Below are positions 1-64,000 of a stretch of DNA of 64,000 nt, piece after piece. The translations under genes and the position numbers were made by a program. The DNA comes from Cryobacterium glaciale (GTDB lineage: Bacteria > Actinomycetota > Actinomycetes > Actinomycetales > Microbacteriaceae): assembly GCF_004402535.1 (NCBI RefSeq), contig NZ_SOEY01000008.1:62001-126000 (forward strand), written 5' to 3'. The notes under the pieces were generated by a model. That model made no database searches. It had not been told where the DNA came from and saw only the letters and a list, made by a program, of their open reading frames with translations. How positions within the stretch are numbered: the stretch's first letter is position 1; every line of letters begins with the position of its first letter.

Positions 1-1
1 A

Positions 2-580
2 CTCGAGGTTCGCGTGACGCGGCCAGAGCTGGTCGGCCGTAAGGCCGCTCAGCTTCCAGAGCGTGTGGAACAGGGCGTCACCAACCAGCAGCACGGACTG
101 TTCGAACAGGCCGCCCGAATACTGGGCCGACACCTGCCCCGCATGGTCCTGCTTGGCCGCCGCAGGAATGAGCACGGTCACCGCGGCGAGCCGCCCGAGC
201 GTTGAAGCGGCCGCCGTGGTCAGTGCCAGAATGCTCGCGCCCACGCCGTGCGCCGTCTCGGCGGCACGCACTATGGCGCCCGTCGTTCCGGATCCGCTCG
301 CGACCAGCAACACGTCGCCGGCAGCGATCGCCGGGCTGGTCACCTCGCCGACCACGTGCACGTCCAGGCCGAGGTGCATGAGCCGCATCGCGGTCATCTT
401 GAGCGCCAACCCGGAGCGGCCGGCCCCGAGCACGAACACTCGCGGTGCCGCAGCGAGCAGACTCGCCGCATCATCCAGTGACGAAGCGGATGCCCGCAGC
501 GCGTCGACGACGCGGCTGTTCTCGGCGAAAATGAGGCCGAGGGCATCCGCTGTTGTCGGGGTGGTTGTCATTTCGGTCAT
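2..580 (-). CDS. hxlB: 6-phospho-3-hexuloisomerase (partial, 3' end outside the window)
   Basis: Translating the minus strand from the ATG at 580 gives 193 codons with no stop before the window edge. The protein has a SIS (sugar isomerase) fold signature: a glycine-rich VFVLGAGRSG segment near residue 50, VASGSGTTGA near residue 95 and the HxlB-like C-terminal LWPRHANLE. HxlB converts 3-hexulose-6-phosphate to fructose-6-phosphate in the ribulose monophosphate pathway, used for formaldehyde fixation or run in reverse for ribose-5-phosphate supply. GGAG lies nine bases before the ATG. It is divergent from the HATPase-LuxR gene at 694, which may regulate it (inference). Only the last few residues should be missing. 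The hexulose-phosphate synthase partner is not in the window. Confidence 0.85.
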   Translation of the reverse strand, partial: MTEMTTTPTTADALGLIFAENSRVVDALRASASSLDDAASLLAAAPRVFVLGAGRSGLALKMTAMRLMHLGLDVHVVGEVTSPAIAAGDVLLVASGSGTTGAIVRAAETAHGVGASILALTTAAASTLGRLAAVTVLIPAAAKQDHAGQVSAQYSGGLFEQSVLLVGDALFHTLWKLSGLTADQLWPRHANLE

Positions 581-693
581 AGGTCAATGCTCCACTCTTT
601 CGAGCGGGTATGCGGCCCGCCAAACGAACGGTTTAACTACCCAAACGGATAGCGATGGGCGGGCCTGGAGGATGGCTCGGATAGGCTGAGGGC

Positions 694-1557
694 ATGACTT
701 TCCCCGTCGACTCCACCGTGCAGGCCGCGCAGGCCGCGCAGGCCGCGCAAACCGCGCAGACCGCCCGCACCGCGGCCGCCGAACGCTCCAAACTCATCGC
801 CGACCTCACCGATGCGCACGCGACGACGCTGGAATCGCTGCTCGCCGTGCTGCGCTCGGGCAGTACGAGCGACACCATTGCCCGGCAGAAGGCCACCGAA
901 CTGGCCGCCGCCGCGATGGTGGCCCTGCGTGCGGTGAGCGACCTCGATCGCAGCCTCACCGAGGAACCCGTGGCCCGCGCCTTCGAACGCCTCAAGAACG
1001 ACCTGCGCCCGCTCGTGCGTTTTGGCGACCTCGACGTGCAGTTCATCGAGCCGCCGGTCAACGGGCGCGCACTGCCCGGCGAGGTCGCCCACGAAGCCCG
1101 GGCTATCGTGCGCGGCGCCGTGCTCGCCCTGGTCGAGCAGGCCGGCGTGGGCCGGGTGCGCGTGCAGTGGGACTGCGACGGCAGCAACCTGCTCATCCGC
1201 ATTCGCGACGACGGACCGGGCGACCTCGACGCCGAGGTGCCGAGCGTGCGCCAGCTGGCCGCCCGCGTCGTCGCGCTCAGCGGCTCGCTCAATGTCGAGG
1301 CGACTGCGGGCTGGGGATCCGAGATGGCGGTGTCGCTGCCGCTCGACGCCCCGACGGCATCTGTCACTGCCGCGGCGGCCTGGGGCCTCAGCCCGCGCGA
1401 ACGCGGCGTGCTCGAACTCGTCGCCTCGGGAGCGCGCAACAAGGCGATAGCCGAGGCGCTGACCATCAGCGAGAACACCGTGAAGTTCCACGTGGCCAAC
1501 CTGCTGCGCAAGGTCGGCGCTTCGACCCGCGCCGAGCTGGCCGCCCTCGCCCGCTGA
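694..1557 (+). CDS. HATPase-like / LuxR helix-turn-helix transcriptional regulator
   Basis: A 287-residue protein. Residues about 1-30 are an Ala/Gln-rich stretch encoded by imperfect 9-bp repeats. Residues about 125-212 look like a histidine-kinase-type ATPase fold, with IRDDGPGDLD as N/G1-box-like and GWGSEMAVSLPL as G2-like. Residues about 222-285 are a clear LuxR HTH (LSPRERGVLELVASGARNKA, then SENTVKFHVANLLRKVGAS). There is no receiver domain and no phosphoacceptor His. A TAGGCT box at 682-687 sits close to the ATG, so the transcript may be leaderless. It probably controls the divergent hxlB gene, which is inference from position. The HTH call is firm; ligand or ATP binding by the middle domain is not. 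Confidence 0.75.
   Translation: MTFPVDSTVQAAQAAQAAQTAQTARTAAAERSKLIADLTDAHATTLESLLAVLRSGSTSDTIARQKATELAAAAMVALRAVSDLDRSLTEEPVARAFERLKNDLRPLVRFGDLDVQFIEPPVNGRALPGEVAHEARAIVRGAVLALVEQAGVGRVRVQWDCDGSNLLIRIRDDGPGDLDAEVPSVRQLAARVVALSGSLNVEATAGWGSEMAVSLPLDAPTASVTAAAAWGLSPRERGVLELVASGARNKAIAEALTISENTVKFHVANLLRKVGASTRAELAALAR
720..764 (+). repeat. Imperfect 9-bp tandem repeat encoding an Ala/Gln tract
   Basis: Units of GCAGGCCGC and close variants repeat about five times near the 5' end of the regulator gene and encode QAAQAAQAAQTAQ-like residues. Such a tract can change length by slippage in steps of three codons without breaking the frame. Confidence 0.7.
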
Positions 1558-1621
1558 GCGGATGCCCCCGGTTCGCCGAACGGATGCCCCGCGCGCGTTC
1601 ACCGCGCCAGCTGCCGTTCGT

Positions 1622-1643
1622 CGCGCCACCTATGTGTGGCGCG
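1622..1643. terminator. Hairpin after the LuxR-type gene, possible terminator
   Basis: CGCGCCAC at 1622-1629 and GTGGCGCG at 1636-1643 form a perfect 8-bp stem with a 6-base loop, 64 bases past the regulator stop. No T tract follows, so it would be a weak or factor-dependent terminator. Confidence 0.35.
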
Positions 1644-1751
1644 GTGGCCTACAACGGGCGCGGTGACCACGACTACGGCCCGCTCCTGCGGCCCGGAAAG
1701 CCCCCGGGCGCGCAACCCGCGCTAGGGTGGAGGAGTCAGAAGACACACAAA

Positions 1752-3516
<1,765 letters not shown>

Positions 3517-3687
3517 TCGCTGATCGCGCTGCCGCCTGATCTCGCGAGCGGGCGCATCCGTTCACCGAACCACGAGCCCGGGGCCGGTTTTCACCAGGCA
3601 CTCGCGGTTCGGCGAGCGCAGCCCCCGTCGAACTCGGGCAAGCAGGACGATACTGGGCGGCAGAATGACTCGCTCCAGGAGGTACTC

Positions 3688-4029
3688 ATGCCGACAGACT
3701 TTGAGTTCCGTACGATCTGGCGCGTCGCGGGCAGCTGCGCCGAGGTGGCAGCGGCGCTGGCGAACGCGCGCGACCTGCCCCGGTGGTGGCCGGCCGTCTA
3801 CCTGCAGGCCCGGCCGATCGAGTTCAGCCCGGCCGAGGGTGCTGGCGCGCTGTGTGATCTGCACACCAAGGGGCTGGCTGCCGTACACCCTGCGCTGGAC
3901 GCTGGCGCAGACCGAGCCGCCGCAGCCCACCTTTCGGCGCCGAGCGCGCGCCGCCGCGCAGGTCGCGGCGCAGGTCGCAGCACCCCGGAACAGCGATGTC
4001 GAGCTGCAGTGGGGCCGCGATCGGGTCGG
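3688..4029 (+). pseudogene. SRPBCC (polyketide cyclase-like) family gene, frameshifted and truncated
   Basis: A strong AGGAGG site precedes the ATG at 3688. The first 60 residues look like an SRPBCC/START-fold small-molecule-binding protein (FEFRTIWRVAGSCAEVAAAL, then LPRWWPAVYL). At the GGGG run 3870-3873 the family-like sequence jumps frame: removing one G joins HTKG to WLPYTLRWTLAQTE. Beyond about 3915 neither frame shows further family-like sequence, and the C-terminal half expected of a ~150-residue protein is missing before the convergent gene at 4040. One extra base plus loss of the 3' half fits decay, although a homopolymer sequencing error could explain the frameshift alone. Confidence 0.6.
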
Positions 4030-4039
4030 CGACAGACGG

Positions 4040-4507
4040 CTACTTGCTGAACAGACGACCGAAGAAACCCTTCTTCTTGGTCCAGCCGTTCTGTTCCAGA
4101 AACGCGAACAGGGGCGTCTTGATCTGCGAGGTCGAGAAGGAGTAGGCCAGAACGGGTGAGACCCCGTTCTTCGTCTTGTTGATCCCGCCGAATTCGAAGC
4201 TGGCCTGCTTGCTCGACGACTTTCCGGACGACGTGCTCGTACCGAAGGAAAGTCCCCCGCCGTTCACGGAGACGCTCGTTGAAGTCTGCTTCTCGGTGTA
4301 ATCGTAGGTGCCGTCCTTCTCGTCGAAGGAGACGATGATCTTGTACTTCTTGTCGATCGCGGCCGCTTCGGTCGGGTACAGCGAGACAGCACTCACGATG
4401 TCCCACTGACCGACCAGGGTCTTGCCCTTCGCCTCGAAGGTATATGGTTCGCCGTCAATGTTGAGCGACGGAACGAGCGCGAGCAAATCTTTCACAGTGG
4501 TGGTCAT
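4040..4507 (-). CDS. Hypothetical protein
   Basis: A 155-residue protein that I do not recognise. It has no signal peptide or membrane span. It is rich in Ser, Thr, Lys and Gly in the middle (SVSVNGGGLSFGTSTSSGKSSS, residues about 90-110), and the C-terminus is basic-aromatic (KKKGFFGRLFSK). Aromatic and charged residues alternate in a way that suggests beta strands. The start at 4507 gives MTTTVKDLLALVPSL; longer in-frame extensions run through low-quality GC-rich sequence. It converges on the SRPBCC pseudogene. Codon use looks like ordinary genes, so a real protein is likely. Confidence 0.6.
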   Translation of the reverse strand: MTTTVKDLLALVPSLNIDGEPYTFEAKGKTLVGQWDIVSAVSLYPTEAAAIDKKYKIIVSFDEKDGTYDYTEKQTSTSVSVNGGGLSFGTSTSSGKSSSKQASFEFGGINKTKNGVSPVLAYSFSTSQIKTPLFAFLEQNGWTKKKGFFGRLFSK

Positions 4508-4717
4508 GCCTTGAGCATAAAGTCGCTCCGGTCGTGGCCGCCCCCTCCCCTTCGGGGCTGCGTCACGTTCAGGGCTCGGTGAGCGGATGCCGCGGGAGTC
4601 GTCGCCGCGGGTATTCTCGAGGTACCAGTCGTCGCTCGGGGAGGCGTATTCGCGCAGCTTCTCGTCGGAAACGCGAGCAGCAGGCTTTTCCCATGGTGCC
4701 GGTACCAGAATTCCGCC

Positions 4718-5311
4718 ATGACCCCCGCGAACGCGACGCTGCGCCTGGTGCGCCCCGACGGCGGCGAGAAGCACCCGGAGACCACGCGGCAGACGCGGCC
4801 GGGCACCACGCGCACCCTGTTCCAGCGCGGCCGCAAGATCCTGATTCCGCTGGCCGTCGCTTGGCTCGTGATGGCCGCCCTGGCTGCCGTGCTGCTGGTC
4901 ACCTAAACGAAGCCGAGCACCCCGCTCGGTGACACGGCCGCCGTGCCCGGCGGGCTCGCCCGCATCAGCGCAGTCATACCGCTCGAAACCGACGGTTGGG
5001 TGCCGCCTCGCTCAGCCGACCGCCTCGCCGACCCCGCCGAGCCGGGCGCCCACCGCGTGCGCATCCTGCTCGAGCTCACCACAGCGGATGCCGCCGGCCT
5101 CACTTTCGACGCCGCCGACTACTCGCTGTCCGGCGTCGGCTCTCGTGCAACAGCGTTCTGGGTCGACCCGGGCCGGCAAGACACGCCGGCCGGGACATCT
5201 GTTCTGGCGACGCTGGTTTTCGAGATCCCGAACCGGGCGATCACCCTGGTTCTCGACGGCCCGCAGGGAGCGCGTCTGTCACTCGGCACCGCGCACCACA
5301 CCGAGCCCTGA
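4718..5311 (+). pseudogene. Membrane-anchored protein gene interrupted by an in-frame stop
   Basis: From the ATG at 4718 the frame encodes 62 residues ending in a hydrophobic segment (ILIPLAVAWLVMAALAAVLLV), then TAA at 4904-4906. The same frame stays open after the stop to 5311 and encodes about 130 residues of compact, beta-rich sequence. Read together it would be a single-span protein of about 197 residues with an extracytoplasmic immunoglobulin-like domain, similar in layout to DUF4352-type proteins. The simplest reading is a nonsense mutation. A separate downstream gene starting near 4943 is possible but has no good ribosome-binding site. Confidence 0.5.
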
Positions 5312-5410
5312 CCCATCCCCGAAATTGGGGGTAATTCGCTCCTCCACACGCGGCTACCCCGGCTGGGAGCAACCGGGCAGCATGGTCGCATTCCAACTGT
5401 GGAGGTCGTC

Positions 5411-6403
5411 ATGACAACCGGATTCGACACACGAGAACAGCCCACCATAACAACCATGGCCCACCTGACCGTGCACGTTTTCGGCAACCTGACCATTCGA
5501 CGCGGGCCGGTCGTGCTGCACGCCCACCAGCTGGGCGGTCCCAAACCCCGTCAGATTCTCGAGATTCTGCTTGTGCATCTCGGGCAGCCGGTTTCCAAGG
5601 ACCGCCTGATCGAACTTCTCTGGGGTGCCAGCGCCCCGGTCGAAGCTTTGCCCACCCTCGAAAGCTATGTGAGCGTGCTGCGCCGCCACCTGCAGCCCGG
5701 CGCGGGAAAATTCGGCCCACTCCAGACCACGACCGGCGGTTACGTCCTCGACCGCGACCTGGTCGAGGTCGACCTCGACCAGTTCGATGTCCTGCTGCAA
5801 CGCGCCCAGAAGACCATTCCTGGCCTCGCCTACCCCTTGCTGCTGCGCGCCCTCGACCTCGCCAATGCTCCGCTGCTCGGCGACGAACTCGTGCCGGCCT
5901 GGGCGTCAGATGCGCGCGACCTGCACGCCGCACGACTCACCGGTGCCCGCATTCTCGCCTCGGAGACCGCCGCGGCGTTGCACCGCATGGATGATGCCCT
6001 CGAGTTGGCGAATCTGGCGCTGGCTGATGAACCGCTGAACGAACGAGCCTGGACGGCCCTAGTGCTCGGACTCGAAGCGAGCGGGCGCAACGCCGAGGGC
6101 CTGCAGGCCTTCGACCGGTGTCGCCACGCTATGCAGAACGAGTTGGGCTGCGCTCCTGGCCCGATTCTGCGGGCGGCCCAGCTGCGGCTGCTGCGCGCGA
6201 CGGCCGACGGCGACGGCGAGCTGGCCAACGTGCTCTCGGCCCTGCTCATGTTGCACGAGCAACTCCGCCCGGCGCCCGCGACCGGGCCGGTTTCCCGGCC
6301 TGCCGCCACTACTTCTCCCCGACCAGAGCCGGTCGCGGATTCCCTCCGGGAGGCTACTGATGTTGTCACGTCATTTTTGCGACGCGCCGTCGCTCGCGCT
6401 TGA
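5411..6403 (+). CDS. SARP/AfsR-type transcriptional regulator with BTAD domain
   Basis: A 330-residue protein. Residues about 17-105 form the OmpR-like winged helix typical of SARP regulators (LGGPKPRQILEILLVHLGQPVSKDRLIELLW). Residues about 110-255 form the bacterial transcriptional activation domain (VEVDLDQFDVLLQRA, then ASGRNAEGLQAFDRCRHAMQNELG). The Pro-rich tail carries no ATPase or TPR domain. The ATG at 5411 has GGAGG five bases upstream and is preferred over a GTG at 5399. It opens the accessory region and lies just ahead of a two-component system, so it may activate the oxidase genes; this is positional inference only. Confidence 0.85.
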   Translation: MTTGFDTREQPTITTMAHLTVHVFGNLTIRRGPVVLHAHQLGGPKPRQILEILLVHLGQPVSKDRLIELLWGASAPVEALPTLESYVSVLRRHLQPGAGKFGPLQTTTGGYVLDRDLVEVDLDQFDVLLQRAQKTIPGLAYPLLLRALDLANAPLLGDELVPAWASDARDLHAARLTGARILASETAAALHRMDDALELANLALADEPLNERAWTALVLGLEASGRNAEGLQAFDRCRHAMQNELGCAPGPILRAAQLRLLRATADGDGELANVLSALLMLHEQLRPAPATGPVSRPAATTSPRPEPVADSLREATDVVTSFLRRAVARA

Positions 6404-6562
6404 GCCGGCAACTCGCCGGCCCACATGCCTACCATATGGGGGGCAAAAGAAACAGTACTCGACAAAAACTCATATTGTACTGAAACTGGTGTCGCCAACC
6501 GGAACAGTGCCGTGCTGTCCGTCAACGTCGAGGCTTGGGAACGGGCAGAGAGGTCACCGCAA

Positions 6563-7288
6563 ATGACCGCGCAGATGTCCCCTCGCGAACCCAGCGTGCA
6601 GGGCACAACAGCGACCGCGTCTTTGCCCCAGTCCACGACCGCACAGATTCGCATTCTCATCGTCGACGACCACACCACTTTTGCCGAGCTGCTCACCGGT
6701 TCCCTCAATCGTGAATCCGACCTCTGCAGCGTCGGCTCAGCCAATAGCGTGGCCAGTGGCATCACCGCATGCTTGGCACTGGTCCCCGACGTCGTCGTCA
6801 TGGACTACCACCTGCCCGACGGCAGCGGCCTCGTCGCGGCCACGGCCATCCTTGCCCGCGCGCCACACACCCGCATCGTCATTCTCACCGGGGACCCGGC
6901 GCTGGAAGCCCTCGAACAGGCCGCCGCTATCGGTGTCTGCGCCTTCCTGCCCAAGGACGGCTCCCTCGCGACGGTGCTCGACACCCTGCGGCACGCGCGC
7001 ATCGGCGGTTTCATCGTGCATCCCTCACTCGTGAGTCTGCTGAGCGCACGGCGTCGGCAGCACAGCGAAGACATCCCGTTTCCCGACCTGACGAAACGTG
7101 AGCTCGCTGTGCTCCGGCTCATGGGCGAGGGCTCCGACGTGCGGGCCAACGCCAAGGTTCTCGGCATTTCCGAGAACACCTGTCGCGGCTATGTCAAGGC
7201 CATCCTCGGCAAGCTCGGCGCTCATTCGCAGCTGGAGGCCGTCGTGATCGCGACCCGACTCGGTCTGGTGCCGGCCCAGCATGTCTAA
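6563..7288 (+). CDS. NarL/LuxR-family response regulator
   Basis: A 241-residue protein with a receiver domain at about 30-150 (ILIVDDHTTFAELL, phosphoacceptor Asp81 in VVMDYHLPDGSG) and a C-terminal LuxR HTH (LTKRELAVLRLMGEG, SENTCRGYVKAILGKLG). The start at 6563 is chosen because GAGAGG lies nine bases upstream. The frame stays open back to 6425, but that 46-residue extension is not receiver-like and has no ribosome-binding site. Its last eight bases overlap the histidine kinase gene, so the two are co-translated partners. Confidence 0.92.
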   Translation: MTAQMSPREPSVQGTTATASLPQSTTAQIRILIVDDHTTFAELLTGSLNRESDLCSVGSANSVASGITACLALVPDVVVMDYHLPDGSGLVAATAILARAPHTRIVILTGDPALEALEQAAAIGVCAFLPKDGSLATVLDTLRHARIGGFIVHPSLVSLLSARRRQHSEDIPFPDLTKRELAVLRLMGEGSDVRANAKVLGISENTCRGYVKAILGKLGAHSQLEAVVIATRLGLVPAQHV

Positions 7289-8636
7289 GTGGGCACCAGC
7301 GCAGCCTCGAGCCAGCAGCAGCGACCGCGCCCGGTCGACAGAACGCTCCGAGGTTCGCGCCGCGGTGAGTCGATTTCTCGCGGTGGGCATATTCGCGATG
7401 GTTTTCGTGGCTGTACCGGCCGCCCTCTGGGTGCGTGAACTCTCCGAGCGTAACGCCATGGACAATGCCATCCAGCACGCCCAACGCCTTGCCGACTACT
7501 CCGTCGGGCCTATCCTTTCCGATGCCGTCCTCGCGGGTGACCCCGGCGCGACCCGGCGGCTGGATGAGCGGTTGGCCCCCCGCATCTCCGATGGATCGAT
7601 TGTGCGCGTCAAGGTGTGGGATCCCGCAGGCCGCATTGTGTACTCCGACCTTCCGGAGTTGATCGGCCAGGAATTCACACTTCCGACCTGGGCGCCCGAG
7701 CTGCTCGCCGACGGTAAGGGGCGAGCAACCCTGGGGCTGCATAAGGACCCCGGCGACGAAAACGAGACCGAGGCCGGCGAGCTGGTCGAGGTCTACGTGC
7801 GCGCCTCATCGGCGAGCGGTGACCCCCTCATCTTCGAGGCCTACTTCAACGACGACGCGGTCCGCGACGAACAGAATGCTCTCGTAGTCGGCCTCATCCC
7901 CGCGTTCCTGCTGTCCCTCGGTGCCTTGCAGCTGGCCCAGCTGTTTCCGGCCGTACAACTGGCGCGGCGCATCCAGGGCCACCAATCGACCAAGCGCCAA
8001 CTCCTGCAACACGCCATCGACGCGTCCGACCTGGAGCGCCAACGCATCGCCCGCGACCTGCACGACGACGTCATCCAGGATCTTGCCGGGCTGTCGTATG
8101 CCCTCGAGGCCGAAGAGCGGCACTCGACGCCGGAGAACCGTGCACTGTTCAGCCAGGCCAAAGCCATCCTGCAGAAAAACGTGCAAACCCTGCGGGCTAT
8201 GACCACTGCGCTGTATCCCCCCGACCTCGAAGAGCTCGGCCTGCCGGCCGCGCTGACCCGCCTGACCGCACCGCTGCTCGAGCACGGCATCGAAGTCAAG
8301 CTTCACATTCCGGCCAGCTGCGACATCGACCGCGACCGCGCCGCCATGTTCTACCGAGTAGCTCGCGAGGTGCTCACCAACACCATGAAGCATGCTCACG
8401 CGGGCGTTCTTGAACTCACCCTCATGCAGGACGACGACCGGACCATCCTGCTCATCCACGACAATGGCTGCGGATTTGATATCTCTGCGGGGGCCCCCGA
8501 CAATCACCTCGGCCTGCGCATCATGCGCGACACCATCCAGGTCGCCGGGGGCTCGCTCGAGGTGCGCTCCTGGATGGGCGGCGGCACCTCGGTCATGGCC
8601 ACTCTCGAGCGGGTTGCTCCCGCTCGAGTGCGCTAG
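7281..8636 (+). CDS. NarL-type sensor histidine kinase
   Basis: A 451-residue membrane kinase. Transmembrane helices lie at about 30-50 and 196-220 and bracket a ~140-residue extracytoplasmic sensor region. The HisKA_3 dimerisation/phosphoacceptor segment is ERQRIARDLHDDVIQDLAG with His261. The HATPase domain follows at about 350-445 (TNTMKHAH N-box, LLIHDNGCGFD G1, HLGLRIMRDTI). It phosphorylates the response regulator encoded immediately upstream. The extracytoplasmic domain is not a family I recognise, so the signal is unknown. Given the neighbours, an extracellular redox or metal cue is possible but unproven. Confidence 0.92.
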   Translation: MSKWAPAQPRASSSDRARSTERSEVRAAVSRFLAVGIFAMVFVAVPAALWVRELSERNAMDNAIQHAQRLADYSVGPILSDAVLAGDPGATRRLDERLAPRISDGSIVRVKVWDPAGRIVYSDLPELIGQEFTLPTWAPELLADGKGRATLGLHKDPGDENETEAGELVEVYVRASSASGDPLIFEAYFNDDAVRDEQNALVVGLIPAFLLSLGALQLAQLFPAVQLARRIQGHQSTKRQLLQHAIDASDLERQRIARDLHDDVIQDLAGLSYALEAEERHSTPENRALFSQAKAILQKNVQTLRAMTTALYPPDLEELGLPAALTRLTAPLLEHGIEVKLHIPASCDIDRDRAAMFYRVAREVLTNTMKHAHAGVLELTLMQDDDRTILLIHDNGCGFDISAGAPDNHLGLRIMRDTIQVAGGSLEVRSWMGGGTSVMATLERVAPARVR

Positions 8637-8735
8637 CCAGAAGACGGCGCCGCCGCGGCGGGAACAGGATCCACGCGGCGAAGGCCACGGTCACGCCCAG
8701 CACCGCCGCGAGGCCAATCGCGTAGACCGGGAATC
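8637..8735 (-). pseudogene. Remnant of a membrane-protein C-terminus
   Basis: On the minus strand, in a frame different from the oxidase pseudogene, these bases encode a hydrophobic helix followed by PPRRRRLLAS. This is a typical last transmembrane segment with a positive cytoplasmic tail. No start or upstream domain remains. The tail abuts the truncated multicopper oxidase, as if a deletion had fused the 5' part of one gene to the 3' end of another. Confidence 0.35.
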
Positions 8736-9419
8736 TGCAACGACCTCGAAGCGCATGATCTTATTGGTGTTCACAAAGTTGACGTTGTTCTTGTTGCTCA
8801 GATTCTTCAGTTCGATCTTCTGCCCCACCCGATACTTGCGAAAGTCGATCAGAATCTCGTACCGCTCGGCGGTGCCGTGGCGCCAGGAAGCAACCGGCTG
8901 CACGATCGGAACCATGCCACCATCGGTCGCGACGATATAGACAGGGTCGCCGGTCGACAGGGTCGGGCGATAGGAGCGGGAGATCGAGGCGACCAGCACG
9001 CGAAAGCGGTAGATACGCGGCTTGACCTTCATAGTCGGCCAGGGAACACCGTTGACCAGGATGATGTCGCCGTAGAGGCTACTGTGCAGCCGGTCGTTGT
9101 ATCCAAGCGATCCGTCGGCGTTGAACATGGCGTCGGAGATCATCAGCGGTACATCGAACTGGGCCTGGCCGAGTTTTTGGGTCAGCGCGTACTTGGCGAA
9201 CGGGCGGTCGGGGTCACCGTCATCGAAGCCGGTCTGGTACGGGGCGAGCACGGGTGGGCGGCGAAAGACGCCGGCATCGGGCACCGGCATATTTGCGGGA
9301 GCTAGCAGGCTTTGGGTGAGCAGTGGCACGGTCGGAACGACATTGTCGTTGCCCTCCATGCCGGCCAGTCCGAGCGCTCCGAAGGCGCCGAGCTGGAGGA
9401 CTTCCCTGCGTGATGTCAT
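8691..9419 (-). pseudogene. Multicopper oxidase gene with internal and C-terminal deletions
   Basis: The product starts like the intact oxidase encoded at 12361 (Tat-type MTSRREVLQLGAFGA, then SLLAPANMPVP and GVFRRPP). After LTQKLGQ it jumps to FDVPLMISDAMF, skipping about 130 residues that hold the HLHG and WYHDHNH copper ligands. It follows the paralogue to about VADS, then runs 12 unrelated residues to a stop, losing the C-terminal HPVHIH and HCHNLVH motifs. No copper ligand remains, so it cannot be an oxidase. In the intact gene two similar short sequences (CAGGGCAAGTTC and CAGGGCGAGTTC) sit exactly at the internal deletion ends, which suggests recombination between short repeats. Confidence 0.85.
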
Positions 9420-9464
9420 GACCTCTCCTCAAGGCTTTGTGCGTGTGTGGTGGTGCTGGTGGGA

Positions 9465-9496
9465 CCGGCCGGCGACTGGATCCAGTCGCCGGCCGG
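9465..9496 (-). terminator. Perfect 32-bp palindrome after the FN3/Ig-like gene
   Basis: Arms 9465-9480 (CCGGCCGGCGACTGGA) and 9481-9496 are exact reverse complements, giving a 16-bp stem with a GGATCC centre. It lies 22 bases past the stop of the minus-strand gene ending at 9518 and before the oxidase pseudogene. No clear T tract follows. A related hairpin follows the peroxidase gene at 16225-16256, so it is likely a terminator or an RNA-stability/processing element. Confidence 0.7.
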
Positions 9497-9517
9497 GTTA
9501 AGCGGATCAGGTAGCTC

Positions 9518-11890
9518 TTAGAGCAGGGCTCCCGTCGTGAACGTCCAGGTGCTCGTCACCAGGGGGTTTCCGATCAGATCTCGAACGCTCGTGTTGCCAC
9601 CGATGATGGTCACCCGGTACTGCACGTTCGAGGTCAGGGTTACCCCGGGGTTGATTGTCAGCACATTGGTGGTGGCGTTGAACGCCGCCGCCGATGCGAC
9701 TACCGCTCCGGTGGAGACCCGGGTGATCACAACAGTGCTCGCGCTGACTCCGATGATGTCTTCACTGAAGAGCGCAGTCACGTTGGCGTTCCGGCGTACC
9801 CCGGTGGCTCCCGCGGCGGGAGTCCTCGTAGTGATCGTCGGAGCCGGACCGGTGATGAACGACCAGGTGCTGTCGGCCATCGTGTTGCCGGCCACGTCAC
9901 GGATGCCCGAGAGGGTGGCCGTATAGGTGCGGTCGGTGAGCAGCGTCACACTCGGGTTCAGCGTCGCGACTCGCGTCGTGGCGTTGTACGACACCACTGA
10001 GGCAACCACCAGCGTGCCGCGCCGCAGCACAAACGTCGTGCCGCTAACCCCGGTGACCGGCTCACTGAACGTTGCCGTCAGGTTGCCGGTCGTGCTGACC
10101 GAACGAGCACCGGAGGCCGGCGTGCGTGCGATCACCGTGGGGAGCACGAACTCCGTGCGTGGTGTGACAACCACCGACTTGGCCGACACCGCGCCGAATG
10201 TCGTCCCTGTGACTGCGGTCACATCGAACCTGACCGCGGTGCCGTTGGTGAGCCCTGACACGGTCGCCAAGCGCAACGTCGGCCCGACCGTCGTCGTGCC
10301 CAGCACCGTGGTGCCAGTCCCGCTGAACCGCTGAATTCGGTACCCGGTGATTGCCGATGTCGCCGCGTTAGCTGGCGCCGTCCATGGGATCGTGGCTGAG
10401 GCGTTTCCGGCCGTAACGGTCCCGATCGTAGGGGCACCTGGTACCGTGACGGGGACAGCAGGGGTGACCGTGTTGGAGGCAGCCGAAGGCAAGCTGGGGC
10501 CGATAATGTTCACCGCGGTCACCGTAAAGGTGTAGGGCGTGCCGTTAGCGAGTCCGCTGATCACGGCGCTTCCTGCGGTACCAGAAACCAGGGGGATGGT
10601 TCTGACCACAACGCCTCCAGTGCTGGCCGTGACAGTGAAGCTGTCAACCACGCCCGCAGGTCTGGTCCAGTTCACCGTCGCTGAAGTGTTCCCAGCCGTT
10701 GCGGTGCCAATCGTTGGCGCGCCGGGGGCTGTGGTCGGCAGCGGGGACGGCGTTATGGGACCGCCCGTGCCCACGGAACCCGGTCCAGCGGTGCTGGTGG
10801 CGTTCACGTGAATGGTGTATGCGGTGCCGTTGGTTAGGCCCGTGATGGGCGCCGAGAGGGCAGCGGCCCCGACGGTTCGGCGGAAGATGGCGGCGTTGGG
10901 GTCACCGGCGGTTTGTACCTCCACCACGTAGCCCGTCACCGGGGAACCGCCAGGGATGGTGGTCGCCGCGTCCCAGGTAGCGGTGAGGGAGGCGTCCCCG
11001 GGAATCCCGCTGACGTTGGCAGGAGCGTTGGGTGGAGTACTGCTCGGACCCTGCGGGCAGCCGCCCATCCCGGGGCCGCCGGTCAGGCCGAACTCAGCGA
11101 TTGTCACCCCGAGCCGGTTGCCCGCCAGGTCGGTGCCCATCCAAGACATCGCGCGCTTCTCGCCCGCAGCCGCAATGTCTGCGCTGCTGGCCAGGTCGAA
11201 GTTATAAGTCGCGGTGAATGTGGTTGCGGTGAACTCCAGACTTGAGGAGTAACCGCCGTTGGCGGCGGGCGTGAGAGGTCCGGGGAGAGCGCGCACATCC
11301 CGCTTGCCAACGTCGGTCGAGACCAGGAGGGGCTCGATGATCCGCTGCTCCATCTGGCCAGGAACTGCAGCCGGTCCCCCGGGAGCGTTTAGAGTGCCGT
11401 TGACGACGACCTGAGTTGTGCCGGGAGTGTGGGTGGAACCTGTGACTGTGGGGCTTTGTATCACGGCCGAGTCGGCGCTGACGCCGTTGAACGCCACCGT
11501 GACTTCATCACCTGGCAGGATGTCCGGCGTCACGTTGGGGGCACCCGCACCGGTGCCCCAGCAGACCCCACCCGGGTGGTTGGCCTCGAGCGCTGGAGAG
11601 CCGGCGGAGACGAGTCCCTCAGCGCGTCCGGTAACAACGCCGCCCCGGTCAACCGTGATTGTGGCGAGTTGGCCGACCCTGTCCTGGTAGCCGTCGATCG
11701 ACACGAAGTCGCGGTTGGGGAAGATGGTGATGCCGTTTGGGAAGGCTGGAGGTGTCGCAGCGTAAGCCGGAGCAGCCAGGGGCAGCAAGGCGATTGCCAG
11801 GATGCCTGCGATCGCCGTACCGGCTCGGGTGCGCCCCCGGCGGTATTTGGTGGGACTAGTCCCATCCATATTTGACCGTGTTTCCATCAT
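9518..11890 (-). CDS. Secreted FN3 / bacterial Ig-like multidomain protein
   Basis: A 790-residue exported protein. The signal peptide has a basic stretch and a hydrophobic core ending in APAYAA at about residue 45. Residues about 46-280 form an N-terminal domain I do not recognise. Three FN3 modules span about 283-577 (TGLTNGTAYTIHVNA, SGLANGTPYTFTVTAVN and similar). Two Big_5-like Ig modules span about 580-788 (LTATFSEPVTGVSG, VTALFSEDIIGVSA). The ATG at 11890 has GGAG six bases upstream. The last ~620 bp nearly match the 3' end of the peroxidase gene. No LPXTG motif or transmembrane anchor is seen, so it is probably released or held by its Ig domains. A structural or adhesive partner role for the oxidases is inference. 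Confidence 0.8.
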   Translation of the reverse strand: MMETRSNMDGTSPTKYRRGRTRAGTAIAGILAIALLPLAAPAYAATPPAFPNGITIFPNRDFVSIDGYQDRVGQLATITVDRGGVVTGRAEGLVSAGSPALEANHPGGVCWGTGAGAPNVTPDILPGDEVTVAFNGVSADSAVIQSPTVTGSTHTPGTTQVVVNGTLNAPGGPAAVPGQMEQRIIEPLLVSTDVGKRDVRALPGPLTPAANGGYSSSLEFTATTFTATYNFDLASSADIAAAGEKRAMSWMGTDLAGNRLGVTIAEFGLTGGPGMGGCPQGPSSTPPNAPANVSGIPGDASLTATWDAATTIPGGSPVTGYVVEVQTAGDPNAAIFRRTVGAAALSAPITGLTNGTAYTIHVNATSTAGPGSVGTGGPITPSPLPTTAPGAPTIGTATAGNTSATVNWTRPAGVVDSFTVTASTGGVVVRTIPLVSGTAGSAVISGLANGTPYTFTVTAVNIIGPSLPSAASNTVTPAVPVTVPGAPTIGTVTAGNASATIPWTAPANAATSAITGYRIQRFSGTGTTVLGTTTVGPTLRLATVSGLTNGTAVRFDVTAVTGTTFGAVSAKSVVVTPRTEFVLPTVIARTPASGARSVSTTGNLTATFSEPVTGVSGTTFVLRRGTLVVASVVSYNATTRVATLNPSVTLLTDRTYTATLSGIRDVAGNTMADSTWSFITGPAPTITTRTPAAGATGVRRNANVTALFSEDIIGVSASTVVITRVSTGAVVASAAAFNATTNVLTINPGVTLTSNVQYRVTIIGGNTSVRDLIGNPLVTSTWTFTTGALL
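9553..10170 (-). repeat. Copy 1 of a ~620-bp near-identical 3' module (two Ig-like domains)
   Basis: This block aligns base for base with 16313-16930 at a constant offset of 6760 bp, with about 20 differences seen by eye. Long stretches (for example 9601-9768 and 9771-9991) are identical. Similarity weakens abruptly upstream of 10170, inside the preceding FN3 module, but continues more weakly downstream through the stop codon into the hairpin. Confidence 0.9.
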
Positions 11891-11953
11891 GATGCGCTCC
11901 AAACTAGGCCGCCTGAGGCAGCGATCAGCAAGGTCCTGACATTCCTAGGCCCG

Positions 11954-11975
11954 GGCGTCCCGAGACTGGGACGCC
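11954..11975. other. 8-bp stem hairpin upstream of the FN3/Ig-like gene
   Basis: GGCGTCCC (11954-11961) and GGGACGCC (11968-11975) are exact reverse complements with a 6-base loop. It lies 64 bp upstream of the minus-strand gene start and just before the lipoprotein fragment. It could be an operator or a leftover terminator; the sequence does not decide. Confidence 0.35.
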
Positions 11976-12016
11976 TTGACATCTTCCTGACCCAACCTTT
12001 GGAAAAACTTGGGCGG

Positions 12017-12229
12017 CCATTGGCGGCTCACAACGTGCTCGCGCACGATCTGCGGTTCGCAGTCGACCCGACCGGGCCGGCCGATGCTGTCGCGCGGGAA
12101 GGCATCCTCTCGGAAGCCCTCGGCAATTGCAACACGACCGTGGGTGCCGACACGCTCGAGGAGAGCTACCTGGGCGCGCTGATCAGTGATGATCTGCAAT
12201 CGGCTCTGGTCGCGGAAAGAAGTGGTCGC
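12017..12229 (+). pseudogene. Fragment of a paralogue of the lipoprotein encoded at 14054
   Basis: Frame +2 from about 12029 encodes HNVLAHDLRFAV, then AREGILSEALGN and LGALISDDLQSAL. These align in order with VAEVLVHDLRFAV, AREGILSDALGN and TGPLLSDELIQSV of the intact lipoprotein. The signal peptide, lipobox and acidic tail are absent, and the sequence becomes unrelated after about 12220. The rest of the 11891-12360 gap holds the hairpin at 11954 and the oxidase ribosome-binding site. Confidence 0.75.
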
Positions 12230-12360
12230 CCCGGCGGCAGCGCAACGGGCCAGTTCCCCTGCGCCTGCACGGCACACCATCCTCGCTCACAAGGTTTCCA
12301 AAAGGCCGCCACGGCATGCTTCATCATGAACTCATTTCGACGCACCACTCTGGAGTGATT

Positions 12361-14052
12361 ATGACAACACGTAGGGAAGTTCTGCAGTTGGGCGCAATCG
12401 GGGTCGTCGGGTCCGTCGGCGCTATGAGCACCCTCGGCATGGCTAGGATGTCGGACCCGGTCCCGACCCCTAGTCTGCTGGCACCTGCGAACATGCCGGT
12501 CCCTTACGCGGGCGTGTTCCGCCGCCCGCCCGAGCTGGTGCCGTACGCCACGGGCTTCGACGCCGGCGACCCGGCTCGGCCATTCGCCAAGTTTGCCCTG
12601 ACCCAGAAGCTGGGTCAGGGCAAGTTCGTTCCGGGACTGTCCACCACGGTGGCCGGCTATAACGGAATCTTCCCGGGGCCCACCATCCGTGTCAACCAGG
12701 GCACCCGAACCGAGGTTCGCATCCGCAATGCGCTCCCGGCGACCGCGCTCCTTCACTCCGGGGCGTTCAACACCGTCACCCACCTGCACGGTTCTGCCTC
12801 GCTGCCCCAGTTTGACGGCTACGCCAACGACTTCACCACTCCCGGCAAGTTCAAGACCTACCACTACCCCAACTGGCAGGCCGCGCGCACACTCTGGTAC
12901 CACGACCACAATCACCTCGTCACCGCCCAGGGCGTGTACTCGGGGTTGGCCGCCGTTTACCCCCTGTCTGACCGGTTCGAGCGCGCGCAGCTGCCGCAGG
13001 GCGAGTTCGACGTGCCGCTGCTGATTTCGGATGTTATGTTCAAGGCTGATGCCTCCCTGGGGTACAACGACAACGGTCACCTGGGGCTGTGGGGTGACAT
13101 CATCATGGTTAATGGAGTGCCGTGGCCGACAATGAAGGTCAAGCCCCGTGTCTACCGTTTCCGGGTGCTGGTCGGCTCGATCACCCGCTCCTATCGACCC
13201 ACCTTGTCCACCGGTGACCCGTTTTACGTCGTCGGCACCGATGGTGGCATGACGCCGAAGGTGGAGGCGGTGAAGTCCTGGCGGCAGGGCACCGCCGAGC
13301 GCTACGAGGTCCTGATTGACTTTCGCAAGTACAAGGTCGGCCAGATGATTGAGATGCGCAACCTGAGTAATAAGAACAACGTCGACTACGCCAACACGAA
13401 CAAGATCATGCGGTTCCAGGTGGTGGCCGACTCCGGCTCCGCAGCGGGGTCGATTTCCGCTATCCCGATGACGCTCGACACCGGTGCATCACCCAACGCG
13501 GCCAGAGGCGGCCTCCACGCCATGGATCTGACTCCTGGCATGGCCGTCGCGAAGCGGGAGCTCAGGGTGGTTCGGCAAGGCGGTGAGTGGACGATCAACG
13601 AAGAAACCTGGGAAGACGTGGAGAAGTCCGGGTTCTCTAAGGTGTTTGCCAGCCCACCGTCGTACTCCGTGGAGCAATGGACCATCACGAACGCTTCCGG
13701 CGGTTGGTTTCACCCGGTGCACATTCACCTGATCGATGCCAAGATCATCGCCCGAAACACCAATGGCGGTAAGCCGTTCCCCTGGGAGAACGGTCCGAAG
13801 GACGTTTTCTATGCGGGTGAGAACGAGTCCGTCACCGTGCTGATGCAGTTCGACACCGGTGCCCACACCGGTGGACGGTACATGATCCACTGCCACAACC
13901 TGGTGCACGAAGACCACGACATGATGGTGCAGTTCTCGGTGGGCGACTGGCGGAACAACGACCCCGTCAGCTCGGCCAGGCCACTCGTCGACACCACGCC
14001 CCTGGGTGCCTTCCCTCCGACGTACCGGCCCCTGTATCCGGCAGGTACCTAA
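12361..14052 (+). CDS. Tat-exported multicopper oxidase
   Basis: A 563-residue protein with a twin-arginine leader (TTRREVLQLGAIGVVGSVGA). It has a complete set of multicopper oxidase ligands: His141/His143 (HLHG), His181/His183 (WYHDHNH), His451/His454/His456 (HPVHIH), and His510-Cys511-His512, His515 and Met520 (HCHNLVHEDHDMM). It therefore has a type 1 copper with an axial Met and a trinuclear cluster. This class reduces O2 to water while oxidising phenols, bilirubin or metal ions such as Cu(I) or Mn(II). GGAG lies five bases before the ATG at 12361. The downstream lipoprotein gene begins one base after the stop. The substrate is not determined by sequence. Confidence 0.93.
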   Translation: MTTRREVLQLGAIGVVGSVGAMSTLGMARMSDPVPTPSLLAPANMPVPYAGVFRRPPELVPYATGFDAGDPARPFAKFALTQKLGQGKFVPGLSTTVAGYNGIFPGPTIRVNQGTRTEVRIRNALPATALLHSGAFNTVTHLHGSASLPQFDGYANDFTTPGKFKTYHYPNWQAARTLWYHDHNHLVTAQGVYSGLAAVYPLSDRFERAQLPQGEFDVPLLISDVMFKADASLGYNDNGHLGLWGDIIMVNGVPWPTMKVKPRVYRFRVLVGSITRSYRPTLSTGDPFYVVGTDGGMTPKVEAVKSWRQGTAERYEVLIDFRKYKVGQMIEMRNLSNKNNVDYANTNKIMRFQVVADSGSAAGSISAIPMTLDTGASPNAARGGLHAMDLTPGMAVAKRELRVVRQGGEWTINEETWEDVEKSGFSKVFASPPSYSVEQWTITNASGGWFHPVHIHLIDAKIIARNTNGGKPFPWENGPKDVFYAGENESVTVLMQFDTGAHTGGRYMIHCHNLVHEDHDMMVQFSVGDWRNNDPVSSARPLVDTTPLGAFPPTYRPLYPAGT

Positions 14053-14053
14053 C

Positions 14054-14992
14054 ATGCGCCACGTCACGCGATTGGTCACGGCGGCGCTGATCGCGTTCGC
14101 GCTGAGCGGATGCACCGCCGTGGCGGCGCCCCCTCCAACCACTCCCGTTTCGGCCGGACTGATTGGCTCCGCTGAGACGGGTACCGATACCGGCAACGAC
14201 CGACCCACTGTGACATACGACGGGCTGATGGTTCGACGCCGCGTGGTGATCGAACTCCACCCGACTCCCGACGCCGATCTCACCGCGCTCCGCACGGTGC
14301 TGGATACTGCGGCGAACCAGAGCCAGATGAACCTGTCCAACATCTCTCCCAACGTGCTCGACGCCGCCGCGCTCGAGCACATGGTGCCGGAGCTGATCGT
14401 GGTTTTGCCGGTGGAGGGCACCGTTGCCGAAGCCGGGGAACTGGTCAATCGTGCGTTCTTCCAGGACCCTGCGGTTCCTGGGGTGGACCATTACCACGTC
14501 GCCGAGGTCTTGGTCCACGATCTCCGGTTCGCGGTTCGATCGACCAACGCGGCCGTACTGGAGGAGTCCATCGCCCGGGAAGGCATCCTGTCGGACGCGC
14601 TCGGCAACTACGCCACCACCCTCCGCACCGGTGAGCTCGACGTGACTTACACCGGCCCGCTCCTCAGCGATGAGCTGATCCAGTCGGTCCAAAACGGCAT
14701 CGCGCGCGCGGCGAACACCAACCTGGCAGCAGTCACCGTTTCCCCCCGCTCGACCGCCGGGGTCGGTGTGGACATGGCAAACGAGCCCGCTCCCGCGCCC
14801 GCAGTCACCGAAGCTGCCTCGGACCATAACCACGACGCCGCGCCCGACGACAGCGACGGCCGCATCGGATCGGGCAACGGCAGTGACGACGTCAACGACG
14901 CTCCCGTTGACAGCGACGGACGGGTGAGCAGCAACTCCGGCCCCAGCGTCAATGGCACGGTCGACGACACCAGCATCGGGCCGCAAGACTAA
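14054..14992 (+). CDS. Secreted lipoprotein with acidic Ser/Asp-rich tail, function unknown
   Basis: A 312-residue protein with a lipoprotein signal (RLVTAALIAFALSGC, lipobox LSGC, Cys20). Residues about 50-240 form a globular domain that I cannot place in a family. Residues about 255-312 are low-complexity and repeat DSDGR with Gly, Ser and Asn. It starts one base after the multicopper oxidase stop, so the two are almost certainly co-transcribed, which suggests a partner or surface-tethering role. After the stop at 14990-14992, a shifted frame continues the same Ser/Gly/Asn/Asp-rich composition to a TAG at 15093-15095, so the true C-terminus may have been cut by a frameshift near 14980. Confidence 0.75.
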   Translation: MRHVTRLVTAALIAFALSGCTAVAAPPPTTPVSAGLIGSAETGTDTGNDRPTVTYDGLMVRRRVVIELHPTPDADLTALRTVLDTAANQSQMNLSNISPNVLDAAALEHMVPELIVVLPVEGTVAEAGELVNRAFFQDPAVPGVDHYHVAEVLVHDLRFAVRSTNAAVLEESIAREGILSDALGNYATTLRTGELDVTYTGPLLSDELIQSVQNGIARAANTNLAAVTVSPRSTAGVGVDMANEPAPAPAVTEAASDHNHDAAPDDSDGRIGSGNGSDDVNDAPVDSDGRVSSNSGPSVNGTVDDTSIGPQD

Positions 14993-15353
14993 TTCCGGCC
15001 CCGATGCCGGTGAGAACAGCGGCCTCGGCAGCCAGGTCGATTCCGTGAGCGGCAGCAGCAGCTCCGGCAACGGCAACGGAGGCAACGATGACTAGCGCCG
15101 GGGATGGTGCCAGCCGGGTGCTGCCAAATGGTTCCGAGAATCGCCGACGGACAAATGCTGTTAATTGGTCATCTTGGTAGCGTTGGCACCAGCCTGCGGC
15201 TTAGCCGGGCTATCGACTCAGATGAGTCGGTAGCCCGTTACGCGTACCGGCTTGAGGCGCCCTGTCCCGCACTGGGTTCGCAGGTCTTCCACGTAGACAA
15301 TTATCTTGGTGACCGGCCACATTTTTGTGGATGTTCATGGTCACCCTCGATGG
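14993..15353. other. Gap between lipoprotein and Rieske genes
   Basis: Bases 14993-15095 carry an out-of-frame Ser/Gly/Asn-rich continuation of the lipoprotein tail. From 15096 to 15353 I see no credible gene, RNA or strong hairpin. The only long reading frame there has no ribosome-binding site or recognisable sequence. Confidence 0.5.
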
Positions 15354-15795
15354 TTAGGGACCGGCGAGCACGACGCCGTTGGTGACGCGCACCGGAATCT
15401 TTTTCAGCGGCGAGGGCGCGGGACCGTCAATAACCTCGCCAGTTGCCCCGTTGAAGCGTGACTGATGGCACGGGCAATCGAATTCGCCGCCCCCGGGTTT
15501 GACGACCCAACCCTGGTGCGTGCAGATGGCGCTAAAGGCAATGACGCTGCCGTCGGTCGGCTGTGAAAGCAGAAATCGGCTTCCCGTCCAGGGCGGCCGA
15601 AATTAAGCCGCCGACCAGGATGTCGGCAAGTTTGGCAACCTCTTGGGGCGCACTCCCGCCCGCGGACGTCGTCGCCGGGCCACCAGCCCCCACTCCGGCG
15701 GAGGATTCAGCCGAGCAGCCGGCAAGTGCAGCAGCGGTGCCCGCGCTCCCGATCAGGATAATGGAGCGGCGGGAGAGATCGGTGCTCGGTGTCAT
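15354..15795 (-). pseudogene. Rieske [2Fe-2S] Tat-lipoprotein gene with a single frameshift
   Basis: From the ATG at 15795 the product has a twin-arginine leader with lipobox (DLSRRSIILIGSAG, then LAGC). It reads to DGKPI, then leaves frame at the AAA run 15573-15575. Removing one base restores LLSQPTDGSVIAFSAICTHQG, then FDCPCHQSRFNGATG and a stop at 15354. The Rieske ligand pattern C-x-H and C-x2-H is intact in the restored frame. The protein would be an exported, lipid-anchored electron carrier of about 146 residues, in keeping with nearby oxidases. The lesion could be real or a homopolymer sequencing error. Confidence 0.75.
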
Positions 15796-16224
15796 GGTGC
15801 TCCTCGATTTCGGGTTCGGTTAGTCAGTAGATTCACACTGCTCATAACAACAAGACGGATCATATGGCCGGTAGCGGCATTGTTACGCGGAGACGTGCAA
15901 ATACGGCTTGGTCCTGCTCCTGGGTGGAGGAGCTGAACCAAACCGTATCTTTCGCTCGTAGCCGTCGGGTAGATCTCGTCGGTGGCTTATTGGACGCGGA
16001 TCGTGGCACCGGCCCTCGCGCCGCCGAGTTGGGACTCTGCACTCACGGTCTGTCCGGCCCTGCCCACGAGGGCCGAGGTGGTCCTCACGTTAACGCCGAC
16101 TGCAAATGGGGCCACTAACTGTTTCCTACGATGCCCTATCGACGGTGAGCTGGCCCCGAGTATTTCCCTGCGTGATCTCGTTTCCCTCTTGAAGGTTTTG
16201 TGCTGTTCTGGCGAGGTGGGAGAA
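15796..16224. other. Degenerate gap with a trace of a multicopper oxidase start
   Basis: No intact gene is visible. On the minus strand, bases about 16155-16200 resemble the region around the oxidase pseudogene start at 9400-9440: both read TTCCCTGCGTGAT followed by a TC-rich stretch and AAGG-TTTGTG. The trace encodes a Tat-like SRREIL but lacks the ATG and anything oxidase-like after it. Confidence 0.45.
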
Positions 16225-16256
16225 CCGGCCGACAACTGAATTCAGTCGCCGGCCGG
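16225..16256 (-). terminator. Hairpin after the peroxidase gene, related to the one at 9465
   Basis: Arms 16225-16240 and 16241-16256 correspond position by position to the 9465-9496 palindrome. The centre is GAATTC instead of GGATCC, a compensated base-pair change. The two other differences (16232 and 16234) become G-U pairs in the minus-strand RNA, so the stem is kept in the transcript of the peroxidase gene. The hairpin lies 22 bases past its stop. Confidence 0.7.
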
Positions 16257-16277
16257 GTGAAGCGGATCAGGTGTTTC

Positions 16278-19200
16278 TTAGAGCACGGTGCCGGTCGTGA
16301 AGGTCCACGTACTCGTCACCAGGGGGTTTCCGATCAGATCTCGAACGCTCGTGTTGCCACCGATGATGGTCACCCGGTACTGCACGTTCGAGGTCAGGGT
16401 TACCCCGGGGTTGATTGTCAGCACATTGGTGGTGGCGTTGAACGCCGCCGCCGATGCGACTACCGCTCCGGTGGAGACCCGGGTGATCACAACAGTGCTC
16501 GCGCTGACTCCGATGATGTCTTCACTGAAGGTCGCAGTCACGTTGGCGTTCCGGCGTACCCCGGTGGCTCCCGCGGCGGGAGTCCTCGTAGTGATCGTCG
16601 GAGCCGGACCGGTGATGAACGACCAGGTGCTGTCGGCCATCGTGTTGCCGGCCACGTCACGGATGCCCGAGAGGGTGGCCGTATAGGTGCGGTCGGTGAG
16701 CAGCGTCACACTCGGGTTCAGCGTCGCGACTCGCGTCGTGGCGTTGTACGAGACCACGGCGGCGATCACCAGCGTGCCGCGCCGCAGCACAAACGTCGTG
16801 CCGCTAACCCCGGTGACCGGCTCACTGAACGTTGCCGTCAGGTTGCCGGTCTGGCTGACCGAGCGAGCACCGGAGGCCGGCGTGCGGGCGATCACCGTGG
16901 GGAGCACGAATTCCGTGCGCGGTGTGGCAACCACCGAACGAGCGGACGCCGCTCCGGTGCCGACCGCGTTGATCGCGGCGACATCGAAGGTGTACCCGGT
17001 TCCGTTCGTGAGCGACCCGATCACCGCGCTGGTGACGTTAGCCACCGTCGTGGTGCCCGTGGCCGTCGCGCTCGCTCCGACAAAGGTGCGAACCAGGTAG
17101 CCCGTGATCGGCGCCTGGTTGGCCACCGGTGCGGGGGCCGTCCAGTTGACGGTCACCGATGCGTCACCAGCGACCAAGGTTCCGATCGTCGGAGCGCCAG
17201 CGACCACCTGCACGACCGGTGCGGTCGGGGTGACCACTACCGATCGGGCCGAGGCCGCTCCGGTGCCGACCGCGTTGATCGCGGCGACATCGAAGGAGTA
17301 CCCGGTTCCGTTGGTCAGCACCGTGATCGTCACGGATGACCCGGGGGCGACGTTCGAGGTGCGGAACACCGTAGTGCCCGTGCCCTCGTAAGTGCGAACG
17401 CGGTAGCCCGTGATCGGTGCCTGGTTGGCCACCGGCGCGGGAGCCGTCCAGTTGACGGTCACCTGAGCGTTACCAGCGACCGGGGTACCGATCGTCGGAG
17501 CGCCAGCCACCACCTGCACCACCGGTGCCGACGGAGTCACCGCGTTGGACGAAGCCGAGAATGCGCTCGTTCCTTCCGCGTTGGTCGCCGATACCTGGAA
17601 GGTGTAGCTGGAGCCGTTGGTCAGTCCGGTGACAACCAGGCTGAAAGCGGTTCCGGGTGCGGTTCGCAGTGCGCCCACCTGGGCTCCGGCCGAGTCGAGC
17701 ACCCGCACCGAGAAGCTGGTGGGGATGCCGGTCAGTGAAGCTACCCAGTCGACGGTCGCCTGACCGTCGCCGGCAACTGCAGCGACGGCGGTCGGGGTTC
17801 CCGGGGCCACGGTGTCGCGGAACTGCAGGCGTTCGATGTTGCGCAGGGTGTCCGTACCGTCGGTACCGCGGTTGTCGAGCACCGTGGTGGTCGATCCAGC
17901 CGAGCCGAGCGTGCCGTTGCCACCGGTCGTGGTGACCACGTAGTCGCTGGTCAGTCCGGAGAACTGCGCGGTGTCGATACCACCCGTGCCGTAGAGGATC
18001 TCGCGGACGGCAACGATGTCACCGGGGTCGACCGTGCCGGCAAAGACAGCTTCCTGCAGCGTCGGCCCGGTGAGTCCACCGGCGCCGTCAGAAAGGTACT
18101 GGCTGGCCATGGCACTCTGGTTCGTGCCGTTGATGCTGGCACTGCCGATCTCCGTCGCCGGGTCGTTCGGGTTGGTCCGAACGCTCAGGCGAAGACTGAG
18201 GTACGCGTCACCGTCGATGATGTCGTCGGCTCCTCGTCCCTCGATCAGGTCGCTGCCGCCGCCGCCGAGGAGCACGTTGCCGGCACCCCAGACGTTGGGG
18301 CCGGTCAGGATCGGGCAGTCACCCTGTGCTGACAGTGCGACAACGGATGCCAGCGTGGTTGTGAATTCCGGAATCAGCGCGTCGAAGCCCGCAATGCGGT
18401 CTACTCCGGCCTGGTCCACCACGTCACAGCCGATGAAACCGCCGCCGCCGACGGCGCTGGGAACAACGTCGTCACCACGGAGTACGTCATTCAGCTTCCA
18501 GCCGGAGAGTGCCTCGACTTCGTTGAACTTGTCGCGCACACCGACCTGCAGAATGTCGAGCGGCGCGATCGGCAGCGCCAGATCGGCGTCCTGCGCCTGG
18601 GGGTCACCCTGGCCGGTTGACCAGTCGTAGCCGGAACCACCGGCGTTCTTTTCGACTCCCGGACCGGCAACGCCAATGTCGTCGCCACCCTCCATGTCGT
18701 AGTCGTCGTCGCCGCCCTGGCCGATCATGAAGTCGTGACCGGGCTTCTGTGAGTCGTCCAGGAAGAACAGGTTGCTGCTGTCTCCAATCATGAGGTCGGG
18801 CTGGTTGCCGCCCTCTTCCCAGTCGTCGCCACCGTCACCGAAACCAGCATCGAGGCTTTCACCGAGAATCATGAAGTCATCGCCGGCGCCACCGAAGGTC
18901 TCGTTGGCGTTGGCTCCACCGTTCGTGAAGTCCTTGCCTTCGCCACCCATGATGATGTCGAGTCCGGGGCCGGCATCGATCGCGTCGTTGCCCGGTCCGC
19001 CCTTGGGGACATCGTCTCCGGCGAGGTCGGTGATGATGTCGTCGCCTTCGCCACCAAGAGCCACGTCGGCTCCACCACCACCCTCGATGACGTCGTTGCC
19101 GAGGCCACCCCAGTAGGTGTCGTTGTCGTTGCCGCCGAACATCCGGTCCACATTGGCGGTGCCGTTGTAGACAGCCTGCCCGTTGATGCCGGAAGGGTCG

Positions 19201-22169
19201 ACCGCGTTGCGGGCACGGTACTTGATCGTGCCGTCGGGCATGCGAATCAGCAACGCTGTCTCATCACACTCGGACTGCGGATCGTTGGCGACGATGTTCC
19301 CCGAAGCCGCGAACCCTGCGACGGTTCCAGCCAGGTTCTTCAACTCGAACTTGCAATCGGCCGTGGCGAAGGGGTCGGCCTTCAGGGTCTGCGCATTGGT
19401 GTTGCGCATCATGAGCTCGGCAAAGGAGTTGCCCTCCAGCTGGGTGCGGAGGTTCATGCCGGGCGTGCGGGCGAGGTAATACAGCCGGTCCCCGTTTTGC
19501 AGGTCGGTCATCTGGTTCTCGAACACGTAGTTGAACGTTGTGCCGAGCAAGCCGCCGAACGGGGTGGTCATCTCCGCGAGACCGCCGACCCAGAGATCGA
19601 CGTCGTCGAGACCGGTGATCGAGCGCGTGCCCGTGTTGGCCCATGCTCCCGTGCTGTTCATGAAGTCCATGGCACCGTCCGGAGACACTTCTCCGGCGAG
19701 GGCGTCAGGGCTCACGATCAGTCGCGCAGCGTCACGCTTACCATCGAGCGTGGTCGCGCTCGTGATAGTTGGGTACTGACCGTAGGCGGCCACGAAGTTG
19801 ATGAGCGATTCCGGGTGTTTGAGGTTCTCACCGAAGTCGATCCAGTTCGTGTACGGCTTGAGCGCCCCGTCGTTGGTCTTGTTGAACAGTTCGCGACGGA
19901 AGACGTTCAACCGCGGCACGCCTTCCGAACGCGCACGGGTCATGTTGATCGATGCCAGGTCGAGCGGCAGACCCAGCAGGTTGTTGCGCAGGGTGTCGGT
20001 GACGAACTCGTCGAGTTCGTTGCCGACCTGGTCACTCATTCCCATGATGACGCTGCCAGCGGCCTCTTCCGAGGTCAGCTGACCATCGGGTCCACCGTCG
20101 GTGTACGCCAGCGGGTTGAGGAACCCCTCGAGCAGGGAGATGTCGTTCAAGCTGCCCCGAATGTCGTCGCTCGTGCCAAAGACGCCATCAGCACCCGGCT
20201 TGCCCTCGTTGGTACGCGAGATCGTCTCGGTCAACATGGAGTGTCCGAAGCGGTACACGGCGTGAGCGAACTCCGCCTTGACCGCTGGGTTGATCTCGGT
20301 CTGGGTGAACGCGAACGGTTCGAACGGATTGATACCGGGCTGCACCTTGCGTGCGAACTCTTCGAACACGAGGTGCTGATATTCCATCTCAGTGACGAAT
20401 CGAGCAGCCTGGAACAGACGCTCGCCATTCCAGCCGGCGGCACCGCTGGCCAGCTTCCACTCGGCCAGGGCGGCAATGCCCTTGGTGGAGGTGTCGTTGG
20501 TCAGGGTGTTCTCAATGTCGACGATGAGGCGGTCGTGCTCGGAGTGGAACACCTGGTGAATGGCGGTCAGGCCGATGTTCTCGTTGACACGACCGTCTCC
20601 GGCGATGAAGTGAGCATTGAGCATCTCATCGTCGTAGGTTCCGGCCGGCTGGCTGGCGAAGTCAGCGGATGCCGTGTTGTCACCGTCCGGGCTCAGTCCG
20701 GACTTCGGTTCCGCGTTGTGCGCGATATCGGTCAGGAACGGAGTGTTGAAGTACAGCACGTTGCTCGGAACGGGCACGGGGTTGGCGGTGTCGCCCTCGA
20801 CCAGGCCGGTCGCGGTGGCGTACTGCGGCATTCCGCGCAGCGGTCCCGGGATGAACTTGCCGTAGGCATCCGCTGCGAGCATCGGGACGTTGAGCACATC
20901 CTTGTCCGCCAGCAGAAGTCCCAGCATGTTCGCGGCCTGAGCCTTGGTGGTGGCCCAGGTGGCCATGCCGCCAGCGGTCGGTCCGGCCGGGCCACCGAGG
21001 AGCTTGCCGGTGGCTACCGGTCGTCCGGCGTTCAGCACGTACTCGCGCAGGAACACCTGGTGCGACGGGTGTGAGGTATAGGTCTGGCTCTGATCGACCC
21101 AGGGTGAGTCCGTGTTGAGGGCGTCCTGAATGTCATCAGCGCTCTCATCGGCCGGGGTGGCCGGGTTGTCGCCGACGACGCCGTCAGCGCCGGGCTGGTT
21201 CTGCCCGCGGGTCAACACCATGAAGGCCTCGGCGGCAGGAACCTCGTCGCCATTGCCGGCGATCCCGTCGGGACCGGAGACGCGCAGCGGGTCATCCGCT
21301 TTGAGGGGCACGAAGACCGTGCCGCCGCCCTTGACCGTCTGATCGATGCCGTGGTCGAAGAACTGGCCGAACAGGGTGAACAGGGAGTTGTACGGCGGCG
21401 ACAGGCCGACGTCGGTCGTCACGTTCGGCATGAACAGTGTCTCATTGGACGGGATGCAGCCGGCGGGAACGCCGAACGGCACGGTCGGGCTCGGGTCGGT
21501 CGTGCAGGCTACAACGCCCTCGTTGCCCTGGGTGCGTACCGGGTTGCCGGCGGCGGCGATGGCGGCCGGGTTGGTCGACGTTTGATCGACAATCAGGTTG
21601 CTGACGGTGCGTGGCTCAGAGTCGAAGACGAGGCCCTTTTTCTGGGCGTAGGTGGTCGGGTTCGGTGGTCCAAAGCCAGCGGGAGTGTTATCCGCTGAGG
21701 AGAAGACCGGCGTCGCGAGGCGCGGGAAGACCTGGTCGGCGGCGCCGAACTGGTCCTGGCCGGGCTGCAGGTTGTTGCAGGAACCGTCGACCGTGCGCAG
21801 TCCGAGGGAGAGCAGGGGGCTGGCTATCTGGTTGGGGCCGGTTCCGACCAGGGCGCCGCAGGGGCCGGTGGCCGAGGTGGTGTTGGTCACGTGCGCTTCA
21901 GCGATCTTGATTTGCTTGAGGATGTAAGCGAGGTCGGACGCCGTGACGGTGAACCCCTGGCCGACCGGGGCGACCGCGGCCTGCGCCGGGAGCGCGGCCG
22001 ACAGGCCGAGCCCGGCATAGAGCACGGCAGCCATGCCGGCGGCGAGAATGCGCATGGGCTTTCCGAAGACCCTCCGTGGTCTTTCACTGTCCTGGGAAGG
22101 TGGACTACCTCGCATTCCAGTGGTGTTTCTCATGCTGCGAACAATTCCTTTACCTTCGAACCTGCTCAT
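16278..22169 (-). CDS. Secreted animal-type heme peroxidase with RTX, FN3 and Ig-like domains
   Basis: A 1963-residue exported protein; a start at 22133 would also fit. The signal peptide lies at about 38-66 (MAAVLYAGLGLSAALPAQAA). The animal heme peroxidase domain spans about 250-960, with distal His273 in QFFDHGID, the LTAIHQVFHSEHDRL helix near 540 and proximal His643 in YRFGHSML. RTX-type calcium-binding nonapeptides follow at about 1010-1140 (GGLGNDVIEGGGGADV, GGEGDDIITD), with a shorter set near 1310. FN3 modules occupy about 1440-1746 and two Big_5-like Ig modules about 1748-1960. RTX-linked peroxidases of this kind include bacterial Mn(II) oxidases. The gene is divergent from the TetR gene. 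The peroxidase call is firm; the substrate is open. Confidence 0.9.
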   Translation of the reverse strand: MSRFEGKGIVRSMRNTTGMRGSPPSQDSERPRRVFGKPMRILAAGMAAVLYAGLGLSAALPAQAAVAPVGQGFTVTASDLAYILKQIKIAEAHVTNTTSATGPCGALVGTGPNQIASPLLSLGLRTVDGSCNNLQPGQDQFGAADQVFPRLATPVFSSADNTPAGFGPPNPTTYAQKKGLVFDSEPRTVSNLIVDQTSTNPAAIAAAGNPVRTQGNEGVVACTTDPSPTVPFGVPAGCIPSNETLFMPNVTTDVGLSPPYNSLFTLFGQFFDHGIDQTVKGGGTVFVPLKADDPLRVSGPDGIAGNGDEVPAAEAFMVLTRGQNQPGADGVVGDNPATPADESADDIQDALNTDSPWVDQSQTYTSHPSHQVFLREYVLNAGRPVATGKLLGGPAGPTAGGMATWATTKAQAANMLGLLLADKDVLNVPMLAADAYGKFIPGPLRGMPQYATATGLVEGDTANPVPVPSNVLYFNTPFLTDIAHNAEPKSGLSPDGDNTASADFASQPAGTYDDEMLNAHFIAGDGRVNENIGLTAIHQVFHSEHDRLIVDIENTLTNDTSTKGIAALAEWKLASGAAGWNGERLFQAARFVTEMEYQHLVFEEFARKVQPGINPFEPFAFTQTEINPAVKAEFAHAVYRFGHSMLTETISRTNEGKPGADGVFGTSDDIRGSLNDISLLEGFLNPLAYTDGGPDGQLTSEEAAGSVIMGMSDQVGNELDEFVTDTLRNNLLGLPLDLASINMTRARSEGVPRLNVFRRELFNKTNDGALKPYTNWIDFGENLKHPESLINFVAAYGQYPTITSATTLDGKRDAARLIVSPDALAGEVSPDGAMDFMNSTGAWANTGTRSITGLDDVDLWVGGLAEMTTPFGGLLGTTFNYVFENQMTDLQNGDRLYYLARTPGMNLRTQLEGNSFAELMMRNTNAQTLKADPFATADCKFELKNLAGTVAGFAASGNIVANDPQSECDETALLIRMPDGTIKYRARNAVDPSGINGQAVYNGTANVDRMFGGNDNDTYWGGLGNDVIEGGGGADVALGGEGDDIITDLAGDDVPKGGPGNDAIDAGPGLDIIMGGEGKDFTNGGANANETFGGAGDDFMILGESLDAGFGDGGDDWEEGGNQPDLMIGDSSNLFFLDDSQKPGHDFMIGQGGDDDYDMEGGDDIGVAGPGVEKNAGGSGYDWSTGQGDPQAQDADLALPIAPLDILQVGVRDKFNEVEALSGWKLNDVLRGDDVVPSAVGGGGFIGCDVVDQAGVDRIAGFDALIPEFTTTLASVVALSAQGDCPILTGPNVWGAGNVLLGGGGSDLIEGRGADDIIDGDAYLSLRLSVRTNPNDPATEIGSASINGTNQSAMASQYLSDGAGGLTGPTLQEAVFAGTVDPGDIVAVREILYGTGGIDTAQFSGLTSDYVVTTTGGNGTLGSAGSTTTVLDNRGTDGTDTLRNIERLQFRDTVAPGTPTAVAAVAGDGQATVDWVASLTGIPTSFSVRVLDSAGAQVGALRTAPGTAFSLVVTGLTNGSSYTFQVSATNAEGTSAFSASSNAVTPSAPVVQVVAGAPTIGTPVAGNAQVTVNWTAPAPVANQAPITGYRVRTYEGTGTTVFRTSNVAPGSSVTITVLTNGTGYSFDVAAINAVGTGAASARSVVVTPTAPVVQVVAGAPTIGTLVAGDASVTVNWTAPAPVANQAPITGYLVRTFVGASATATGTTTVANVTSAVIGSLTNGTGYTFDVAAINAVGTGAASARSVVATPRTEFVLPTVIARTPASGARSVSQTGNLTATFSEPVTGVSGTTFVLRRGTLVIAAVVSYNATTRVATLNPSVTLLTDRTYTATLSGIRDVAGNTMADSTWSFITGPAPTITTRTPAAGATGVRRNANVTATFSEDIIGVSASTVVITRVSTGAVVASAAAFNATTNVLTINPGVTLTSNVQYRVTIIGGNTSVRDLIGNPLVTSTWTFTTGTVL
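16313..16930 (-). repeat. Copy 2 of the ~620-bp near-identical 3' module
   Basis: This is the 3' end of the peroxidase gene and is nearly identical to 9553-10170. Differences cluster at a few points, such as 16531-16532 and 16752-16766. Most of the block is unbroken identity including third codon positions, which indicates recent duplication or gene conversion rather than conserved protein function alone. Confidence 0.9.
16931..17530 (-). repeat. Tandem ~300-bp FN3-module repeats inside the peroxidase gene
   Basis: Two successive FN3 modules are close copies with a period near 303 bp. The segment starting at 16951 (GCCGCTCCGGTGCCGACCGC) recurs at 17254 and the match continues for more than 60 bases with few changes. 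This marks local expansion of the stalk region. Confidence 0.8.
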
Positions 22170-22299
22170 GACGCACCGATCTCTTCAGGGTGAGCGAATG
22201 CTGTAAGAGTGCGATGCGGGCCTTATGGAAACCTTGTGCATCCGCCGGTGCGTCAACCCACCGTCCACTGCACTCATTCCGTGCTAATTTCGCCAGATC

Positions 22300-23049
22300 A
22301 TGTCTGATCCGTCTGCCGCCACTGAAGTCCCCGATTTCACCCTTCCGCGGGCCGCTCGGCAAGCGGATGCCCGCAGCCGCGTCGCCGTCGCCGATATCGC
22401 CGTCGGCCTGTTCCAGGCCCAGGGCTACGAGGCCACCAGCACCGCGCAGATCGCTGCGGCTGCGGGGGTGTCCCGCAGCACCTTCTTTCGTCAGTTCCGG
22501 TCGAAGGATGACGTGATCTTCGCAGACCACGATGAGCTGCTCGAGCAGATCGGCGACTATTTCGCCGCCGAACACGACGACCCCTGGCTGGCCGTCTGTG
22601 AGGCAGCGGCGCTCGTGTTCGAGCGGTTTCGGGAGCGCCTCGAGATCGTGCGGGTGCGCGACCTGCTTGTGCGCCAGACATCCGTTCTGCGTGACCGGGA
22701 AACCGTGATGGTGTCCCGCTACGAGAAGACCTTCTCGGCCTTTTTGCGGCGAACGCTGCCGGGTGTCGACCCGGTGATCGCGATTCAATTCGCAGCCGCC
22801 GTGACCGCCACGCACAATTTCGAGCTGCGCCGCCTGATTCGCGCCGTCGACGCAGAACGGATGCCCGATTCGGCCGGCCTCGCCGACGAACTGCACGCGG
22901 TGCGCGACCGTTTTGCCCCCGCCGTCGCCCGGCGCGAAACCGCGGAAATGCCCGCCAACGAGCTGCTCGTCGCGGTATTTCCCGCTTCGGCGCTGCCGCA
23001 CGATGTTGCCCGGGCGATCGAGAAACAGCTCCGCTCCGCCGCACTCTGA
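22300..23049 (+). CDS. TetR-family transcriptional regulator
   Basis: A 249-residue protein with an N-terminal TetR HTH at about 27-75 (RVAVADIAVGLFQAQGYEATSTAQIAAAAGVSRSTFFRQF) and an all-helical ligand domain. Its stop codon lies inside the first of two palindromes preceding the acyl-CoA dehydrogenase gene. It probably represses that gene and the CoA ligase, releasing DNA on binding an acyl-CoA or acid; the ligand is inferred from context. It is divergent from the peroxidase gene, with 130 bp between them that includes a 9-bp inverted repeat (GACGCACCG at 22170 and its complement at 22246). Confidence 0.9.
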   Translation: MSDPSAATEVPDFTLPRAARQADARSRVAVADIAVGLFQAQGYEATSTAQIAAAAGVSRSTFFRQFRSKDDVIFADHDELLEQIGDYFAAEHDDPWLAVCEAAALVFERFRERLEIVRVRDLLVRQTSVLRDRETVMVSRYEKTFSAFLRRTLPGVDPVIAIQFAAAVTATHNFELRRLIRAVDAERMPDSAGLADELHAVRDRFAPAVARRETAEMPANELLVAVFPASALPHDVARAIEKQLRSAAL

Positions 23050-23091
23050 CACCAAGTGTCACTTGACTTGAGACTCAGTGTCAGGTAGAAC
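23047..23091 (+). promoter_or_regulatory. Promoter with two TetR-type operators before the acyl-CoA dehydrogenase gene
   Basis: TGACACCAAGTGTCA (23047-23061) is a perfect 15-bp palindrome. TGAGACTCAGTGTCA (23069-23083) is the same element with one mismatch. Their centres are 22 bp apart, two helical turns. A -35 TTGACT (23063-23068) and -10 TAGAAC (23086-23091) with a 17-bp spacer overlap them, so a bound repressor would block RNA polymerase. Confidence 0.8.
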
Positions 23092-23123
23092 TGTAGTCAC
23101 TCCCGCTACCGTGAAAGGCACTG

Positions 23124-24305
23124 ATGCCCGACTACGATGTATCAGCCCCGCTCGACACCGACTACTACGGCGTGTTCGCCGAAGTTCCCGACGCCGATCG
23201 GGCGTTCTGGAGCCGGGCACGTACCTTCGCGGTCGAGACACTCGACGAGCTGAGCGAGGCCTGGGACAAGGCGGAGTACCCGCTGCACCTCGCCCGCCGC
23301 CTGGGCAAGCTCGATCTGCTCACCGACGGTGTCGTTGGACCGGGACTCACCCCGATGTCCCCCCTTGCAGCCGGCCTCGTGAACATGGAGATCTCCCGCG
23401 GCGACGGCTCGATGGGCACCGTCGTGGCCGTGCAGGGCGGGCTGGCCCTGCGCAGCATCGCCATGTTCGGCAGCGATGAGCAGAAGGCTACCTGGCTGGT
23501 TCCACTGGCGCGTGCCGAGAAGCTCGGCGCCTTCGCCCTGACCGAACCGGACCACGGCTCGGATTCGGTGGCCCTCGAGACCACCGCGCATCGTGACGGC
23601 GACGAATGGGTCATCAACGGCGAGAAGAAGTGGATCGGCAACGGTTCGGTCGGCGACGTCACCGTGGTCTGGGCCCGCGACGACGACGGCAACGTGCGCG
23701 GCTTTCTGGTGGACCAGTCCCTGCCCGGCTACCACGGCGAGACGATGCTCGGCAAGGGCTCGCTGCGCGCGGTGCACCAGGCCCGCATCACCCTGACCAA
23801 CGTGCGCATCCCGCTCGATGCCGTGCTCCCCGGCACTCACACCTTCAAGGACACCGCGGTCGTACTGTTCGCCACCCGGCTCGGCGTGGCCTGGTCAGCG
23901 CTCGGACATGCCACCGCTGTCTTCGAAGCCGCCCTCAACTACGCCCAGCAACGCGTGCAGTTCGGCAAATCGATCGCCGGATTCCAGATCGTGCAGGAGC
24001 GCCTCACCCTCATGCTGTCCGAGCTCACCTCGATGCAGCTGCACTGCATCCGCCTGGCCGAACTCGACGCCGCCGGCACCCTGCGGCCTATTCAGGCCAG
24101 CCTCGCCAAGTTTCACAACACCCGCGCGGCCCGCTCGCTCGCCTCTCTCGCCCGGGACATGCTCGGCGGCAACGGCATTCTGCTCGAGAACCACGTCATC
24201 CGACACCTCGCCGACATCGAATCAATCCACACCTATGAGGGGACCGAGAGCATCCAGTCGCTGCTCATCGGTCGCGACCTGACCGGGGTCAGCGCCTTTC
24301 ACTAA
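23124..24305 (+). CDS. Acyl-CoA dehydrogenase (glutaryl-CoA dehydrogenase-like)
   Basis: A 393-residue flavoprotein of standard length. Visible elements are the FAD/substrate segment GAFALTEPDHGSD, the EKKWIGNGSVGD strand, the Arg-rich QQRVQFGKSIAGFQ helix and the C-terminal YEGTESIQSLLIGRDLTG with the likely catalytic base Glu372. It oxidises an acyl-CoA at the alpha-beta carbons and passes electrons to ETF. The EGTES form and the overall sequence resemble the glutaryl-CoA dehydrogenase branch, but the decarboxylating residues cannot be confirmed by eye. It is followed 41 bases later by an acyl-CoA ligase and preceded by TetR operators. Confidence 0.9.
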   Translation: MPDYDVSAPLDTDYYGVFAEVPDADRAFWSRARTFAVETLDELSEAWDKAEYPLHLARRLGKLDLLTDGVVGPGLTPMSPLAAGLVNMEISRGDGSMGTVVAVQGGLALRSIAMFGSDEQKATWLVPLARAEKLGAFALTEPDHGSDSVALETTAHRDGDEWVINGEKKWIGNGSVGDVTVVWARDDDGNVRGFLVDQSLPGYHGETMLGKGSLRAVHQARITLTNVRIPLDAVLPGTHTFKDTAVVLFATRLGVAWSALGHATAVFEAALNYAQQRVQFGKSIAGFQIVQERLTLMLSELTSMQLHCIRLAELDAAGTLRPIQASLAKFHNTRAARSLASLARDMLGGNGILLENHVIRHLADIESIHTYEGTESIQSLLIGRDLTGVSAFH

Positions 24306-24346
24306 GCCCGCACTTCGCTAGATCTTTTCGGACAAAGGAGTCCTGC

Positions 24347-25972
24347 GTGATTGACCTGACGACACTACTGAGCAGCACCGGCACCCCCAACGATTCACCG
24401 CTCACGCCGATGCGCTTTCTGCAACGCAGCGCCGAAGTATTCCCTAACAAGGATGCGATCATCTACGGCGCCAGGCGTTACAACTACCGGGAATTCGCCC
24501 AGGCGGCCGAGGAGCTCGCGCACGCCATCCGCTCGCGCATCTCCCCGGGCGACCGGGTAATATTCCTCGCGCCGAATATACCCGAGATGCTCATCGCCCA
24601 CTATGCCGTTCCCCTGGCCGGCGGAGTACTCGTCGCGCTGAATTCGCGGCTCGCCGGACCGGAGGTGCACTACGTCCTCGAGCACTCCGAGGCCACCCTG
24701 TTGTTCATCGATGCCGAGCTGGTCGCCGGGGTCGGTGACGCGTTCGCGGCATCCGCTGCCTTGACAGGTGTCATCGAAATCGCCGACGGCGAGTTCGGGC
24801 TCACCGGCAGTGGCCTTGAGGTCGGCCAGCAGACGCTCGAATCATTCCTGGCCGAGGCCGACAACGACGGAGCCGATCCACTGGCCTGGGAGGTCACCGA
24901 CGAACGCGCGGTCATCTCGATCAACTACACCTCGGGCACGACCGGCAAGCCCAAGGGCGTCATGTATTCGCACCGCGGCGCCTACCTCAACTCCTTCGGC
25001 GAGGTGTTCCACAACAAGTTCACGAGCGACTCGGTCTACCTGTGGACCCTGCCGATGTTCCACTGCAACGGCTGGTGCACGCCGTGGGCGGTCACGGCCG
25101 CCGGCGCGACCCACGTCTGCCTGCGCACCGTGCGCGCCGAATCGGTCTGGTCGGCCATCGATACCCTCGGCGTGACCAACCTGTGCGGCGCTCCCACGGT
25201 GTGCGGCGTCATCGCCAACGCGCCGATGAAGCACCTGCTCGACACGCCGCTGTCCATCACCACGGCTGGCGCCCCGCCGTCGCCGAGCGTGATCGAGCAG
25301 CTCGATGCGCTCGGCATCACGGTCGTGCACGTCTACGGTCTCACCGAGGTCTACGGCCCGTACACGATCTGCGAATACCAGCGCGAGTGGGACGACCTGC
25401 CCGCCGACGAACGCGCCCGCAAGATCTCCCGTCAGGGCGTGGGCATGGTGCAGGCCGAATCGGCGCGCATCGTCGACTCCGCCATGACCGACGTTCCGGC
25501 CGACGCGCAGACCATCGGCGAGATCGTGCTGCGCGGCAACAACGTCATGCTCGGCTATTTCAAAGACCGGCAGGCCACAGCGGATGCCTTCCGCGGCGGC
25601 TGGTTCCACACCGGCGACCTCGGCGTTATGCACCCGGACGGGTACATCGAAATCAAGGACCGGGCCAAGGACATCATCATCTCGGGCGGCGAGAACATCT
25701 CCACCATCGAGGTCGAGAACGCGATGCTCACCCACCCGACCGTGCTCGACGTCGCCGTGGTCGGCATGCCACATCCGAAGTGGGGCGAACGACCCAAGGC
25801 CTACGTCGTGCTGCGACCCGACTCGATGGTGACCGAGGTCGACCTACTCACCCACACCCGCTACCTGATCGCAGCGTTCAAGGTGCCCGACTATGTGACC
25901 TTCGTCGACGCCCTGCCACGCACCGCTACCGGAAAGATCATGAAGGTCGTGCTGCGCGAGCTGTCCGAGTAG
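24347..25972 (+). CDS. AMP-dependent acyl-CoA synthetase/ligase
   Basis: A 541-residue ANL-superfamily enzyme that activates a carboxylic acid with ATP to the acyl-adenylate and then to acyl-CoA. The P-loop YTSGTTGKPKG lies near 195-205, followed by the YGLTEVYGP motif, the GWFHTGDLGVMHPDGYIEIKDRAKDIIISGGENIS hinge region and the C-terminal catalytic Lys in PRTATGKIMK. Start is GTG at 24347 with AAAGGAG seven bases upstream. It forms a likely operon with the acyl-CoA dehydrogenase, giving activation followed by first oxidation of a fatty or short branched acid. Chain length is undetermined. Confidence 0.92.
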   Translation: MIDLTTLLSSTGTPNDSPLTPMRFLQRSAEVFPNKDAIIYGARRYNYREFAQAAEELAHAIRSRISPGDRVIFLAPNIPEMLIAHYAVPLAGGVLVALNSRLAGPEVHYVLEHSEATLLFIDAELVAGVGDAFAASAALTGVIEIADGEFGLTGSGLEVGQQTLESFLAEADNDGADPLAWEVTDERAVISINYTSGTTGKPKGVMYSHRGAYLNSFGEVFHNKFTSDSVYLWTLPMFHCNGWCTPWAVTAAGATHVCLRTVRAESVWSAIDTLGVTNLCGAPTVCGVIANAPMKHLLDTPLSITTAGAPPSPSVIEQLDALGITVVHVYGLTEVYGPYTICEYQREWDDLPADERARKISRQGVGMVQAESARIVDSAMTDVPADAQTIGEIVLRGNNVMLGYFKDRQATADAFRGGWFHTGDLGVMHPDGYIEIKDRAKDIIISGGENISTIEVENAMLTHPTVLDVAVVGMPHPKWGERPKAYVVLRPDSMVTEVDLLTHTRYLIAAFKVPDYVTFVDALPRTATGKIMKVVLRELSE

Positions 25973-26015
25973 GCCGCTGCGCCGGCAGTCTCCTAGCGCT
26001 TGGCAGACGGGCGGT

Positions 26016-26044
26016 TTGGCAGCATCCGTCTATAGCCTTATAAG
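26016..26044 (+). promoter_or_regulatory. Strong sigma-70-like promoter before the CNNM/CBS gene
   Basis: TTGGCA at 26016-26021 and TATAAG at 26039-26044 are separated by exactly 17 bp and lie about 80 bp upstream of the ATG at 26123. Confidence 0.65.
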
Positions 26045-26122
26045 CACAATGGAAGACCCTCCCTCGCATAAACCCTCGCCCGCCACCACCGACATGCCTC
26101 TGTCACTGAGAGTGACCACAAC

Positions 26123-27490
26123 ATGTATGAGTGGATCATGGTGGGCGTAGGACTCGTTCTCACCGTCGGAACGGGAATTTTCGTAGCCTCCGAGTTCGCG
26201 CTCGTGACGCTTGACCGCAATGACCTCGAAGCCCGCCGAGATCGCGGCGAGAAACGTCTCGGTCCGACCATCAAGGCGCTCAAGATCACCTCGACCCACC
26301 TGTCGAGCGCGCAGCTGGGCATCACCCTGACCACGCTGCTGACCGGGTTCACCTTCGAACCGGCCATCCGCGCGCTGCTGAGCTCACCGTTGACGAGTGC
26401 CGGTGTGCCGGCCGGCCTTGTTCCCCTCGTGGGAACGATCATCGCCATCTCGCTCGCGACCCTGTTCTCCATGGTGATCGGCGAGCTCGTTCCCAAGAAC
26501 TTCGCCCTCGCCGTTCCGCTCGCGACGGCGAAGGTCGTCGTGCCGGCGCAGGCCGTGTTCACGACCGTGTTCAAACCCGTCATCCTGCTGTTCAACAACA
26601 CCGCCAACGCGATCATTCGTCGCTTCGGCATTGAACCGAAGGAAGAGCTCTCCGGCGCCCGCAGTGCCGAGGAGCTCAGCTTCCTGGTGCGCCGCTCCGC
26701 CCGCGAGGGGGCACTCGACGGCGACCACGCCGCCATGCTGCACCGCACCCTGCGATTCTCCGACCATTCGGCAGCCGATGTCATGACCCCCCGGGTGCGC
26801 ATGGCCTCCGTGCACGTTACCGACACGGCCGATGCCATTGTGCGTCTGGCGACCAGCACGGGCTACTCGCGTTTTCCGGTGATCGACAAGGACTCGGACG
26901 ACATCGTCGGAGTGTTGCACGTGAAACAGGCCTTCGCCGTCGCGCTGAGTGAGCGGGGCACGGTGACCGCCGCCGACCTGAAGGTGGAGGCGCTGCGCGT
27001 TCCCGAGACCATGGGCTTGGATTCCCTGCTCGCCGCCCTGCGCCAGCAGGGCTTCCAGATTGCTGTCGCCGCCGACGAATACGGCGGAACCGCCGGCATC
27101 GTCACCCTCGAAGACCTCGTTGAGGAACTCGTCGGTGAACTCGAAGACGAGCACGACCGGGCCAAGGCCGGCGTCGTGCGCTTCGGCCGGTCCGTCGTCT
27201 TCGACGCCGCCTGGCGCCCCGACGAGCTGCTCGACCGGGCCGGCGTGGCCGTTCCCGACGATGGCGACTACGACAGTGTCGGCGGATTTCTCGCCGACCA
27301 GCTCGATCGCATCCCCGAACTCGGCGACGAGGTCGCCATCGCGGGCGGCGTGCTGCGCATCGACCGTGTCGACGGCGTGCGTGTGCACCGCGTGCGTTAC
27401 ACGCCCGCCGATCCCGAGACCGACCCGAGCCTGGCCACCCCGCACGACCGAATCGTGAAGGATATCAAGAAAGACCTGATCCATGAATGA
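26123..27490 (+). CDS. Hemolysin C / CorC-type CNNM-CBS membrane protein
   Basis: A 455-residue protein. Residues about 1-200 are a CNNM membrane domain with an N-terminal helix (WIMVGVGLVLTVGTGIFVASEFALVTLDRNDLEARR) and further spans near 90 and 140. A CBS pair follows at about 215-345 (VMTPRVRMASV, AADEYGGTAGIVTLEDLVEELVGEL). A CorC/HlyC transporter-associated domain lies at about 355-435. Members are implicated in Mg2+/Co2+ efflux or homeostasis. The stop overlaps the start of a second, shortened CNNM gene by eight bases, the usual tandem arrangement in actinobacteria. Confidence 0.92.
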   Translation: MYEWIMVGVGLVLTVGTGIFVASEFALVTLDRNDLEARRDRGEKRLGPTIKALKITSTHLSSAQLGITLTTLLTGFTFEPAIRALLSSPLTSAGVPAGLVPLVGTIIAISLATLFSMVIGELVPKNFALAVPLATAKVVVPAQAVFTTVFKPVILLFNNTANAIIRRFGIEPKEELSGARSAEELSFLVRRSAREGALDGDHAAMLHRTLRFSDHSAADVMTPRVRMASVHVTDTADAIVRLATSTGYSRFPVIDKDSDDIVGVLHVKQAFAVALSERGTVTAADLKVEALRVPETMGLDSLLAALRQQGFQIAVAADEYGGTAGIVTLEDLVEELVGELEDEHDRAKAGVVRFGRSVVFDAAWRPDELLDRAGVAVPDDGDYDSVGGFLADQLDRIPELGDEVAIAGGVLRIDRVDGVRVHRVRYTPADPETDPSLATPHDRIVKDIKKDLIHE

Positions 27491-27794
27491 GTATCTGCCC
27501 GGCCTGATCTGGCTCGTCGTGCTGCTGGTGGTGAACGCGTTCTTCGTCGGCGCCGAATTCGCCGTGATCTCCGCCCGCCGCTCCCAGATCGAGCCGGTGC
27601 CGAGCAAGCGGCTGCGCCGACTCGCATCCGTTTCGTGTGACAGCGAGTTGGAGGATGCGCTCGCGTCGATGCGTCGCCTCGGCGCTCACGTGGCGACGGC
27701 GTTCGACGCCGACGGCACCGTGACCGGTGTGCTCTTTCTGGAGGACATCATCGAGGAGCTCGTTGGCCAGGTCGAGGATGCCACCTCGATCTGA
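27483..27794 (+). pseudogene. Second CNNM/CBS gene with a large internal deletion
   Basis: The 103-residue frame begins like a CNNM protein (EYLPGLIWLVVLLVVNAFFVGAEFAVISARRSQIEP) and from about residue 42 continues as the end of a second CBS domain (ALASMRRLGAHVATAFDADG, LFLEDIIEELVGQVEDATS). A normal paralogue is about 340-360 residues, so roughly 240 residues holding the rest of the membrane domain and the first CBS are gone, without loss of frame. A one-helix product could still be made, but transport function is not expected. Confidence 0.75.
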
Positions 27795-27815
27795 CCGGTC
27801 GGCACACAACTGCAG

Positions 27816-27830
27816 GAACTATTGTAGTTC
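27816..27830. promoter_or_regulatory. 15-bp palindrome directly before the UvrA-like gene
   Basis: GAACTATTGTAGTTC is a perfect palindrome (6-bp arms, 3-bp spacer) ending two bases before the ATG at 27833. No Shine-Dalgarno sequence is visible and TATTGT (27820-27825) could be a -10 box of a leaderless transcript, so a bound protein would block transcription. Confidence 0.5.
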
Positions 27831-27832
27831 GG

Positions 27833-30304
27833 ATGCTTAGCGAAAATCAGTCCGAGGGCTTCGTGCGGGTGCGCGGTGCCCGAGAAAACAACCTGCGCAA
27901 TGTAAACGTCGACGTACCCAGGGACGCCATCGTCGCGTTCACCGGCGTCTCGGGCTCCGGCAAATCCTCGCTCGCCTTCGGCACCATCTTCGCCGAGGCG
28001 CAGCGTCGCTTCTTCGAGTCGGTCGCGCCCTATGCCCGCCGACTCATCCAACAGGGGCATACCCCGCACGTCGATGAGATCACCGGGCTGCCCCCTGCCG
28101 TCGCGCTGCAACAACGCCGCGGGACACCGAGCTCCCGCTCGAGCGTCGGTACGGTCACCACCCTCTCCAACTCGCTGCGCATGATGTATTCCCGTGCCGG
28201 GATATATCCAGCGGATGCGGCCGGTCGCCTCGAATCCGACTCCTTCTCCCCGAACACGGCGATGGGTGCCTGCCCGCGCTGCCACGGCCTGGGCCTGGCC
28301 CACACCGTCAGCGAAGCGTCGATGGTGCTCGATCCCGCGCTGAGCATCCGCGATGGCGCGATCGCGGCGTGGCCCGGTGCCTGGCAGGGCAAGAATCTGC
28401 GCGACATTGTCGCGGTGCTCGGCTACGACATCGACCGGCCCTGGCAGGACCTACCGCGCGCCGATCGTGACTGGATTCTGTTCACCGAGCAACAACCGGT
28501 GGTCGAGGTCATGCCGCAACGCGACCGCATCGCCAAGCCCTACCAGGGCCGATTCTGGAGCGCGAAAAGCTTCGTGCTGCACACCCTGGCCGACAGCAAA
28601 AGCCCCAACGTGCGGCAGCGGGTGCTGCGCTACGTCGATACCGGCCCCTGCCCGGACTGCGCCGGGAGCGGCCTGAAGCCCGAAGCCCTCGCCGTGACCG
28701 TGGCCGGCCGGTCGATTGCCGCGCTCAATGCCCTGCCGATGACCGCGCTGGCCGAGATCCTGCGGCCAATCGTCGCGGGCGACCCCGCCGCAACGGAGGT
28801 GGCCGTCACCCTGGCCGGCGACCTGCTGCGCCGCATCGACGTGCTGCTCGAACTGGGCCTCGGCTACCTGGCCCTCGGCCGGTCGACGCCCACCCTGTCG
28901 CCGGGGGAGATGCAGCGGCTGCGCATCGCCACCCAGCTGCGCTCCGGCCTGTTCGGCGTTATCTACGTGCTCGACGAGCCCTCGGCCGGGCTACACCCGG
29001 CCGACGCGGAGCCCCTGCTGCTCGTGCTCGAGCAGCTCAAGCAGTCGGGCAACTCGGTCTTCGTGGTCGAACACAATATGGACGTCGTCAGAAGCGCCGA
29101 CTGGGTCGTCGACGTTGGCCCCCGGGCCGGCGAGGGCGGCGGCGAGGTGCTCTACAGCGGTCCGACCGCTGGGCTCGCGGCGGTGGGGCCGTCCGTGACA
29201 CGGCGCTACCTGTTCGCCGAGGATCGCGAGCCGGTGGCGCGGGGCGAGCTGCGGCATCCGCTCGGCTGGTTGGGGTTGACCGACGTGACCAGACACAACC
29301 TGCAGGGTCTCGACGCGCAGATTCCGCTCGGGGTTTTGACGGCGGTGACCGGAGTGAGCGGGTCGGGCAAGTCTACCCTGGTCAGCCAGGTGCTCGCAGA
29401 GGCTGTGGGGCAGCATCTGCATCCCGATCCCGACGACGTGCCGGTGCTCGATCTCGACGATCCCGACGCCGACATGGAGGCTGCCTCCAGCCTGGTCGCC
29501 GCGGTGACCGGGCTCGAGGCCGTCGATCGGCTGGTGCAGGTGGACCAGAAGCCGATCGGGCGCACGCCGCGCTCCAACCTCGCCACCTACACCGGCCTGT
29601 TCGATGCCGTGCGGGCCACCTTCGCGGCCACCGACGAGGCTCGCGCGCGCGGCTTCACCGCCTCACGGTTCTCGTTCAACGTGGCCGGCGGCCGCTGCGA
29701 GACCTGCCTCGGCGAGGGTTTCGTGGCCGTCGGACTGCTCTTTCTGCCGGGCAGCTACGCGCCCTGCCCGGACTGTGGCGGCTCGCGCTACAACCCCGAG
29801 ACCCTCAAGGTGACCTACCGCGGCAAGAACGTCGCCGAGGTGCTCGGCCTCACAGTGGATGCCGCGCTCGGCTTTCTCACCGACGTCACCGCCGCCGCGC
29901 GCAGCCTCGAAACCCTGCGCGAGGTGGGCCTCGGTTATCTGCGGCTCGGGCAGCCGGCCACCGAGCTCTCCGGCGGCGAGGCCCAGCGCATTAAGCTTGC
30001 GACCGAACTGCAGCGCGCCCGTCGCGGCCACACGCTCTACCTGCTCGACGAACCGACGACCGGGCTGCACCCGGCCGATGTGGAGCTGCTCCTGCACCAG
30101 CTCGGACGCCTCGTCGACGCCGGAAACACCGTCGTCGTGGTGGAACACGAGATGGACGTGGTCGCAACCGCCGACTGGGTGATCGACCTCGGCCCCGGCG
30201 GTGGCGACGCCGGCGGCCGCATCATCGCCGCCGGCACCCCCGCCACGGTCGCCGCCCACCCAACGAGCAAAACCGCTCCCTATCTCAAGCTTCGCCTATC
30301 CTGA
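27833..30304 (+). CDS. Short UvrA-like ABC ATPase (UvrA2 class)
   Basis: An 823-residue protein with two ABC ATPase halves: Walker A GVSGSGKSSLAFG near 38 and GVSGSGKSTLVSQ near 506, Walker B YVLDEPSAGLHP and YLLDEPTTGLHP. Zinc-finger cysteines lie at CPRCHGLG, CPDCAGSG, and CETCLGEG...CPDCGGS. It is about 120-150 residues shorter than UvrA and lacks the UvrB-binding insertion region typical of UvrA1, matching UvrA2/DrrC-type proteins linked to drug self-resistance or auxiliary DNA repair. The first signature is SPGEMQ rather than SGGE. The following MFS exporter gene makes an antibiotic-tolerance role plausible, by inference. Confidence 0.9.
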   Translation: MLSENQSEGFVRVRGARENNLRNVNVDVPRDAIVAFTGVSGSGKSSLAFGTIFAEAQRRFFESVAPYARRLIQQGHTPHVDEITGLPPAVALQQRRGTPSSRSSVGTVTTLSNSLRMMYSRAGIYPADAAGRLESDSFSPNTAMGACPRCHGLGLAHTVSEASMVLDPALSIRDGAIAAWPGAWQGKNLRDIVAVLGYDIDRPWQDLPRADRDWILFTEQQPVVEVMPQRDRIAKPYQGRFWSAKSFVLHTLADSKSPNVRQRVLRYVDTGPCPDCAGSGLKPEALAVTVAGRSIAALNALPMTALAEILRPIVAGDPAATEVAVTLAGDLLRRIDVLLELGLGYLALGRSTPTLSPGEMQRLRIATQLRSGLFGVIYVLDEPSAGLHPADAEPLLLVLEQLKQSGNSVFVVEHNMDVVRSADWVVDVGPRAGEGGGEVLYSGPTAGLAAVGPSVTRRYLFAEDREPVARGELRHPLGWLGLTDVTRHNLQGLDAQIPLGVLTAVTGVSGSGKSTLVSQVLAEAVGQHLHPDPDDVPVLDLDDPDADMEAASSLVAAVTGLEAVDRLVQVDQKPIGRTPRSNLATYTGLFDAVRATFAATDEARARGFTASRFSFNVAGGRCETCLGEGFVAVGLLFLPGSYAPCPDCGGSRYNPETLKVTYRGKNVAEVLGLTVDAALGFLTDVTAAARSLETLREVGLGYLRLGQPATELSGGEAQRIKLATELQRARRGHTLYLLDEPTTGLHPADVELLLHQLGRLVDAGNTVVVVEHEMDVVATADWVIDLGPGGGDAGGRIIAAGTPATVAAHPTSKTAPYLKLRLS

Positions 30305-30309
30305 CTGAA

Positions 30310-30370
30310 CGCGAGAGCGGGAAATTTGTTGTTTCACGGTACCGCAAGCAACGTTTTTCCCGCTTTCGCG
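30310..30370. terminator. Long inverted repeat after the UvrA-like gene
   Basis: CGCGAGAGCGGGAAA (30310-30324) pairs with its complement at 30356-30370 with one mismatch. The 31-base interior can partly extend the stem (TTGTTG with CAAGCAA). It starts six bases after the stop and is likely a terminator hairpin, though no T run follows the outer stem. Confidence 0.55.
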
Positions 30371-30518
30371 AACTTCGCCAGCGCAGGAATAATCCATACC
30401 CTGCACGACGCTGCACTTAGAGGCGCACACAGCGAACCGGCCCGGGGGGCGCACGGCCGCTCATTCTCGCATGTCATTAATTGGCACATTCCCTTCTCGC
30501 ACCACGTCAGGACCAGCC

Positions 30519-31970
30519 ATGACCGCAACAACCAGCGCGCCCACGACCGAGGCCGAGGTGCACCCCGACGCCAAGCGCAACCAGCTGGTGATCCGACTGC
30601 TGTTGGTCTCCGCGTTTGTCGTCATTTTGAACGAGACCATCATGGGCGTGGCGCTGCCGCACCTCATGAAGGACCTCAGCATCACCGCGACCGCCGCGCA
30701 GTGGCTGACCACGGCGTTCATGCTCACCATGGCCGTGGTCATTCCGATCACCGGTTTCCTCATCCAGCGTTTCAACACCCGCCCGGTGTTCATCGCCGCC
30801 ATGACGCTGTTTAGCACCGGAACCCTGATCGCCGCGCTCGCGCCCGGCTTCGAGGTGCTGCTGCTGGGCCGCATCGTGCAGGCCAGCGGTACGGCCATCA
30901 TGATGCCGTTGCTCATGACAACCGTCATGACGCTCGTCGCACCGGCTTCGCGGGGCAAGACCATGGGAAACATCTCCATCGTCATCTCGGTCGCCCCGGC
31001 GATCGGCCCGACGATCTCCGGCGTGATCCTCAGCGTGCTCGACTGGCGCTGGATGTTCATCCTCGTGCTACCGATCGCGATCGGCGCGCTCATCCTCGGC
31101 GCCTCACGCATCCAGAACGTGACGACGCCGCGCAAGGTTCCGCTCGACGTCCTCTCCGTCATCCTCTCGGCTTTCGGCTTCGGCGGGTTCGTTTACGGCC
31201 TGAGCAACCTGGGTGGGGCATCCGCTGCCGGCTGGGTGCCGCTCGGCATCGGCCTGGTCGCCCTCGCCTTGTTCGTGCTGCGCCAGCTGCGATTGCAGCG
31301 CACCGATCGCGCCTTGCTCGACCTGCGCGTGTTCAGCTCGCGCACCTTCACCCTCTCGATTTCCATGCTGAGCATCAGCATGCTCGCCCTGTTCGGCACC
31401 ATCATCTTGCTGCCGCTGTACATGCAGAACGTGCTCGGCCTGACCGCCCTCGAAACCGGGCTGCTGCTGCTCCCTGGTGGCCTCACCATGGGACTGCTCG
31501 CGCCGTTCGTCGGGCGCATCTACGACCATCGTGGCCCGACCATCCTGCTGGTTCCCGGATCGATCATCGTCAGCGCCGCGTTCTGGGCGATGACCATGAT
31601 GGGTCAGACCACGCCGCCATGGATGCTCCTGATCGCCCATGTTGGCATGAGCGCCGGCCTCTCCCTGCTGTTCACGCCGCTGTTCACCTCGGGCCTCGGC
31701 TCGCTCAAGCCGAGCCTGTACTCGCACGGCAGCGCGGTCGTCGGCACCATCCAGCAGCTCGCCGGCGCCGTCGGAACGGCCCTGTTCATCGCCGTCATGA
31801 CCGCACAGTCGGCCGCGCTCATGGCGCAGGGCGTCTCCGAGATCTCAGCGACGGCATCCGGTATTCGCGGTGCGTTCCTGTGCGGCGCCATCATCTCACT
31901 GTTCGCGATTCCGGCCGCGTTCCTCGTGCGTCGCCCGCCGCTCGGCGCCCCCGTCGCGGTCGGTCACTAA
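30519..31970 (+). CDS. DHA2-family MFS drug/proton antiporter
   Basis: A 483-residue integral membrane protein with about 14 hydrophobic helices, the count of the DHA2 (EmrB/QacA) family. The motif A-like segment is TGFLIQRFNTRPVF and the antiporter motif C region is VAPAIGPTISGVIL. The start at 30519 has AGGA six bases upstream; an ATG at 30471 in the same frame lacks a ribosome-binding site. It exports drugs, dyes or metabolites using the proton gradient. Its position after the UvrA-like ATPase suggests joint toxin tolerance, but the two genes are separated by a hairpin and need not be co-transcribed. Confidence 0.9.
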   Translation: MTATTSAPTTEAEVHPDAKRNQLVIRLLLVSAFVVILNETIMGVALPHLMKDLSITATAAQWLTTAFMLTMAVVIPITGFLIQRFNTRPVFIAAMTLFSTGTLIAALAPGFEVLLLGRIVQASGTAIMMPLLMTTVMTLVAPASRGKTMGNISIVISVAPAIGPTISGVILSVLDWRWMFILVLPIAIGALILGASRIQNVTTPRKVPLDVLSVILSAFGFGGFVYGLSNLGGASAAGWVPLGIGLVALALFVLRQLRLQRTDRALLDLRVFSSRTFTLSISMLSISMLALFGTIILLPLYMQNVLGLTALETGLLLLPGGLTMGLLAPFVGRIYDHRGPTILLVPGSIIVSAAFWAMTMMGQTTPPWMLLIAHVGMSAGLSLLFTPLFTSGLGSLKPSLYSHGSAVVGTIQQLAGAVGTALFIAVMTAQSAALMAQGVSEISATASGIRGAFLCGAIISLFAIPAAFLVRRPPLGAPVAVGH

Positions 31971-31980
31971 CTGGCCTCAG

Positions 31981-32634
31981 TCAGCGGATGCGCTGGGCCA
32001 GCACCGCAGGATGCTCGCCGGGCAGACCGTGCCGCCGGCCACTCTGCAGCAGCGCGACGTTCTTCTTCTCCCAGTCGCGCAGCGCCTGGCGCAGGGGGTC
32101 GATCGCGGCGCTCTCCGCGCAGCTGCCGGCGGTGCGGCCGCAGGAGCATTTTTGAGCCGCCGAGTTGTTCTGCGGCGCCGAGTCGTGGTGCAGCGCCTCA
32201 GTGCGCCAGATGCCAGCCATCGCCCAGTCGATCTGACGCCGGGCCAGCTCGGTGTTGCGTTCTGCCCGTTTGACCAGGTCGTTCTGCAGCAATCCGCGCA
32301 CGCCCTCGATTCCGGCCGAGAATTGTCCGGCGACCAGGGCACTGAGTTTGGCGACCTGGTCGCGCAGCGCGGTCAGATCGGTGTCTCTGGCGACGAGCAG
32401 GGCATCCGTTTCGGCGATATATTCGGCGTGGCTGGTCTCGCTCGAAGCCCACCGCGCCGCCCACAGCTTCACGTGTTCGAGATCGCGGCGCTCGCTCTTC
32501 TCAGTTCCAAGATGGTGCACGCACTTCGAGCAGACCACCTGGTCGCTCAGCGAGGTGAAGTGAAACGGCTGCGGCGCGAGGCAGCAGAGGCAGGCCGCTT
32601 CGACGTCGACGTGCAGCGGATACGCGTGTGTCAC
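31981..32634 (-). CDS. Cysteine-rich hypothetical protein
   Basis: A 217-residue protein I do not recognise. The N-terminus has CLCC and, 20 residues on, CSKC, which together look like a zinc ribbon. A second Cys cluster CSCGRTAGSC lies near 170. The middle (about 70-140) is strongly helical and may coil. Start is GTG at 32634 with GGGGG five bases before; it converges with the MFS gene. It has no signal peptide, so it is probably cytoplasmic and metal-binding or nucleic-acid-binding; the function is unknown. Confidence 0.65.
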   Translation of the reverse strand: MTHAYPLHVDVEAACLCCLAPQPFHFTSLSDQVVCSKCVHHLGTEKSERRDLEHVKLWAARWASSETSHAEYIAETDALLVARDTDLTALRDQVAKLSALVAGQFSAGIEGVRGLLQNDLVKRAERNTELARRQIDWAMAGIWRTEALHHDSAPQNNSAAQKCSCGRTAGSCAESAAIDPLRQALRDWEKKNVALLQSGRRHGLPGEHPAVLAQRIR

Positions 32635-32701
32635 GGCTGCCCCCTCTCACTGTTGTACCTTCGAGAATACCGGTTCACGCGGCCAGCCGGCGGGTTAGGG
32701 T

Positions 32702-33565
32702 GTGGGTGTGCCGCCGTCGCCCCGCCCCACCGCCACCCGCGAGTTCGTCGCCGGGGCCGGCTTTCTCGGGCGCGGCCTCAGAATGTGGATCACCTCACCG
32801 CGCCTCATGCTGCTCGGCGCCCTGCCGGCGTTCATCGTGGGCATCGTCTACCTCGCCGGAATCGTGCTCCTGCTGGTCAATGTCGAGGCCACCGCCGCCT
32901 GGCTCACTCCGTTCGCGAGCGGCTGGGGAGAGCCGTGGCGCACGGGTCTGCGGGTCGTGGCGGGCGTCGCGGTCGCGGCCGCCGGCATCCTCTTGATGGC
33001 GTACACCTTTGTAGCGGTGACACTGCTGGTCGGCGACCCCTTCTACGAGCGCATCTGGCGGTCGGTCGAGATCAGCCTCGGCGACGCGCCGGTCGAAGAA
33101 CACCGCAGTCTGGTGCGTTCCGTCGCCGACGCCCTGCGGCTGGTCGGCCTCGCCCTTCTGGTCGCGCTCGTACTGCTGCTGTGCGGCCTGATTCCCGGGC
33201 TCGGCCAGCTGCTCGCGCTCCTTCTCGGCGCGCTGTTCGGCGGCTGGATCCTCGCCCTCGAACTCACCGGCTTCGCCTTCGATGCCCGCGGATTCACCCT
33301 CACCCAGCGACGACGGATGCTCCGCTCCCGCCGTCCCCGCAGCCTCGGTTTCGGGGTGCTCACCTATGTACTGTTCCTGATTCCGGGCGCGGCCGTCATC
33401 GTGATGCCCGCGGCGGTCGCTGGAGCGGCCCTGCTCAGCCGCGACATTCTCGCGACCACGCCTGATCTACCGCGTGCGGTGGATGATGCGCCCACTCCGA
33501 GCCGCGATGGCGCGAACGACGGCGGGACGCGCGCCCAGCCAGACCGCGGCCACGAGCAGGAGTGA
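32702..33565 (+). CDS. EI24 / CysZ-like membrane protein
   Basis: A 287-residue protein with four to five hydrophobic segments (LGALPAFIVGIVYLAGIVLLLV, VVAGVAVAAAGILLMAYTFVAVTLL, LVGLALLVALVLLLCGLIPGLGQLLALLLGALFGGWILAL, GVLTYVLFLIPGAAVIVMPAAVAGAALL). The VGDPFYERI and FDARGF elements are typical of EI24-domain proteins, related to the CysZ sulfate permease. Substrate is unknown. Its last 99 bases overlap the convergent cytochrome gene, and the Asp/Arg-rich tail encoded there is probably dispensable. Confidence 0.8.
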   Translation: MGVPPSPRPTATREFVAGAGFLGRGLRMWITSPRLMLLGALPAFIVGIVYLAGIVLLLVNVEATAAWLTPFASGWGEPWRTGLRVVAGVAVAAAGILLMAYTFVAVTLLVGDPFYERIWRSVEISLGDAPVEEHRSLVRSVADALRLVGLALLVALVLLLCGLIPGLGQLLALLLGALFGGWILALELTGFAFDARGFTLTQRRRMLRSRRPRSLGFGVLTYVLFLIPGAAVIVMPAAVAGAALLSRDILATTPDLPRAVDDAPTPSRDGANDGGTRAQPDRGHEQE

Positions 33566-34420
33566 CCCGACGAAAATCCAGACGCCTAGCCAGCCGTCGT
33601 CGCTTCGCGCCGCATACATGTAGTTGAGATTGGCGCGGGCGCCGGTCGTGAACACGAGCAGAACGTGCACGATGATGAAAGCCACGAAGAGGATGAGCGC
33701 CGCGAAGTGCAGCCTGCGCGCCACTGGCAGCGGAAAGACGCGGTCGAGGCGTCGCAACCGCGCCGAAAACCCCGGTGACATGCGCAGGCCGGTCACGAGT
33801 GCGATCGGCGCCGCCACGAACACGACCAAGAAGTAGCTGAGCAGCTGCAGGGCGTTGTAATACACCCAGCCGGAGTCGGTCGGCCAGGCGAGCGAGGCAT
33901 ACTGCAGGCCCGCCGAGACCGCGTTGGGAAAGACGTCCCAGTTTGTGGGCACGATGCGCAGCCACTGCCCGGTCGAAAACAGCAGAACGTAGAACACGAT
34001 GCCGTTGACCGCCCAGAGGGTGTCGAAGACGATGTGCTGCCAGACGTCGAGTGTGATGCGAATCGGCGGGTTCTTCGTGCGAAAGCGCCCCGTGTTCGTG
34101 CGCGTCCAGAAAATGGACGGACGTTTGGTCGTGCGCACCTGCCATCCGGTGCGAAGGACGAACAGGATGAAGAAGGCATTGAGGCCGTGCTGCCAGGCCA
34201 GCCAGGCCGGTATTCCGATCGGTGCAGCGGCCGCCTGGGTCGCCACACCGGGGTAGCTGCGCCTGAATGACTCGACCGAGGGAAGGGCGTTCAATCCGTT
34301 CGCCGCGAGCACGATGAGGGCCAGAACTGCGAGCAGGGCTGGCGCGATCCAGGCCAACCGAAACCACCGGCTCGGCCGGCTCGGCCGAAACCTGCTCAGC
34401 CGGGAGGCACCCGTCGTCAT
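33467..34420 (-). CDS. Membrane-bound b-type cytochrome (cytochrome b561-like)
   Basis: A 317-residue protein starting MTTGASRLSRFRPSR. About five membrane helices carry conserved His residues (WQHGLNAFFILFVL, VWQHIVFDTLW, RRLHFAALILFVAFIIVHVLLVFTTGARANLNYMY) placed as axial heme ligands, the pattern of cytochrome b/b6-domain subunits that feed electrons to or from periplasmic molybdopterin or other oxidoreductases. No partner enzyme gene is adjacent. A 50-residue upstream extension to 34570 is possible but is Arg-rich and not membrane-like. It overlaps the 3' end of the EI24-type gene on the other strand. Confidence 0.8.
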   Translation of the reverse strand: MTTGASRLSRFRPSRPSRWFRLAWIAPALLAVLALIVLAANGLNALPSVESFRRSYPGVATQAAAAPIGIPAWLAWQHGLNAFFILFVLRTGWQVRTTKRPSIFWTRTNTGRFRTKNPPIRITLDVWQHIVFDTLWAVNGIVFYVLLFSTGQWLRIVPTNWDVFPNAVSAGLQYASLAWPTDSGWVYYNALQLLSYFLVVFVAAPIALVTGLRMSPGFSARLRRLDRVFPLPVARRLHFAALILFVAFIIVHVLLVFTTGARANLNYMYAARSDDGWLGVWIFVGSLLLVAAVWLGARPAVVRAIAARSGRIIHRTR

Positions 34421-34613
34421 CGCGATCCGTTCTCGCCCGGGCAGATTCCCGCAGCGTCTCCGCAAGGCTACTTGCCCCTCGCCTCGAGGCGGCACGGAAT
34501 GACGCGGTAGGTCACATTGCCTGCCACCAGGCTCTTGTCGGGACACCTCACCCGCGATGACGCGGCGCACACCTGTCTCAGGCCGGTAGTGAGTGAGGCC
34601 GGCACCAACGACA

Positions 34614-34673
34614 CAGGGCCTCCGATTTCTCGAAGGCCCTGACTGTTCGCATGGATTGTGCGGCTATCCGCAC
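34614..34673 (-). terminator. Hairpins downstream of tRNA-Leu
   Basis: GTGCGG-CTAT-CCGCAC (34658-34673) and CAGGGCCT...AGGCCCTG (34614-34641) lie 11 and 43 bases past the 3' end of the minus-strand tRNA. Neither has a T run, but two successive stems after a tRNA suggest transcription end. The rest of 34421-34683 shows no gene. Confidence 0.45.
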
Positions 34674-34683
34674 CCATCCGCTG

Positions 34684-34767
34684 TGCGCGAGAGGGGACTT
34701 GAACCCCTACGTCCTTTCGAACACTGGCACCTGAAGCCAGCGCGTCTGCCAATTCCGCCACTCGCGC
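34684..34767 (-). tRNA. tRNA-Leu (anticodon CAG)
   Basis: The minus strand folds as a class II tRNA of 84 nt. The acceptor GCGCGAG pairs with CTCGCGC, discriminator A. The anticodon stem-loop is CTGGC-TTCAGGT-GCCAG, giving anticodon CAG. There is a long variable arm and a T-arm with GGTTCAAGTCC. CCA is not encoded. Confidence 0.97.
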
Positions 34768-35033
34768 GAACTTAGGAATGCTAACACTGCGAGGGGGGTC
34801 AGCGCCATTCGACGGCGCGTCGCGCTCAAATGACGCCATTCCTGCCCGGCCGCGCCGCATCCGCTCGCCGAGACCCATCGAAAAGTCTCAGGGAATGCCC
34901 ATAATGGGTGCGGAATTCGGTCTGGGACGCTCCGCGGGTAGTATGACTGTTCGTGCCGTTTGCGCCCTCAAGGTGGGTTGTCACCCGAGACAAGTAACAT
35001 GCTCATAGCCAAACGGACCGGATCGGGAGACCT

Positions 35034-35783
35034 GTGGGCATACTGGATAACTTTGAAAAGGGCTTGGAGCGCGCCGTCAACGGAGCGTTCGCCAAGACCT
35101 TTCGATCGGGCTTGCAGCCGGTGGAAATAACCTCCGCGCTGCGTCGTGAGCTCGACACGAAGGCCGCTGTCGTAGCGCGGGATCGCATCCTCGCGCCCAA
35201 TCGCTTCACGGTGCGCATGTCCCACACCGACTACGCCCGCATGAGCGCCCTCGGCGTCACCCTCATCGACGAACTCACCGCCCTGGTACAAAAACACGGC
35301 ACCGAGCAGCGCTACCAGTTCACGGGCGGCATCACGATCACCCTGCAGGACGACCGCAGCCTCAGCGAGGGCATGGTGCAGATCGACTCGAGCTCGGTCA
35401 CGAGCACCGTCGCCTGGACCCCGGTTCTCGACATCAACGGTACCCGCTACCAGCTAGTCAAGGCACGCACCGTGATCGGCCGCGGCTCCGACGCCGACAT
35501 CACCGTCGACGACACCGGAACCTCCCGCCGCCACGTCGAAATCCTCTGGGACGGCGCCCGCGCCCAGGTGCGCGACCTCGGCTCCACCAACGGCTCCCAG
35601 CTCAACGGCGCCCCGGTCAGCCAGGCCATCCTCGAGCCAGACTCGACCGTCACCATCGGCCGCACCCGCATCGTGTTCCGAGTGATCGCCCAGGCGTCCA
35701 GCGAGGCTCCCCGTGCGGCGGCACCGACCGACCCGGCCACCGAACGCCACGACATGGGCGGATTCTGGGGGCCGGGCGTATGA
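35034..35783 (+). CDS. fhaA: FHA domain protein FhaA with DUF3662 domain
   Basis: A 249-residue protein. The N-terminal DUF3662 domain (about 1-115, starting MGILDNFEKGLERAVNGAFAKTF) is followed by a short linker and a C-terminal FHA domain (about 145-220) with the phosphothreonine-binding signature GRGSDADI, TSRRHVEI and STNGS. FhaA binds phosphorylated partners of PknA/PknB such as MviN and regulates peptidoglycan synthesis at the septum and poles. Start is GTG at 35034 with GGGAGA just before. It opens a seven-gene operon and overlaps fhaB by four bases. The ~265 bp upstream holds TAGTAT near 34939 as a possible -10 box. Confidence 0.95.
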   Translation: MGILDNFEKGLERAVNGAFAKTFRSGLQPVEITSALRRELDTKAAVVARDRILAPNRFTVRMSHTDYARMSALGVTLIDELTALVQKHGTEQRYQFTGGITITLQDDRSLSEGMVQIDSSSVTSTVAWTPVLDINGTRYQLVKARTVIGRGSDADITVDDTGTSRRHVEILWDGARAQVRDLGSTNGSQLNGAPVSQAILEPDSTVTIGRTRIVFRVIAQASSEAPRAAAPTDPATERHDMGGFWGPGV

Positions 35784-36364
35784 ACGTCAGCGAACTGACC
35801 CTGCTCGTGCTGCGCATCGGCTTTCTGCTTCTGCTCTGGATGTTCATCTTCGGAATCGTCTACGCCCTGCGCAGCGACCTGTTCGGCCAACGCGTGCGCA
35901 AGATGAAAGCGGATGCCGCGCCCGTCCCGCCCGCCGCCTTCCCGGCATCCGCTGTACCCGTCGCGGTTCCCGTCGCAGCAGCGGTCGCGGAGGCCTTCAC
36001 AGCGCCGGTCGCCCGCGCCAGCCCGGGCACCCAGGACGTCCCGGGTGCGCAGGCCGGACTGGCCACCAGCCAGAACACCACCCGCCTGGTCATCACGAGC
36101 GGCCCGAAAGCCGGCACCGAGTTTCCGCTGAGCAGCGACACGATCACCATCGGCCGTTCGAGCGACTCCAGCCTGGTCATTCGCGATGACTACACGTCCA
36201 CCCACCACGCTCGTCTGATGCTCTGGCACGACGAGTGGATGCTGCAGGACCTCGATTCCACCAACGGCACCTTTCTGGCCGGCTCGCGCGTCACCGTGCC
36301 GACTAAGATTCCCCTGAACGCCACCGTGAAGATCGGCGCCACCAGCTTCGAGCTTCGGCGGTAG
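35780..36364 (+). CDS. fhaB: Membrane-anchored FHA domain protein FhaB (FipA)
   Basis: A 194-residue protein: one N-terminal membrane helix (residues about 5-30, LLVLRIGFLLLLWMFIFGIVYAL), an Ala/Pro/Val-rich linker and a C-terminal FHA domain (about 105-192) with IGRSSDSSLVI, STHHARL and DSTNGTF. FhaB/FipA interacts with phosphorylated division proteins such as FtsZ and FtsQ and is a substrate of the kinases in this operon. It overlaps fhaA by ATGA and is followed after three bases by the PP2C phosphatase gene. Confidence 0.93.
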   Translation: MNVSELTLLVLRIGFLLLLWMFIFGIVYALRSDLFGQRVRKMKADAAPVPPAAFPASAVPVAVPVAAAVAEAFTAPVARASPGTQDVPGAQAGLATSQNTTRLVITSGPKAGTEFPLSSDTITIGRSSDSSLVIRDDYTSTHHARLMLWHDEWMLQDLDSTNGTFLAGSRVTVPTKIPLNATVKIGATSFELRR

Positions 36365-36367
36365 GTC

Positions 36368-37597
36368 ATGGCGACGGTCAGTCATAGCGCAGCCGCGTCC
36401 CACGTCGGCAAGATTCGCTCCAACAATCAGGACTCCGGCTACGCCGGACGCAGCCTGTTCGTGGTCGCAGACGGCATGGGCGGGCATGCAGGCGGTGACG
36501 TCGCCTCATCGATCGCCACCAAGCGCATCATCGAAGCCGACAAGCCATACGCGAGCGCCCAGGATGCCGAATTCGCCTTGCAGGCCGCCCTAATCGGCGC
36601 CAACGCCCAACTCGCCGAGACGGTGTTCGAACACGCCGAACTGACCGGGATGGGCACCACCGTCAGCGCCATCATTGTGCTCGAGAACGAGGTCGCGATC
36701 GCCCACATCGGCGATTCGCGCATCTACCTGCTGCGCGAACGTGAACTCTCCCAGATCACCATCGACCACACCTTCGTGCAGCGTCTGGTCGACAGCGGGC
36801 GCATCACCGAGGCCGAAGCCATGGTGCACCCGCGCCGATCGGTGCTCATGCGCGTGCTCGGCGACGTCGAGGCCAGCCCCGAAATCGACACCTCGATCCT
36901 GGCCACCATTGCCGGCGACCGCTGGCTGCTCTGCTCCGACGGCCTCACCGGCGTCGTCTCGCACACGGCCATCGCCTCCGCCCTGGCCAGCGGCGCAAAC
37001 GCCCAGGATGTCGCCGACCTGCTGGTGAAAGAGAGCCTCGACGGCGGCGCCCCCGACAATGTCACGGTGGTTATCGTCGATATCGACGACAACGTCTCCC
37101 GCACCGACAGCCCGGTCGTCGTCGGCTCCGCCGCGAATCCGCTTGCCTTCGGTGAGGAACCCGGCCGCAACCGCGCCCTGCGCATACCGGCCCTGCGCCT
37201 GCACCCGGTGCGCGAAACCCACTTCGAGCCCGACTCCCAGGACTACCTGTCCGAACTGATCGAAGAGGATGCCCGCCGCGCGCGCCGCCGCAAGGCCACC
37301 TGGCTGGTCGGCGTGATCCTGCTGGTGCTCAGCATCGTCACGACTACTGTTCTCGGCTACCAGTGGACCCAGACGCGCTATTTCGTCGGCGTTGACGGTT
37401 CCAACGTCGCTATCTACCAGGGCGTGCAGCAGGACATCGGCCCGATCAGGCTCTCCAGCGTCTACGAAGACACCGATCTCGTCCTCGACGACCTGCGCGT
37501 CTACGACCGCCAGCAGGTCGAGCAGACCATCAACGCCGGCTCCCTCGCCGACGCCCTGGCGATCGTCGAGCGACTGAAGGGAGCGATCGTTGAGTAA
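36368..37597 (+). CDS. pstP: PP2C-family Ser/Thr phosphatase PstP
   Basis: A 409-residue protein. The N-terminal PP2C domain (about 1-240) has the metal-binding motifs VADGMGGHAGGD, GMGTTVSAI, AHIGDSRIYLLR and CSDGLTGV, and GAPDNVTVV. A membrane helix follows at about 312-335 and then a ~75-residue extracytoplasmic tail. It dephosphorylates PknA, PknB and their targets, setting the balance of cell-wall phosphosignalling. It overlaps rodA by eight bases, which favours translational coupling. Confidence 0.95.
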   Translation: MATVSHSAAASHVGKIRSNNQDSGYAGRSLFVVADGMGGHAGGDVASSIATKRIIEADKPYASAQDAEFALQAALIGANAQLAETVFEHAELTGMGTTVSAIIVLENEVAIAHIGDSRIYLLRERELSQITIDHTFVQRLVDSGRITEAEAMVHPRRSVLMRVLGDVEASPEIDTSILATIAGDRWLLCSDGLTGVVSHTAIASALASGANAQDVADLLVKESLDGGAPDNVTVVIVDIDDNVSRTDSPVVVGSAANPLAFGEEPGRNRALRIPALRLHPVRETHFEPDSQDYLSELIEEDARRARRRKATWLVGVILLVLSIVTTTVLGYQWTQTRYFVGVDGSNVAIYQGVQQDIGPIRLSSVYEDTDLVLDDLRVYDRQQVEQTINAGSLADALAIVERLKGAIVE

Positions 37598-38975
37598 GGC
37601 ATCCGCTCTCACGGCACGCCCGGCCACCGAGCCGGTGCACCGCTTGCACCTGCCGCAGAAACTGCGCAACCTCGAACTGTTCCTGCTGCTGATCGCCTGC
37701 TTCATCAACGCCAGCGCGGTCGTGCTCGTGCAACTCGGAGCCCTCGGCGAGCTGGACCCGACCCTTGTGCTGCTCGGCGCCGGCCTGTCGGCCCTGGTGA
37801 TCAGCCTGCACATCGTGCTGCGATTCGTCGCCCGCGATGCCGACCCGTTCATCCTGCCGATCGCCACCCTGCTCAACGGCATCGGAATCGCCATGATCTA
37901 CCGCATCGATATCGCCGACAAAGAATCGGGGTGGGAGAGCGCCGCCGTCCGCCAGACGGTCTGGAGTGCCCTGGCCATCTTCTGCGCCATCCTCGTGCTG
38001 CTGGTCATTCGCAACCACCGCGTGCTGTTTCGCTACACCTACATTGCCGGCCTCGTCGGTGTTCTCCTGCTCTTTCTTCCGCTCGTTCCGGGCCTCGGCC
38101 AGGAGATCAGCGGTGCGCGGGTCTGGATCCGGGTCGGCAGTTTTGGCACCTTCCAGCCCGGTGAGATCGCCAAGATCGCCCTCGCCGTGTTCTTCGCCGG
38201 CTACCTCGTGCGCAACCGCGACAGTCTCTCCATGGTGGGGAAGAAAATTCTCGGCGCCCGGTTTCCCCGGTTTCGCGATCTTGGCCCAATTCTCGTTGTC
38301 TGGGCCCTGTCGATGTCGGTCATTATCTTTCAGCGCGACCTCGGCACGGCTCTGCTTTACTTCGGCCTGTTCCTGGTCATGCTCTACCTCGCCACCGGTC
38401 GGCTGAGCTGGGTCATCCTGGGCATGGGCCTGTTCCTCGGCGGAGCCCTGATAGCCAGCCAAACCCTGAACTACGTCAACGGCCGCTTCACCAACTGGCT
38501 AGACGCCCTCAACCCGGCTGTCTACGACGCCAAAGGCGGCAGCTTCCAGCTGGTACAGGGGCTGTTCGGCCTCGCGAAGGGCGGCCTGCTCGGCACCGGC
38601 TGGGGCCAGGGGCGCCCGGAGATCACCCCGGTTCCGCAGAGCGACTACATCATCGCGAGCCTCGGCGAGGAGCTCGGGCTCGCCGGAATCTTCGCCATTC
38701 TCGCCCTGTACCTTCTGTTCGTCGCCCGCGGTTTCCGCATCGGCTTCGCCGGCCAGGATGACTTCGGCAAGCTGCTCGCTGTCGGCCTCGCCTTCGTCGT
38801 GGCTTTGCAGTGCTTCATCGTCATCGGCGGTGTCACTCGGGTCATTCCGCTGACCGGTTTGACCACCCCCTTCCTGGCCGCTGGCGGCTCATCACTCGTC
38901 GCCAACTGGATCATCGCGGCCCTGCTCCTGCGGCTCTCCGACACCGTGCGCAACCAACCCAGGCTGGTGGTCTAA
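37590..38975 (+). CDS. rodA: SEDS-family peptidoglycan glycosyltransferase RodA
   Basis: A 461-residue integral membrane protein with about ten helices and SEDS signatures (GARVWIRVG-FQPGEIAKIALAVF, then QSDYIIASLGEELGLAG and PLTGLTTPFLAAGGSS). SEDS proteins polymerise lipid II into glycan strands with a cognate class B PBP, here the product of the next gene. Start is TTG at 37590 with AAGGGAG six bases upstream. Operon order and pairing with pbpA match the actinobacterial RodA assignment rather than FtsW, which normally sits in the dcw cluster. Confidence 0.94.
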   Translation: MSKASALTARPATEPVHRLHLPQKLRNLELFLLLIACFINASAVVLVQLGALGELDPTLVLLGAGLSALVISLHIVLRFVARDADPFILPIATLLNGIGIAMIYRIDIADKESGWESAAVRQTVWSALAIFCAILVLLVIRNHRVLFRYTYIAGLVGVLLLFLPLVPGLGQEISGARVWIRVGSFGTFQPGEIAKIALAVFFAGYLVRNRDSLSMVGKKILGARFPRFRDLGPILVVWALSMSVIIFQRDLGTALLYFGLFLVMLYLATGRLSWVILGMGLFLGGALIASQTLNYVNGRFTNWLDALNPAVYDAKGGSFQLVQGLFGLAKGGLLGTGWGQGRPEITPVPQSDYIIASLGEELGLAGIFAILALYLLFVARGFRIGFAGQDDFGKLLAVGLAFVVALQCFIVIGGVTRVIPLTGLTTPFLAAGGSSLVANWIIAALLLRLSDTVRNQPRLVV

Positions 38976-40427
38976 GTGAACCGCGAACTCAAGCGCGTCA
39001 GTATCGTCGTGATGCTGATGTTCGTCGCCCTGCTCAGCTCCACTTCGGTCGTGCAGGCCTTCCAGGCCGACAATCTGTCGGCCGACCCGCGCAACACCCG
39101 CACGCTGTACGACAGCTACCAGGTCGAGCGCGGCGCCATCCTCGTGGCCGGTGACCCGATCGCGCAGTCAATGCCGGCCGACGACGACCTCAAGTTTCTG
39201 CGCACCTATACCAACCCAGAGCTCTACGCACCGATTACCGGGTACATCCCGATCAACGGCGAACCGACCGGCCTCGAGTCGGCCCTCAACGCCGAGCTGA
39301 CCGGAAACTCCAACTCGCAGTTCTTCGACAAGATCAGCGCCCTCGTCACCGGTCAGGACCCGAAGGGCGCCGCCGTGGAGGTCACCATCGATCCCGTGGC
39401 CCAGCAGGCCGCCTGGGATGCCCTCGGCGACTACACCGGGTCGGTGGTCGTCACCGAACCCGCGACCGGTCGTATCCTGGCCATGGTGTCCAAGCCGAGC
39501 TTCAACCCGAACCTGCTCACGGTGCACAACAATGCCGAGGTCGCCGCGAGCTACGAGGCCCTGCTGGCCGACGAGAACGACCCGCTGATCAACCGGGCCA
39601 TCCGCTCACTCAACCCTCCTGGGTCGGTGTTCAAGCTCGTCGTCACGACCGCCGCTCTGGAATCGGGCAGCTACACGCCAGAGAGCACTTTCCCGAACCC
39701 GACCGTGTACACCGCGCCGGGCACCACGAGCCGGATCGAGAACTCGAGCGGCGGCACCTGCGGCGCCGGCGAGACGGTCACCCTCGCCACCGCGCTGCGG
39801 CTGTCCTGCAATATTCCCTTTGCCGAGCTGGGCGTCGAACTCGGTGACACGGCCATTCGAGAGACCGCGGAGAAGTTCGGATTCAACAGCAGCTTCAACA
39901 TTCCGATGACCGTCTCCGAGAGTGTGTACCCGCGGGGTCTCGACGACCCGCAGACCGCGCAGTCGGCGTTCGGTCAGTACGACGTGCAGGCGACCCCGCT
40001 GCAGATGGCCATGGTCAGCGGTGCCATCGCCAATGGCGGCGTTTCGATGGCACCCAACCTGGTGCAGGAGATTCTCGCCCCTAATCTCAGCGCCATTGAA
40101 ACCTTCGAACCGGTCGAGCGGGGGCGGGTGATGAGCGAAGAAACCGCAGCGACGCTCACCGCGATGATGATCAACGGCGTTCAGGATGGCGCGGCAAGCA
40201 ATGCAAGAATAGACGGGGTTGACGTGGCGGGAAAAACAGGCACGGCGCAGAACGGGTCAACCGATCCGTTCACATTGTGGTTCACCGGTTTCGCGCCGGC
40301 GAACGACCCGCAGTACGCCATCACCGTTCTCGTTGAGAACGGCGGGGGAATGGGACAAACCGGGTTCGGCAACCTTCTTGCCGCACCTGTCGCACAGAAA
40401 GTTCTAGAGGCGGTGCTTAACAAATGA
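38976..40427 (+). CDS. pbpA: Class B penicillin-binding protein PbpA
   Basis: A 483-residue transpeptidase anchored by one N-terminal helix ([23 protein letters not shown]). Penicillin-binding motifs are present: SxxK with active-site Ser217 (GSVFK), SCN at 277-279 and KTGT with Lys420. It cross-links peptidoglycan strands made by the partner SEDS protein encoded immediately upstream with no gap. ATGA overlap with pknA couples it to the kinase genes. No PASTA domain is present. Confidence 0.95.
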
Positions 40428-42130
40428 GACCCACAACAGGGCTCACCTTCGGGGGACGATACGAGCTGCAGTCGCGCATTGCGATTGGCGGTATGGGTGA
40501 GGTGTGGAAGTCCACCGACCTCGTCATCGGACGCAGCGTCGCCATCAAGATCCTGAAAGACGAGTACCTCGGCGACCCGGGCTTTCTCGAGCGCTTCCGC
40601 GCCGAAGCCCGCCACGCCGCGCTCGTCAACCACGAGGGCATCGCGAATGTCTTCGACTACGGCGAAGAAGACGGCAGCGCCTTCCTGGTCATGGAACTCG
40701 TACCCGGCGAAGCCCTGTCCACCATTCTCGAGCGCGAGCACGTGCTGCCGACCGACAAGGTGCTCGACATCGTCGCGCAGACCTCGGCGGCGCTGCACGC
40801 TGCCCACGCTGCCGGTCTCGTGCACCGCGACATCAAGCCCGGCAACCTGCTCATCACGCCGGAGGGTCGGGTCAAGATCACCGACTTCGGCATCGCCCGT
40901 ATTGCCGACCAGGTTCCGCTCACCGCGACCGGCCAGGTCATGGGCACCGTGCAGTACCTCTCGCCGGAACAGGCCAGCGGCCACCCGGCTTCGCCGACCA
41001 CCGATATCTACTCGATCGGCATCGTCGCGTACGAGTCCCTCGCCGGCCGACGTCCGTTCACGGGCGAGTCGCAGGTCGCCATCGCCATGGCACAGATCAA
41101 CGAGATCGCGCCCGACCTGCCGGTCACCGTGTCCGAGCCGGTGCGCAACCTGGTCTTCGCCTGCCTGGCCAAGAACCCGGCCGACCGACCGGCGTCGGCT
41201 GCGCACCTGGCGCGCGCGGCATCCGCTCTGCGTCGTGGTGACGTGACCGCGGCCGCGGTGGCCGTACCGTCGGTTCTGGGCGGTCTCACGGCTACCAGCG
41301 CCACCATGCTCATGCCGGGTGCCGGCAACGACCAGGCCACGACTATCCTTCCGGCCACCGGCGCCCCCATCACGCGGGCATCCGCTGCCGCGGCCGCTGA
41401 GGCGGAGAAGAAGAAACGCAGCAAGTGGACCTGGCCGCTCATCGCTTTGGTCGCCCTGCTCGTGATCGTGCTGACCGGCACGCTCATCGCCCTGTTCACC
41501 CAGAACAACGAGACCCCGGTTCCCACCGAGACGTCGGCGACGCCCTCGACGACGCCAACGCCGTCTCCCACTCCGACGCCGAGTCCGACGCCGACCCCCA
41601 CCCCCACGAATACCTCGGTCAATCCCGACGACTTCATTGGAAAGCCAAGCGCCGAGGCCGCCGCCCTGCTCGTCGAGATGGGATTCGTCGCTGACGTCGA
41701 ACCCGGAAATGCGGCTGCCACCGAGGACGACGTCGACCGGGTGTATCAGGTCAACCCCCGGGGCCCCGTTCCGGCCGGCTCAACGATCACCCTCACGGTT
41801 TATGGGGCGGTTGCCACGCCGAGCACGCCGACGTCGGCCCCGACCGCGACGCCGTCACCGGCCGCGCCGGCCGGTACCGTCACGGTGCAGTGGAACGCCC
41901 AGACCTGCCCGACCGGCCAGACACTGGCTGGCTATGAGATCGCCACGGAGGGCGGTGCCGCCGTGATCACGTCGGCGAACCCGACCAACGCTGAAACGAC
42001 CACGGCCACGATCACCGCCGGAACCGAGAATTTCACAGTGAAGTTTCGCTATTTCTGTGGCCAGATCAGTTCTGAATTCTCCCCGAATGCCGAAGTGCTC
42101 GTTACGGGCGACGCTGCTGTCGGAGAGTAA
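40424..42130 (+). CDS. pknA: Ser/Thr protein kinase PknA with extracytoplasmic PASTA and C-terminal domain
   Basis: A 568-residue membrane kinase. The kinase domain (about 12-270) has [10 protein letters not shown], the VAIK lysine, catalytic Asp136 in HRDIKPGN and the DFG loop. A membrane helix lies at about 334-358 ([22 protein letters not shown]). Outside follow a Pro/Thr linker, one PASTA-like repeat (about 405-465) and a ~85-residue domain with two Cys ([21 protein letters not shown]) that resembles FN3. Mycobacterial PknA lacks a sensor of this size, so this is an elaborated form. It phosphorylates division and wall-synthesis proteins and partners with PknB, encoded 78 bases downstream. 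Confidence 0.93.
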
Positions 42131-42208
42131 CTCCCTAATGCCGTGGGGTAAAGTAGCGCTCACTGTGTCCAACCCGAACGCGGTGTCTGATTGTGGGGGA
42201 GTGCTGTA

Positions 42209-43903
42209 GTGCCTGACTCTGGCCGTTTGATCGCGGGCCGTTATCGCGTCGGAGCCCTGCTCGGCCGCGGCGGCATGTCCGACGTGCACATCGGCACCGA
42301 TTCACGGCTCGGTCGCACGGTCGCGATCAAGCTGCTCAAGTCCACCCTCGCCGCCGACCCGGCGTTTCGCACCCGCTTTCGCCAGGAGGCCCAGGCCGCT
42401 GCGCGCATGGCCCACCCGACGATCGTGCGGGTGTTCGACGCCGGCGAAGAGACCGTCACCGACGACGCCGGCCACGACTCGCAGATTCCGTTCATCGTCA
42501 TGGAACACGTCGATGGTCGGCTGCTCAAGGACATCATCCATGAAGGCCCCATCGAAGCCGCCGAAGCCGTACGCATCATCGACGGTGTTCTGACTGCGCT
42601 CGAGTATTCCCACCGTGCGGGCGTCGTGCACCGCGACATCAAGCCCGGCAACATCATGATCACCAAGTCCGGCCAGGTCAAGGTGATGGACTTCGGCATC
42701 GCCCGCGCCATCTCCGACTCAGCCACCACCGTCGCCCAGACCACTGCCATTCTCGGCACGGCTGCCTACTTCTCCCCCGAACAGGCCAAGGGTGAATCCG
42801 TCGATGCGCGCACCGACCTGTACTCGACCGGCGTTGTGCTGTTCGAGATGCTCACCGGGCGTCCGCCGTTCCGCGGTGACACCCCCGTGGCCGTCGCCTA
42901 CCAACACGTCAGTGAAATGCCGGTCAAGCCGTCCGCGCTCAACCCGAGGGTGTCGCCGGCCCTCGACTCGGTCGTGCTGCACGCCCTGGCCAAAGACCGG
43001 TTTGCCCGGTACCAGAGCGCCGTCGAGTTTCGCAATGACGTCGAGACGGCCGGCTCCGGCCATATTCCCATCCACCACGCGGGCGAAGAAGTGGGAGCCG
43101 GCCTGTTCGGTGCTGCGCCGACGGCCATCACCGGTTCGGCGCTCGCCCTGAAGCAGCTCTCCGAAGACCACACGATGGTTCGCACCCAGCGGCGTCCCCC
43201 GGTGATCTGGGTCTGGGCAGGAATCGTCTGCGTGATCGTCATCGTCGTGGCGGTCATGATCTGGGTCGCGAACCTGCAGCCCTCGGTTGAACTGCCCGAC
43301 AGCTCCAGGCAGGTGCCCTCACTCACCGGCCAGACCTACGATGACGCCCAGAACACGCTCCTCGATCTGGATCTCGCGGCCACTCGCGCCGAAGAGTCGA
43401 GCACGACTGTGCCCGCCGACCAGGTCATTCGCACCGACCCGCCCGCCGACACCATCGTCAACCCGTCCGACGTGATCAAGGTCTTCGTCTCGACCGGTCC
43501 CGTGCCCGTCACGGTTCCCGATGTCACCAATCAGCCCATAGCGGATGCCCAGGCCGCGATCGAAGCGCTCGGATTCGTTTCCGGGTCGGTCACCGCCGAA
43601 AACTCTCCCACGGTGGCGGCCGACGTCGTCATGCGAACCGATCCGGCGGCCGCAGCCTCGCAGTTCGCCGGGGACACGATCAACTATGTCGTATCGAGTG
43701 GTCTGGTCACCCTGACAGACCTGACCGGGCAGTCACTGGTCGCCGCGATCGATCTGGTGAGCAACGAGGGCCTCGTGCCCGTCTCCAAGGCTGATTTCAC
43801 CTGCGCCCAGGAGTCCGGTTCTCCGATCAAAACGCAGTCGCTGGCGCCCGGCGACGTCCCCCAGCGTTCCGAGATTATCCTGACCTACTGCGCCGGCACT
43901 TAG
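42209..43903 (+). CDS. pknB: PASTA-domain Ser/Thr protein kinase PknB
   Basis: A 564-residue receptor kinase. The kinase domain spans about 8-275 with catalytic Asp143 in [16 protein letters not shown] and YFSPEQAKGE. A membrane helix lies at about 332-355 (VIWVWAGIVCVIVIVVAVMIWV), followed by three PASTA repeats (about 365-564) that sense muropeptides or lipid II. Start is GTG at 42209 with GGGGGAG seven bases before. It ends the fhaA-pknB operon and controls peptidoglycan synthesis and growth. The gap from pknA contains no obvious terminator. Confidence 0.95.
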   Translation: MPDSGRLIAGRYRVGALLGRGGMSDVHIGTDSRLGRTVAIKLLKSTLAADPAFRTRFRQEAQAAARMAHPTIVRVFDAGEETVTDDAGHDSQIPFIVMEHVDGRLLKDIIHEGPIEAAEAVRIIDGVLTALEYSHRAGVVHRDIKPGNIMITKSGQVKVMDFGIARAISDSATTVAQTTAILGTAAYFSPEQAKGESVDARTDLYSTGVVLFEMLTGRPPFRGDTPVAVAYQHVSEMPVKPSALNPRVSPALDSVVLHALAKDRFARYQSAVEFRNDVETAGSGHIPIHHAGEEVGAGLFGAAPTAITGSALALKQLSEDHTMVRTQRRPPVIWVWAGIVCVIVIVVAVMIWVANLQPSVELPDSSRQVPSLTGQTYDDAQNTLLDLDLAATRAEESSTTVPADQVIRTDPPADTIVNPSDVIKVFVSTGPVPVTVPDVTNQPIADAQAAIEALGFVSGSVTAENSPTVAADVVMRTDPAAAASQFAGDTINYVVSSGLVTLTDLTGQSLVAAIDLVSNEGLVPVSKADFTCAQESGSPIKTQSLAPGDVPQRSEIILTYCAGT

Positions 43904-43921
43904 CTCACTCTCCCTCTCGCT

Positions 43922-44021
43922 GGTCGAGGCGCGACGAAGGAGCGATCGAGACCGCGCAAGCTAATCCGCAGACCCGACTCGGCTCGCTTGGTCTCGATCG
44001 CTCGTGCCTCGCGCGTCGACC
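43922..44021. repeat. Large imperfect inverted repeat (REP-like) after pknB
   Basis: A 32-base arm at 43922-43953 (GGTCGAGGCGCGACGAAGG, then AGCGATCGAGACC) pairs with 43990-44021 (GGTCTCGATCGCTCGTGC, then CTCGCGCGTCGACC) with a few mismatches and a 36-base interior. It lies between two convergent genes, so it may be a shared terminator or a dispersed REP-like element. Confidence 0.7.
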
Positions 44022-44062
44022 GGCGGTTCCTGCCTCGCTCGTCGACCGGCGGTTCCTGCCTC
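44014..44062. repeat. Direct repeat, 23 bp twice with period 26
   Basis: CGTCGACCGGCGGTTCCTGC plus CTC occurs at 44014-44036 and again at 44040-44062. The first copy overlaps the inverted repeat and the second reaches the last codons of trpG, so the repeat seems to have duplicated the end of the coding region. Confidence 0.8.
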
Positions 44063-44699
44063 AGGTGAGGCGCAACAGCGGATGCAGGGACTTCGACGTC
44101 TCCTGCGCACCCTCAAGGCCCGTGAGAGCCAGCCAGTTGCCGAGCATGCGGTAGCCGCCCTCGGTCAGGACCGACTCCGGGTGGAACTGCACCCCGAGAA
44201 TGGGAGCGGACGCGTGCCGCAGCCCCATGATGACGCCGCCCTGCGTGCGCGACGTGACGATGAGGTCGCTCGGAACGGTCGAAGCGACGACGGCGAGCGA
44301 GTGGTATCGAGTGGCCGTGAACGGCTGCGGCACTCCCTCGTAGAAGTCACTGCCATCGTGCGTGATGAGTGAGGTTTTGCCGTGCATGAGCTCTTCGGCA
44401 TTGGTGACCGTGGCCCCGAAGGCCTCAGCGATGGCCTGGTGGCCCAGGCACACGCCGAACAGGGGCAGGTCGGCGGCCAGTGCCGCCTCGACGACGGAGA
44501 TGGACACACCAGCGTCCGACGGCTTGCCGGGACCCGGCGAGACCAGCACTCCGTCGTATTCGGCGATGCGGGAGGCAGCATCCGCTTTTCCGAAGGAGTC
44601 GTTGCGCACGACGTCGGTTTCAGCACCGAGCTCCATCAGATACCCGTTGAGAGTGTAGACAAAGCTGTCGTAGTTGTCGATAACGAGAATACGGGTCAT
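44061..44699 (-). CDS. trpG: Class I glutamine amidotransferase TrpG/PabA
   Basis: A 212-residue glutaminase subunit with the catalytic triad region GVCLGHQAIAEAFG (Cys84) and GVQFHPESVLTEGG, plus VIDNYDSFVYTL at the N-terminus. It supplies ammonia from glutamine for anthranilate or p-aminobenzoate synthesis. Its place beside pknB and near crgA matches the gene called pabA/trpG in other actinobacteria. No synthase component I gene is nearby, so which pathway it serves is open. Its start overlaps the stop of the 53-residue membrane peptide gene by four bases (ATGA). Confidence 0.93.
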   Translation of the reverse strand: MTRILVIDNYDSFVYTLNGYLMELGAETDVVRNDSFGKADAASRIAEYDGVLVSPGPGKPSDAGVSISVVEAALAADLPLFGVCLGHQAIAEAFGATVTNAEELMHGKTSLITHDGSDFYEGVPQPFTATRYHSLAVVASTVPSDLIVTSRTQGGVIMGLRHASAPILGVQFHPESVLTEGGYRMLGNWLALTGLEGAQETSKSLHPLLRLT

Positions 44700-44857
44700 G
44701 CGCCGCCCACCGTCGCTTCCTGGCTGTTGAGTATGCCGTCGATCCATGGGTACACCCAGGTGGCGAGCACGGCGAGTACGGCCACCACCAGGATCAGGAC
44801 CAGAATGATGCGCACCCAGATGGGTCCGGGCAGAACACGCCACAGTGCTGCGTACAT
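44696..44857 (-). CDS. Small membrane peptide (53 residues) between sortase and trpG
   Basis: A short gene encoding MYAALWRVLPGPIWVRIILV..., one long hydrophobic helix (about 14-36) and a C-terminal NSQEATVGGA. GGAG lies six bases before the ATG at 44857. It starts nine bases after the sortase stop and overlaps trpG by ATGA, so the three genes form one transcript. Similar small DUF-type membrane proteins occupy this position in related genomes as far as I recall; the function is unknown. Confidence 0.8.
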   Translation of the reverse strand: MYAALWRVLPGPIWVRIILVLILVVAVLAVLATWVYPWIDGILNSQEATVGGA

Positions 44858-44866
44858 GGGAGTCTC

Positions 44867-45685
44867 CTAGCCCTGGGCTGCGATGATCGGTGCGAGTTCG
44901 ACCGGGGCTCCGGCCGAGAGCGGCTGCCACGATTCGAGCACGCCGTACGCGATGATGCGTTCGGCGGTGGAATAGAGCGGGTTACAGCTGGTGAGGGTGA
45001 TGATGCGGTCGACCGCCGTGCCGTCGGGATTGTTCGGAACGGATGCCAGCACCTGCACCTGTGAGGGCGCCACATACTCGGTATCGCGGTACCGGTAGGT
45101 GTAGTAACCGTCGGCGGTCTGCACGTAGATGGCATCGCCCAACTGGAGTTCATTGATCAGGTGCATGGCACCGCCGAACGCGCTGCGGTGGGCGGCGACG
45201 GCGAAGTTGCCGATCTCGCCGGGCATCTGGGTTCCTGCGTAGTGCCCGACACCGAGCCGGTTGCTGTTCAAAACGTCATGACCGGTACCCTCAGCGATGC
45301 TGCGGTGATAGTCGGCGCCGAAACGGGGAACGTACAGCACCGCGAAGGTTTTCGCGTTGGCCGGAACGGCAGCCACGATCGGGTCTCCATAGTCGGCGGG
45401 GACCGGTGCGGCACTCGGCTCGGCCGGATCGACGGTCGGAACGGGTTTTGGCGTCGACGTGTCCTGATCGATCCAGTCCTGGCTGATCTCGCTTGCAGCG
45501 TTGGACTGCGAGTTGGCCATAAGCATGTCATTCCACCAGAGCTGCCAACCCAGAAAAAGCAAAACAAGCGCGCCCGCGGTGATGAGTAGTTCGCCCAGAA
45601 CACCGACAACGGTGACTTTGCCCTTTTTCGCGCGGCGCGGCCGCGTGGTGACGATCTCGACGGGGTCGTCTGCCTGTGGACACAT
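44867..45685 (-). CDS. Class E sortase
   Basis: A 272-residue membrane transpeptidase with an N-terminal helix (VGVLGELLITAGALVLLFLGWQLWW, about 27-51), a Pro-rich linker and a sortase fold. The catalytic His166 lies in VAAHRSAFG and Cys234 in TLTSCNP; the conserved Arg is probably in the AERI segment. Class E enzymes anchor proteins bearing LAXTG-like signals to peptidoglycan. No such sorting signal is seen on the secreted proteins in this window. It heads the operon with the 53-residue peptide and trpG. Confidence 0.93.
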   Translation of the reverse strand: MCPQADDPVEIVTTRPRRAKKGKVTVVGVLGELLITAGALVLLFLGWQLWWNDMLMANSQSNAASEISQDWIDQDTSTPKPVPTVDPAEPSAAPVPADYGDPIVAAVPANAKTFAVLYVPRFGADYHRSIAEGTGHDVLNSNRLGVGHYAGTQMPGEIGNFAVAAHRSAFGGAMHLINELQLGDAIYVQTADGYYTYRYRDTEYVAPSQVQVLASVPNNPDGTAVDRIITLTSCNPLYSTAERIIAYGVLESWQPLSAGAPVELAPIIAAQG

Positions 45686-45765
45686 ACTGCGAGTCTACTG
45701 AACCGAGTGCCCCAGGGCGCCCGCGTCAAATCCACTAAAACAGCCGAAGACGCTAGGATCGCAGA

Positions 45766-46011
45766 ATGGCACGTAAGAATCCCCGCACCCGGCCCGCCCG
45801 CACCGAAGTTGCCCGCTCGAACGAGGACGCGCCCAATGCTGTCTGGTTCAAGCCGGTCATGTTCGGTTTCATGCTGCTCGGCCTGGCCTGGATCATCGTG
45901 TTCTACGTCAGTGGCAGCCAGTTGCCCATCGCGGGCCTCGGCGCCATGAACATCCTGGTCGGCTTCGGAATCGCCTTCATCGGCTTTCTGATGACGACCC
46001 GCTGGCGCTGA
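45766..46011 (+). CDS. crgA: Cell division protein CrgA
   Basis: An 81-residue protein with a basic N-terminus (MARKNPRTRPARTEVARSNED) and two membrane helices (VMFGFMLLGLAWIIVFYVSG and LGAMNILVGFGIAFIGFLMTTRW). This is the CrgA/WhiP layout. CrgA recruits septal proteins and restrains Z-ring assembly. It is divergent from the sortase gene. The 158 bp downstream includes TGTGGATAG and TGTGGATAA near 46121-46142, which resemble DnaA boxes. Confidence 0.93.
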   Translation: MARKNPRTRPARTEVARSNEDAPNAVWFKPVMFGFMLLGLAWIIVFYVSGSQLPIAGLGAMNILVGFGIAFIGFLMTTRWR

Positions 46012-46169
46012 TCCAGCAAACCCAACTGGAACCTGCCCGTCATCCGGCCCGTACTGCTCCGTTACCGCCCGGTTACCAACACGTAATAACAGGGGTAATG
46101 ACACGGGTGTAATTATCCCCATGTGGATAGACCTGTGGATAACTCGCCATTCCAGGCCGACGACGACCG

Positions 46170-47006
46170 CTAGATCGCGAAGACGCGCACGAAGCTCAGC
46201 AGCACCAGCACGGCGGCGAACGCGCCGATCAGCCCCACCTGCAGCGACTTCTGCCGGATGCGCCGCGTCTGCACGAAGATCAGGCCGAGCACGGCACCAC
46301 CGATCAACCCGCCGATGTGCGCCTGCCAGGCAATCTGCAGCCCCGGAATGAACCCGATCACGACGTTAATGCCGACCAGCACAAGCAGCTGTGTGGCATT
46401 ACCGCCCAAACGGCGCTGAATCACCAGGAAGGCGCCCATCAGGCCGAAGATCGCACCGGATGCGCCCACCACGGGCGTGAAGGGATCCGACAGAAACAGC
46501 ACCCCGAGTGAACCGGCTAGCGCGCTCAACAGATAGAGCGCAAGATAGCGGCCGCGGCCGAGCAATTGCTCGAGGAGCTGGCCGAAGATCCAGAGTGTGT
46601 ACATGTTCAACAACACGTGAAAGATGGAACCGTGCACGAGCGCCGTCGTGAGTAAGCGCCACGGCTCTAAGCTGCCGGGCTGGGAGTAGAAACCCGCGTA
46701 CCACAGCCGGTTCGTGACCTGTGAACCGAGGAACAGTTGCAGCACGTAGACGGCCAGAGTGATCCCGATAATGGAATATGTCACCGTGGGCCGGTCGCTG
46801 CCGGTCAGCCGGGTGAGAATCGCCGGCTTGGTTCGGGGAGCGTTCTTTCGCTGCTCTTTCATGCACTCTGGGCAGATGACCCCGACGGCGGCCTGGGTCT
46901 GGCACTCCGCACAGATGGTACGCCCGCAGCGCTGACACAGAATGAAGCTCTGCCGCCCCGGATGGCGGTAACAAAAATTCGCCACCGAGGCCGGCAGATC
47001 ACTCAT
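46170..47006 (-). CDS. Rhomboid-family intramembrane serine protease
   Basis: A 278-residue protein. An N-terminal zinc-binding box (CYRHPGRQSFILCQRCGRTICAECQTQAAVGVICPEC, about 12-50) precedes six membrane helices. The catalytic Ser is in GASGAIFGLMGAF and the paired His in AWQAHIGGLIGGAVLG, with HGSIFHVLLNMYTLWIFG as the conserved second segment. It cleaves membrane-embedded helices of unknown substrates. It lies 20 bases after the cyclophilin stop on the same strand. Confidence 0.93.
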   Translation of the reverse strand: MSDLPASVANFCYRHPGRQSFILCQRCGRTICAECQTQAAVGVICPECMKEQRKNAPRTKPAILTRLTGSDRPTVTYSIIGITLAVYVLQLFLGSQVTNRLWYAGFYSQPGSLEPWRLLTTALVHGSIFHVLLNMYTLWIFGQLLEQLLGRGRYLALYLLSALAGSLGVLFLSDPFTPVVGASGAIFGLMGAFLVIQRRLGGNATQLLVLVGINVVIGFIPGLQIAWQAHIGGLIGGAVLGLIFVQTRRIRQKSLQVGLIGAFAAVLVLLSFVRVFAI

Positions 47007-47026
47007 TCTGCTGGGAAGTTGGCTGG

Positions 47027-47566
47027 CTAGACGGACTCGACGGAGACGCTCTGAATGACGACGTCCTCGATCGGGCGGTCGCGACCGTCGGTGGCGACGG
47101 TGGCGAGCTTGGCGACGATCGCGCGGGAGTCTTCATCTTCAACGGCACCGAAGATGGTGTGCTTGCCCTGCAGCCAGGTGGTCGGAACGACGGTGATGAA
47201 GAACTGCGAGCCGTTCGTGCCGTGACCACCCTGGATTCCCGCGTTCGCCATGGCGAGAACGTAGGGCTGGGTGAAGTCGAGGTCGGGGCTGATCTCGTCG
47301 TCGAACTGGTAGCCGGGGCCTCCGGTGCCCTGGCCGAGCGGGTCGCCGGCCTGGATCATGAAGTCTTTGATGATGCGGTGGAAGATGGTGCCGTCGTAGA
47401 GCGGCGTGGTGGAGGCGACACCCGTGGCGGGGTGCTTCCACTCGAGTTCGCCGGTCGCGAGGCCGACGAAGTTCTTGACCGTCTTCGGCGCGTGATTGCC
47501 GAAAAGGTTGACCTTAATCGGTCCGAGGGTGGTGTTCAGGGTGGCGACAGCGGTGTGCTTAGACAT
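47027..47566 (-). CDS. ppiA: Cyclophilin-type peptidyl-prolyl cis-trans isomerase
   Basis: A 179-residue cytoplasmic cyclophilin with the active-site strand YDGTIFHRIIKDFMIQAGDP, then GTNGSQFFIT and LQGKHTIFGAV. It has no signal peptide. It catalyses proline isomerisation during protein folding. The start at 47566 (MSKHTAVATLNT) is preferred to longer frames upstream. It occupies the position of ppiA near gyrA in other actinobacteria. Confidence 0.93.
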   Translation of the reverse strand: MSKHTAVATLNTTLGPIKVNLFGNHAPKTVKNFVGLATGELEWKHPATGVASTTPLYDGTIFHRIIKDFMIQAGDPLGQGTGGPGYQFDDEISPDLDFTQPYVLAMANAGIQGGHGTNGSQFFITVVPTTWLQGKHTIFGAVEDEDSRAIVAKLATVATDGRDRPIEDVVIQSVSVESV

Positions 47567-47718
47567 ACAGCGATTCTTGCACAGCAATCTCCACCGAATC
47601 TGACTGCCGCAAACTCCTCCCAGTGCATTCGCTGGCAACACGGCGATTGAGTGGCAAGATGGGCACTCAGTGGCAAGATGGATAAACATTCGCCACACGA
47701 CATCGATGGAGGGTCCAG

Positions 47719-48246
47719 ATGAGCCTGTCACGCAAGCGCCGCAAGGAACTCACTCGGCTGCGCAAAAGCGCAGACGAACTATGGAGCCACCAACAAGAAG
47801 TATTGGAACGAGCAAACGTCCTCGCTCGTCAGGCCGGTCACCAGGCCGGCATCCTCGCTCGCGAAGAAGTTGCTCCGCGCGTACGCGAGAGCTATGACCA
47901 CTACGTTCGCCCGAGCGTGAACGCTACGCAGGAAGCCGCAGACGGTGTGCGCCGCCGCGTCGTCAACGACGTGCTCCCCGGCATCGGTACCGCTATCGGA
48001 ACCGTCATGTCCGTCGGCGACGTCGCCCGCGACGCCCGCGTGCGGGCCGCACTGGGTCGCATCCGCTTGCAGAAGCCCGTTGTCGTAGAACCCAAGGGTG
48101 TAGGAGCCGGCACGTACTTCGCCCTCGGCCTGGCCGTTGTGGCCGCTGTCGGTGTGGCCTACGCCGTCTGGCAGACCTTCCGCGCCGACGACGAACTCTG
48201 GGTCGCCGACGACGAGGTCGAACCGACCGCGCAGCAGGAAGACTAG
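47719..48246 (+). CDS. Hypothetical single-span membrane protein
   Basis: A 175-residue protein with a basic, helical N-terminal half (SLSRKRRKELTRLRKSADELWSHQQEVLERANVLARQAG) that may coil. One membrane helix lies at about 128-148 (GTYFALGLAVVAAVGVAYAVWQTF) and the C-terminal tail is acidic. Its place between the cyclophilin and gyrase genes recalls CwsA of mycobacteria, but I cannot confirm homology by eye, so no symbol is given. A strong hairpin follows 23 bases after the stop. Confidence 0.75.
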   Translation: MSLSRKRRKELTRLRKSADELWSHQQEVLERANVLARQAGHQAGILAREEVAPRVRESYDHYVRPSVNATQEAADGVRRRVVNDVLPGIGTAIGTVMSVGDVARDARVRAALGRIRLQKPVVVEPKGVGAGTYFALGLAVVAAVGVAYAVWQTFRADDELWVADDEVEPTAQQED

Positions 48247-48269
48247 GGCCAGAACGCCCACCAGCTCGT

Positions 48270-48302
48270 GCAGGGCCCGCATCCACCGGATGCGGGCCCT
48301 GC
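48270..48302 (+). terminator. Strong hairpin after the hypothetical membrane protein gene
   Basis: GCAGGGCCCGCATCC (48270-48284) and its exact complement (48288-48302) leave a three-base loop. It is GC-rich, 15 bp and symmetric. No T run follows, so it is probably a factor-assisted terminator that could act in both directions. Confidence 0.75.
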
Positions 48303-48455
48303 CGCGTTAACGGCCTGAAACGCCAACACGGGGCCGCTGACGGCTGCACACACGCCCGTAGAGCGGATGCGCGACGCCGGCGCCTGCGCGGGAACCAGGA
48401 TCGCGTGCGCACAAACGAAAAGGCCCGTCCGAAGACGAGCCTTGTGCGTGAATTG

Positions 48456-48528
48456 TGGAGCCACGGGGAATCGAACCCCGGACCTCCTGCTTGCAAAGCA
48501 GGCGCTCTACCAATTGAGCTATGGCCCC
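48456..48528 (-). tRNA. tRNA-Ala (anticodon TGC)
   Basis: A 73-nt cloverleaf on the minus strand: acceptor GGGGCCA with TGGCTCC, anticodon stem-loop CCTGC-TTTGCAA-GCAGG, T-arm GGTTCGATTCC, discriminator A. CCA is not encoded. Confidence 0.98.
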
Positions 48529-48575
48529 GACTTCTCGGCGGGTATGGCCGGGATCGGAATGAATCAGGTGTTGCG

Positions 48576-48649
48576 TGGGGATACCGGGATTTGAACCTGG
48601 GACCTCTTCATTATCAGTGAAGCGCTCTAACCAACTGAGCTATATCCCC
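48576..48649 (-). tRNA. tRNA-Ile (anticodon GAT)
   Basis: A 74-nt cloverleaf on the minus strand: acceptor GGGGATA with TATCCCC, anticodon stem-loop CTTCA-CTGATAA-TGAAG, T-arm GGTTCAAATCC, discriminator A. It lies 47 bases from tRNA-Ala and is probably co-transcribed with it. Confidence 0.98.
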
Positions 48650-48738
48650 CTCTTGGGCAGATTGAAGACTACCGGAATCTGGCCGGAACCTGAAATCGAG
48701 TCACCCTCCGTGCGGAGGAAATGTCTGGATTCGGGCTG

Positions 48739-48770
48739 CGAGGGCTGTTTTCGGGGAGAAACAGCCCTCG
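48739..48770 (-). terminator. Hairpin ending the gyrB-gyrA-DUF3566 operon
   Basis: CGAGGGCTGTTT (48739-48750) and its exact complement AAACAGCCCTCG (48759-48770) flank an 8-base loop, 22 bases after the DUF3566 stop and before the tRNA-Ile gene. Confidence 0.7.
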
Positions 48771-48791
48771 ATCGTGCGAAAAGCTAGAAAA

Positions 48792-49196
48792 CTAGTTGTT
48801 GGTGAAGCCCACGAGCAGTCCGCCGGTGATCTTGACGCTCAGGTTGTACAGCACGGCGTAAATGGCGCCGAGGGCGGTGATCACGACCATGTTCAGCACG
48901 GCCACGACGACCGCGAAGCCCATGACATTGCCGATCGAGAGGATGGCGGCCAGGTCGGCCGATTCTCCCGCGACGGTGGCGTACAGCTCGTCGACCTTGC
49001 TCAGTACCTCGGTCGACACGAGAACCGTGTAAATGAGGAACGTCGCCACGACCGTGACGATGGCGAGGCAGACCGCGACCAGGAAGGACAGTTTCACGCT
49101 CGACCAGAAGTCGACGTAGACCAGTTTCAGGCGGACCTGCTTGGTCGCGGTCTTGCGAGTGGATTTCTTGGCGAGCTTTTCGGCGACGCTAGTCAT
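48792..49196 (-). CDS. DUF3566 transmembrane protein
   Basis: A 134-residue protein with a basic N-terminus and two membrane helices ([26 protein letters not shown] at about 34-58 and [32 protein letters not shown] at about 88-118). It ends in [13 protein letters not shown], characteristic of the DUF3566 family found next to gyrA in actinobacteria. Its start overlaps the end of gyrA by eight bases. Function is unknown; a membrane role tied to division has been proposed for the neighbourhood. Confidence 0.9.
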
Positions 49197-51846
49197 TCGG
49201 TGTCTCTACTTTCCCTGCATCACGTTCGGGAGCAGCGTTGTCTGCAGCACTGGTCTCGACGGTACCAGCCGATGCATCCGCATGCGCTGCGCCCTCGCCC
49301 TCTTCTTCGGTGGCGACCAGATTGCGTTCGATGTTTTTCGCGATGGAAATAATTCTGTCTTCATCCGCGAACTTCGCGAAAACGACGCCCATCGTGTCCC
49401 GACCCTTGGCCGGGACCTCGGCGACGTCAGAGCGTACCACCTTGCCGCTGGCAAGAACCACAAGGACTTCGTCCTCGGGGTTCACGATCAACGAGCCGAC
49501 CAGGTCGCCACGGTCGTCGTTGAGCTTAGCCACCTTGATGCCCAGACCCCCGCGATTCTGGAGCCGATATTGATCGGCGGCGGTGCGCTTGGCGTAGCCG
49601 CCCTCGGTGACGACGAAGACATATCCATCATCGTTGATAACGGATGCGTCGAGCAGGGTATCCTCGCCGCGGAAGTGCATTCCGATCACGCCGGAGGTGC
49701 TGCGGCCCATCGGGCGCAAAGCTTCATCGGTGGCGGTGAAACGAATCGACATGCCCTTGCGGGAGACCAGCAGCAGGTCGGAATCATCTTCGACCAGCAG
49801 AGCTGAAACCAGTTCGTCGCCCTCGCGCAGTTTGATGGCGATGATGCCGCCGGTGCGGTTGGTGTCGTATTCACTCAGCGCGGTCTTCTTGATCAACCCG
49901 TCGCGGGTGGCAAGGGTCAGGTACTGGGCCACCTCGTAGTCGCGAATATCCAGAATTTGCGCGATTTCCTCGCCCGGTTGCAGGGCGAGCAGGTTGGCGA
50001 CGTGCTGACCCTTGGCGTCCCGGCCGGACTCCTGTGCCTCGTAGGCCTTGGCGCGGTAGACCCGGCCGGTGTTGGTGAAGAACAGCAGCCAGTGGTGCGT
50101 GGTGGTGACGAAGAAGTGTTCGACCACGTCGTCGGCGCGGAGCTGGGCACCCTTGACACCCTTGCCGCCGCGGTGCTGGTTGCGATAGTTGTCGCTGCGG
50201 GTGCGCTTGATGTAGCCGCCGCGGGTGACGGTCACCACCATCTCCTCTTCGGGGATGAGGTCTTCGATGGACATATCGCCGTCGAAGCCGAACATGATCT
50301 CGGTGCGGCGATCGTCGCCGAATTTCGCGGTGATCTCGGCGAGTTCTTCGCTGATGATCGTGCGCTGACGTTCGGGGCTGGCGAGGATCGACTTGAATTC
50401 CGCGATCTGCAGTTCGAGTTCGGCAGCCTGGTCGATGATCTTCTGGCGTTCGAGGGCGGCCAGGCGACGCAGCTGCATCGTGAGAATAGCGTCGGCCTGA
50501 AGTTTGTCGACGTCGAGCAGGGCCATGAGGCCTTCGCGGGCGTCGTCGACCGTGTTGGAGCGACGGATGAGTGCGATGACCTCATCGAGGGCGTCCAGTG
50601 CCTTGAGGTAGCCGCGCAGAATGTGGGCATCCGCTTCGGCCTTGTTCAGGCGGAACTGTGTGCGCCGAACGATGACCTCGATCTGGTGGGCGACCCAGGC
50701 CGAGATGAAGCCATCGAGGGCGAGTGTGCGCGGTACGCCGTCCACGATGGCGAGCATGTTGGCGCCGAAATTCTCCTGCAGCTGGGTGTGCTTGTACAGG
50801 TTGTTCAGCACGACTTTGGCGACCGCGTCGCGCTTGAGCACGATCACGAGGCGCTGGCCGGTACGACCGCTGGTCTCATCACGAATATCAGCGATGCCGG
50901 TGATCTTGGCATCCTTGACCAGGTCGGCGATCTTGATCGCGAGGTTGTCGGGGTTCACCTGGTAGGGCAGTTCGGTGATGACGAGGCAGGTGCGACCCTG
51001 GATCTCCTCGATGCTGACCACGGCCCGCATCGTGATCGAGCCACGACCGGTGCGATAGGCGTCCTGGATGCCCTTGACGCCCAGGATTTGCGCGCCGGTG
51101 GGAAAGTCGGGGCCTTTGATGCGCGCAATCAGCGCATCGAGCAACTCGTCGCGGGTGGCGTCGGGGTTCTCGAGGTACCACTGAGCGCCTGAGGCGACCT
51201 CGCGCAGGTTGTGCGGCGGAATGTTCGTGGCCATACCGACGGCGATACCGACCGAGCCGTTGACCAGCAGGTTCGGAAAACGGGCCGGCAACACGGTGGG
51301 CTCGAGGGTGCGGCCGTCGTAGTTATCCTGAAAATCGACGGTGTCCTCGTCGATATCGCGCACCATTTCCAGGGCGAGCGGGGCCATCTTCGTTTCGGTG
51401 TATCGCGGGGCGGCAGCTCCGTCATTGCCGGGGGAACCGAAGTTGCCCTGGCCGAGGGCGAGCGGATACCGCAGGCTCCACGGCTGAACGAGACGCACAA
51501 GGGCGTCATAGATCGAGGAGTCGCCGTGGGGGTGGAACTGGCCCATTACGTCACCGACGACGCGGGCGCACTTGGAGAAGGCCTTATCGGGTCGGTAGCC
51601 GCCGTCGAACATGGCGTAGATGACCCGGCGGTGCACCGGCTTCATGCCGTCGCGCACGTCGGGCAGCGCGCGCCCGACGATGACGCTCATCGCGTAGTCG
51701 AGGTAGGAGCGCTGCATTTCCAGCTGCAGGTCGACCTGGTCGATCTTGCCGTGCTGCACGAGGTGCGCTGCCGCAGCAGCAGCCGTTGCGGCTGTCTCGT
51801 CGGGGGTGACCCCGTCGGGGTTGCGCGTGGTGTCGTCAGATGTCAA
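49189..51846 (-). CDS. gyrA: DNA gyrase subunit A
   Basis: An 885-residue subunit that cuts and rejoins DNA during negative supercoiling. The catalytic Tyr is in [10 protein letters not shown] and the GyrA-box lies in the C-terminal beta-pinwheel ([10 protein letters not shown]). The quinolone region reads [14 protein letters not shown], with Ser at the usual resistance positions and Asp retained, so it looks like an unmutated susceptible form. Start is likely TTG at 51846, overlapping the gyrB stop. Longer readings back to 51906 run inside gyrB. An Ala run lies near residues 20-27. Confidence 0.95.
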
Positions 51847-53854
51847 GGAAACGCACGTCCTTCGCGTTTTTCTGGATGAAGTTACGTCGTGATTCGACGT
51901 CTTCACCCATCAGGGTGGAGAAGATTTCGTCGGCGGATGCCGCGTCGTCCAGGGTGACCTGCAGCAGGGTGCGGGATTCGGGAGCCATGGTGGTTTCCCA
52001 GAGTTCCTTGTAGTCCATCTCGCCGAGGCCCTTGTAGCGCTGGATTCCGTTGTCCTTCGGGATGCGCTTGCCAGCGGCGGCACCGTCGGCGAGCAGCGCA
52101 TCGCGTTCGACGTCGGAGTACACATACTGGTGCGGCGAATTACTCCACTTGAGGCGGTACAGCGGCGGCTGAGCCAGGTACACATACCCGAGGTCGATCA
52201 ACGGTCGCATGTAGCGGAACAGCAGGGTCAGCAGAAGGGTTGTGATGTGCTGGCCATCGACATCGGCGTCGGCCATCAAAACGATCTTGTGGTACCGCAC
52301 CTTGTCGGGGTTGAATTCTTCACCGATTCCGGCACCGAACGCGGTGATCATGGCCTGTACCTCGTTGTTGCCGAGGGCACGATCGAGGCGGGCCTTTTCG
52401 ACGTTGAGGATCTTGCCGCGCAACGGCAGGATTGCCTGCGTCTCCGGGTTCCGACCCTGCACGGCGGAGCCGCCGGCCGAGTCGCCCTCCACGATGAAGA
52501 TCTCGGAGATCGACGGGTCTTTGCTCTGGCAGTCCTTGAGCTTGCCCGGCATGCCGCCGCCCTCGAGCAGTCCCTTGCGGCGCGCGGTCTCGCGGGCCTT
52601 ACGCGCTGCCATGCGGGCATTGGAGGCCTGCAGTGATTTGCGGATGATCTCGCGGGCCGGGTTCGGGTTGCGGTTGAACCAGTCGGTGAGCTGGTCGTTG
52701 GCGACCTTCTGCACGAATGATTTCGCCTCGGTGTTGCCGAGCTTGGTCTTGGTCTGGCCTTCGAACTGCGGTTCGGCAAGCTTAATCGACACGACCGCGG
52801 TCAGACCTTCGCGCACGTCGTCACCGGTGAGGTTGTCATCCTTTTCTTTCAGGATTCCCTTCTCGCGAGCGTACTTGTTCACGAGCGTGGTCAGCGCGGC
52901 GCGGAAACCCTCTTCGTGGGTGCCGCCCTCGTGGGTGTTGATCGTGTTGGCGTAGGTGTGCACGCTCTCCGTGTACGCGGTGGTCCACTGCATGGCCACT
53001 TCGAGGGCCATCTTGCGTTCGTGGTCTTCCCACTCGAACGAGATGATCTCGTCATTGACGAGGTCGGCCTTCTTGGCACGATTGAGGTATTCGACGTAGT
53101 CGACGAGTCCCTTGTCGTACTTGAAGGTGTTCGTGACGGCGTTGCCGTCGTCGGTGCGGTGGGCTTCACGCTCATCGGTGAGGGTGAGGCGCAAGCCCTT
53201 GTTGAGAAAGCCCATCTGCTGAAAACGTGCGCGCAGGGTTTCGTAGTCGAAGTCGATCGTCTCGAAGGTTTCCGCACTGGGCCAGAACGTGATGGTCGTG
53301 CCGGTTTCGTCGTTCGCTTCGCCCTGTTCCAGGGGAGCGTTCGGAACACCGTTGGCGAAGCTCTGTCGCCAGATGAATCCCTGTCGGCGAACCTCTACCT
53401 CGAGGCGGCTCGACAGGGCGTTGACAACGGAGCTTCCGACACCGTGTAGTCCGCCGGAAACGGAATAGCCGCCGCCGCCGAACTTACCGCCGGCGTGCAG
53501 CACGGTCAGTACGACCTCAACGGTCGACCGTCCCTCGGCCTTGTGGATGTCGACGGGAATGCCTCGGCCGTTGTCTTCGACGCGGATCGCGCCGTCCGCG
53601 AGAATACGAATGTCAATGGTGTCGCAGTGTCCAGCGAGAGCCTCGTCGACGGAGTTGTCCACGATCTCGTAGACGAGGTGGTGCAATCCGCGCGGTCCGG
53701 TGGATCCGATGTACATTCCGGGTCGCTTGCGAACGGCTTCCAGGCCCTCGAGCACCTGGATGTCATCGGCACCATATTCGTGCTCCGGCTCCCGCTCCGC
53801 CTTGATTGGGGATATTTCTGGGGACGTGCGTTCGGGCGTCGGTTCAACTGTCAT
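51836..53854 (-). CDS. gyrB: DNA gyrase subunit B
   Basis: A 672-residue ATPase subunit. GHKL ATP-binding motifs are [25 protein letters not shown] and [14 protein letters not shown]. The TOPRIM region contains EGDSAGGSA and [11 protein letters not shown] with acidic Mg2+ ligands. The C-terminus ends [10 protein letters not shown]. Start is ATG at 53854. It overlaps gyrA by 11 bases and follows the DUF721 gene, the standard actinobacterial origin arrangement. Confidence 0.97.
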
Positions 53855-53975
53855 CTGAAATTAGGCTCCTGACCATCGCACGGGCGACCATTCAGTCTAC
53901 CAAACGGGGGGAGACCAACTGGCCATAATCGCCGTTTGACGCGTTTTGTTCAAGGGGGTGACCTTAAATGTTGGG

Positions 53976-54515
53976 TCACCCGTAGGTATCGCGCGGACCA
54001 CGCCCTGGAATTGATCTGGGACCCTTTTTCCAGGACGGCGCGTTGGGCCCCTGGAATCGAATTGATTGAATTCCCGCATCCGGGTACCGATTCGCAATGT
54101 GTTCCATGATGACATTGCGCATCAGCCGCAGCTGCGTGGCCCAGGCGGTGGATTCGCAGTGCACGGTGAGTACGCCGTCATCGATGCCGGCGGGGGTGGA
54201 ATGGTTGGCGGTTTCTTCCCCGGCCAGCTCGGCCCACGATGCGAGAAGTTCAGATTGGGCCAACGGTGAGTTCCACCCGAGCTGCATGGTGAGCGAGTTG
54301 ATCGTGTCGCCGAGACCATGCGGGTCGCGCCCGATTCCGAAGGGAACACTTGAACCGGCCACCGGCGTAATTCGTTTGCGGCCGCGTGAGCGTCGGGCAT
54401 GCGGATCGCCGAAGATGCTCTTGAAGCGCAGGTAGACATTCGCGGCTTCGCTGGTAGTGGATTCCAGTGAAACGTGTGGCTCGGTTGTTTCACGTGGAAC
54501 ATCGTCGTCAGCCAT
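53976..54515 (-). CDS. DUF721 (DciA-like) protein
   Basis: A 179-residue protein starting MADDDVPRETTEP. The C-terminal DUF721 domain (about 70-160) has the typical WAELAGEETANHSTPAGIDDGVLTVHCESTAWATQLRLM run. DUF721 proteins include DciA, which helps load the replicative helicase where DnaC is absent. The start overlaps recF by eight bases (ATGGCTGA), so it is translated with recF. A near-consensus parS lies inside its first codons at 54486-54501. Confidence 0.88.
   Translation of the reverse strand: MADDDVPRETTEPHVSLESTTSEAANVYLRFKSIFGDPHARRSRGRKRITPVAGSSVPFGIGRDPHGLGDTINSLTMQLGWNSPLAQSELLASWAELAGEETANHSTPAGIDDGVLTVHCESTAWATQLRLMRNVIMEHIANRYPDAGIQSIRFQGPNAPSWKKGPRSIPGRGPRDTYG
54486..54501. 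other. parS-like centromere site
   Basis: TGTTTCACGTGGAACA matches the parS consensus TGTTTCACGTGAAACA at 15 of 16 positions. It sits within the DUF721 gene about 4.2 kb from dnaA, in the range expected for ParB-binding sites near oriC. Confidence 0.88.
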
Positions 54516-55692
54516 TTCCGACCATTCCGGTCTGAACCTGACCATTGTGAATGTGAATGGTATTAGCCACGAGGGCTTTCGGAACATCTTCAAGTACGGC
54601 GGCCGTGATCAGTACCTGTTCGAACGATCCAATGGCAGAGGCCAACCGGGCCCGACGGTCCAGATCGAGTTCCGCGAAGACGTCATCGAGAATCAGGACC
54701 GGGTCGCCAACGGCTGAATCCTGACGCAACAGCGCAGCGGATGCGAGTTTCAACGACAGCGCGAACGACCACGATTCCCCGTGGCTGGCATACCCTTTGG
54801 CCGGCAGGGAGTTGAGCATGAAGACCAGGTCGTCGCGGTGCGGTCCGGCGAGGGTGATGCCTCGTTCCAGTTCCCGTTTGCGCAGTCCGGCCAGCGCGGC
54901 GCGAAAGATCTCGTTGGTAGTGGACTCCACTGAACCGGCTGCCGCCGTGGACGCTGCAGAATTATCCACGCTAAGATCGGCATCCTCGTCAGCGCCGAGG
55001 ATACTGAGACTCGCGACCAGGGCCGGCCCGTGGTCCTCATCCACCACTGCCCGATAGGCCGCGCGCAGCGGTTCACCGAGCTGCTGCACGAGCTTGGCTC
55101 GTTCGTCGATGATCTCCGAACCGAACTCCACCAGCCGTTCGTCCCAGATATCGAGCGTCGAGAGCTGGTTGCCACGCACACCGGATGCCCGCACTGACTT
55201 CAGCAGGGTGTTGCGCTGTTTGAGCACCCGGTCATAATCGCTGAGCACGGCGGCTAGGCGCGGGGTGCGCAGAACCAGGAGCTGATCAAGAAACTTGCGC
55301 CGACCAGAGGGATCGCCACGCACCAGGGCGAGGTCCTCAGGGGCGAACACCACGCTCGAGAAATACCGCGGCAGATCGCGGGGCTTGATGACCGATCGAT
55401 TGACCTGCGCCCGGTTCTGTCCGGTGCGGTTCAACTGCACCTCAGCCAGAATATCCCGGTCGTTGTATTCCAGCCGGGCCCGAATAATGCCGGCGTCCTG
55501 GCCGGCCCGGATCATGGCTTTGTCATTGGAAACACGGTGTGAACTCAGCGTGCTGAGAAAGCCGAGCGCCTCGACCAGGTTGGTCTTGCCTTGCCCGTTA
55601 CGACCGACGATGAGGTTCGGGCCCGGAACGAACCCGACCTCGGCCGTCGCATAGTTGCGAAAGTCGGTCAGCGAGAGGTGGGTAACCCGCAC
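54508..55692 (-). CDS. recF: DNA replication/repair protein RecF
   Basis: A 394-residue SMC-like ATPase for gap repair and RecA loading. Walker A is GRNGQGKTN near 30-38, Walker B LILDDVFAELD and the signature region GPHRDD. Start is GTG at 55692, five bases after the dnaN stop. It overlaps the DUF721 gene by eight bases at its end. Confidence 0.95.
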   Translation of the reverse strand: MRVTHLSLTDFRNYATAEVGFVPGPNLIVGRNGQGKTNLVEALGFLSTLSSHRVSNDKAMIRAGQDAGIIRARLEYNDRDILAEVQLNRTGQNRAQVNRSVIKPRDLPRYFSSVVFAPEDLALVRGDPSGRRKFLDQLLVLRTPRLAAVLSDYDRVLKQRNTLLKSVRASGVRGNQLSTLDIWDERLVEFGSEIIDERAKLVQQLGEPLRAAYRAVVDEDHGPALVASLSILGADEDADLSVDNSAASTAAAGSVESTTNEIFRAALAGLRKRELERGITLAGPHRDDLVFMLNSLPAKGYASHGESWSFALSLKLASAALLRQDSAVGDPVLILDDVFAELDLDRRARLASAIGSFEQVLITAAVLEDVPKALVANTIHIHNGQVQTGMVGNG

Positions 55693-55697
55693 CGGCG

Positions 55698-56855
55698 TTA
55701 ACGCAGCAGCAGGTTGGGCTGAAGCAGGTATTTGTAGCTGTCCGCTCCGGCCTGCTCGCGCGAGGTCTGGCTGGTGATCAAAACCGGGCCTGGTTTGTTC
55801 GGATTTTCCGTCTTGGTGAACGAGATGCGCACGAACTCCGAGTGCACGGCGCTGAGCCCGTCGAGCAGAAACTGTGGCTTGAGCGAGACCACGGTTTCGG
55901 TGCCGGAGAGGATGGCGTCAATGGTTTCCGTGGCCTGCGCCTGCTCGGAGCCAACCGCTTCCAGGGTGACCCCGTCGACGGCGAAGGTGAATCGCAGTGC
56001 CGCTTCGCGCTCCAGCACGAGCTGCACGCGTCGGGTCGCTTCGATCAGTTCGGCGGTGTTCATGACCGCATAGTTGTCAACGGTGGCGGGGAACAAACGG
56101 CGGACCGGGGGAAAATTGCCCTTAATGAGCAGCGAGGTGACGGTCTTCTTATTGGCGGTGAACGCGATCAGTTCTCGGTCGTCGCTGTTGGTGATGGAGA
56201 CGGAGATGGTTCCGCTGTGACCGAAGGTCTTGCCGACTTCCTGCAGGGTCCGCGCCGGTACGAGGGCCGTTATCGTTCCTGTTTCACCGTCGGTGGTGTT
56301 GGTTCCCGGGTCCCAATCGATCTCACGAACGGCGACGCGATAGCGGTCGGTGGCGACGAGGCTCAGGCTATTTTCGGTGACTTCGAGCTGCACGCCGGTG
56401 ATGACGGGAGTGACATCGTCCCGCGACGCGGCGACGGCGACCTGGGCGACGGCTGCGGCGAAATCTTCAGCCGGTATGAGGCCGGACTGGGTACTGACGA
56501 CTGGAATGCTCGGATATTCCTCAACGGGCATGGATAGCAGGGTGAAGCTGGCTGAACCACAGCTGACCTTGATCCGCGAGTTTTCGGTGGAAAAGCGCAC
56601 CGGTGCGTTGGGGAGGCGGCTGGCAATTTCGGCGAGCAGTCGGCCGGAGACGAGGACTTTTCCGGTTTCTTCCACCTCGGCTACGATCTCGGTCTGAGCC
56701 GAGACCTCGTAGTCGAAGGACGAGAGGATCAAGCCCGTTGCGGTGGCTTCGATGAGGACACCACTCAGAATCGGCAGGGTCGTGCGTTGGGGCAGAAGTT
56801 TGACGGCGAAGGACACTGCTTCGCTGAAGACATCCCGATTTGCCTGAAATCTCAC
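55698..56855 (-). CDS. dnaN: DNA polymerase III sliding clamp (beta subunit)
   Basis: A 385-residue clamp protein with the three-domain DnaN layout (FQANRDVFSEAVSFAVKLLPQR at the start, LIKGNFPPVRRLFP in the middle, VLITSQTSREQAG near the end). It tethers Pol III to DNA. The GTG start at 56855 is chosen because AAGGA lies seven bases upstream and homologues begin with M-x-F-x-x-NRD. An in-frame ATG at 56897 adds 14 atypical residues. Confidence 0.96.
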   Translation of the reverse strand: MRFQANRDVFSEAVSFAVKLLPQRTTLPILSGVLIEATATGLILSSFDYEVSAQTEIVAEVEETGKVLVSGRLLAEIASRLPNAPVRFSTENSRIKVSCGSASFTLLSMPVEEYPSIPVVSTQSGLIPAEDFAAAVAQVAVAASRDDVTPVITGVQLEVTENSLSLVATDRYRVAVREIDWDPGTNTTDGETGTITALVPARTLQEVGKTFGHSGTISVSITNSDDRELIAFTANKKTVTSLLIKGNFPPVRRLFPATVDNYAVMNTAELIEATRRVQLVLEREAALRFTFAVDGVTLEAVGSEQAQATETIDAILSGTETVVSLKPQFLLDGLSAVHSEFVRISFTKTENPNKPGPVLITSQTSREQAGADSYKYLLQPNLLLR

Positions 56856-56937
56856 GAAATAGTCCTTGCGTTGGACGGGCGGATGGGTGGGCCTCAATGC
56901 TAGCTGTTGTCACGGACCGGTTCGGTACCGTGCTGGT

Positions 56938-57216
56938 TCGAGGGACCTGCTCGTCAAGGTTGTCGGCTAGATCCAGTTAAGGAATTCTTGTTAATCTTCT
57001 TAACCGTTGTGGAAACTGTGGATAACTCTGTGAAAACCGCTCAGGCACTGGGAACTACACATTTGTAAGTTGTGGGCGAGCTGTGGAAGTTTGTCATTCG
57101 TTTGAGCACGGCGAACTCCGTGCAATTACACGTTTCTACAGGCCGGCCCAAAGTTTCTACAGGAACGGCCACGTTGTGTGAGTTAATTCCACAGGGTTAT
57201 CCACAGGTGTGAAAAC
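56938..57216. other. Origin of replication, dnaA-dnaN intergenic part
   Basis: The gap between dnaN and dnaA is A/T-richer than its surroundings and holds DnaA boxes. TGTGGATAA at 57017-57025 and TTATCCACA at 57197-57205 are exact. Near matches include TTGTGGAAA (57007), TTGTGGGCG (57070), CTGTGGAAG (57081) and AATTCCACA (57185). An AT-rich stretch (GAATTCTTGTTAATCTTCTT) at 56982-57001 could be the unwinding element. Position and box density mark oriC, together with more boxes upstream of dnaA. Confidence 0.8.
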
Positions 57217-57217
57217 T

Positions 57218-57273
57218 AAAAAAAATTCGGCCCCTCCGGGTCAAAACTCGTCAAAGCTTCCCGAGGGGCCGAA
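57218..57273 (-). terminator. Rho-independent terminator of dnaA
   Basis: TTCGGCCCCTC (57226-57236) and its exact complement (57263-57273) form an 11-bp stem. On the minus strand the stem is followed by a run of eight T (A run 57218-57225). It begins 28 bases after the dnaA stop. Confidence 0.88.
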
Positions 57274-57301
57274 AAATTCACCGAAATGGAGCCGGTGGTT
57301 C

Positions 57302-58720
57302 TTACTTGTAGCGGTGGTCCTGCTTGATTCGGTTGGTCAGCTCAGTAACTTGGTTGTAGATCGACCGGCGTTCCTTCATGAGCTCACTAATCTTCTTGTT
57401 CGCGTACATCACGGTCGTGTGATCGCGGTTACCAAACAGCTGCCCGATCTTGGGCAGGGACAGGTTGGTTAGTTCACGGCACAGGTACATCGCGATTTGC
57501 CGAGCCGTAGCAATGGCCTGTGATCGACTGGACCCGTAGAGATCGTCGACCGACAGCTTGAAGTAATTGGCCGTGTTCGTAATGATGTCGACCGGCGCGA
57601 TCACGTTGTCCTCGTCGAGGGTGATGAGATCTTTCAAAACCGTCTGCACCAGATCCATGTCGACCGGCGTGCGATTGAGGCTTGCAAAAGCCGTGACTCG
57701 GATGAGAGTTCCTTCGAGTTCACGAATATTCGACGAGACCTTTGACGCCATGAACTCGAGAATGTCGTGCGGCACCTGCAGTTTTTCGCTCTGGGCTTTT
57801 TTGCGGAGAATGGCGATGCGGGTCTCGAGGTCGGGAGCCTGGACATCCGTGATGAGTCCCCACTCGAAACGGCTGCGCATGCGGTCTTCGAAGCCGGTGA
57901 GGTGTTTGGGGGGCAGGTCGCTGGTGATGACGACCTGCTTGTTGTGGTCGTGCAGGGTATTGAAGGTGTGGAAGAAGGCTTCCTGGGTCTCCGCCTTGTT
58001 CTGCAGAAACTGGATGTCATCGATCATCAGGATGTCGATGTTCCGATAGCGCGCCTGGAAGGCGGAACCGCGGTTGTTCGCAATGGAATTGATGAAATCG
58101 TTGGTGAACTCTTCGGAACTGACGTACCGCACCCGGATGCCTGGATACAAGCTCATGGCGTAATGGCCGATGGCATGTAGAAGGTGAGTTTTGCCGAGGC
58201 CCGATGACCCGTAGATGAAGAGCGGGTTGTAGGCCTTGGCCGGCGCTTCCGCCACGGCCACGGCTGCGGCATGCGCGAACCGGTTGGACTGTCCGATCAC
58301 GAAGTTGTCGAAACTGTACTTGGGGTTGAGCCTGGTTTCGTGCGGCTGGGCGGGGACAGCACCTTCGAACACCGATTGCGGCGGTGCGGGCGTGACGATG
58401 TCGGGCGATGTCAACGTCTGCTGCACCGGACGCAGGGATTCCTGCTCGAGTTCGGGGTTGACGACCACATAGAACGTCGAGACGGCGGTGGCCTCATCGA
58501 GCTGCCCCATCGCTGTGAGGAGGGGAACCCGCATCCGCTGGTTGAGCATGCTGGCCGTGAACTCGTTGGGCACCTCGAGGTAGAAGGTGCCAGCGGCGAT
58601 GCCTTTCGGCTCGACCAGACTGAGAAACCCGTAGAGCATGGGTGTGATCGTGGCGTCGGATTCCAACGTGGTCAAAACGGACCGCCAGGTCTCGGCTATC
58701 GGCGCTTCAACGTCTGCCAT
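57302..58720 (-). CDS. dnaA: Chromosomal replication initiator DnaA
   Basis: A 472-residue initiator. Domain III has Walker A GSSGLGKTH near 174-182 and Walker B IDILMIDDIQFLQ. Domain IV carries the DnaA-box-binding signature FGNRDHTTVMYA near the C-terminus. The start MADVEAPIAETW at 58720 has TAGGAACA directly before it; a longer frame to 58810 lacks this. DnaA boxes flank the gene on both sides, as expected for binding at oriC and autoregulation. Confidence 0.97.
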   Translation of the reverse strand: MADVEAPIAETWRSVLTTLESDATITPMLYGFLSLVEPKGIAAGTFYLEVPNEFTASMLNQRMRVPLLTAMGQLDEATAVSTFYVVVNPELEQESLRPVQQTLTSPDIVTPAPPQSVFEGAVPAQPHETRLNPKYSFDNFVIGQSNRFAHAAAVAVAEAPAKAYNPLFIYGSSGLGKTHLLHAIGHYAMSLYPGIRVRYVSSEEFTNDFINSIANNRGSAFQARYRNIDILMIDDIQFLQNKAETQEAFFHTFNTLHDHNKQVVITSDLPPKHLTGFEDRMRSRFEWGLITDVQAPDLETRIAILRKKAQSEKLQVPHDILEFMASKVSSNIRELEGTLIRVTAFASLNRTPVDMDLVQTVLKDLITLDEDNVIAPVDIITNTANYFKLSVDDLYGSSRSQAIATARQIAMYLCRELTNLSLPKIGQLFGNRDHTTVMYANKKISELMKERRSIYNQVTELTNRIKQDHRYK

Positions 58721-58866
58721 TGTTCCTACAATCTGTGTATTTCGGGTTTTTACTATCGGGCCGCGGGCGTAAGTGCGTGCGAGGTCGGTGTGGGACGTCG
58801 GCGCACCCACCGTTATGCGGGCCGTGCGGCGCGGGTTTCACGGCAGGGTCAAGCTCAGCGTTAAAG

Positions 58867-58930
58867 TTATCCACCGCTTGTGTATAAAACCGACCTAATT
58901 CTCAGGTTGGGGTCACCAACCTGTGGATAA
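58867..58930. other. DnaA-box cluster upstream of dnaA
   Basis: TGTGGATAA at 58922-58930 is an exact box. TTATCCACC (58867-58875) and TTGTGTATAA (58878-58887) are near matches. They lie in the dnaA-rpmH gap and may serve oriC or dnaA autoregulation. The remainder of 58721-59184 shows no gene. Confidence 0.75.
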
Positions 58931-58995
58931 CTTGTCTTTACGGTAGTCAATCCCGCTCAGAGAGGCGAATTCACCAGTGATTTTGCCTTCTCCGT

Positions 58996-59023
58996 TTGGA
59001 ATCTGCGTTGGAGTCATTATTGT
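58996..59023 (+). promoter_or_regulatory. Possible promoter of the rpmH operon
   Basis: TTGGAA (58996-59001) and TATTGT (59018-59023) with a 16-bp spacer lie about 160 bp upstream of rpmH. The match is moderate. Confidence 0.4.
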
Positions 59024-59184
59024 GGAGATTCCGCCGATTCGGGGCCTGAGTTTGACCAGAGCTGGCCGAGGCCGTAGTTTTAATCAGTTGACCCCATCCC
59101 GCGGGCTTCCAACTTCTGTGCGCGCTGCTGTTCTGGCCGAGGGGAATTTGGCCAGCGGTGATTCAAATACGTGGAGATTGAACT

Positions 59185-59322
59185 ATGAGCAAGAGAACCT
59201 TCCAACCGAACAACCGTCGTCGCGCCAAGGTGCACGGCTTCCGTCTGCGCATGCGCACCCGTGCGGGCCGCGCCATCCTCGGTGCTCGCCGTCGCAAGGG
59301 TCGCACCGAACTTTCCGCGTAG
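59185..59322 (+). CDS. rpmH: 50S ribosomal protein L34
   Basis: A 45-residue basic protein, [19 protein letters not shown]..., with the universal L34 motif and the end [12 protein letters not shown] lies nine bases before the ATG. It is a component of the large ribosomal subunit. It is followed after 23 bases by rnpA, the conserved arrangement beside oriC. Confidence 0.97.
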
Positions 59323-59345
59323 GTTCTCGTGGTCGTCAGGTTCTT

Positions 59346-59723
59346 GTGCTCGCTCACGTAAATCGCATCACGAGCGGCAGTGACTACCAGGGCGTCGTTC
59401 GGCGCGGTGTGCGGATCGTTGGTGCGCACACCGTTCTTTATGTACGAAAAAGTGCTGTCGAGCCCTCGGGGCCCGTCGGTACTCCGGTTCGTTTCGGCTT
59501 CATTGTCGCGAAGAATGTGGGTAACGCCGTGCGGCGCAATCTCGTTCGCCGCCGTCTCAAGGCGGTCACGTTCGGACTGCTCTCCCTGCTACCTCCGGGA
59601 ACGGATGTCGTGATCCGTGCTTTGCCGACGGCGCGCGATGCCGCGTGGCAGACGCTGCACGAAGAGGTCCAACGTTTACTTTCTCGCCCGCAACCAGCGC
59701 GAAAGGGCAGTGCGGGCCGATGA
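59346..59723 (+). CDS. rnpA: Ribonuclease P protein component
   Basis: A 125-residue basic protein with the RNR signature region RFGFIVAKNVGNAVRRNLVRRRLK. It binds the RNase P RNA and assists 5' maturation of tRNAs. Start GTG at 59346 (MLAHVNRITSGSDY) fits family length and has AGG seven bases upstream. The stop overlaps the yidD start (ATGA). Confidence 0.94.
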   Translation: MLAHVNRITSGSDYQGVVRRGVRIVGAHTVLYVRKSAVEPSGPVGTPVRFGFIVAKNVGNAVRRNLVRRRLKAVTFGLLSLLPPGTDVVIRALPTARDAAWQTLHEEVQRLLSRPQPARKGSAGR

Positions 59724-60031
59724 ACCCGATACTCGCGACGAGCATTTTGCTGCCCCGCAACGTGGGTGTGCTGGTTCTTCGCGTGTATCGAGCCGTTATT
59801 TCTCCGCTGTATGGAGACGTCTGCAGGTTTTACCCGTCCTGTTCGGCCTACGCACTGGGGGCCGTACAGGAACACGGACTAGCGTGGGGCTGCGCCCTTG
59901 CTGCCCGCAGATTGAGCCACTGTCATCCGTGGTCTGAAGGCGGCATCGATGATGTACCTCTCAAAAAGAAACGTCGCTTTCGAGTGACGTCGTTCGGTTT
60001 TGTCGTCGCACCCAGCCACGGAAAGGGCTAA
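59720..60031 (+). CDS. yidD: Membrane protein insertion efficiency factor YidD
   Basis: A 103-residue protein with the family core VYRAVISPLYGDVCRFYPSCSAYALGAVQEHG and CHPWSEGGIDDVP. It assists YidC-dependent membrane insertion at the inner face of the membrane. ATGA overlap with rnpA and eight bases to yidC show co-expression. Confidence 0.94.
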   Translation: MNPILATSILLPRNVGVLVLRVYRAVISPLYGDVCRFYPSCSAYALGAVQEHGLAWGCALAARRLSHCHPWSEGGIDDVPLKKKRRFRVTSFGFVVAPSHGKG

Positions 60032-60039
60032 CCCACAGT

Positions 60040-61014
60040 ATGGACCTCATAGGTACGATCCTCTGGCCTCTGAAATGGGTGGTCGAGTTGCTGCTCGTGG
60101 CCTTCCACTGGCTGTTTTCCCAGGTCGGAATGGGGTACAACGACGGCATCACGTGGGTGCTCTCCATCGTGGGGCTCGTGCTGGTGGTGCGTGCCGCCCT
60201 CATTCCCATCTTCGTGCGACAGATCAAGAGCCAGCGCAAGATGCTCGAGGTCGCTCCGCAGCTCAAGAAGATCCAGGACAAGTACAAGGGTAAGAAAGAC
60301 CAATTCTCGCGCGAGGCCATGTCCCGCGAGACCATGGCCATGTACAAGAAGACGGGTACCAACCCGCTGAGCTCCTGCCTGCCGCTGTTGCTGCAGATGC
60401 CGATCTTCTTCGCCCTGTTCTCGGTACTCAATGACGCCCAGCGTTCCACCCGCGGCGTCGGCCCGCTCGACCAGAGCCTGGCCGAGAGCTTCGGCAACGC
60501 CAAGCTATTCGGCAATGCCCCGCTGCACGACACCTTTGCCTCGCAGTGGTCGCTGTGGACCGCCGGTGACCCGTTCAACGGCACTGTCATGATCATCGCC
60601 GCCACCATGGTCGTGCTGATGACCGCGTCTCAGTTCATCACTCAGCTGCAGATCGTCTCCAAGAACATGTCGCCGGAGACCAAGGCGAGCCCCATGTTCA
60701 AGCAGCAGCGCATCATGCTCTACCTGCTCCCCCTCGTCTTCGCCTTCTCCGGAGTGGCATTCCCTCTCGGCGTCATGTTCTACTGGCTCACCTCCAACTT
60801 CTGGACCATGATTCAGCAGTTCCTCGTGATCCGAAACATGCCGACACCCGGGAGTGAGGCGGCCAAGGCGCGCGAAGAGCGTATGGCCCGCAAGGGCAAG
60901 CTCATTGCGACCGATGGTGACATCATTGTGGTTGAGGAGCCCGTCAAGCCCGTGCAGCGTCAGCAGCCGGTCGGTAAGGCCCGCGCCAAGAAGCAAACCG
61001 GCCCGAAGAAGTAG
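60040..61014 (+). CDS. yidC: Membrane protein insertase YidC (Oxa1 family)
   Basis: A 324-residue protein with about five membrane helices. Visible are the insertase core (VVRAALIPIFVRQIKSQRKMLEVAPQLKKIQDKYKGKKD), the MPIFFALFSVL helix with its hydrophilic-groove Arg upstream, and a Lys/Arg-rich C-terminal tail (ARAKKQTGPKK) that can contact the ribosome. It inserts membrane proteins with or without SecYEG. Confidence 0.95.
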   Translation: MDLIGTILWPLKWVVELLLVAFHWLFSQVGMGYNDGITWVLSIVGLVLVVRAALIPIFVRQIKSQRKMLEVAPQLKKIQDKYKGKKDQFSREAMSRETMAMYKKTGTNPLSSCLPLLLQMPIFFALFSVLNDAQRSTRGVGPLDQSLAESFGNAKLFGNAPLHDTFASQWSLWTAGDPFNGTVMIIAATMVVLMTASQFITQLQIVSKNMSPETKASPMFKQQRIMLYLLPLVFAFSGVAFPLGVMFYWLTSNFWTMIQQFLVIRNMPTPGSEAAKAREERMARKGKLIATDGDIIVVEEPVKPVQRQQPVGKARAKKQTGPKK

Positions 61015-61025
61015 TGGAGATCACC

Positions 61026-61631
61026 GTGACGGACAAGACCGGCCTCACCGAGGTCAGCACCGAGACCAATACCGTCTCTGCTGACAGCGCAGTTCCCACT
61101 GCCCCCGCCACGACGGATGCCTCCCCCACCGCTCCGGAGACGGGCAGCGTCGTCGAGATCCCCCTCACGACCGACCAGCTCGAACGCGAAGGCGACATCG
61201 CCGCAGACTACATCGAAGAATTTCTCGATATCTGCGACCTGGACGGTGACATCGACATCGATGCCCGAAACGGCCGAGCGTACCTCTCGGTCAAGGCCTC
61301 CGACGCCGACAACCTGCGCGTGCTCTCCAAGCCGGAAACGGTCAACGCCCTGCAGGAGCTGACACGCCTCGCCGTGCAGAACAAGACGGGCTCGTTCTCA
61401 CGCCTGATCCTCGACATTGGCGGGTCCCGCGAGGCGCGCGAAGCTGAGCTGGCCACCCTCGTGGCGCGGGCCATAGAGCGGATCATCGCCGGCGCCAGCG
61501 AAGCTGACCTGCCAGCCATGTCCTCCTACGAGCGCAAGCTTGTGCATGACATCGTCGCCGCGAGCGGCGGCTACCGGTCCGAGTCCTCCGGCGAGGGTCG
61601 CGACCGCCACACCGTCATTACCGCAGCGTAG
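61026..61631 (+). CDS. jag: Jag/KhpB-type KH-R3H RNA-binding protein
   Basis: A 201-residue protein with an acidic, Thr/Ala-rich N-terminal region, a KH-like domain (about 60-130) and an R3H domain with the consensus MSSYERKLVHDIVAASGGYRSESSGEGRDRH. It is an RNA-binding protein usually encoded after yidC and linked to division and cell-wall homeostasis. The GTG at 61026 has GGAG six bases upstream; a GTG at 61014 overlapping the yidC stop is the alternative. Confidence 0.9.
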   Translation: MTDKTGLTEVSTETNTVSADSAVPTAPATTDASPTAPETGSVVEIPLTTDQLEREGDIAADYIEEFLDICDLDGDIDIDARNGRAYLSVKASDADNLRVLSKPETVNALQELTRLAVQNKTGSFSRLILDIGGSREAREAELATLVARAIERIIAGASEADLPAMSSYERKLVHDIVAASGGYRSESSGEGRDRHTVITAA

Positions 61632-61642
61632 TTTCGCTGGTC

Positions 61643-62368
61643 ATGTCGGAATCTGCCACGCCGGAACCAATCCGTTCAGTCTTGAACAAATCTGAGCCCG
61701 CGACCCCAGAACAGGTCGAGTCCGATTCGGTTGCCATCGACCCGTTGAAGCTGGAGGCCGAACCGGCTGCCGCTGCCCAACTCTTCGGTTCCCAGATCGA
61801 CGTCATTCGGTCTTTCACGAACAATTTGGCTGATCAGGGCGAAATTCTGGGATTGATTGGACCGCTGGAACTCCCCCGGCTCTGGTCTCGCCACATTCTC
61901 AACTGCGCCATTGTAGCGCCACTGCTGCGTCCGGGCCTCGTCGGTGATGTGGGTTCCGGCGCTGGCCTGCCCGGCCTGGTCCTGGCCATCGCCCGGCCCG
62001 ACGTGAACTTCGTCCTGATCGAACCGATGGAGCGCCGGGTGGCCTGGCTGCATGATCAGGTTGCTGCGCTGCACCTCGACAATGTGACCGTGGTGCGGGC
62101 GCGTGCGGAGGAAGCGCGGCTGGCGCATCCGCTCGATAAGGTTACGGCCCGCGCGGTGAGTGCGTTCAGCAAGCTCATTCCCTTGACCGCGCCGCTGCTG
62201 CGGACCGGTGGCGAGCTCATTCTCATGAAGGGTGAGGGCGCCCAGCGTGAAGTCGACGCCGCAGCGAAGCCTATTCGCAAATATCGTCTGCGTGATGTCG
62301 AGGTCATTACCCTCGGCGTGGGCGTGCTGCCAGAGGCAACCCGGGTCATCCGGGCTACAGTGGACTAG
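61643..62368 (+). CDS. rsmG: 16S rRNA (guanine-N7)-methyltransferase RsmG
   Basis: A 241-residue SAM-dependent enzyme with the SAM-binding loop DVGSGAGLPGLVLAIARPD and the RsmG-type LIEPMERRVAWL and VTARAVSAFSKLIPL segments. It methylates G527 of 16S rRNA (E. coli numbering). The first ~35 residues are an unconserved extension. It lies between jag and parA as in most actinobacteria. Confidence 0.95.
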   Translation: MSESATPEPIRSVLNKSEPATPEQVESDSVAIDPLKLEAEPAAAAQLFGSQIDVIRSFTNNLADQGEILGLIGPLELPRLWSRHILNCAIVAPLLRPGLVGDVGSGAGLPGLVLAIARPDVNFVLIEPMERRVAWLHDQVAALHLDNVTVVRARAEEARLAHPLDKVTARAVSAFSKLIPLTAPLLRTGGELILMKGEGAQREVDAAAKPIRKYRLRDVEVITLGVGVLPEATRVIRATVD

Positions 62369-62436
62369 TCCCGAATGTCACCAGATTTGGTGTTCGGGGG
62401 TCCCTTTCGGGTGGCTCATCAACCGTCGAACGTAAA

Positions 62437-62452
62437 GGTTTCACGTGAAACA
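62437..62452. other. parS-like site covering the parA start codon
   Basis: GGTTTCACGTGAAACA matches the parS consensus at 15 of 16 positions. The GTG start codon of parA (62445-62447) lies in its centre and AAGG of the ribosome-binding site is at its left end. Bound ParB would therefore cover the parA translation start region. Confidence 0.92.
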
Positions 62453-63416
62453 TCCTGCTGAAGATCAGCGCACGGGCAAGGCGGCAGGGTTCGACGGTAC
62501 AACGCCGCTCGCCCGCGAGATCGCTGAACTCACGCGACGCCGCCAGGTCATTGCGGCCGGCGAACTGCCCAAACCAGACAAGACCCGTGTGCTGACGATC
62601 TCCAACCAGAAGGGCGGGGTCGGCAAGACCACGACTGCCGTCAACCTTGCTGCAGCCCTCGCTCGGCAGGGAGCTCGCGTCTTGGTCATCGACCTCGACC
62701 CGCAGGGCAACGCTTCCACCGCCCTGGGGGTGGAGCACCGCGCCGAGACGCCGAGTGTCTACGACGTCATCATCAACGACATGCCCATGTCCGAGGTCGT
62801 GCAGAAAAGCCCCGAATTCGGAGCCCTTTTCTGTGTGCCAGCCACCATCCACCTCGCTGGTGCCGAGATTGAACTGGTCTCACTCGTGGCGCGGGAACAG
62901 CGACTGCGCCGCGCGCTCGATCTCTATCTGGGCGAGATGGCCGAGCCGTACGACTACGTCTTCATTGACTGTCCGCCTTCGCTCGGGCTGCTGACCATCA
63001 ACGCGTTCGTTGCGGCGCGTGAGGTTCTCATTCCGATCCAGTGCGAGTATTACGCGCTCGAGGGGCTGAGCCAGCTGCTCAAGAACATCGCCCTGATCGA
63101 GAAGCACCTGAACCCCGACCTCGTCGTGTCGACGATTCTGTTGACCATGTACGACAGCCGCACCAATTTGGCAACGCAGGTAGCCAAGGAAGTACGTGAT
63201 CACTTTCCCAAAGAGGTGCTGAATACCGCGATTCCGCGCTCTGTGCGCGTTTCTGAGGCCCCGAGCTACGGTCAGAGCGTCGTGAGCTACGACCTCAACT
63301 CCGCGGGATCGCTCTCCTACCTCGAAGCAGCAGCAGAAATGGCCCATCGTGGGGCTCCCGGCACGGGAGATCAGGCCCAAAAAGGAGAAAAGACCCAATT
63401 AGGAGAAAAGAAATAA
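62445..63416 (+). CDS. parA: Chromosome partitioning ATPase ParA (Soj)
   Basis: A 323-residue deviant Walker ATPase: [18 protein letters not shown] with Lys56 and Lys61, [11 protein letters not shown], and [15 protein letters not shown]. It drives origin segregation together with ParB. Start is GTG at 62445, embedded in a parS site. The C-terminus is Gln/Lys/Gly-rich ([12 protein letters not shown]), encoded by a near-duplicate of the parB Shine-Dalgarno region. The stop overlaps the parB ATG by one base. Confidence 0.95.
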
Positions 63417-64000
63417 TGGCGAAGAGAACTGGCCTGGGCCGCGGCATCGGTGCACTTATCCCGGTACAGGACGATGCTTCGGCGCCCCGCCCGGTCGACG
63501 TCTTCTTTCCTCGCGGTGTGGCGATTGCAGCGGATGCCTCCTCCCCCGAGCTCGTCCCGGTGCCCGGTGCCCGCCTGGCGCACCTGAACCCGCAGGACAT
63601 CGTTCCCAACCGGGCCCAGCCGCGCACGATTTTCGACGAGGATGACCTCGCCGAGCTTGTGCACAGCATTCGCGAGGTCGGCGTGCTGCAACCGATCGTC
63701 GTGCGGCCGCTGGCCGATGAGCCGGGTAAATATGAGCTCGTCATGGGTGAGCGTCGGCTGCGCGCGACCAAGGAAGTCGGGCTCGACACCATTCCGGCGG
63801 TCGTGCGCGAAACTGCTGACGTTGACATGCTGCGCGACGCGCTGCTGGAGAACCTTCACCGTGCTCAGCTGAACCCGCTCGAAGAGGCTTCCGCGTATCA
63901 GCAGCTGCTCGCTGACTTCGGGATCACGCAGGAGGAACTCGCGGCCCGCATCGGGCGGTCGCGCCCGCAGATCACCAACACGCTGCGTCTGCTCAAACTA
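63416..64000 (+). CDS. parB: Chromosome partitioning protein ParB (partial, 3' end outside the window)
   Basis: The first 195 residues of Par[17 protein letters not shown] is the ParA-interacting N-terminus. [35 protein letters not shown] and [14 protein letters not shown] form the CTP-binding ParB/Srx domain, with [14 protein letters not shown] following. The HTH begins at about 180 ([26 protein letters not shown]) and is cut by the window end. It binds the parS sites at 54486 and 62437. AGGAG lies ten bases before the ATG. Confidence 0.96.

What the first reader, a model, noticed from the sequence alone, without database searches (positions are those of the whole stretch)
5411..22169. Candidate extracellular oxidation island: SARP + two-component system + multicopper oxidase + RTX heme peroxidase
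One region holds a complete Tat-exported multicopper oxidase, a secreted animal-type heme peroxidase with RTX repeats, a lipoprotein co-transcribed with the oxidase, a Rieske lipoprotein, a large FN3/Ig-like secreted protein and three regulators. RTX-linked heme peroxidases and multicopper oxidases are the two enzyme classes known to oxidise Mn(II) in bacteria. Finding both side by side, tied by shared Ig-like C-terminal modules, suggests a combined secreted oxidation system. Mn(II), phenolics or another substrate is inference.
Basis: partly seen in the sequence, partly recalled or inferred. Interest (0 to 1): 0.85.

Follow-up and report, generated by a model that had tools for sequence, protein, structure and literature searches.

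The report
Co-regulated secreted peroxidase and copper oxidase
A cold-loving soil bacterium carries a large secreted heme enzyme and an exported copper enzyme side by side; relatives tend to keep the two together and put the same DNA switch in front of both, which suggests one machine for oxidising something outside the cell, most likely manganese.

Summary
The window is from Cryobacterium. The observation largely holds: SARP, response regulator, kinase, an intact Tat-type multicopper oxidase (MCO), a coupled lipoprotein, and a 1,963-aa RTX animal-heme peroxidase (POX) with intact active-site residues. Corrections: the Rieske gene is frameshifted and not conserved; 8691-9419 is a deleted MCO remnant; in the window the Ig-like modules join POX to the FN3 protein, not to the MCO.

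POX and MCO occur in the same 22 of 57 Cryobacterium genomes and together in 36 of 150 Arthrobacter genomes (42 POX, 37 MCO); in a family-wide sample the fit is looser (6 both, 3 POX only, 3 MCO only). They are adjacent in Cryobacterium, Arthrobacter and Actinoplanes, in different orders. A shared promoter element (AAGGTTT-N4-AAGG, 11-bp direct repeat) precedes POX, separately transcribed MCOs (14 of 16) and FN3 genes (5 of 5), but not MCOs inside a POX operon (0 of 15). It also precedes an unlinked MCO of this genome, 63% identical to the protein taken to be BoxA, a reported Mn(II) oxidase of Arthrobacter sp. QXT-31, a strain with a POX-MCO pair.

Best reading: one extracellular oxidation regulon, probably SARP-driven; Mn(II) the likeliest, unproven substrate.

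The parts
5399..6403 (+). SARP-type regulator (Trans_reg_C + BTAD); candidate binder of the shared 11-bp direct-repeat element
   Evidence: Pfam BTAD 1e-14, Trans_reg_C 5e-8; same place in L046, L047, L048 and in another genus, L045
6425..7288 (+). response regulator (receiver + LuxR HTH)
   Evidence: Pfam; conserved beside SARP and HK
7281..8636 (+). sensor histidine kinase (HisKA_3 + HATPase_c), overlapping the RR gene
   Evidence: Pfam; conserved
8691..9419 (-). remnant of the ancestral POX-linked MCO (MCO-A): first cupredoxin domain and C-terminal part deleted; pseudogene
   Evidence: no Pfam hit; aligns in pieces to the intact MCO of L047 with two gaps
9518..11902 (-). secreted protein: ~250-aa N-terminal domain without Pfam match, three fn3, two Big_5
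   Evidence: N-terminal domain near POX in L064, L075, L076, L140
11996..12014 (-). copy of the shared promoter element ahead of the FN3 gene (GCCCAAGTTTTTCCAAAGG)
   Evidence: PWM score 25.6, p 0.0017, about -108; sequence
12031..12196 (+). decayed second copy of the lipoprotein gene
   Evidence: blastn to lipoprotein genes of L046, L047, L086
12288..12307 (+). shared promoter element ahead of the MCO gene (CACAAGGTTTCCAAAAGGCC), -73
   Evidence: exact 13-mer match to the POX promoter; PWM p 0.0012
12361..14052 (+). multicopper oxidase MCO-B, bilirubin-oxidase/CotA-like, Tat-type signal, all copper ligands
   Evidence: part of a 2.9-kb unit colinear (82%) with a stand-alone locus of C. gelidum, L053
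14054..14992 (+). lipoprotein with tandem ferredoxin-like core and C-terminal His-x-His tail; gene starts 1 nt after the MCO stop
   Evidence: (His tail read in 12 of 12 rows, window included)
15357..15795 (-). Rieske-type lipoprotein gene, frameshifted in this assembly; not part of the conserved module
16158..16220 (-). remnant of the MCO-A start directly downstream of POX (trace of the former POX-MCO operon)
   Evidence: 16158-16400 is 88% identical to L047 6895-7139, which spans the MCO start
16278..22169 (-). POX: secreted RTX animal-heme peroxidase, 1,963 aa, MopA-like catalytic region
22219..22238 (-). shared promoter element ahead of POX (CACAAGGTTTCCATAAGGCC), -69
22300..23049 (+). TetR regulator; divergent neighbour that marks the conserved edge of the locus
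   Evidence: same place in L046-L048

Best explanation
The region is one locus of a conserved, patchily distributed actinobacterial regulon for extracellular oxidation. A two-component system and a SARP regulator (binding to the shared AAGGTTT-N4-AAGG direct repeat is inferred) switch on together (i) POX, a secreted Ca-binding RTX animal-heme peroxidase that would make one-electron oxidations, (ii) one or more Tat-exported bilirubin-oxidase-like MCOs that draw electrons from a substrate and reduce O2, (iii) a membrane-anchored lipoprotein with a His-x-His tail that probably hands copper or substrate metal to the MCO, and (iv) an FN3/Ig-like matrix protein. Most likely substrate: Mn(II), giving Mn(III/IV), each enzyme covering conditions in which the other fails. 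Shown here: gene content, conservation together, shared promoter element, intact active-site motifs. Inferred: SARP binding, copper role of the lipoprotein, secretion, Mn(II). In this strain the ancestral POX-MCO operon has been broken and an MCO-B/lipoprotein unit, carrying its own copy of the element, sits in its place.
For: Same 22 of 57 Cryobacterium genomes carry POX and MCO; 16 of the 22 within 10 kb. Arthrobacter: 42 POX, 37 MCO, 36 both, of 150. Leaving out genomes with a pair under 20 kb, 18 of 24 POX-positive against 1 of 108 POX-negative Arthrobacter have the MCO, and 6 of 6 against 0 of 35 in Cryobacterium. Among 80 named POX loci, 16 have a strong (at least 450-bit summed) MCO hit in the held flanks, 10 of those 16 with the lipoprotein; order is POX-MCO-LPP in Cryobacterium and several Arthrobacter, MCO-LPP-POX in Actinoplanes. 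Promoter element: exact 13-mer at -69 of POX and -73 of MCO; with a matrix made from 29 POX promoters, separate MCO promoters 14 of 16 at p<=0.0125, operon-internal MCOs 0 of 15, FN3 genes 5 of 5, SARP genes 0 of 10, control genes 1 of 10 at the same cut (Fisher for the first two 5e-7). The unlinked MCO of this genome lies on the side of P0271 (BoxA) in the tree, 63% identical to it, and has the element. QXT-31 has POX and such an MCO divergently adjacent, and a CopD-CtaG gene behind an element copy about 17 kb away.
Against: No activity, expression or binding data. In the family-wide sample of 299 genomes the pairing is looser: of 9 with the MCO and 9 with the long POX, 6 have both, 3 (genus g64) only POX, and 3 only the MCO (G040 and G187 with just a short PF03098 protein, G071 with none). 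Six of 42 POX-positive Arthrobacter genomes have no such MCO, one of 37 the reverse. The window's own MCO is on the other side of the tree from BoxA. L049-L052 show no MCO or SARP in the 20 kb fetched, and the element was missing in the three of them scored. The element failed at 2 of 16 separate MCO promoters and, among POX promoters outside the training set, at 9 of 23 (p<=0.0125) or 8 of 23 (p<0.05), four of them Actinoplanes POX genes downstream of MCO-LPP; of three further POX promoters seen only, L090 and L121 did not match. One control gene (HK, L075) scored. Genomes and promoters are related, so all p-values are too small, and the 0.0125 cut was set after seeing the scores. The broken operon may mean that the locus is decaying in this strain.
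Confidence: 0.53

Rival explanations
1. Same co-regulated secreted module, but the substrates are organic: phenolics, lignin or humic material. The MCO acts as a laccase and POX as a phenol-oxidising or cross-linking peroxidase.
For: Best PDB matches of the MCO are bilirubin oxidase and CotA, broad-substrate enzymes (recalled); many hosts named are genera known from soil (recalled). Nothing in the sequence fixes the substrate.
Against: POX is about 50% identical over 99% of the 871-aa catalytic region to Pseudomonas-type RTX peroxidases of about 3,400 aa, Metapseudomonas resinovorans among them, the species in which Mop peroxidases are reported to be involved in Mn(II) oxidation (PMC9765421, passages). 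The MCO is kin to the BoxA protein.
Confidence: 0.23
2. POX is a haloperoxidase (lactoperoxidase-like) for killing competitors, and the MCO serves copper or iron homeostasis; they travel together only as a general surface-stress regulon.
For: Asp, Glu and His heme-site residues as in lactoperoxidase are invariant; a CopD-CtaG copper gene has an element copy in QXT-31; PDB matches include lactoperoxidase and CueO. Three of 9 family genomes with the MCO lack the long POX.
Against: In the two genera studied a bilirubin-oxidase-like MCO almost never occurs without POX (1 of 37 Arthrobacter, 0 of 22 Cryobacterium), odd for plain copper homeostasis.
Confidence: 0.14
3. No joint function: the genes hitchhike on one mobile or frequently lost island.
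For: Patchy distribution in Cryobacterium (22 of 57); POX and MCO distances correlate (Mantel r 0.60 over 21 of 22 loci tried); rearranged, partly decayed locus in the window.
Against: Co-occurrence persists where the genes are not close; the shared element also precedes MCOs elsewhere in the genome (L053, L054).
Confidence: 0.08
4. The promoter element is bound by the LuxR-type response regulator, or is an alternative-sigma promoter, rather than a SARP site (a variant of the best explanation; its confidence is not part of the same sum).
For: RR and HK genes are adjacent as well; a conserved A-N3-T follows the repeats like a -10 box.
Against: Two heptamer-like copies 11 bp apart with a -10-like box 7 bases beyond the second is close to the arrangement recalled for SARP targets; recalled LuxR-type sites are inverted repeats.
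Confidence: 0.35

Closest known systems
MopA (Mn-oxidising peroxidase-cyclooxygenase, 'long peroxicin'; Erythrobacter SD-21, Aurantimonas, P. putida GB-1)
   Same: animal-heme peroxidase domain followed by RTX repeats; heme-linking Asp and Glu conserved; giant protein
   Different: Here actinobacterial, with one peroxidase domain, fn3 and Big_5 C-terminus, and tied to an MCO, a lipoprotein and a SARP/two-component system. Mn(II) activity untested. No bona fide MopA sequence was compared; among named homologues Metapseudomonas resinovorans is at 50%.
BoxA, bilirubin-oxidase-type MCO of Arthrobacter sp. QXT-31 (P0271, identified by name and contig)
   Same: same MCO family, twin-arginine N-terminus, same copper motifs; 52% identical to the window MCO, 63% to the unlinked MCO of this genome
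   Different: The window MCO is in the other clade, the one that pairs with the lipoprotein. The position of boxA relative to POX in QXT-31 was not found; its paralogue (75%) is the POX neighbour.
MnxG / McoA / MopA set of Pseudomonas putida GB-1 with MnxS1/S2/MnxR
   Same: both enzyme classes in one organism, a two-component system controlling the MCOs
   Different: The three genes bear distant locus tags (PputGB1_2447, 2665, 3353); MopA has shown no activity in the wild type or in mutants lacking both MCOs (PMC11930936, passages). Relation of MnxG/McoA to the MCO here was not compared.
CotA / bilirubin oxidase (PDB 1gsk, 2xll)
   Same: three-cupredoxin MCO with the same copper motifs (sequence matches; Met at the type-1 copper position recalled)
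   Different: twin-arginine N-terminus, no spore, regulon partner of a peroxidase

Membership tests
MopA-type RTX heme peroxidase | animal-heme peroxidase domain | tested here: met
   PF03098 E 1e-53
MopA-type RTX heme peroxidase | heme-linking Asp/Glu and distal/proximal His conserved | tested here: met
   Q269, D272, H273, R527, E530, H643 invariant in 9 of 9 aligned POX, window included; R527, E530 and H643 align with the PDB lactoperoxidase 8s6c. Assignment of the distal residues to myelo/lactoperoxidase is recalled.
MopA-type RTX heme peroxidase | hemolysin-type Ca-binding repeats | tested here: met
   PF00353
MopA-type RTX heme peroxidase | PERCAL calcium motifs | not tested
   motif definition not at hand; named in PMC6247904
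MopA-type RTX heme peroxidase | oxidises Mn(II) | not testable with these tools
   needs an assay
Multicopper oxidase, bilirubin-oxidase/CotA type | MCO domains with all four copper motifs incl. type-1 Cys-His-Met | tested here: met
BoxA clade of MCOs | groups with the protein taken to be BoxA (P0271) in a tree | tested here: not met
   window MCO is on the other side of the one fully supported 7|7 split (100/100, midpoint root, 14 rows, L090 a long branch); the unlinked MCO at C18:327133 (L054) is on the BoxA side
MnxG-type Mn oxidase | sequence match to MnxG | not tested
   no MnxG sequence was compared
SARP-controlled promoter | direct repeats with 11-bp period ahead of a -10 box | tested here: met
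   second repeat degenerate in some Arthrobacter; that this defines SARP targets is recalled
SARP-controlled promoter | bound by the adjacent SARP | not testable with these tools
   needs DNA-binding assay
Rieske lipoprotein as module member | intact reading frame and conservation in relatives | tested here: not met
   frameshifted; no match at E below 0.05 in the other loci scanned
Known fold/function for the lipoprotein | close structural relative of known function | tested here: inconclusive

The most novel reading that the evidence does not exclude
Actinobacteria have their own dedicated Mn(II)-oxidation regulon in which a MopA-like peroxidase and BoxA-like multicopper oxidases, usually studied as alternative Mn oxidases, are switched on together through one conserved SARP-type direct-repeat element, with a His-tailed lipoprotein as metal-delivery partner and a CopD-CtaG copper importer added in some strains.
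Probability: 0.4. Interest if true: 0.82.

Novelty: new variant of a known kind. Interest (0 to 1): 0.66.

Why it matters
Why some Mn oxidisers carry both a heme peroxidase and a multicopper oxidase is unsettled. Here the two are bound by co-occurrence, adjacency and a shared promoter element across actinobacterial families, and the set includes Arthrobacter sp. QXT-31, listed in the literature as the source of a Mn-oxidising bilirubin oxidase. That gives a defined gene set, a predicted regulator and binding site, and natural presence/absence pairs (22 against 35 Cryobacterium genomes, one per species) for testing who oxidises what outside the cell.

Tried and rejected
Rieske as part of the module: rejected (frameshift; no match at E below 0.05 in the other loci scanned). 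CopC fusion to POX: precomputed PF04234 on four of the listed POX (P0022, P0055, P0057, P0059) was checked on two: over cut-off at 27.8 and 31 bits, but on residues 1776-1852 of P0022 and 1595-1673 of P0059, in the Ig-like tail just ahead of the best Big_5 stretch; set aside as a likely Ig-fold cross-match. Tat signal for POX: the twin arginine near its N-terminus is not kept in L046, L047 or L048, so not claimed. Element hit ahead of a dnaA-like ORF (window 58935): the matched letters contain TTATCCACA, a DnaA-box-like string (recalled), so rejected as a regulon member. Fold of the lipoprotein: common ferredoxin-like arrangement, no functional hint. N-terminal domain of the FN3 protein: low-confidence model (mean pLDDT 61.5, 4 sequences), not searched further. 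Element specificity over 2.19 Mb of held loci: 112 hits at score 13 or more: 52 ahead of POX (the 29 training loci included), 9 MCO, 3 FN3, 1 SARP, 7 on the opposite strand near such genes, 40 elsewhere, against 19 in one mononucleotide shuffle; so some hits elsewhere are chance.

Weaker MCO hits (145-192 bits) in eight of the 80 named loci (L076 cut by the locus edge, L120, L121, L123, L128, L133, L134, L136) were not counted as this MCO type.

Literature: searches listed no paper that I recognised as describing this gene set together; only titles, starts of abstracts and some passages were seen, and most subscription papers are not held. Liang et al. 2017 (BoxA) is not held; its content is recalled and seen only as cited in PMC12896264. 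Sequences of MnxG, MoxA and a bona fide MopA were not available, so there is no test of placement among characterised Mn oxidases.

Full report
Identity. The window lies in a 3.7-Mb genome whose nearest named matches are Cryobacterium: the POX catalytic region is 93% identical to that of Cryobacterium sp. Hz9, and the best tblastn segments of C. gelidum, C. ruanii and C. suzukii are at 88-89%.

What is in the region. SARP (5399-6403), response regulator (6425-7288) and histidine kinase (7281-8636) lie on the + strand. POX (16278-22169, -) is a 1,963-aa protein with an animal-heme peroxidase domain, RTX repeats, three fn3 and two Big_5 stretches. In nine aligned sequences, window included, Q269, D272, H273, R527, E530 and H643 are invariant. 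R527, E530 and H643 line up with a solved lactoperoxidase chain; the roles of these residues (heme esters, distal and proximal His, catalytic Arg) are recalled from myelo/lactoperoxidase, and PMC6247904 (abstract, introduction and part 1 of the discussion read) states that the two covalent heme residues of lactoperoxidase are conserved in MopA. The MCO (12361-14052, +) has all copper ligands and is closest in the PDB to bilirubin oxidase and then CotA. The lipoprotein gene starts one base after the MCO stop.

The Rieske gene is broken by a frameshift and had no match at E below 0.05 in the other loci scanned. Between kinase and POX this strain carries debris: an MCO remnant with two deletions at 8691-9419, a lipoprotein-gene remnant at about 12031-12196, and the first codons of an MCO just downstream of POX at 16158-16220. 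In C. suzukii an FN3-protein gene lies between POX and MCO. So the ancestral POX-linked MCO was lost here. The intact MCO and lipoprotein belong to a 2.9-kb unit (12246-15162) colinear at 82% with a stand-alone MCO-lipoprotein locus elsewhere in C. gelidum (L053). How it moved is not known.

Conservation together. In 57 Cryobacterium genomes POX (E<=1e-50) is in 22 and the MCO (E<=1e-60) in 22, the same ones; in 16 of the 22 the two lie within 10 kb. In 150 genomes of the genus of G354, which holds strains named Arthrobacter and Pseudarthrobacter, POX (E<=1e-100) is in 42, MCO in 37, both in 36; 18 have a pair under 20 kb. The six POX-only genomes all carry only the 61-62% POX type. Physical linkage is not the whole reason: among POX-positive genomes without a close pair, 6 of 6 (Cryobacterium) and 18 of 24 (Arthrobacter) still have the MCO, against 0 of 35 and 1 of 108 POX-negative genomes. 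Some Cryobacterium 'unlinked' cases sit at contig ends, and relatedness makes all p-values too small. In the family sample of 299 genomes the fit is looser: PF03098 in any form is in 30, the long form (frames of about 1,900-2,100 aa) in 9 (own genus 4, g64 3, g72 1, g50 1), and the MCO in 9; 6 have both, the three g64 genomes have POX only, and G040, G071 and G187 have the MCO without the long POX. Of the other-genus POX loci, L045 keeps SARP-RR-HK beside POX without an MCO in the 20 kb, and L049-L052 have neither there. In the order sample 15 of 297 genomes have POX at E<=1e-100 (the MCO was not searched in that sample). Of the 80 named loci kept (the best of 502), 16 have a strong MCO hit in the held flanks, 10 of these with the lipoprotein, and 20 have a SARP hit, four of them weak (50-62 bits) (several loci are cut by contig ends). 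Gene order differs between lineages: Actinoplanes has MCO-lipoprotein-POX (L083, L087, L088, L094).

Shared promoter element. A repeat search showed an inverted pair that puts the same sequence in the same orientation ahead of POX and of the MCO: CACAAGGTTTCCA at -69 and -73, the only two matches in 64 kb with up to two mismatches (0.71 expected; 13 of 100 shuffles had two or more, so the count alone is weak; two exact matches at like distances from two genes are the point). With up to two mismatches the 13-mer is ahead of POX in 8 of 9 Cryobacterium loci checked (L086 has 5 mismatches), and exactly ahead of the stand-alone MCO of C. gelidum. The direct-repeat form AAGGTTT-N4-AAGG is kept, with 0-3 mismatches, in the Arthrobacter loci scored, and exactly in an Intrasporangiaceae genome and a Frankiales MAG. 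A matrix from 29 chosen POX promoters (of the 38 scored; left out were L069, L083, L087, L088, L089, L090, L094, L119 and L121) was then tested on other genes against 4,000 random windows. At p<=0.0125: MCO with its own promoter 14 of 16 (misses L087, L090); MCO inside an operon behind POX 0 of 15; FN3 genes 5 of 5 (L076 and L140 nearly identical sites); SARP genes 0 of 10 (L075 at 0.027); control genes 1 of 10 (an HK in L075). POX outside the training set: 14 of 23 at that cut and 15 of 23 at 0.05; the 8 misses are four Actinoplanes (POX is last in the operon; the first gene, the MCO, scores in 3 of 4), L119, and L049-L051. L089, L090 and L121 were not scored with the matrix; L090 and L121 did not match and L089 had 3 mismatches. 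Background windows include real sites, which makes p conservative; the cut was chosen afterwards, gene starts are approximate, and many test loci are close kin of training loci. Seven bases beyond the second heptamer (columns 14-20) begins a hexamer with conserved A and T (columns 29 and 33) that resembles a -10 box. Direct repeats with an 11-bp period just before a -10 box is the recalled layout of SARP targets; binding is inferred.

Link to manganese. Arthrobacter sp. QXT-31 is listed as source of the Mn-oxidising BoxA (ANG58850.1) in a table of PMC12896264 (passages, citing Liang 2017, not held). It has two POX genes. One has an MCO divergently adjacent; around the other no MCO was found within the 40 kb fetched. 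A second QXT-31 MCO named bilirubin oxidase (P0271), taken to be BoxA, is 75% identical to that neighbour; where it lies is unknown. In a tree of 14 MCOs one split has full support on both sides: the lipoprotein-paired MCOs with the window's, against the side of P0271, which holds the other MCO of this genome (L054, C18:327133, 63% to P0271 over 528 aa). That MCO is preceded by the element at -76, with a further strong copy ahead of the small gene before it. POX is about 50% identical over 99% of its catalytic region to RTX peroxidases of about 3,400 aa in Pseudomonas-type genomes including Metapseudomonas resinovorans; Mop peroxidases are reported to be involved in Mn(II) oxidation in P. resinovorans MOB-513 (PMC9765421, passages). 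In P. putida GB-1 both enzyme classes exist, but MopA has shown no activity in the wild type (PMC11930936, passages). In QXT-31 a CopD-CtaG gene has an element copy, which fits copper supply to the MCO. Antarctic Arthrobacter isolates have been reported to oxidise Mn(II) (PMC8533519, passages); no paper in the library held both 'Cryobacterium' and 'manganese oxid'.

The lipoprotein. Twelve sequences, window included, from three families align (30-55% identity to the window protein) with one invariant C-terminal His; reading the rows shows a His-x(1-2)-His tail in all twelve, including the four Actinoplanes proteins, which lack a lipobox Cys. The predicted core (residues about 56-240; pLDDT mostly 75-96, 59 around residues 101-110) is a tandem ferredoxin-like fold with no telling relative. 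Metal delivery is inference from the tail and from pairing with the MCO.

Verdict. A real, conserved, probably co-regulated extracellular oxidation module; the combination and the shared element were not found described in the searches named under Tried and rejected. Joint function about 0.8 likely in my judgement; Mn(II) as main substrate about 0.5.

Noticed in passing
L049-L052 (POX of Microbacteriaceae genera g64 and g50): An insert inside the peroxidase domain, between the parts matching window POX residues ~821 and ~826; in the two proteins scanned (L050, L051) it matches three cell-wall-binding CWB2 (PF04122) repeats.
   Followed up: partly
window 1743-1851 (+): TPP riboswitch just over its gathering score, ahead of ORF 1846-3516.
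   Followed up: no
window ~57305-58810 (-): 502-aa ORF that looks like DnaA by eye (recalled, not scanned), with a DnaA-box-like string upstream; the window may reach the origin region.
   Followed up: no
L154:1465-3411 and L154:612-1292: Divergent pair behind two element-like sites in QXT-31: a CopD-CtaG membrane protein and a 227-aa protein without Pfam match; possible further regulon members.
   Followed up: partly
L077:15735-17714 and L154:14211-16175: 655-660-aa protein family (weak PKD hit) behind strong element copies near POX in Arthrobacter; unknown function.
   Followed up: partly
L054:6376-7002: 209-aa protein without Pfam match ahead of the BoxA-side MCO of this genome, behind an element copy scoring 20.1.
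   Followed up: partly
P0211 (metagenomic protein): An MCO 69% identical to the window's with a Big_5 module at its C-terminus, the module type found on POX.
   Followed up: partly
window 48455-48649 (-): tRNA-Ala/tRNA-Ile pair, an arrangement usual between 16S and 23S genes (recalled), but no rRNA reached Rfam's gathering score in the window.
   Followed up: no
window 9457-9756 and 16217-16516: 300-nt direct repeat (94%) covering the Big_5 ends of the FN3 protein and POX; a possible recombination point for the rearranged locus.
   Followed up: partly
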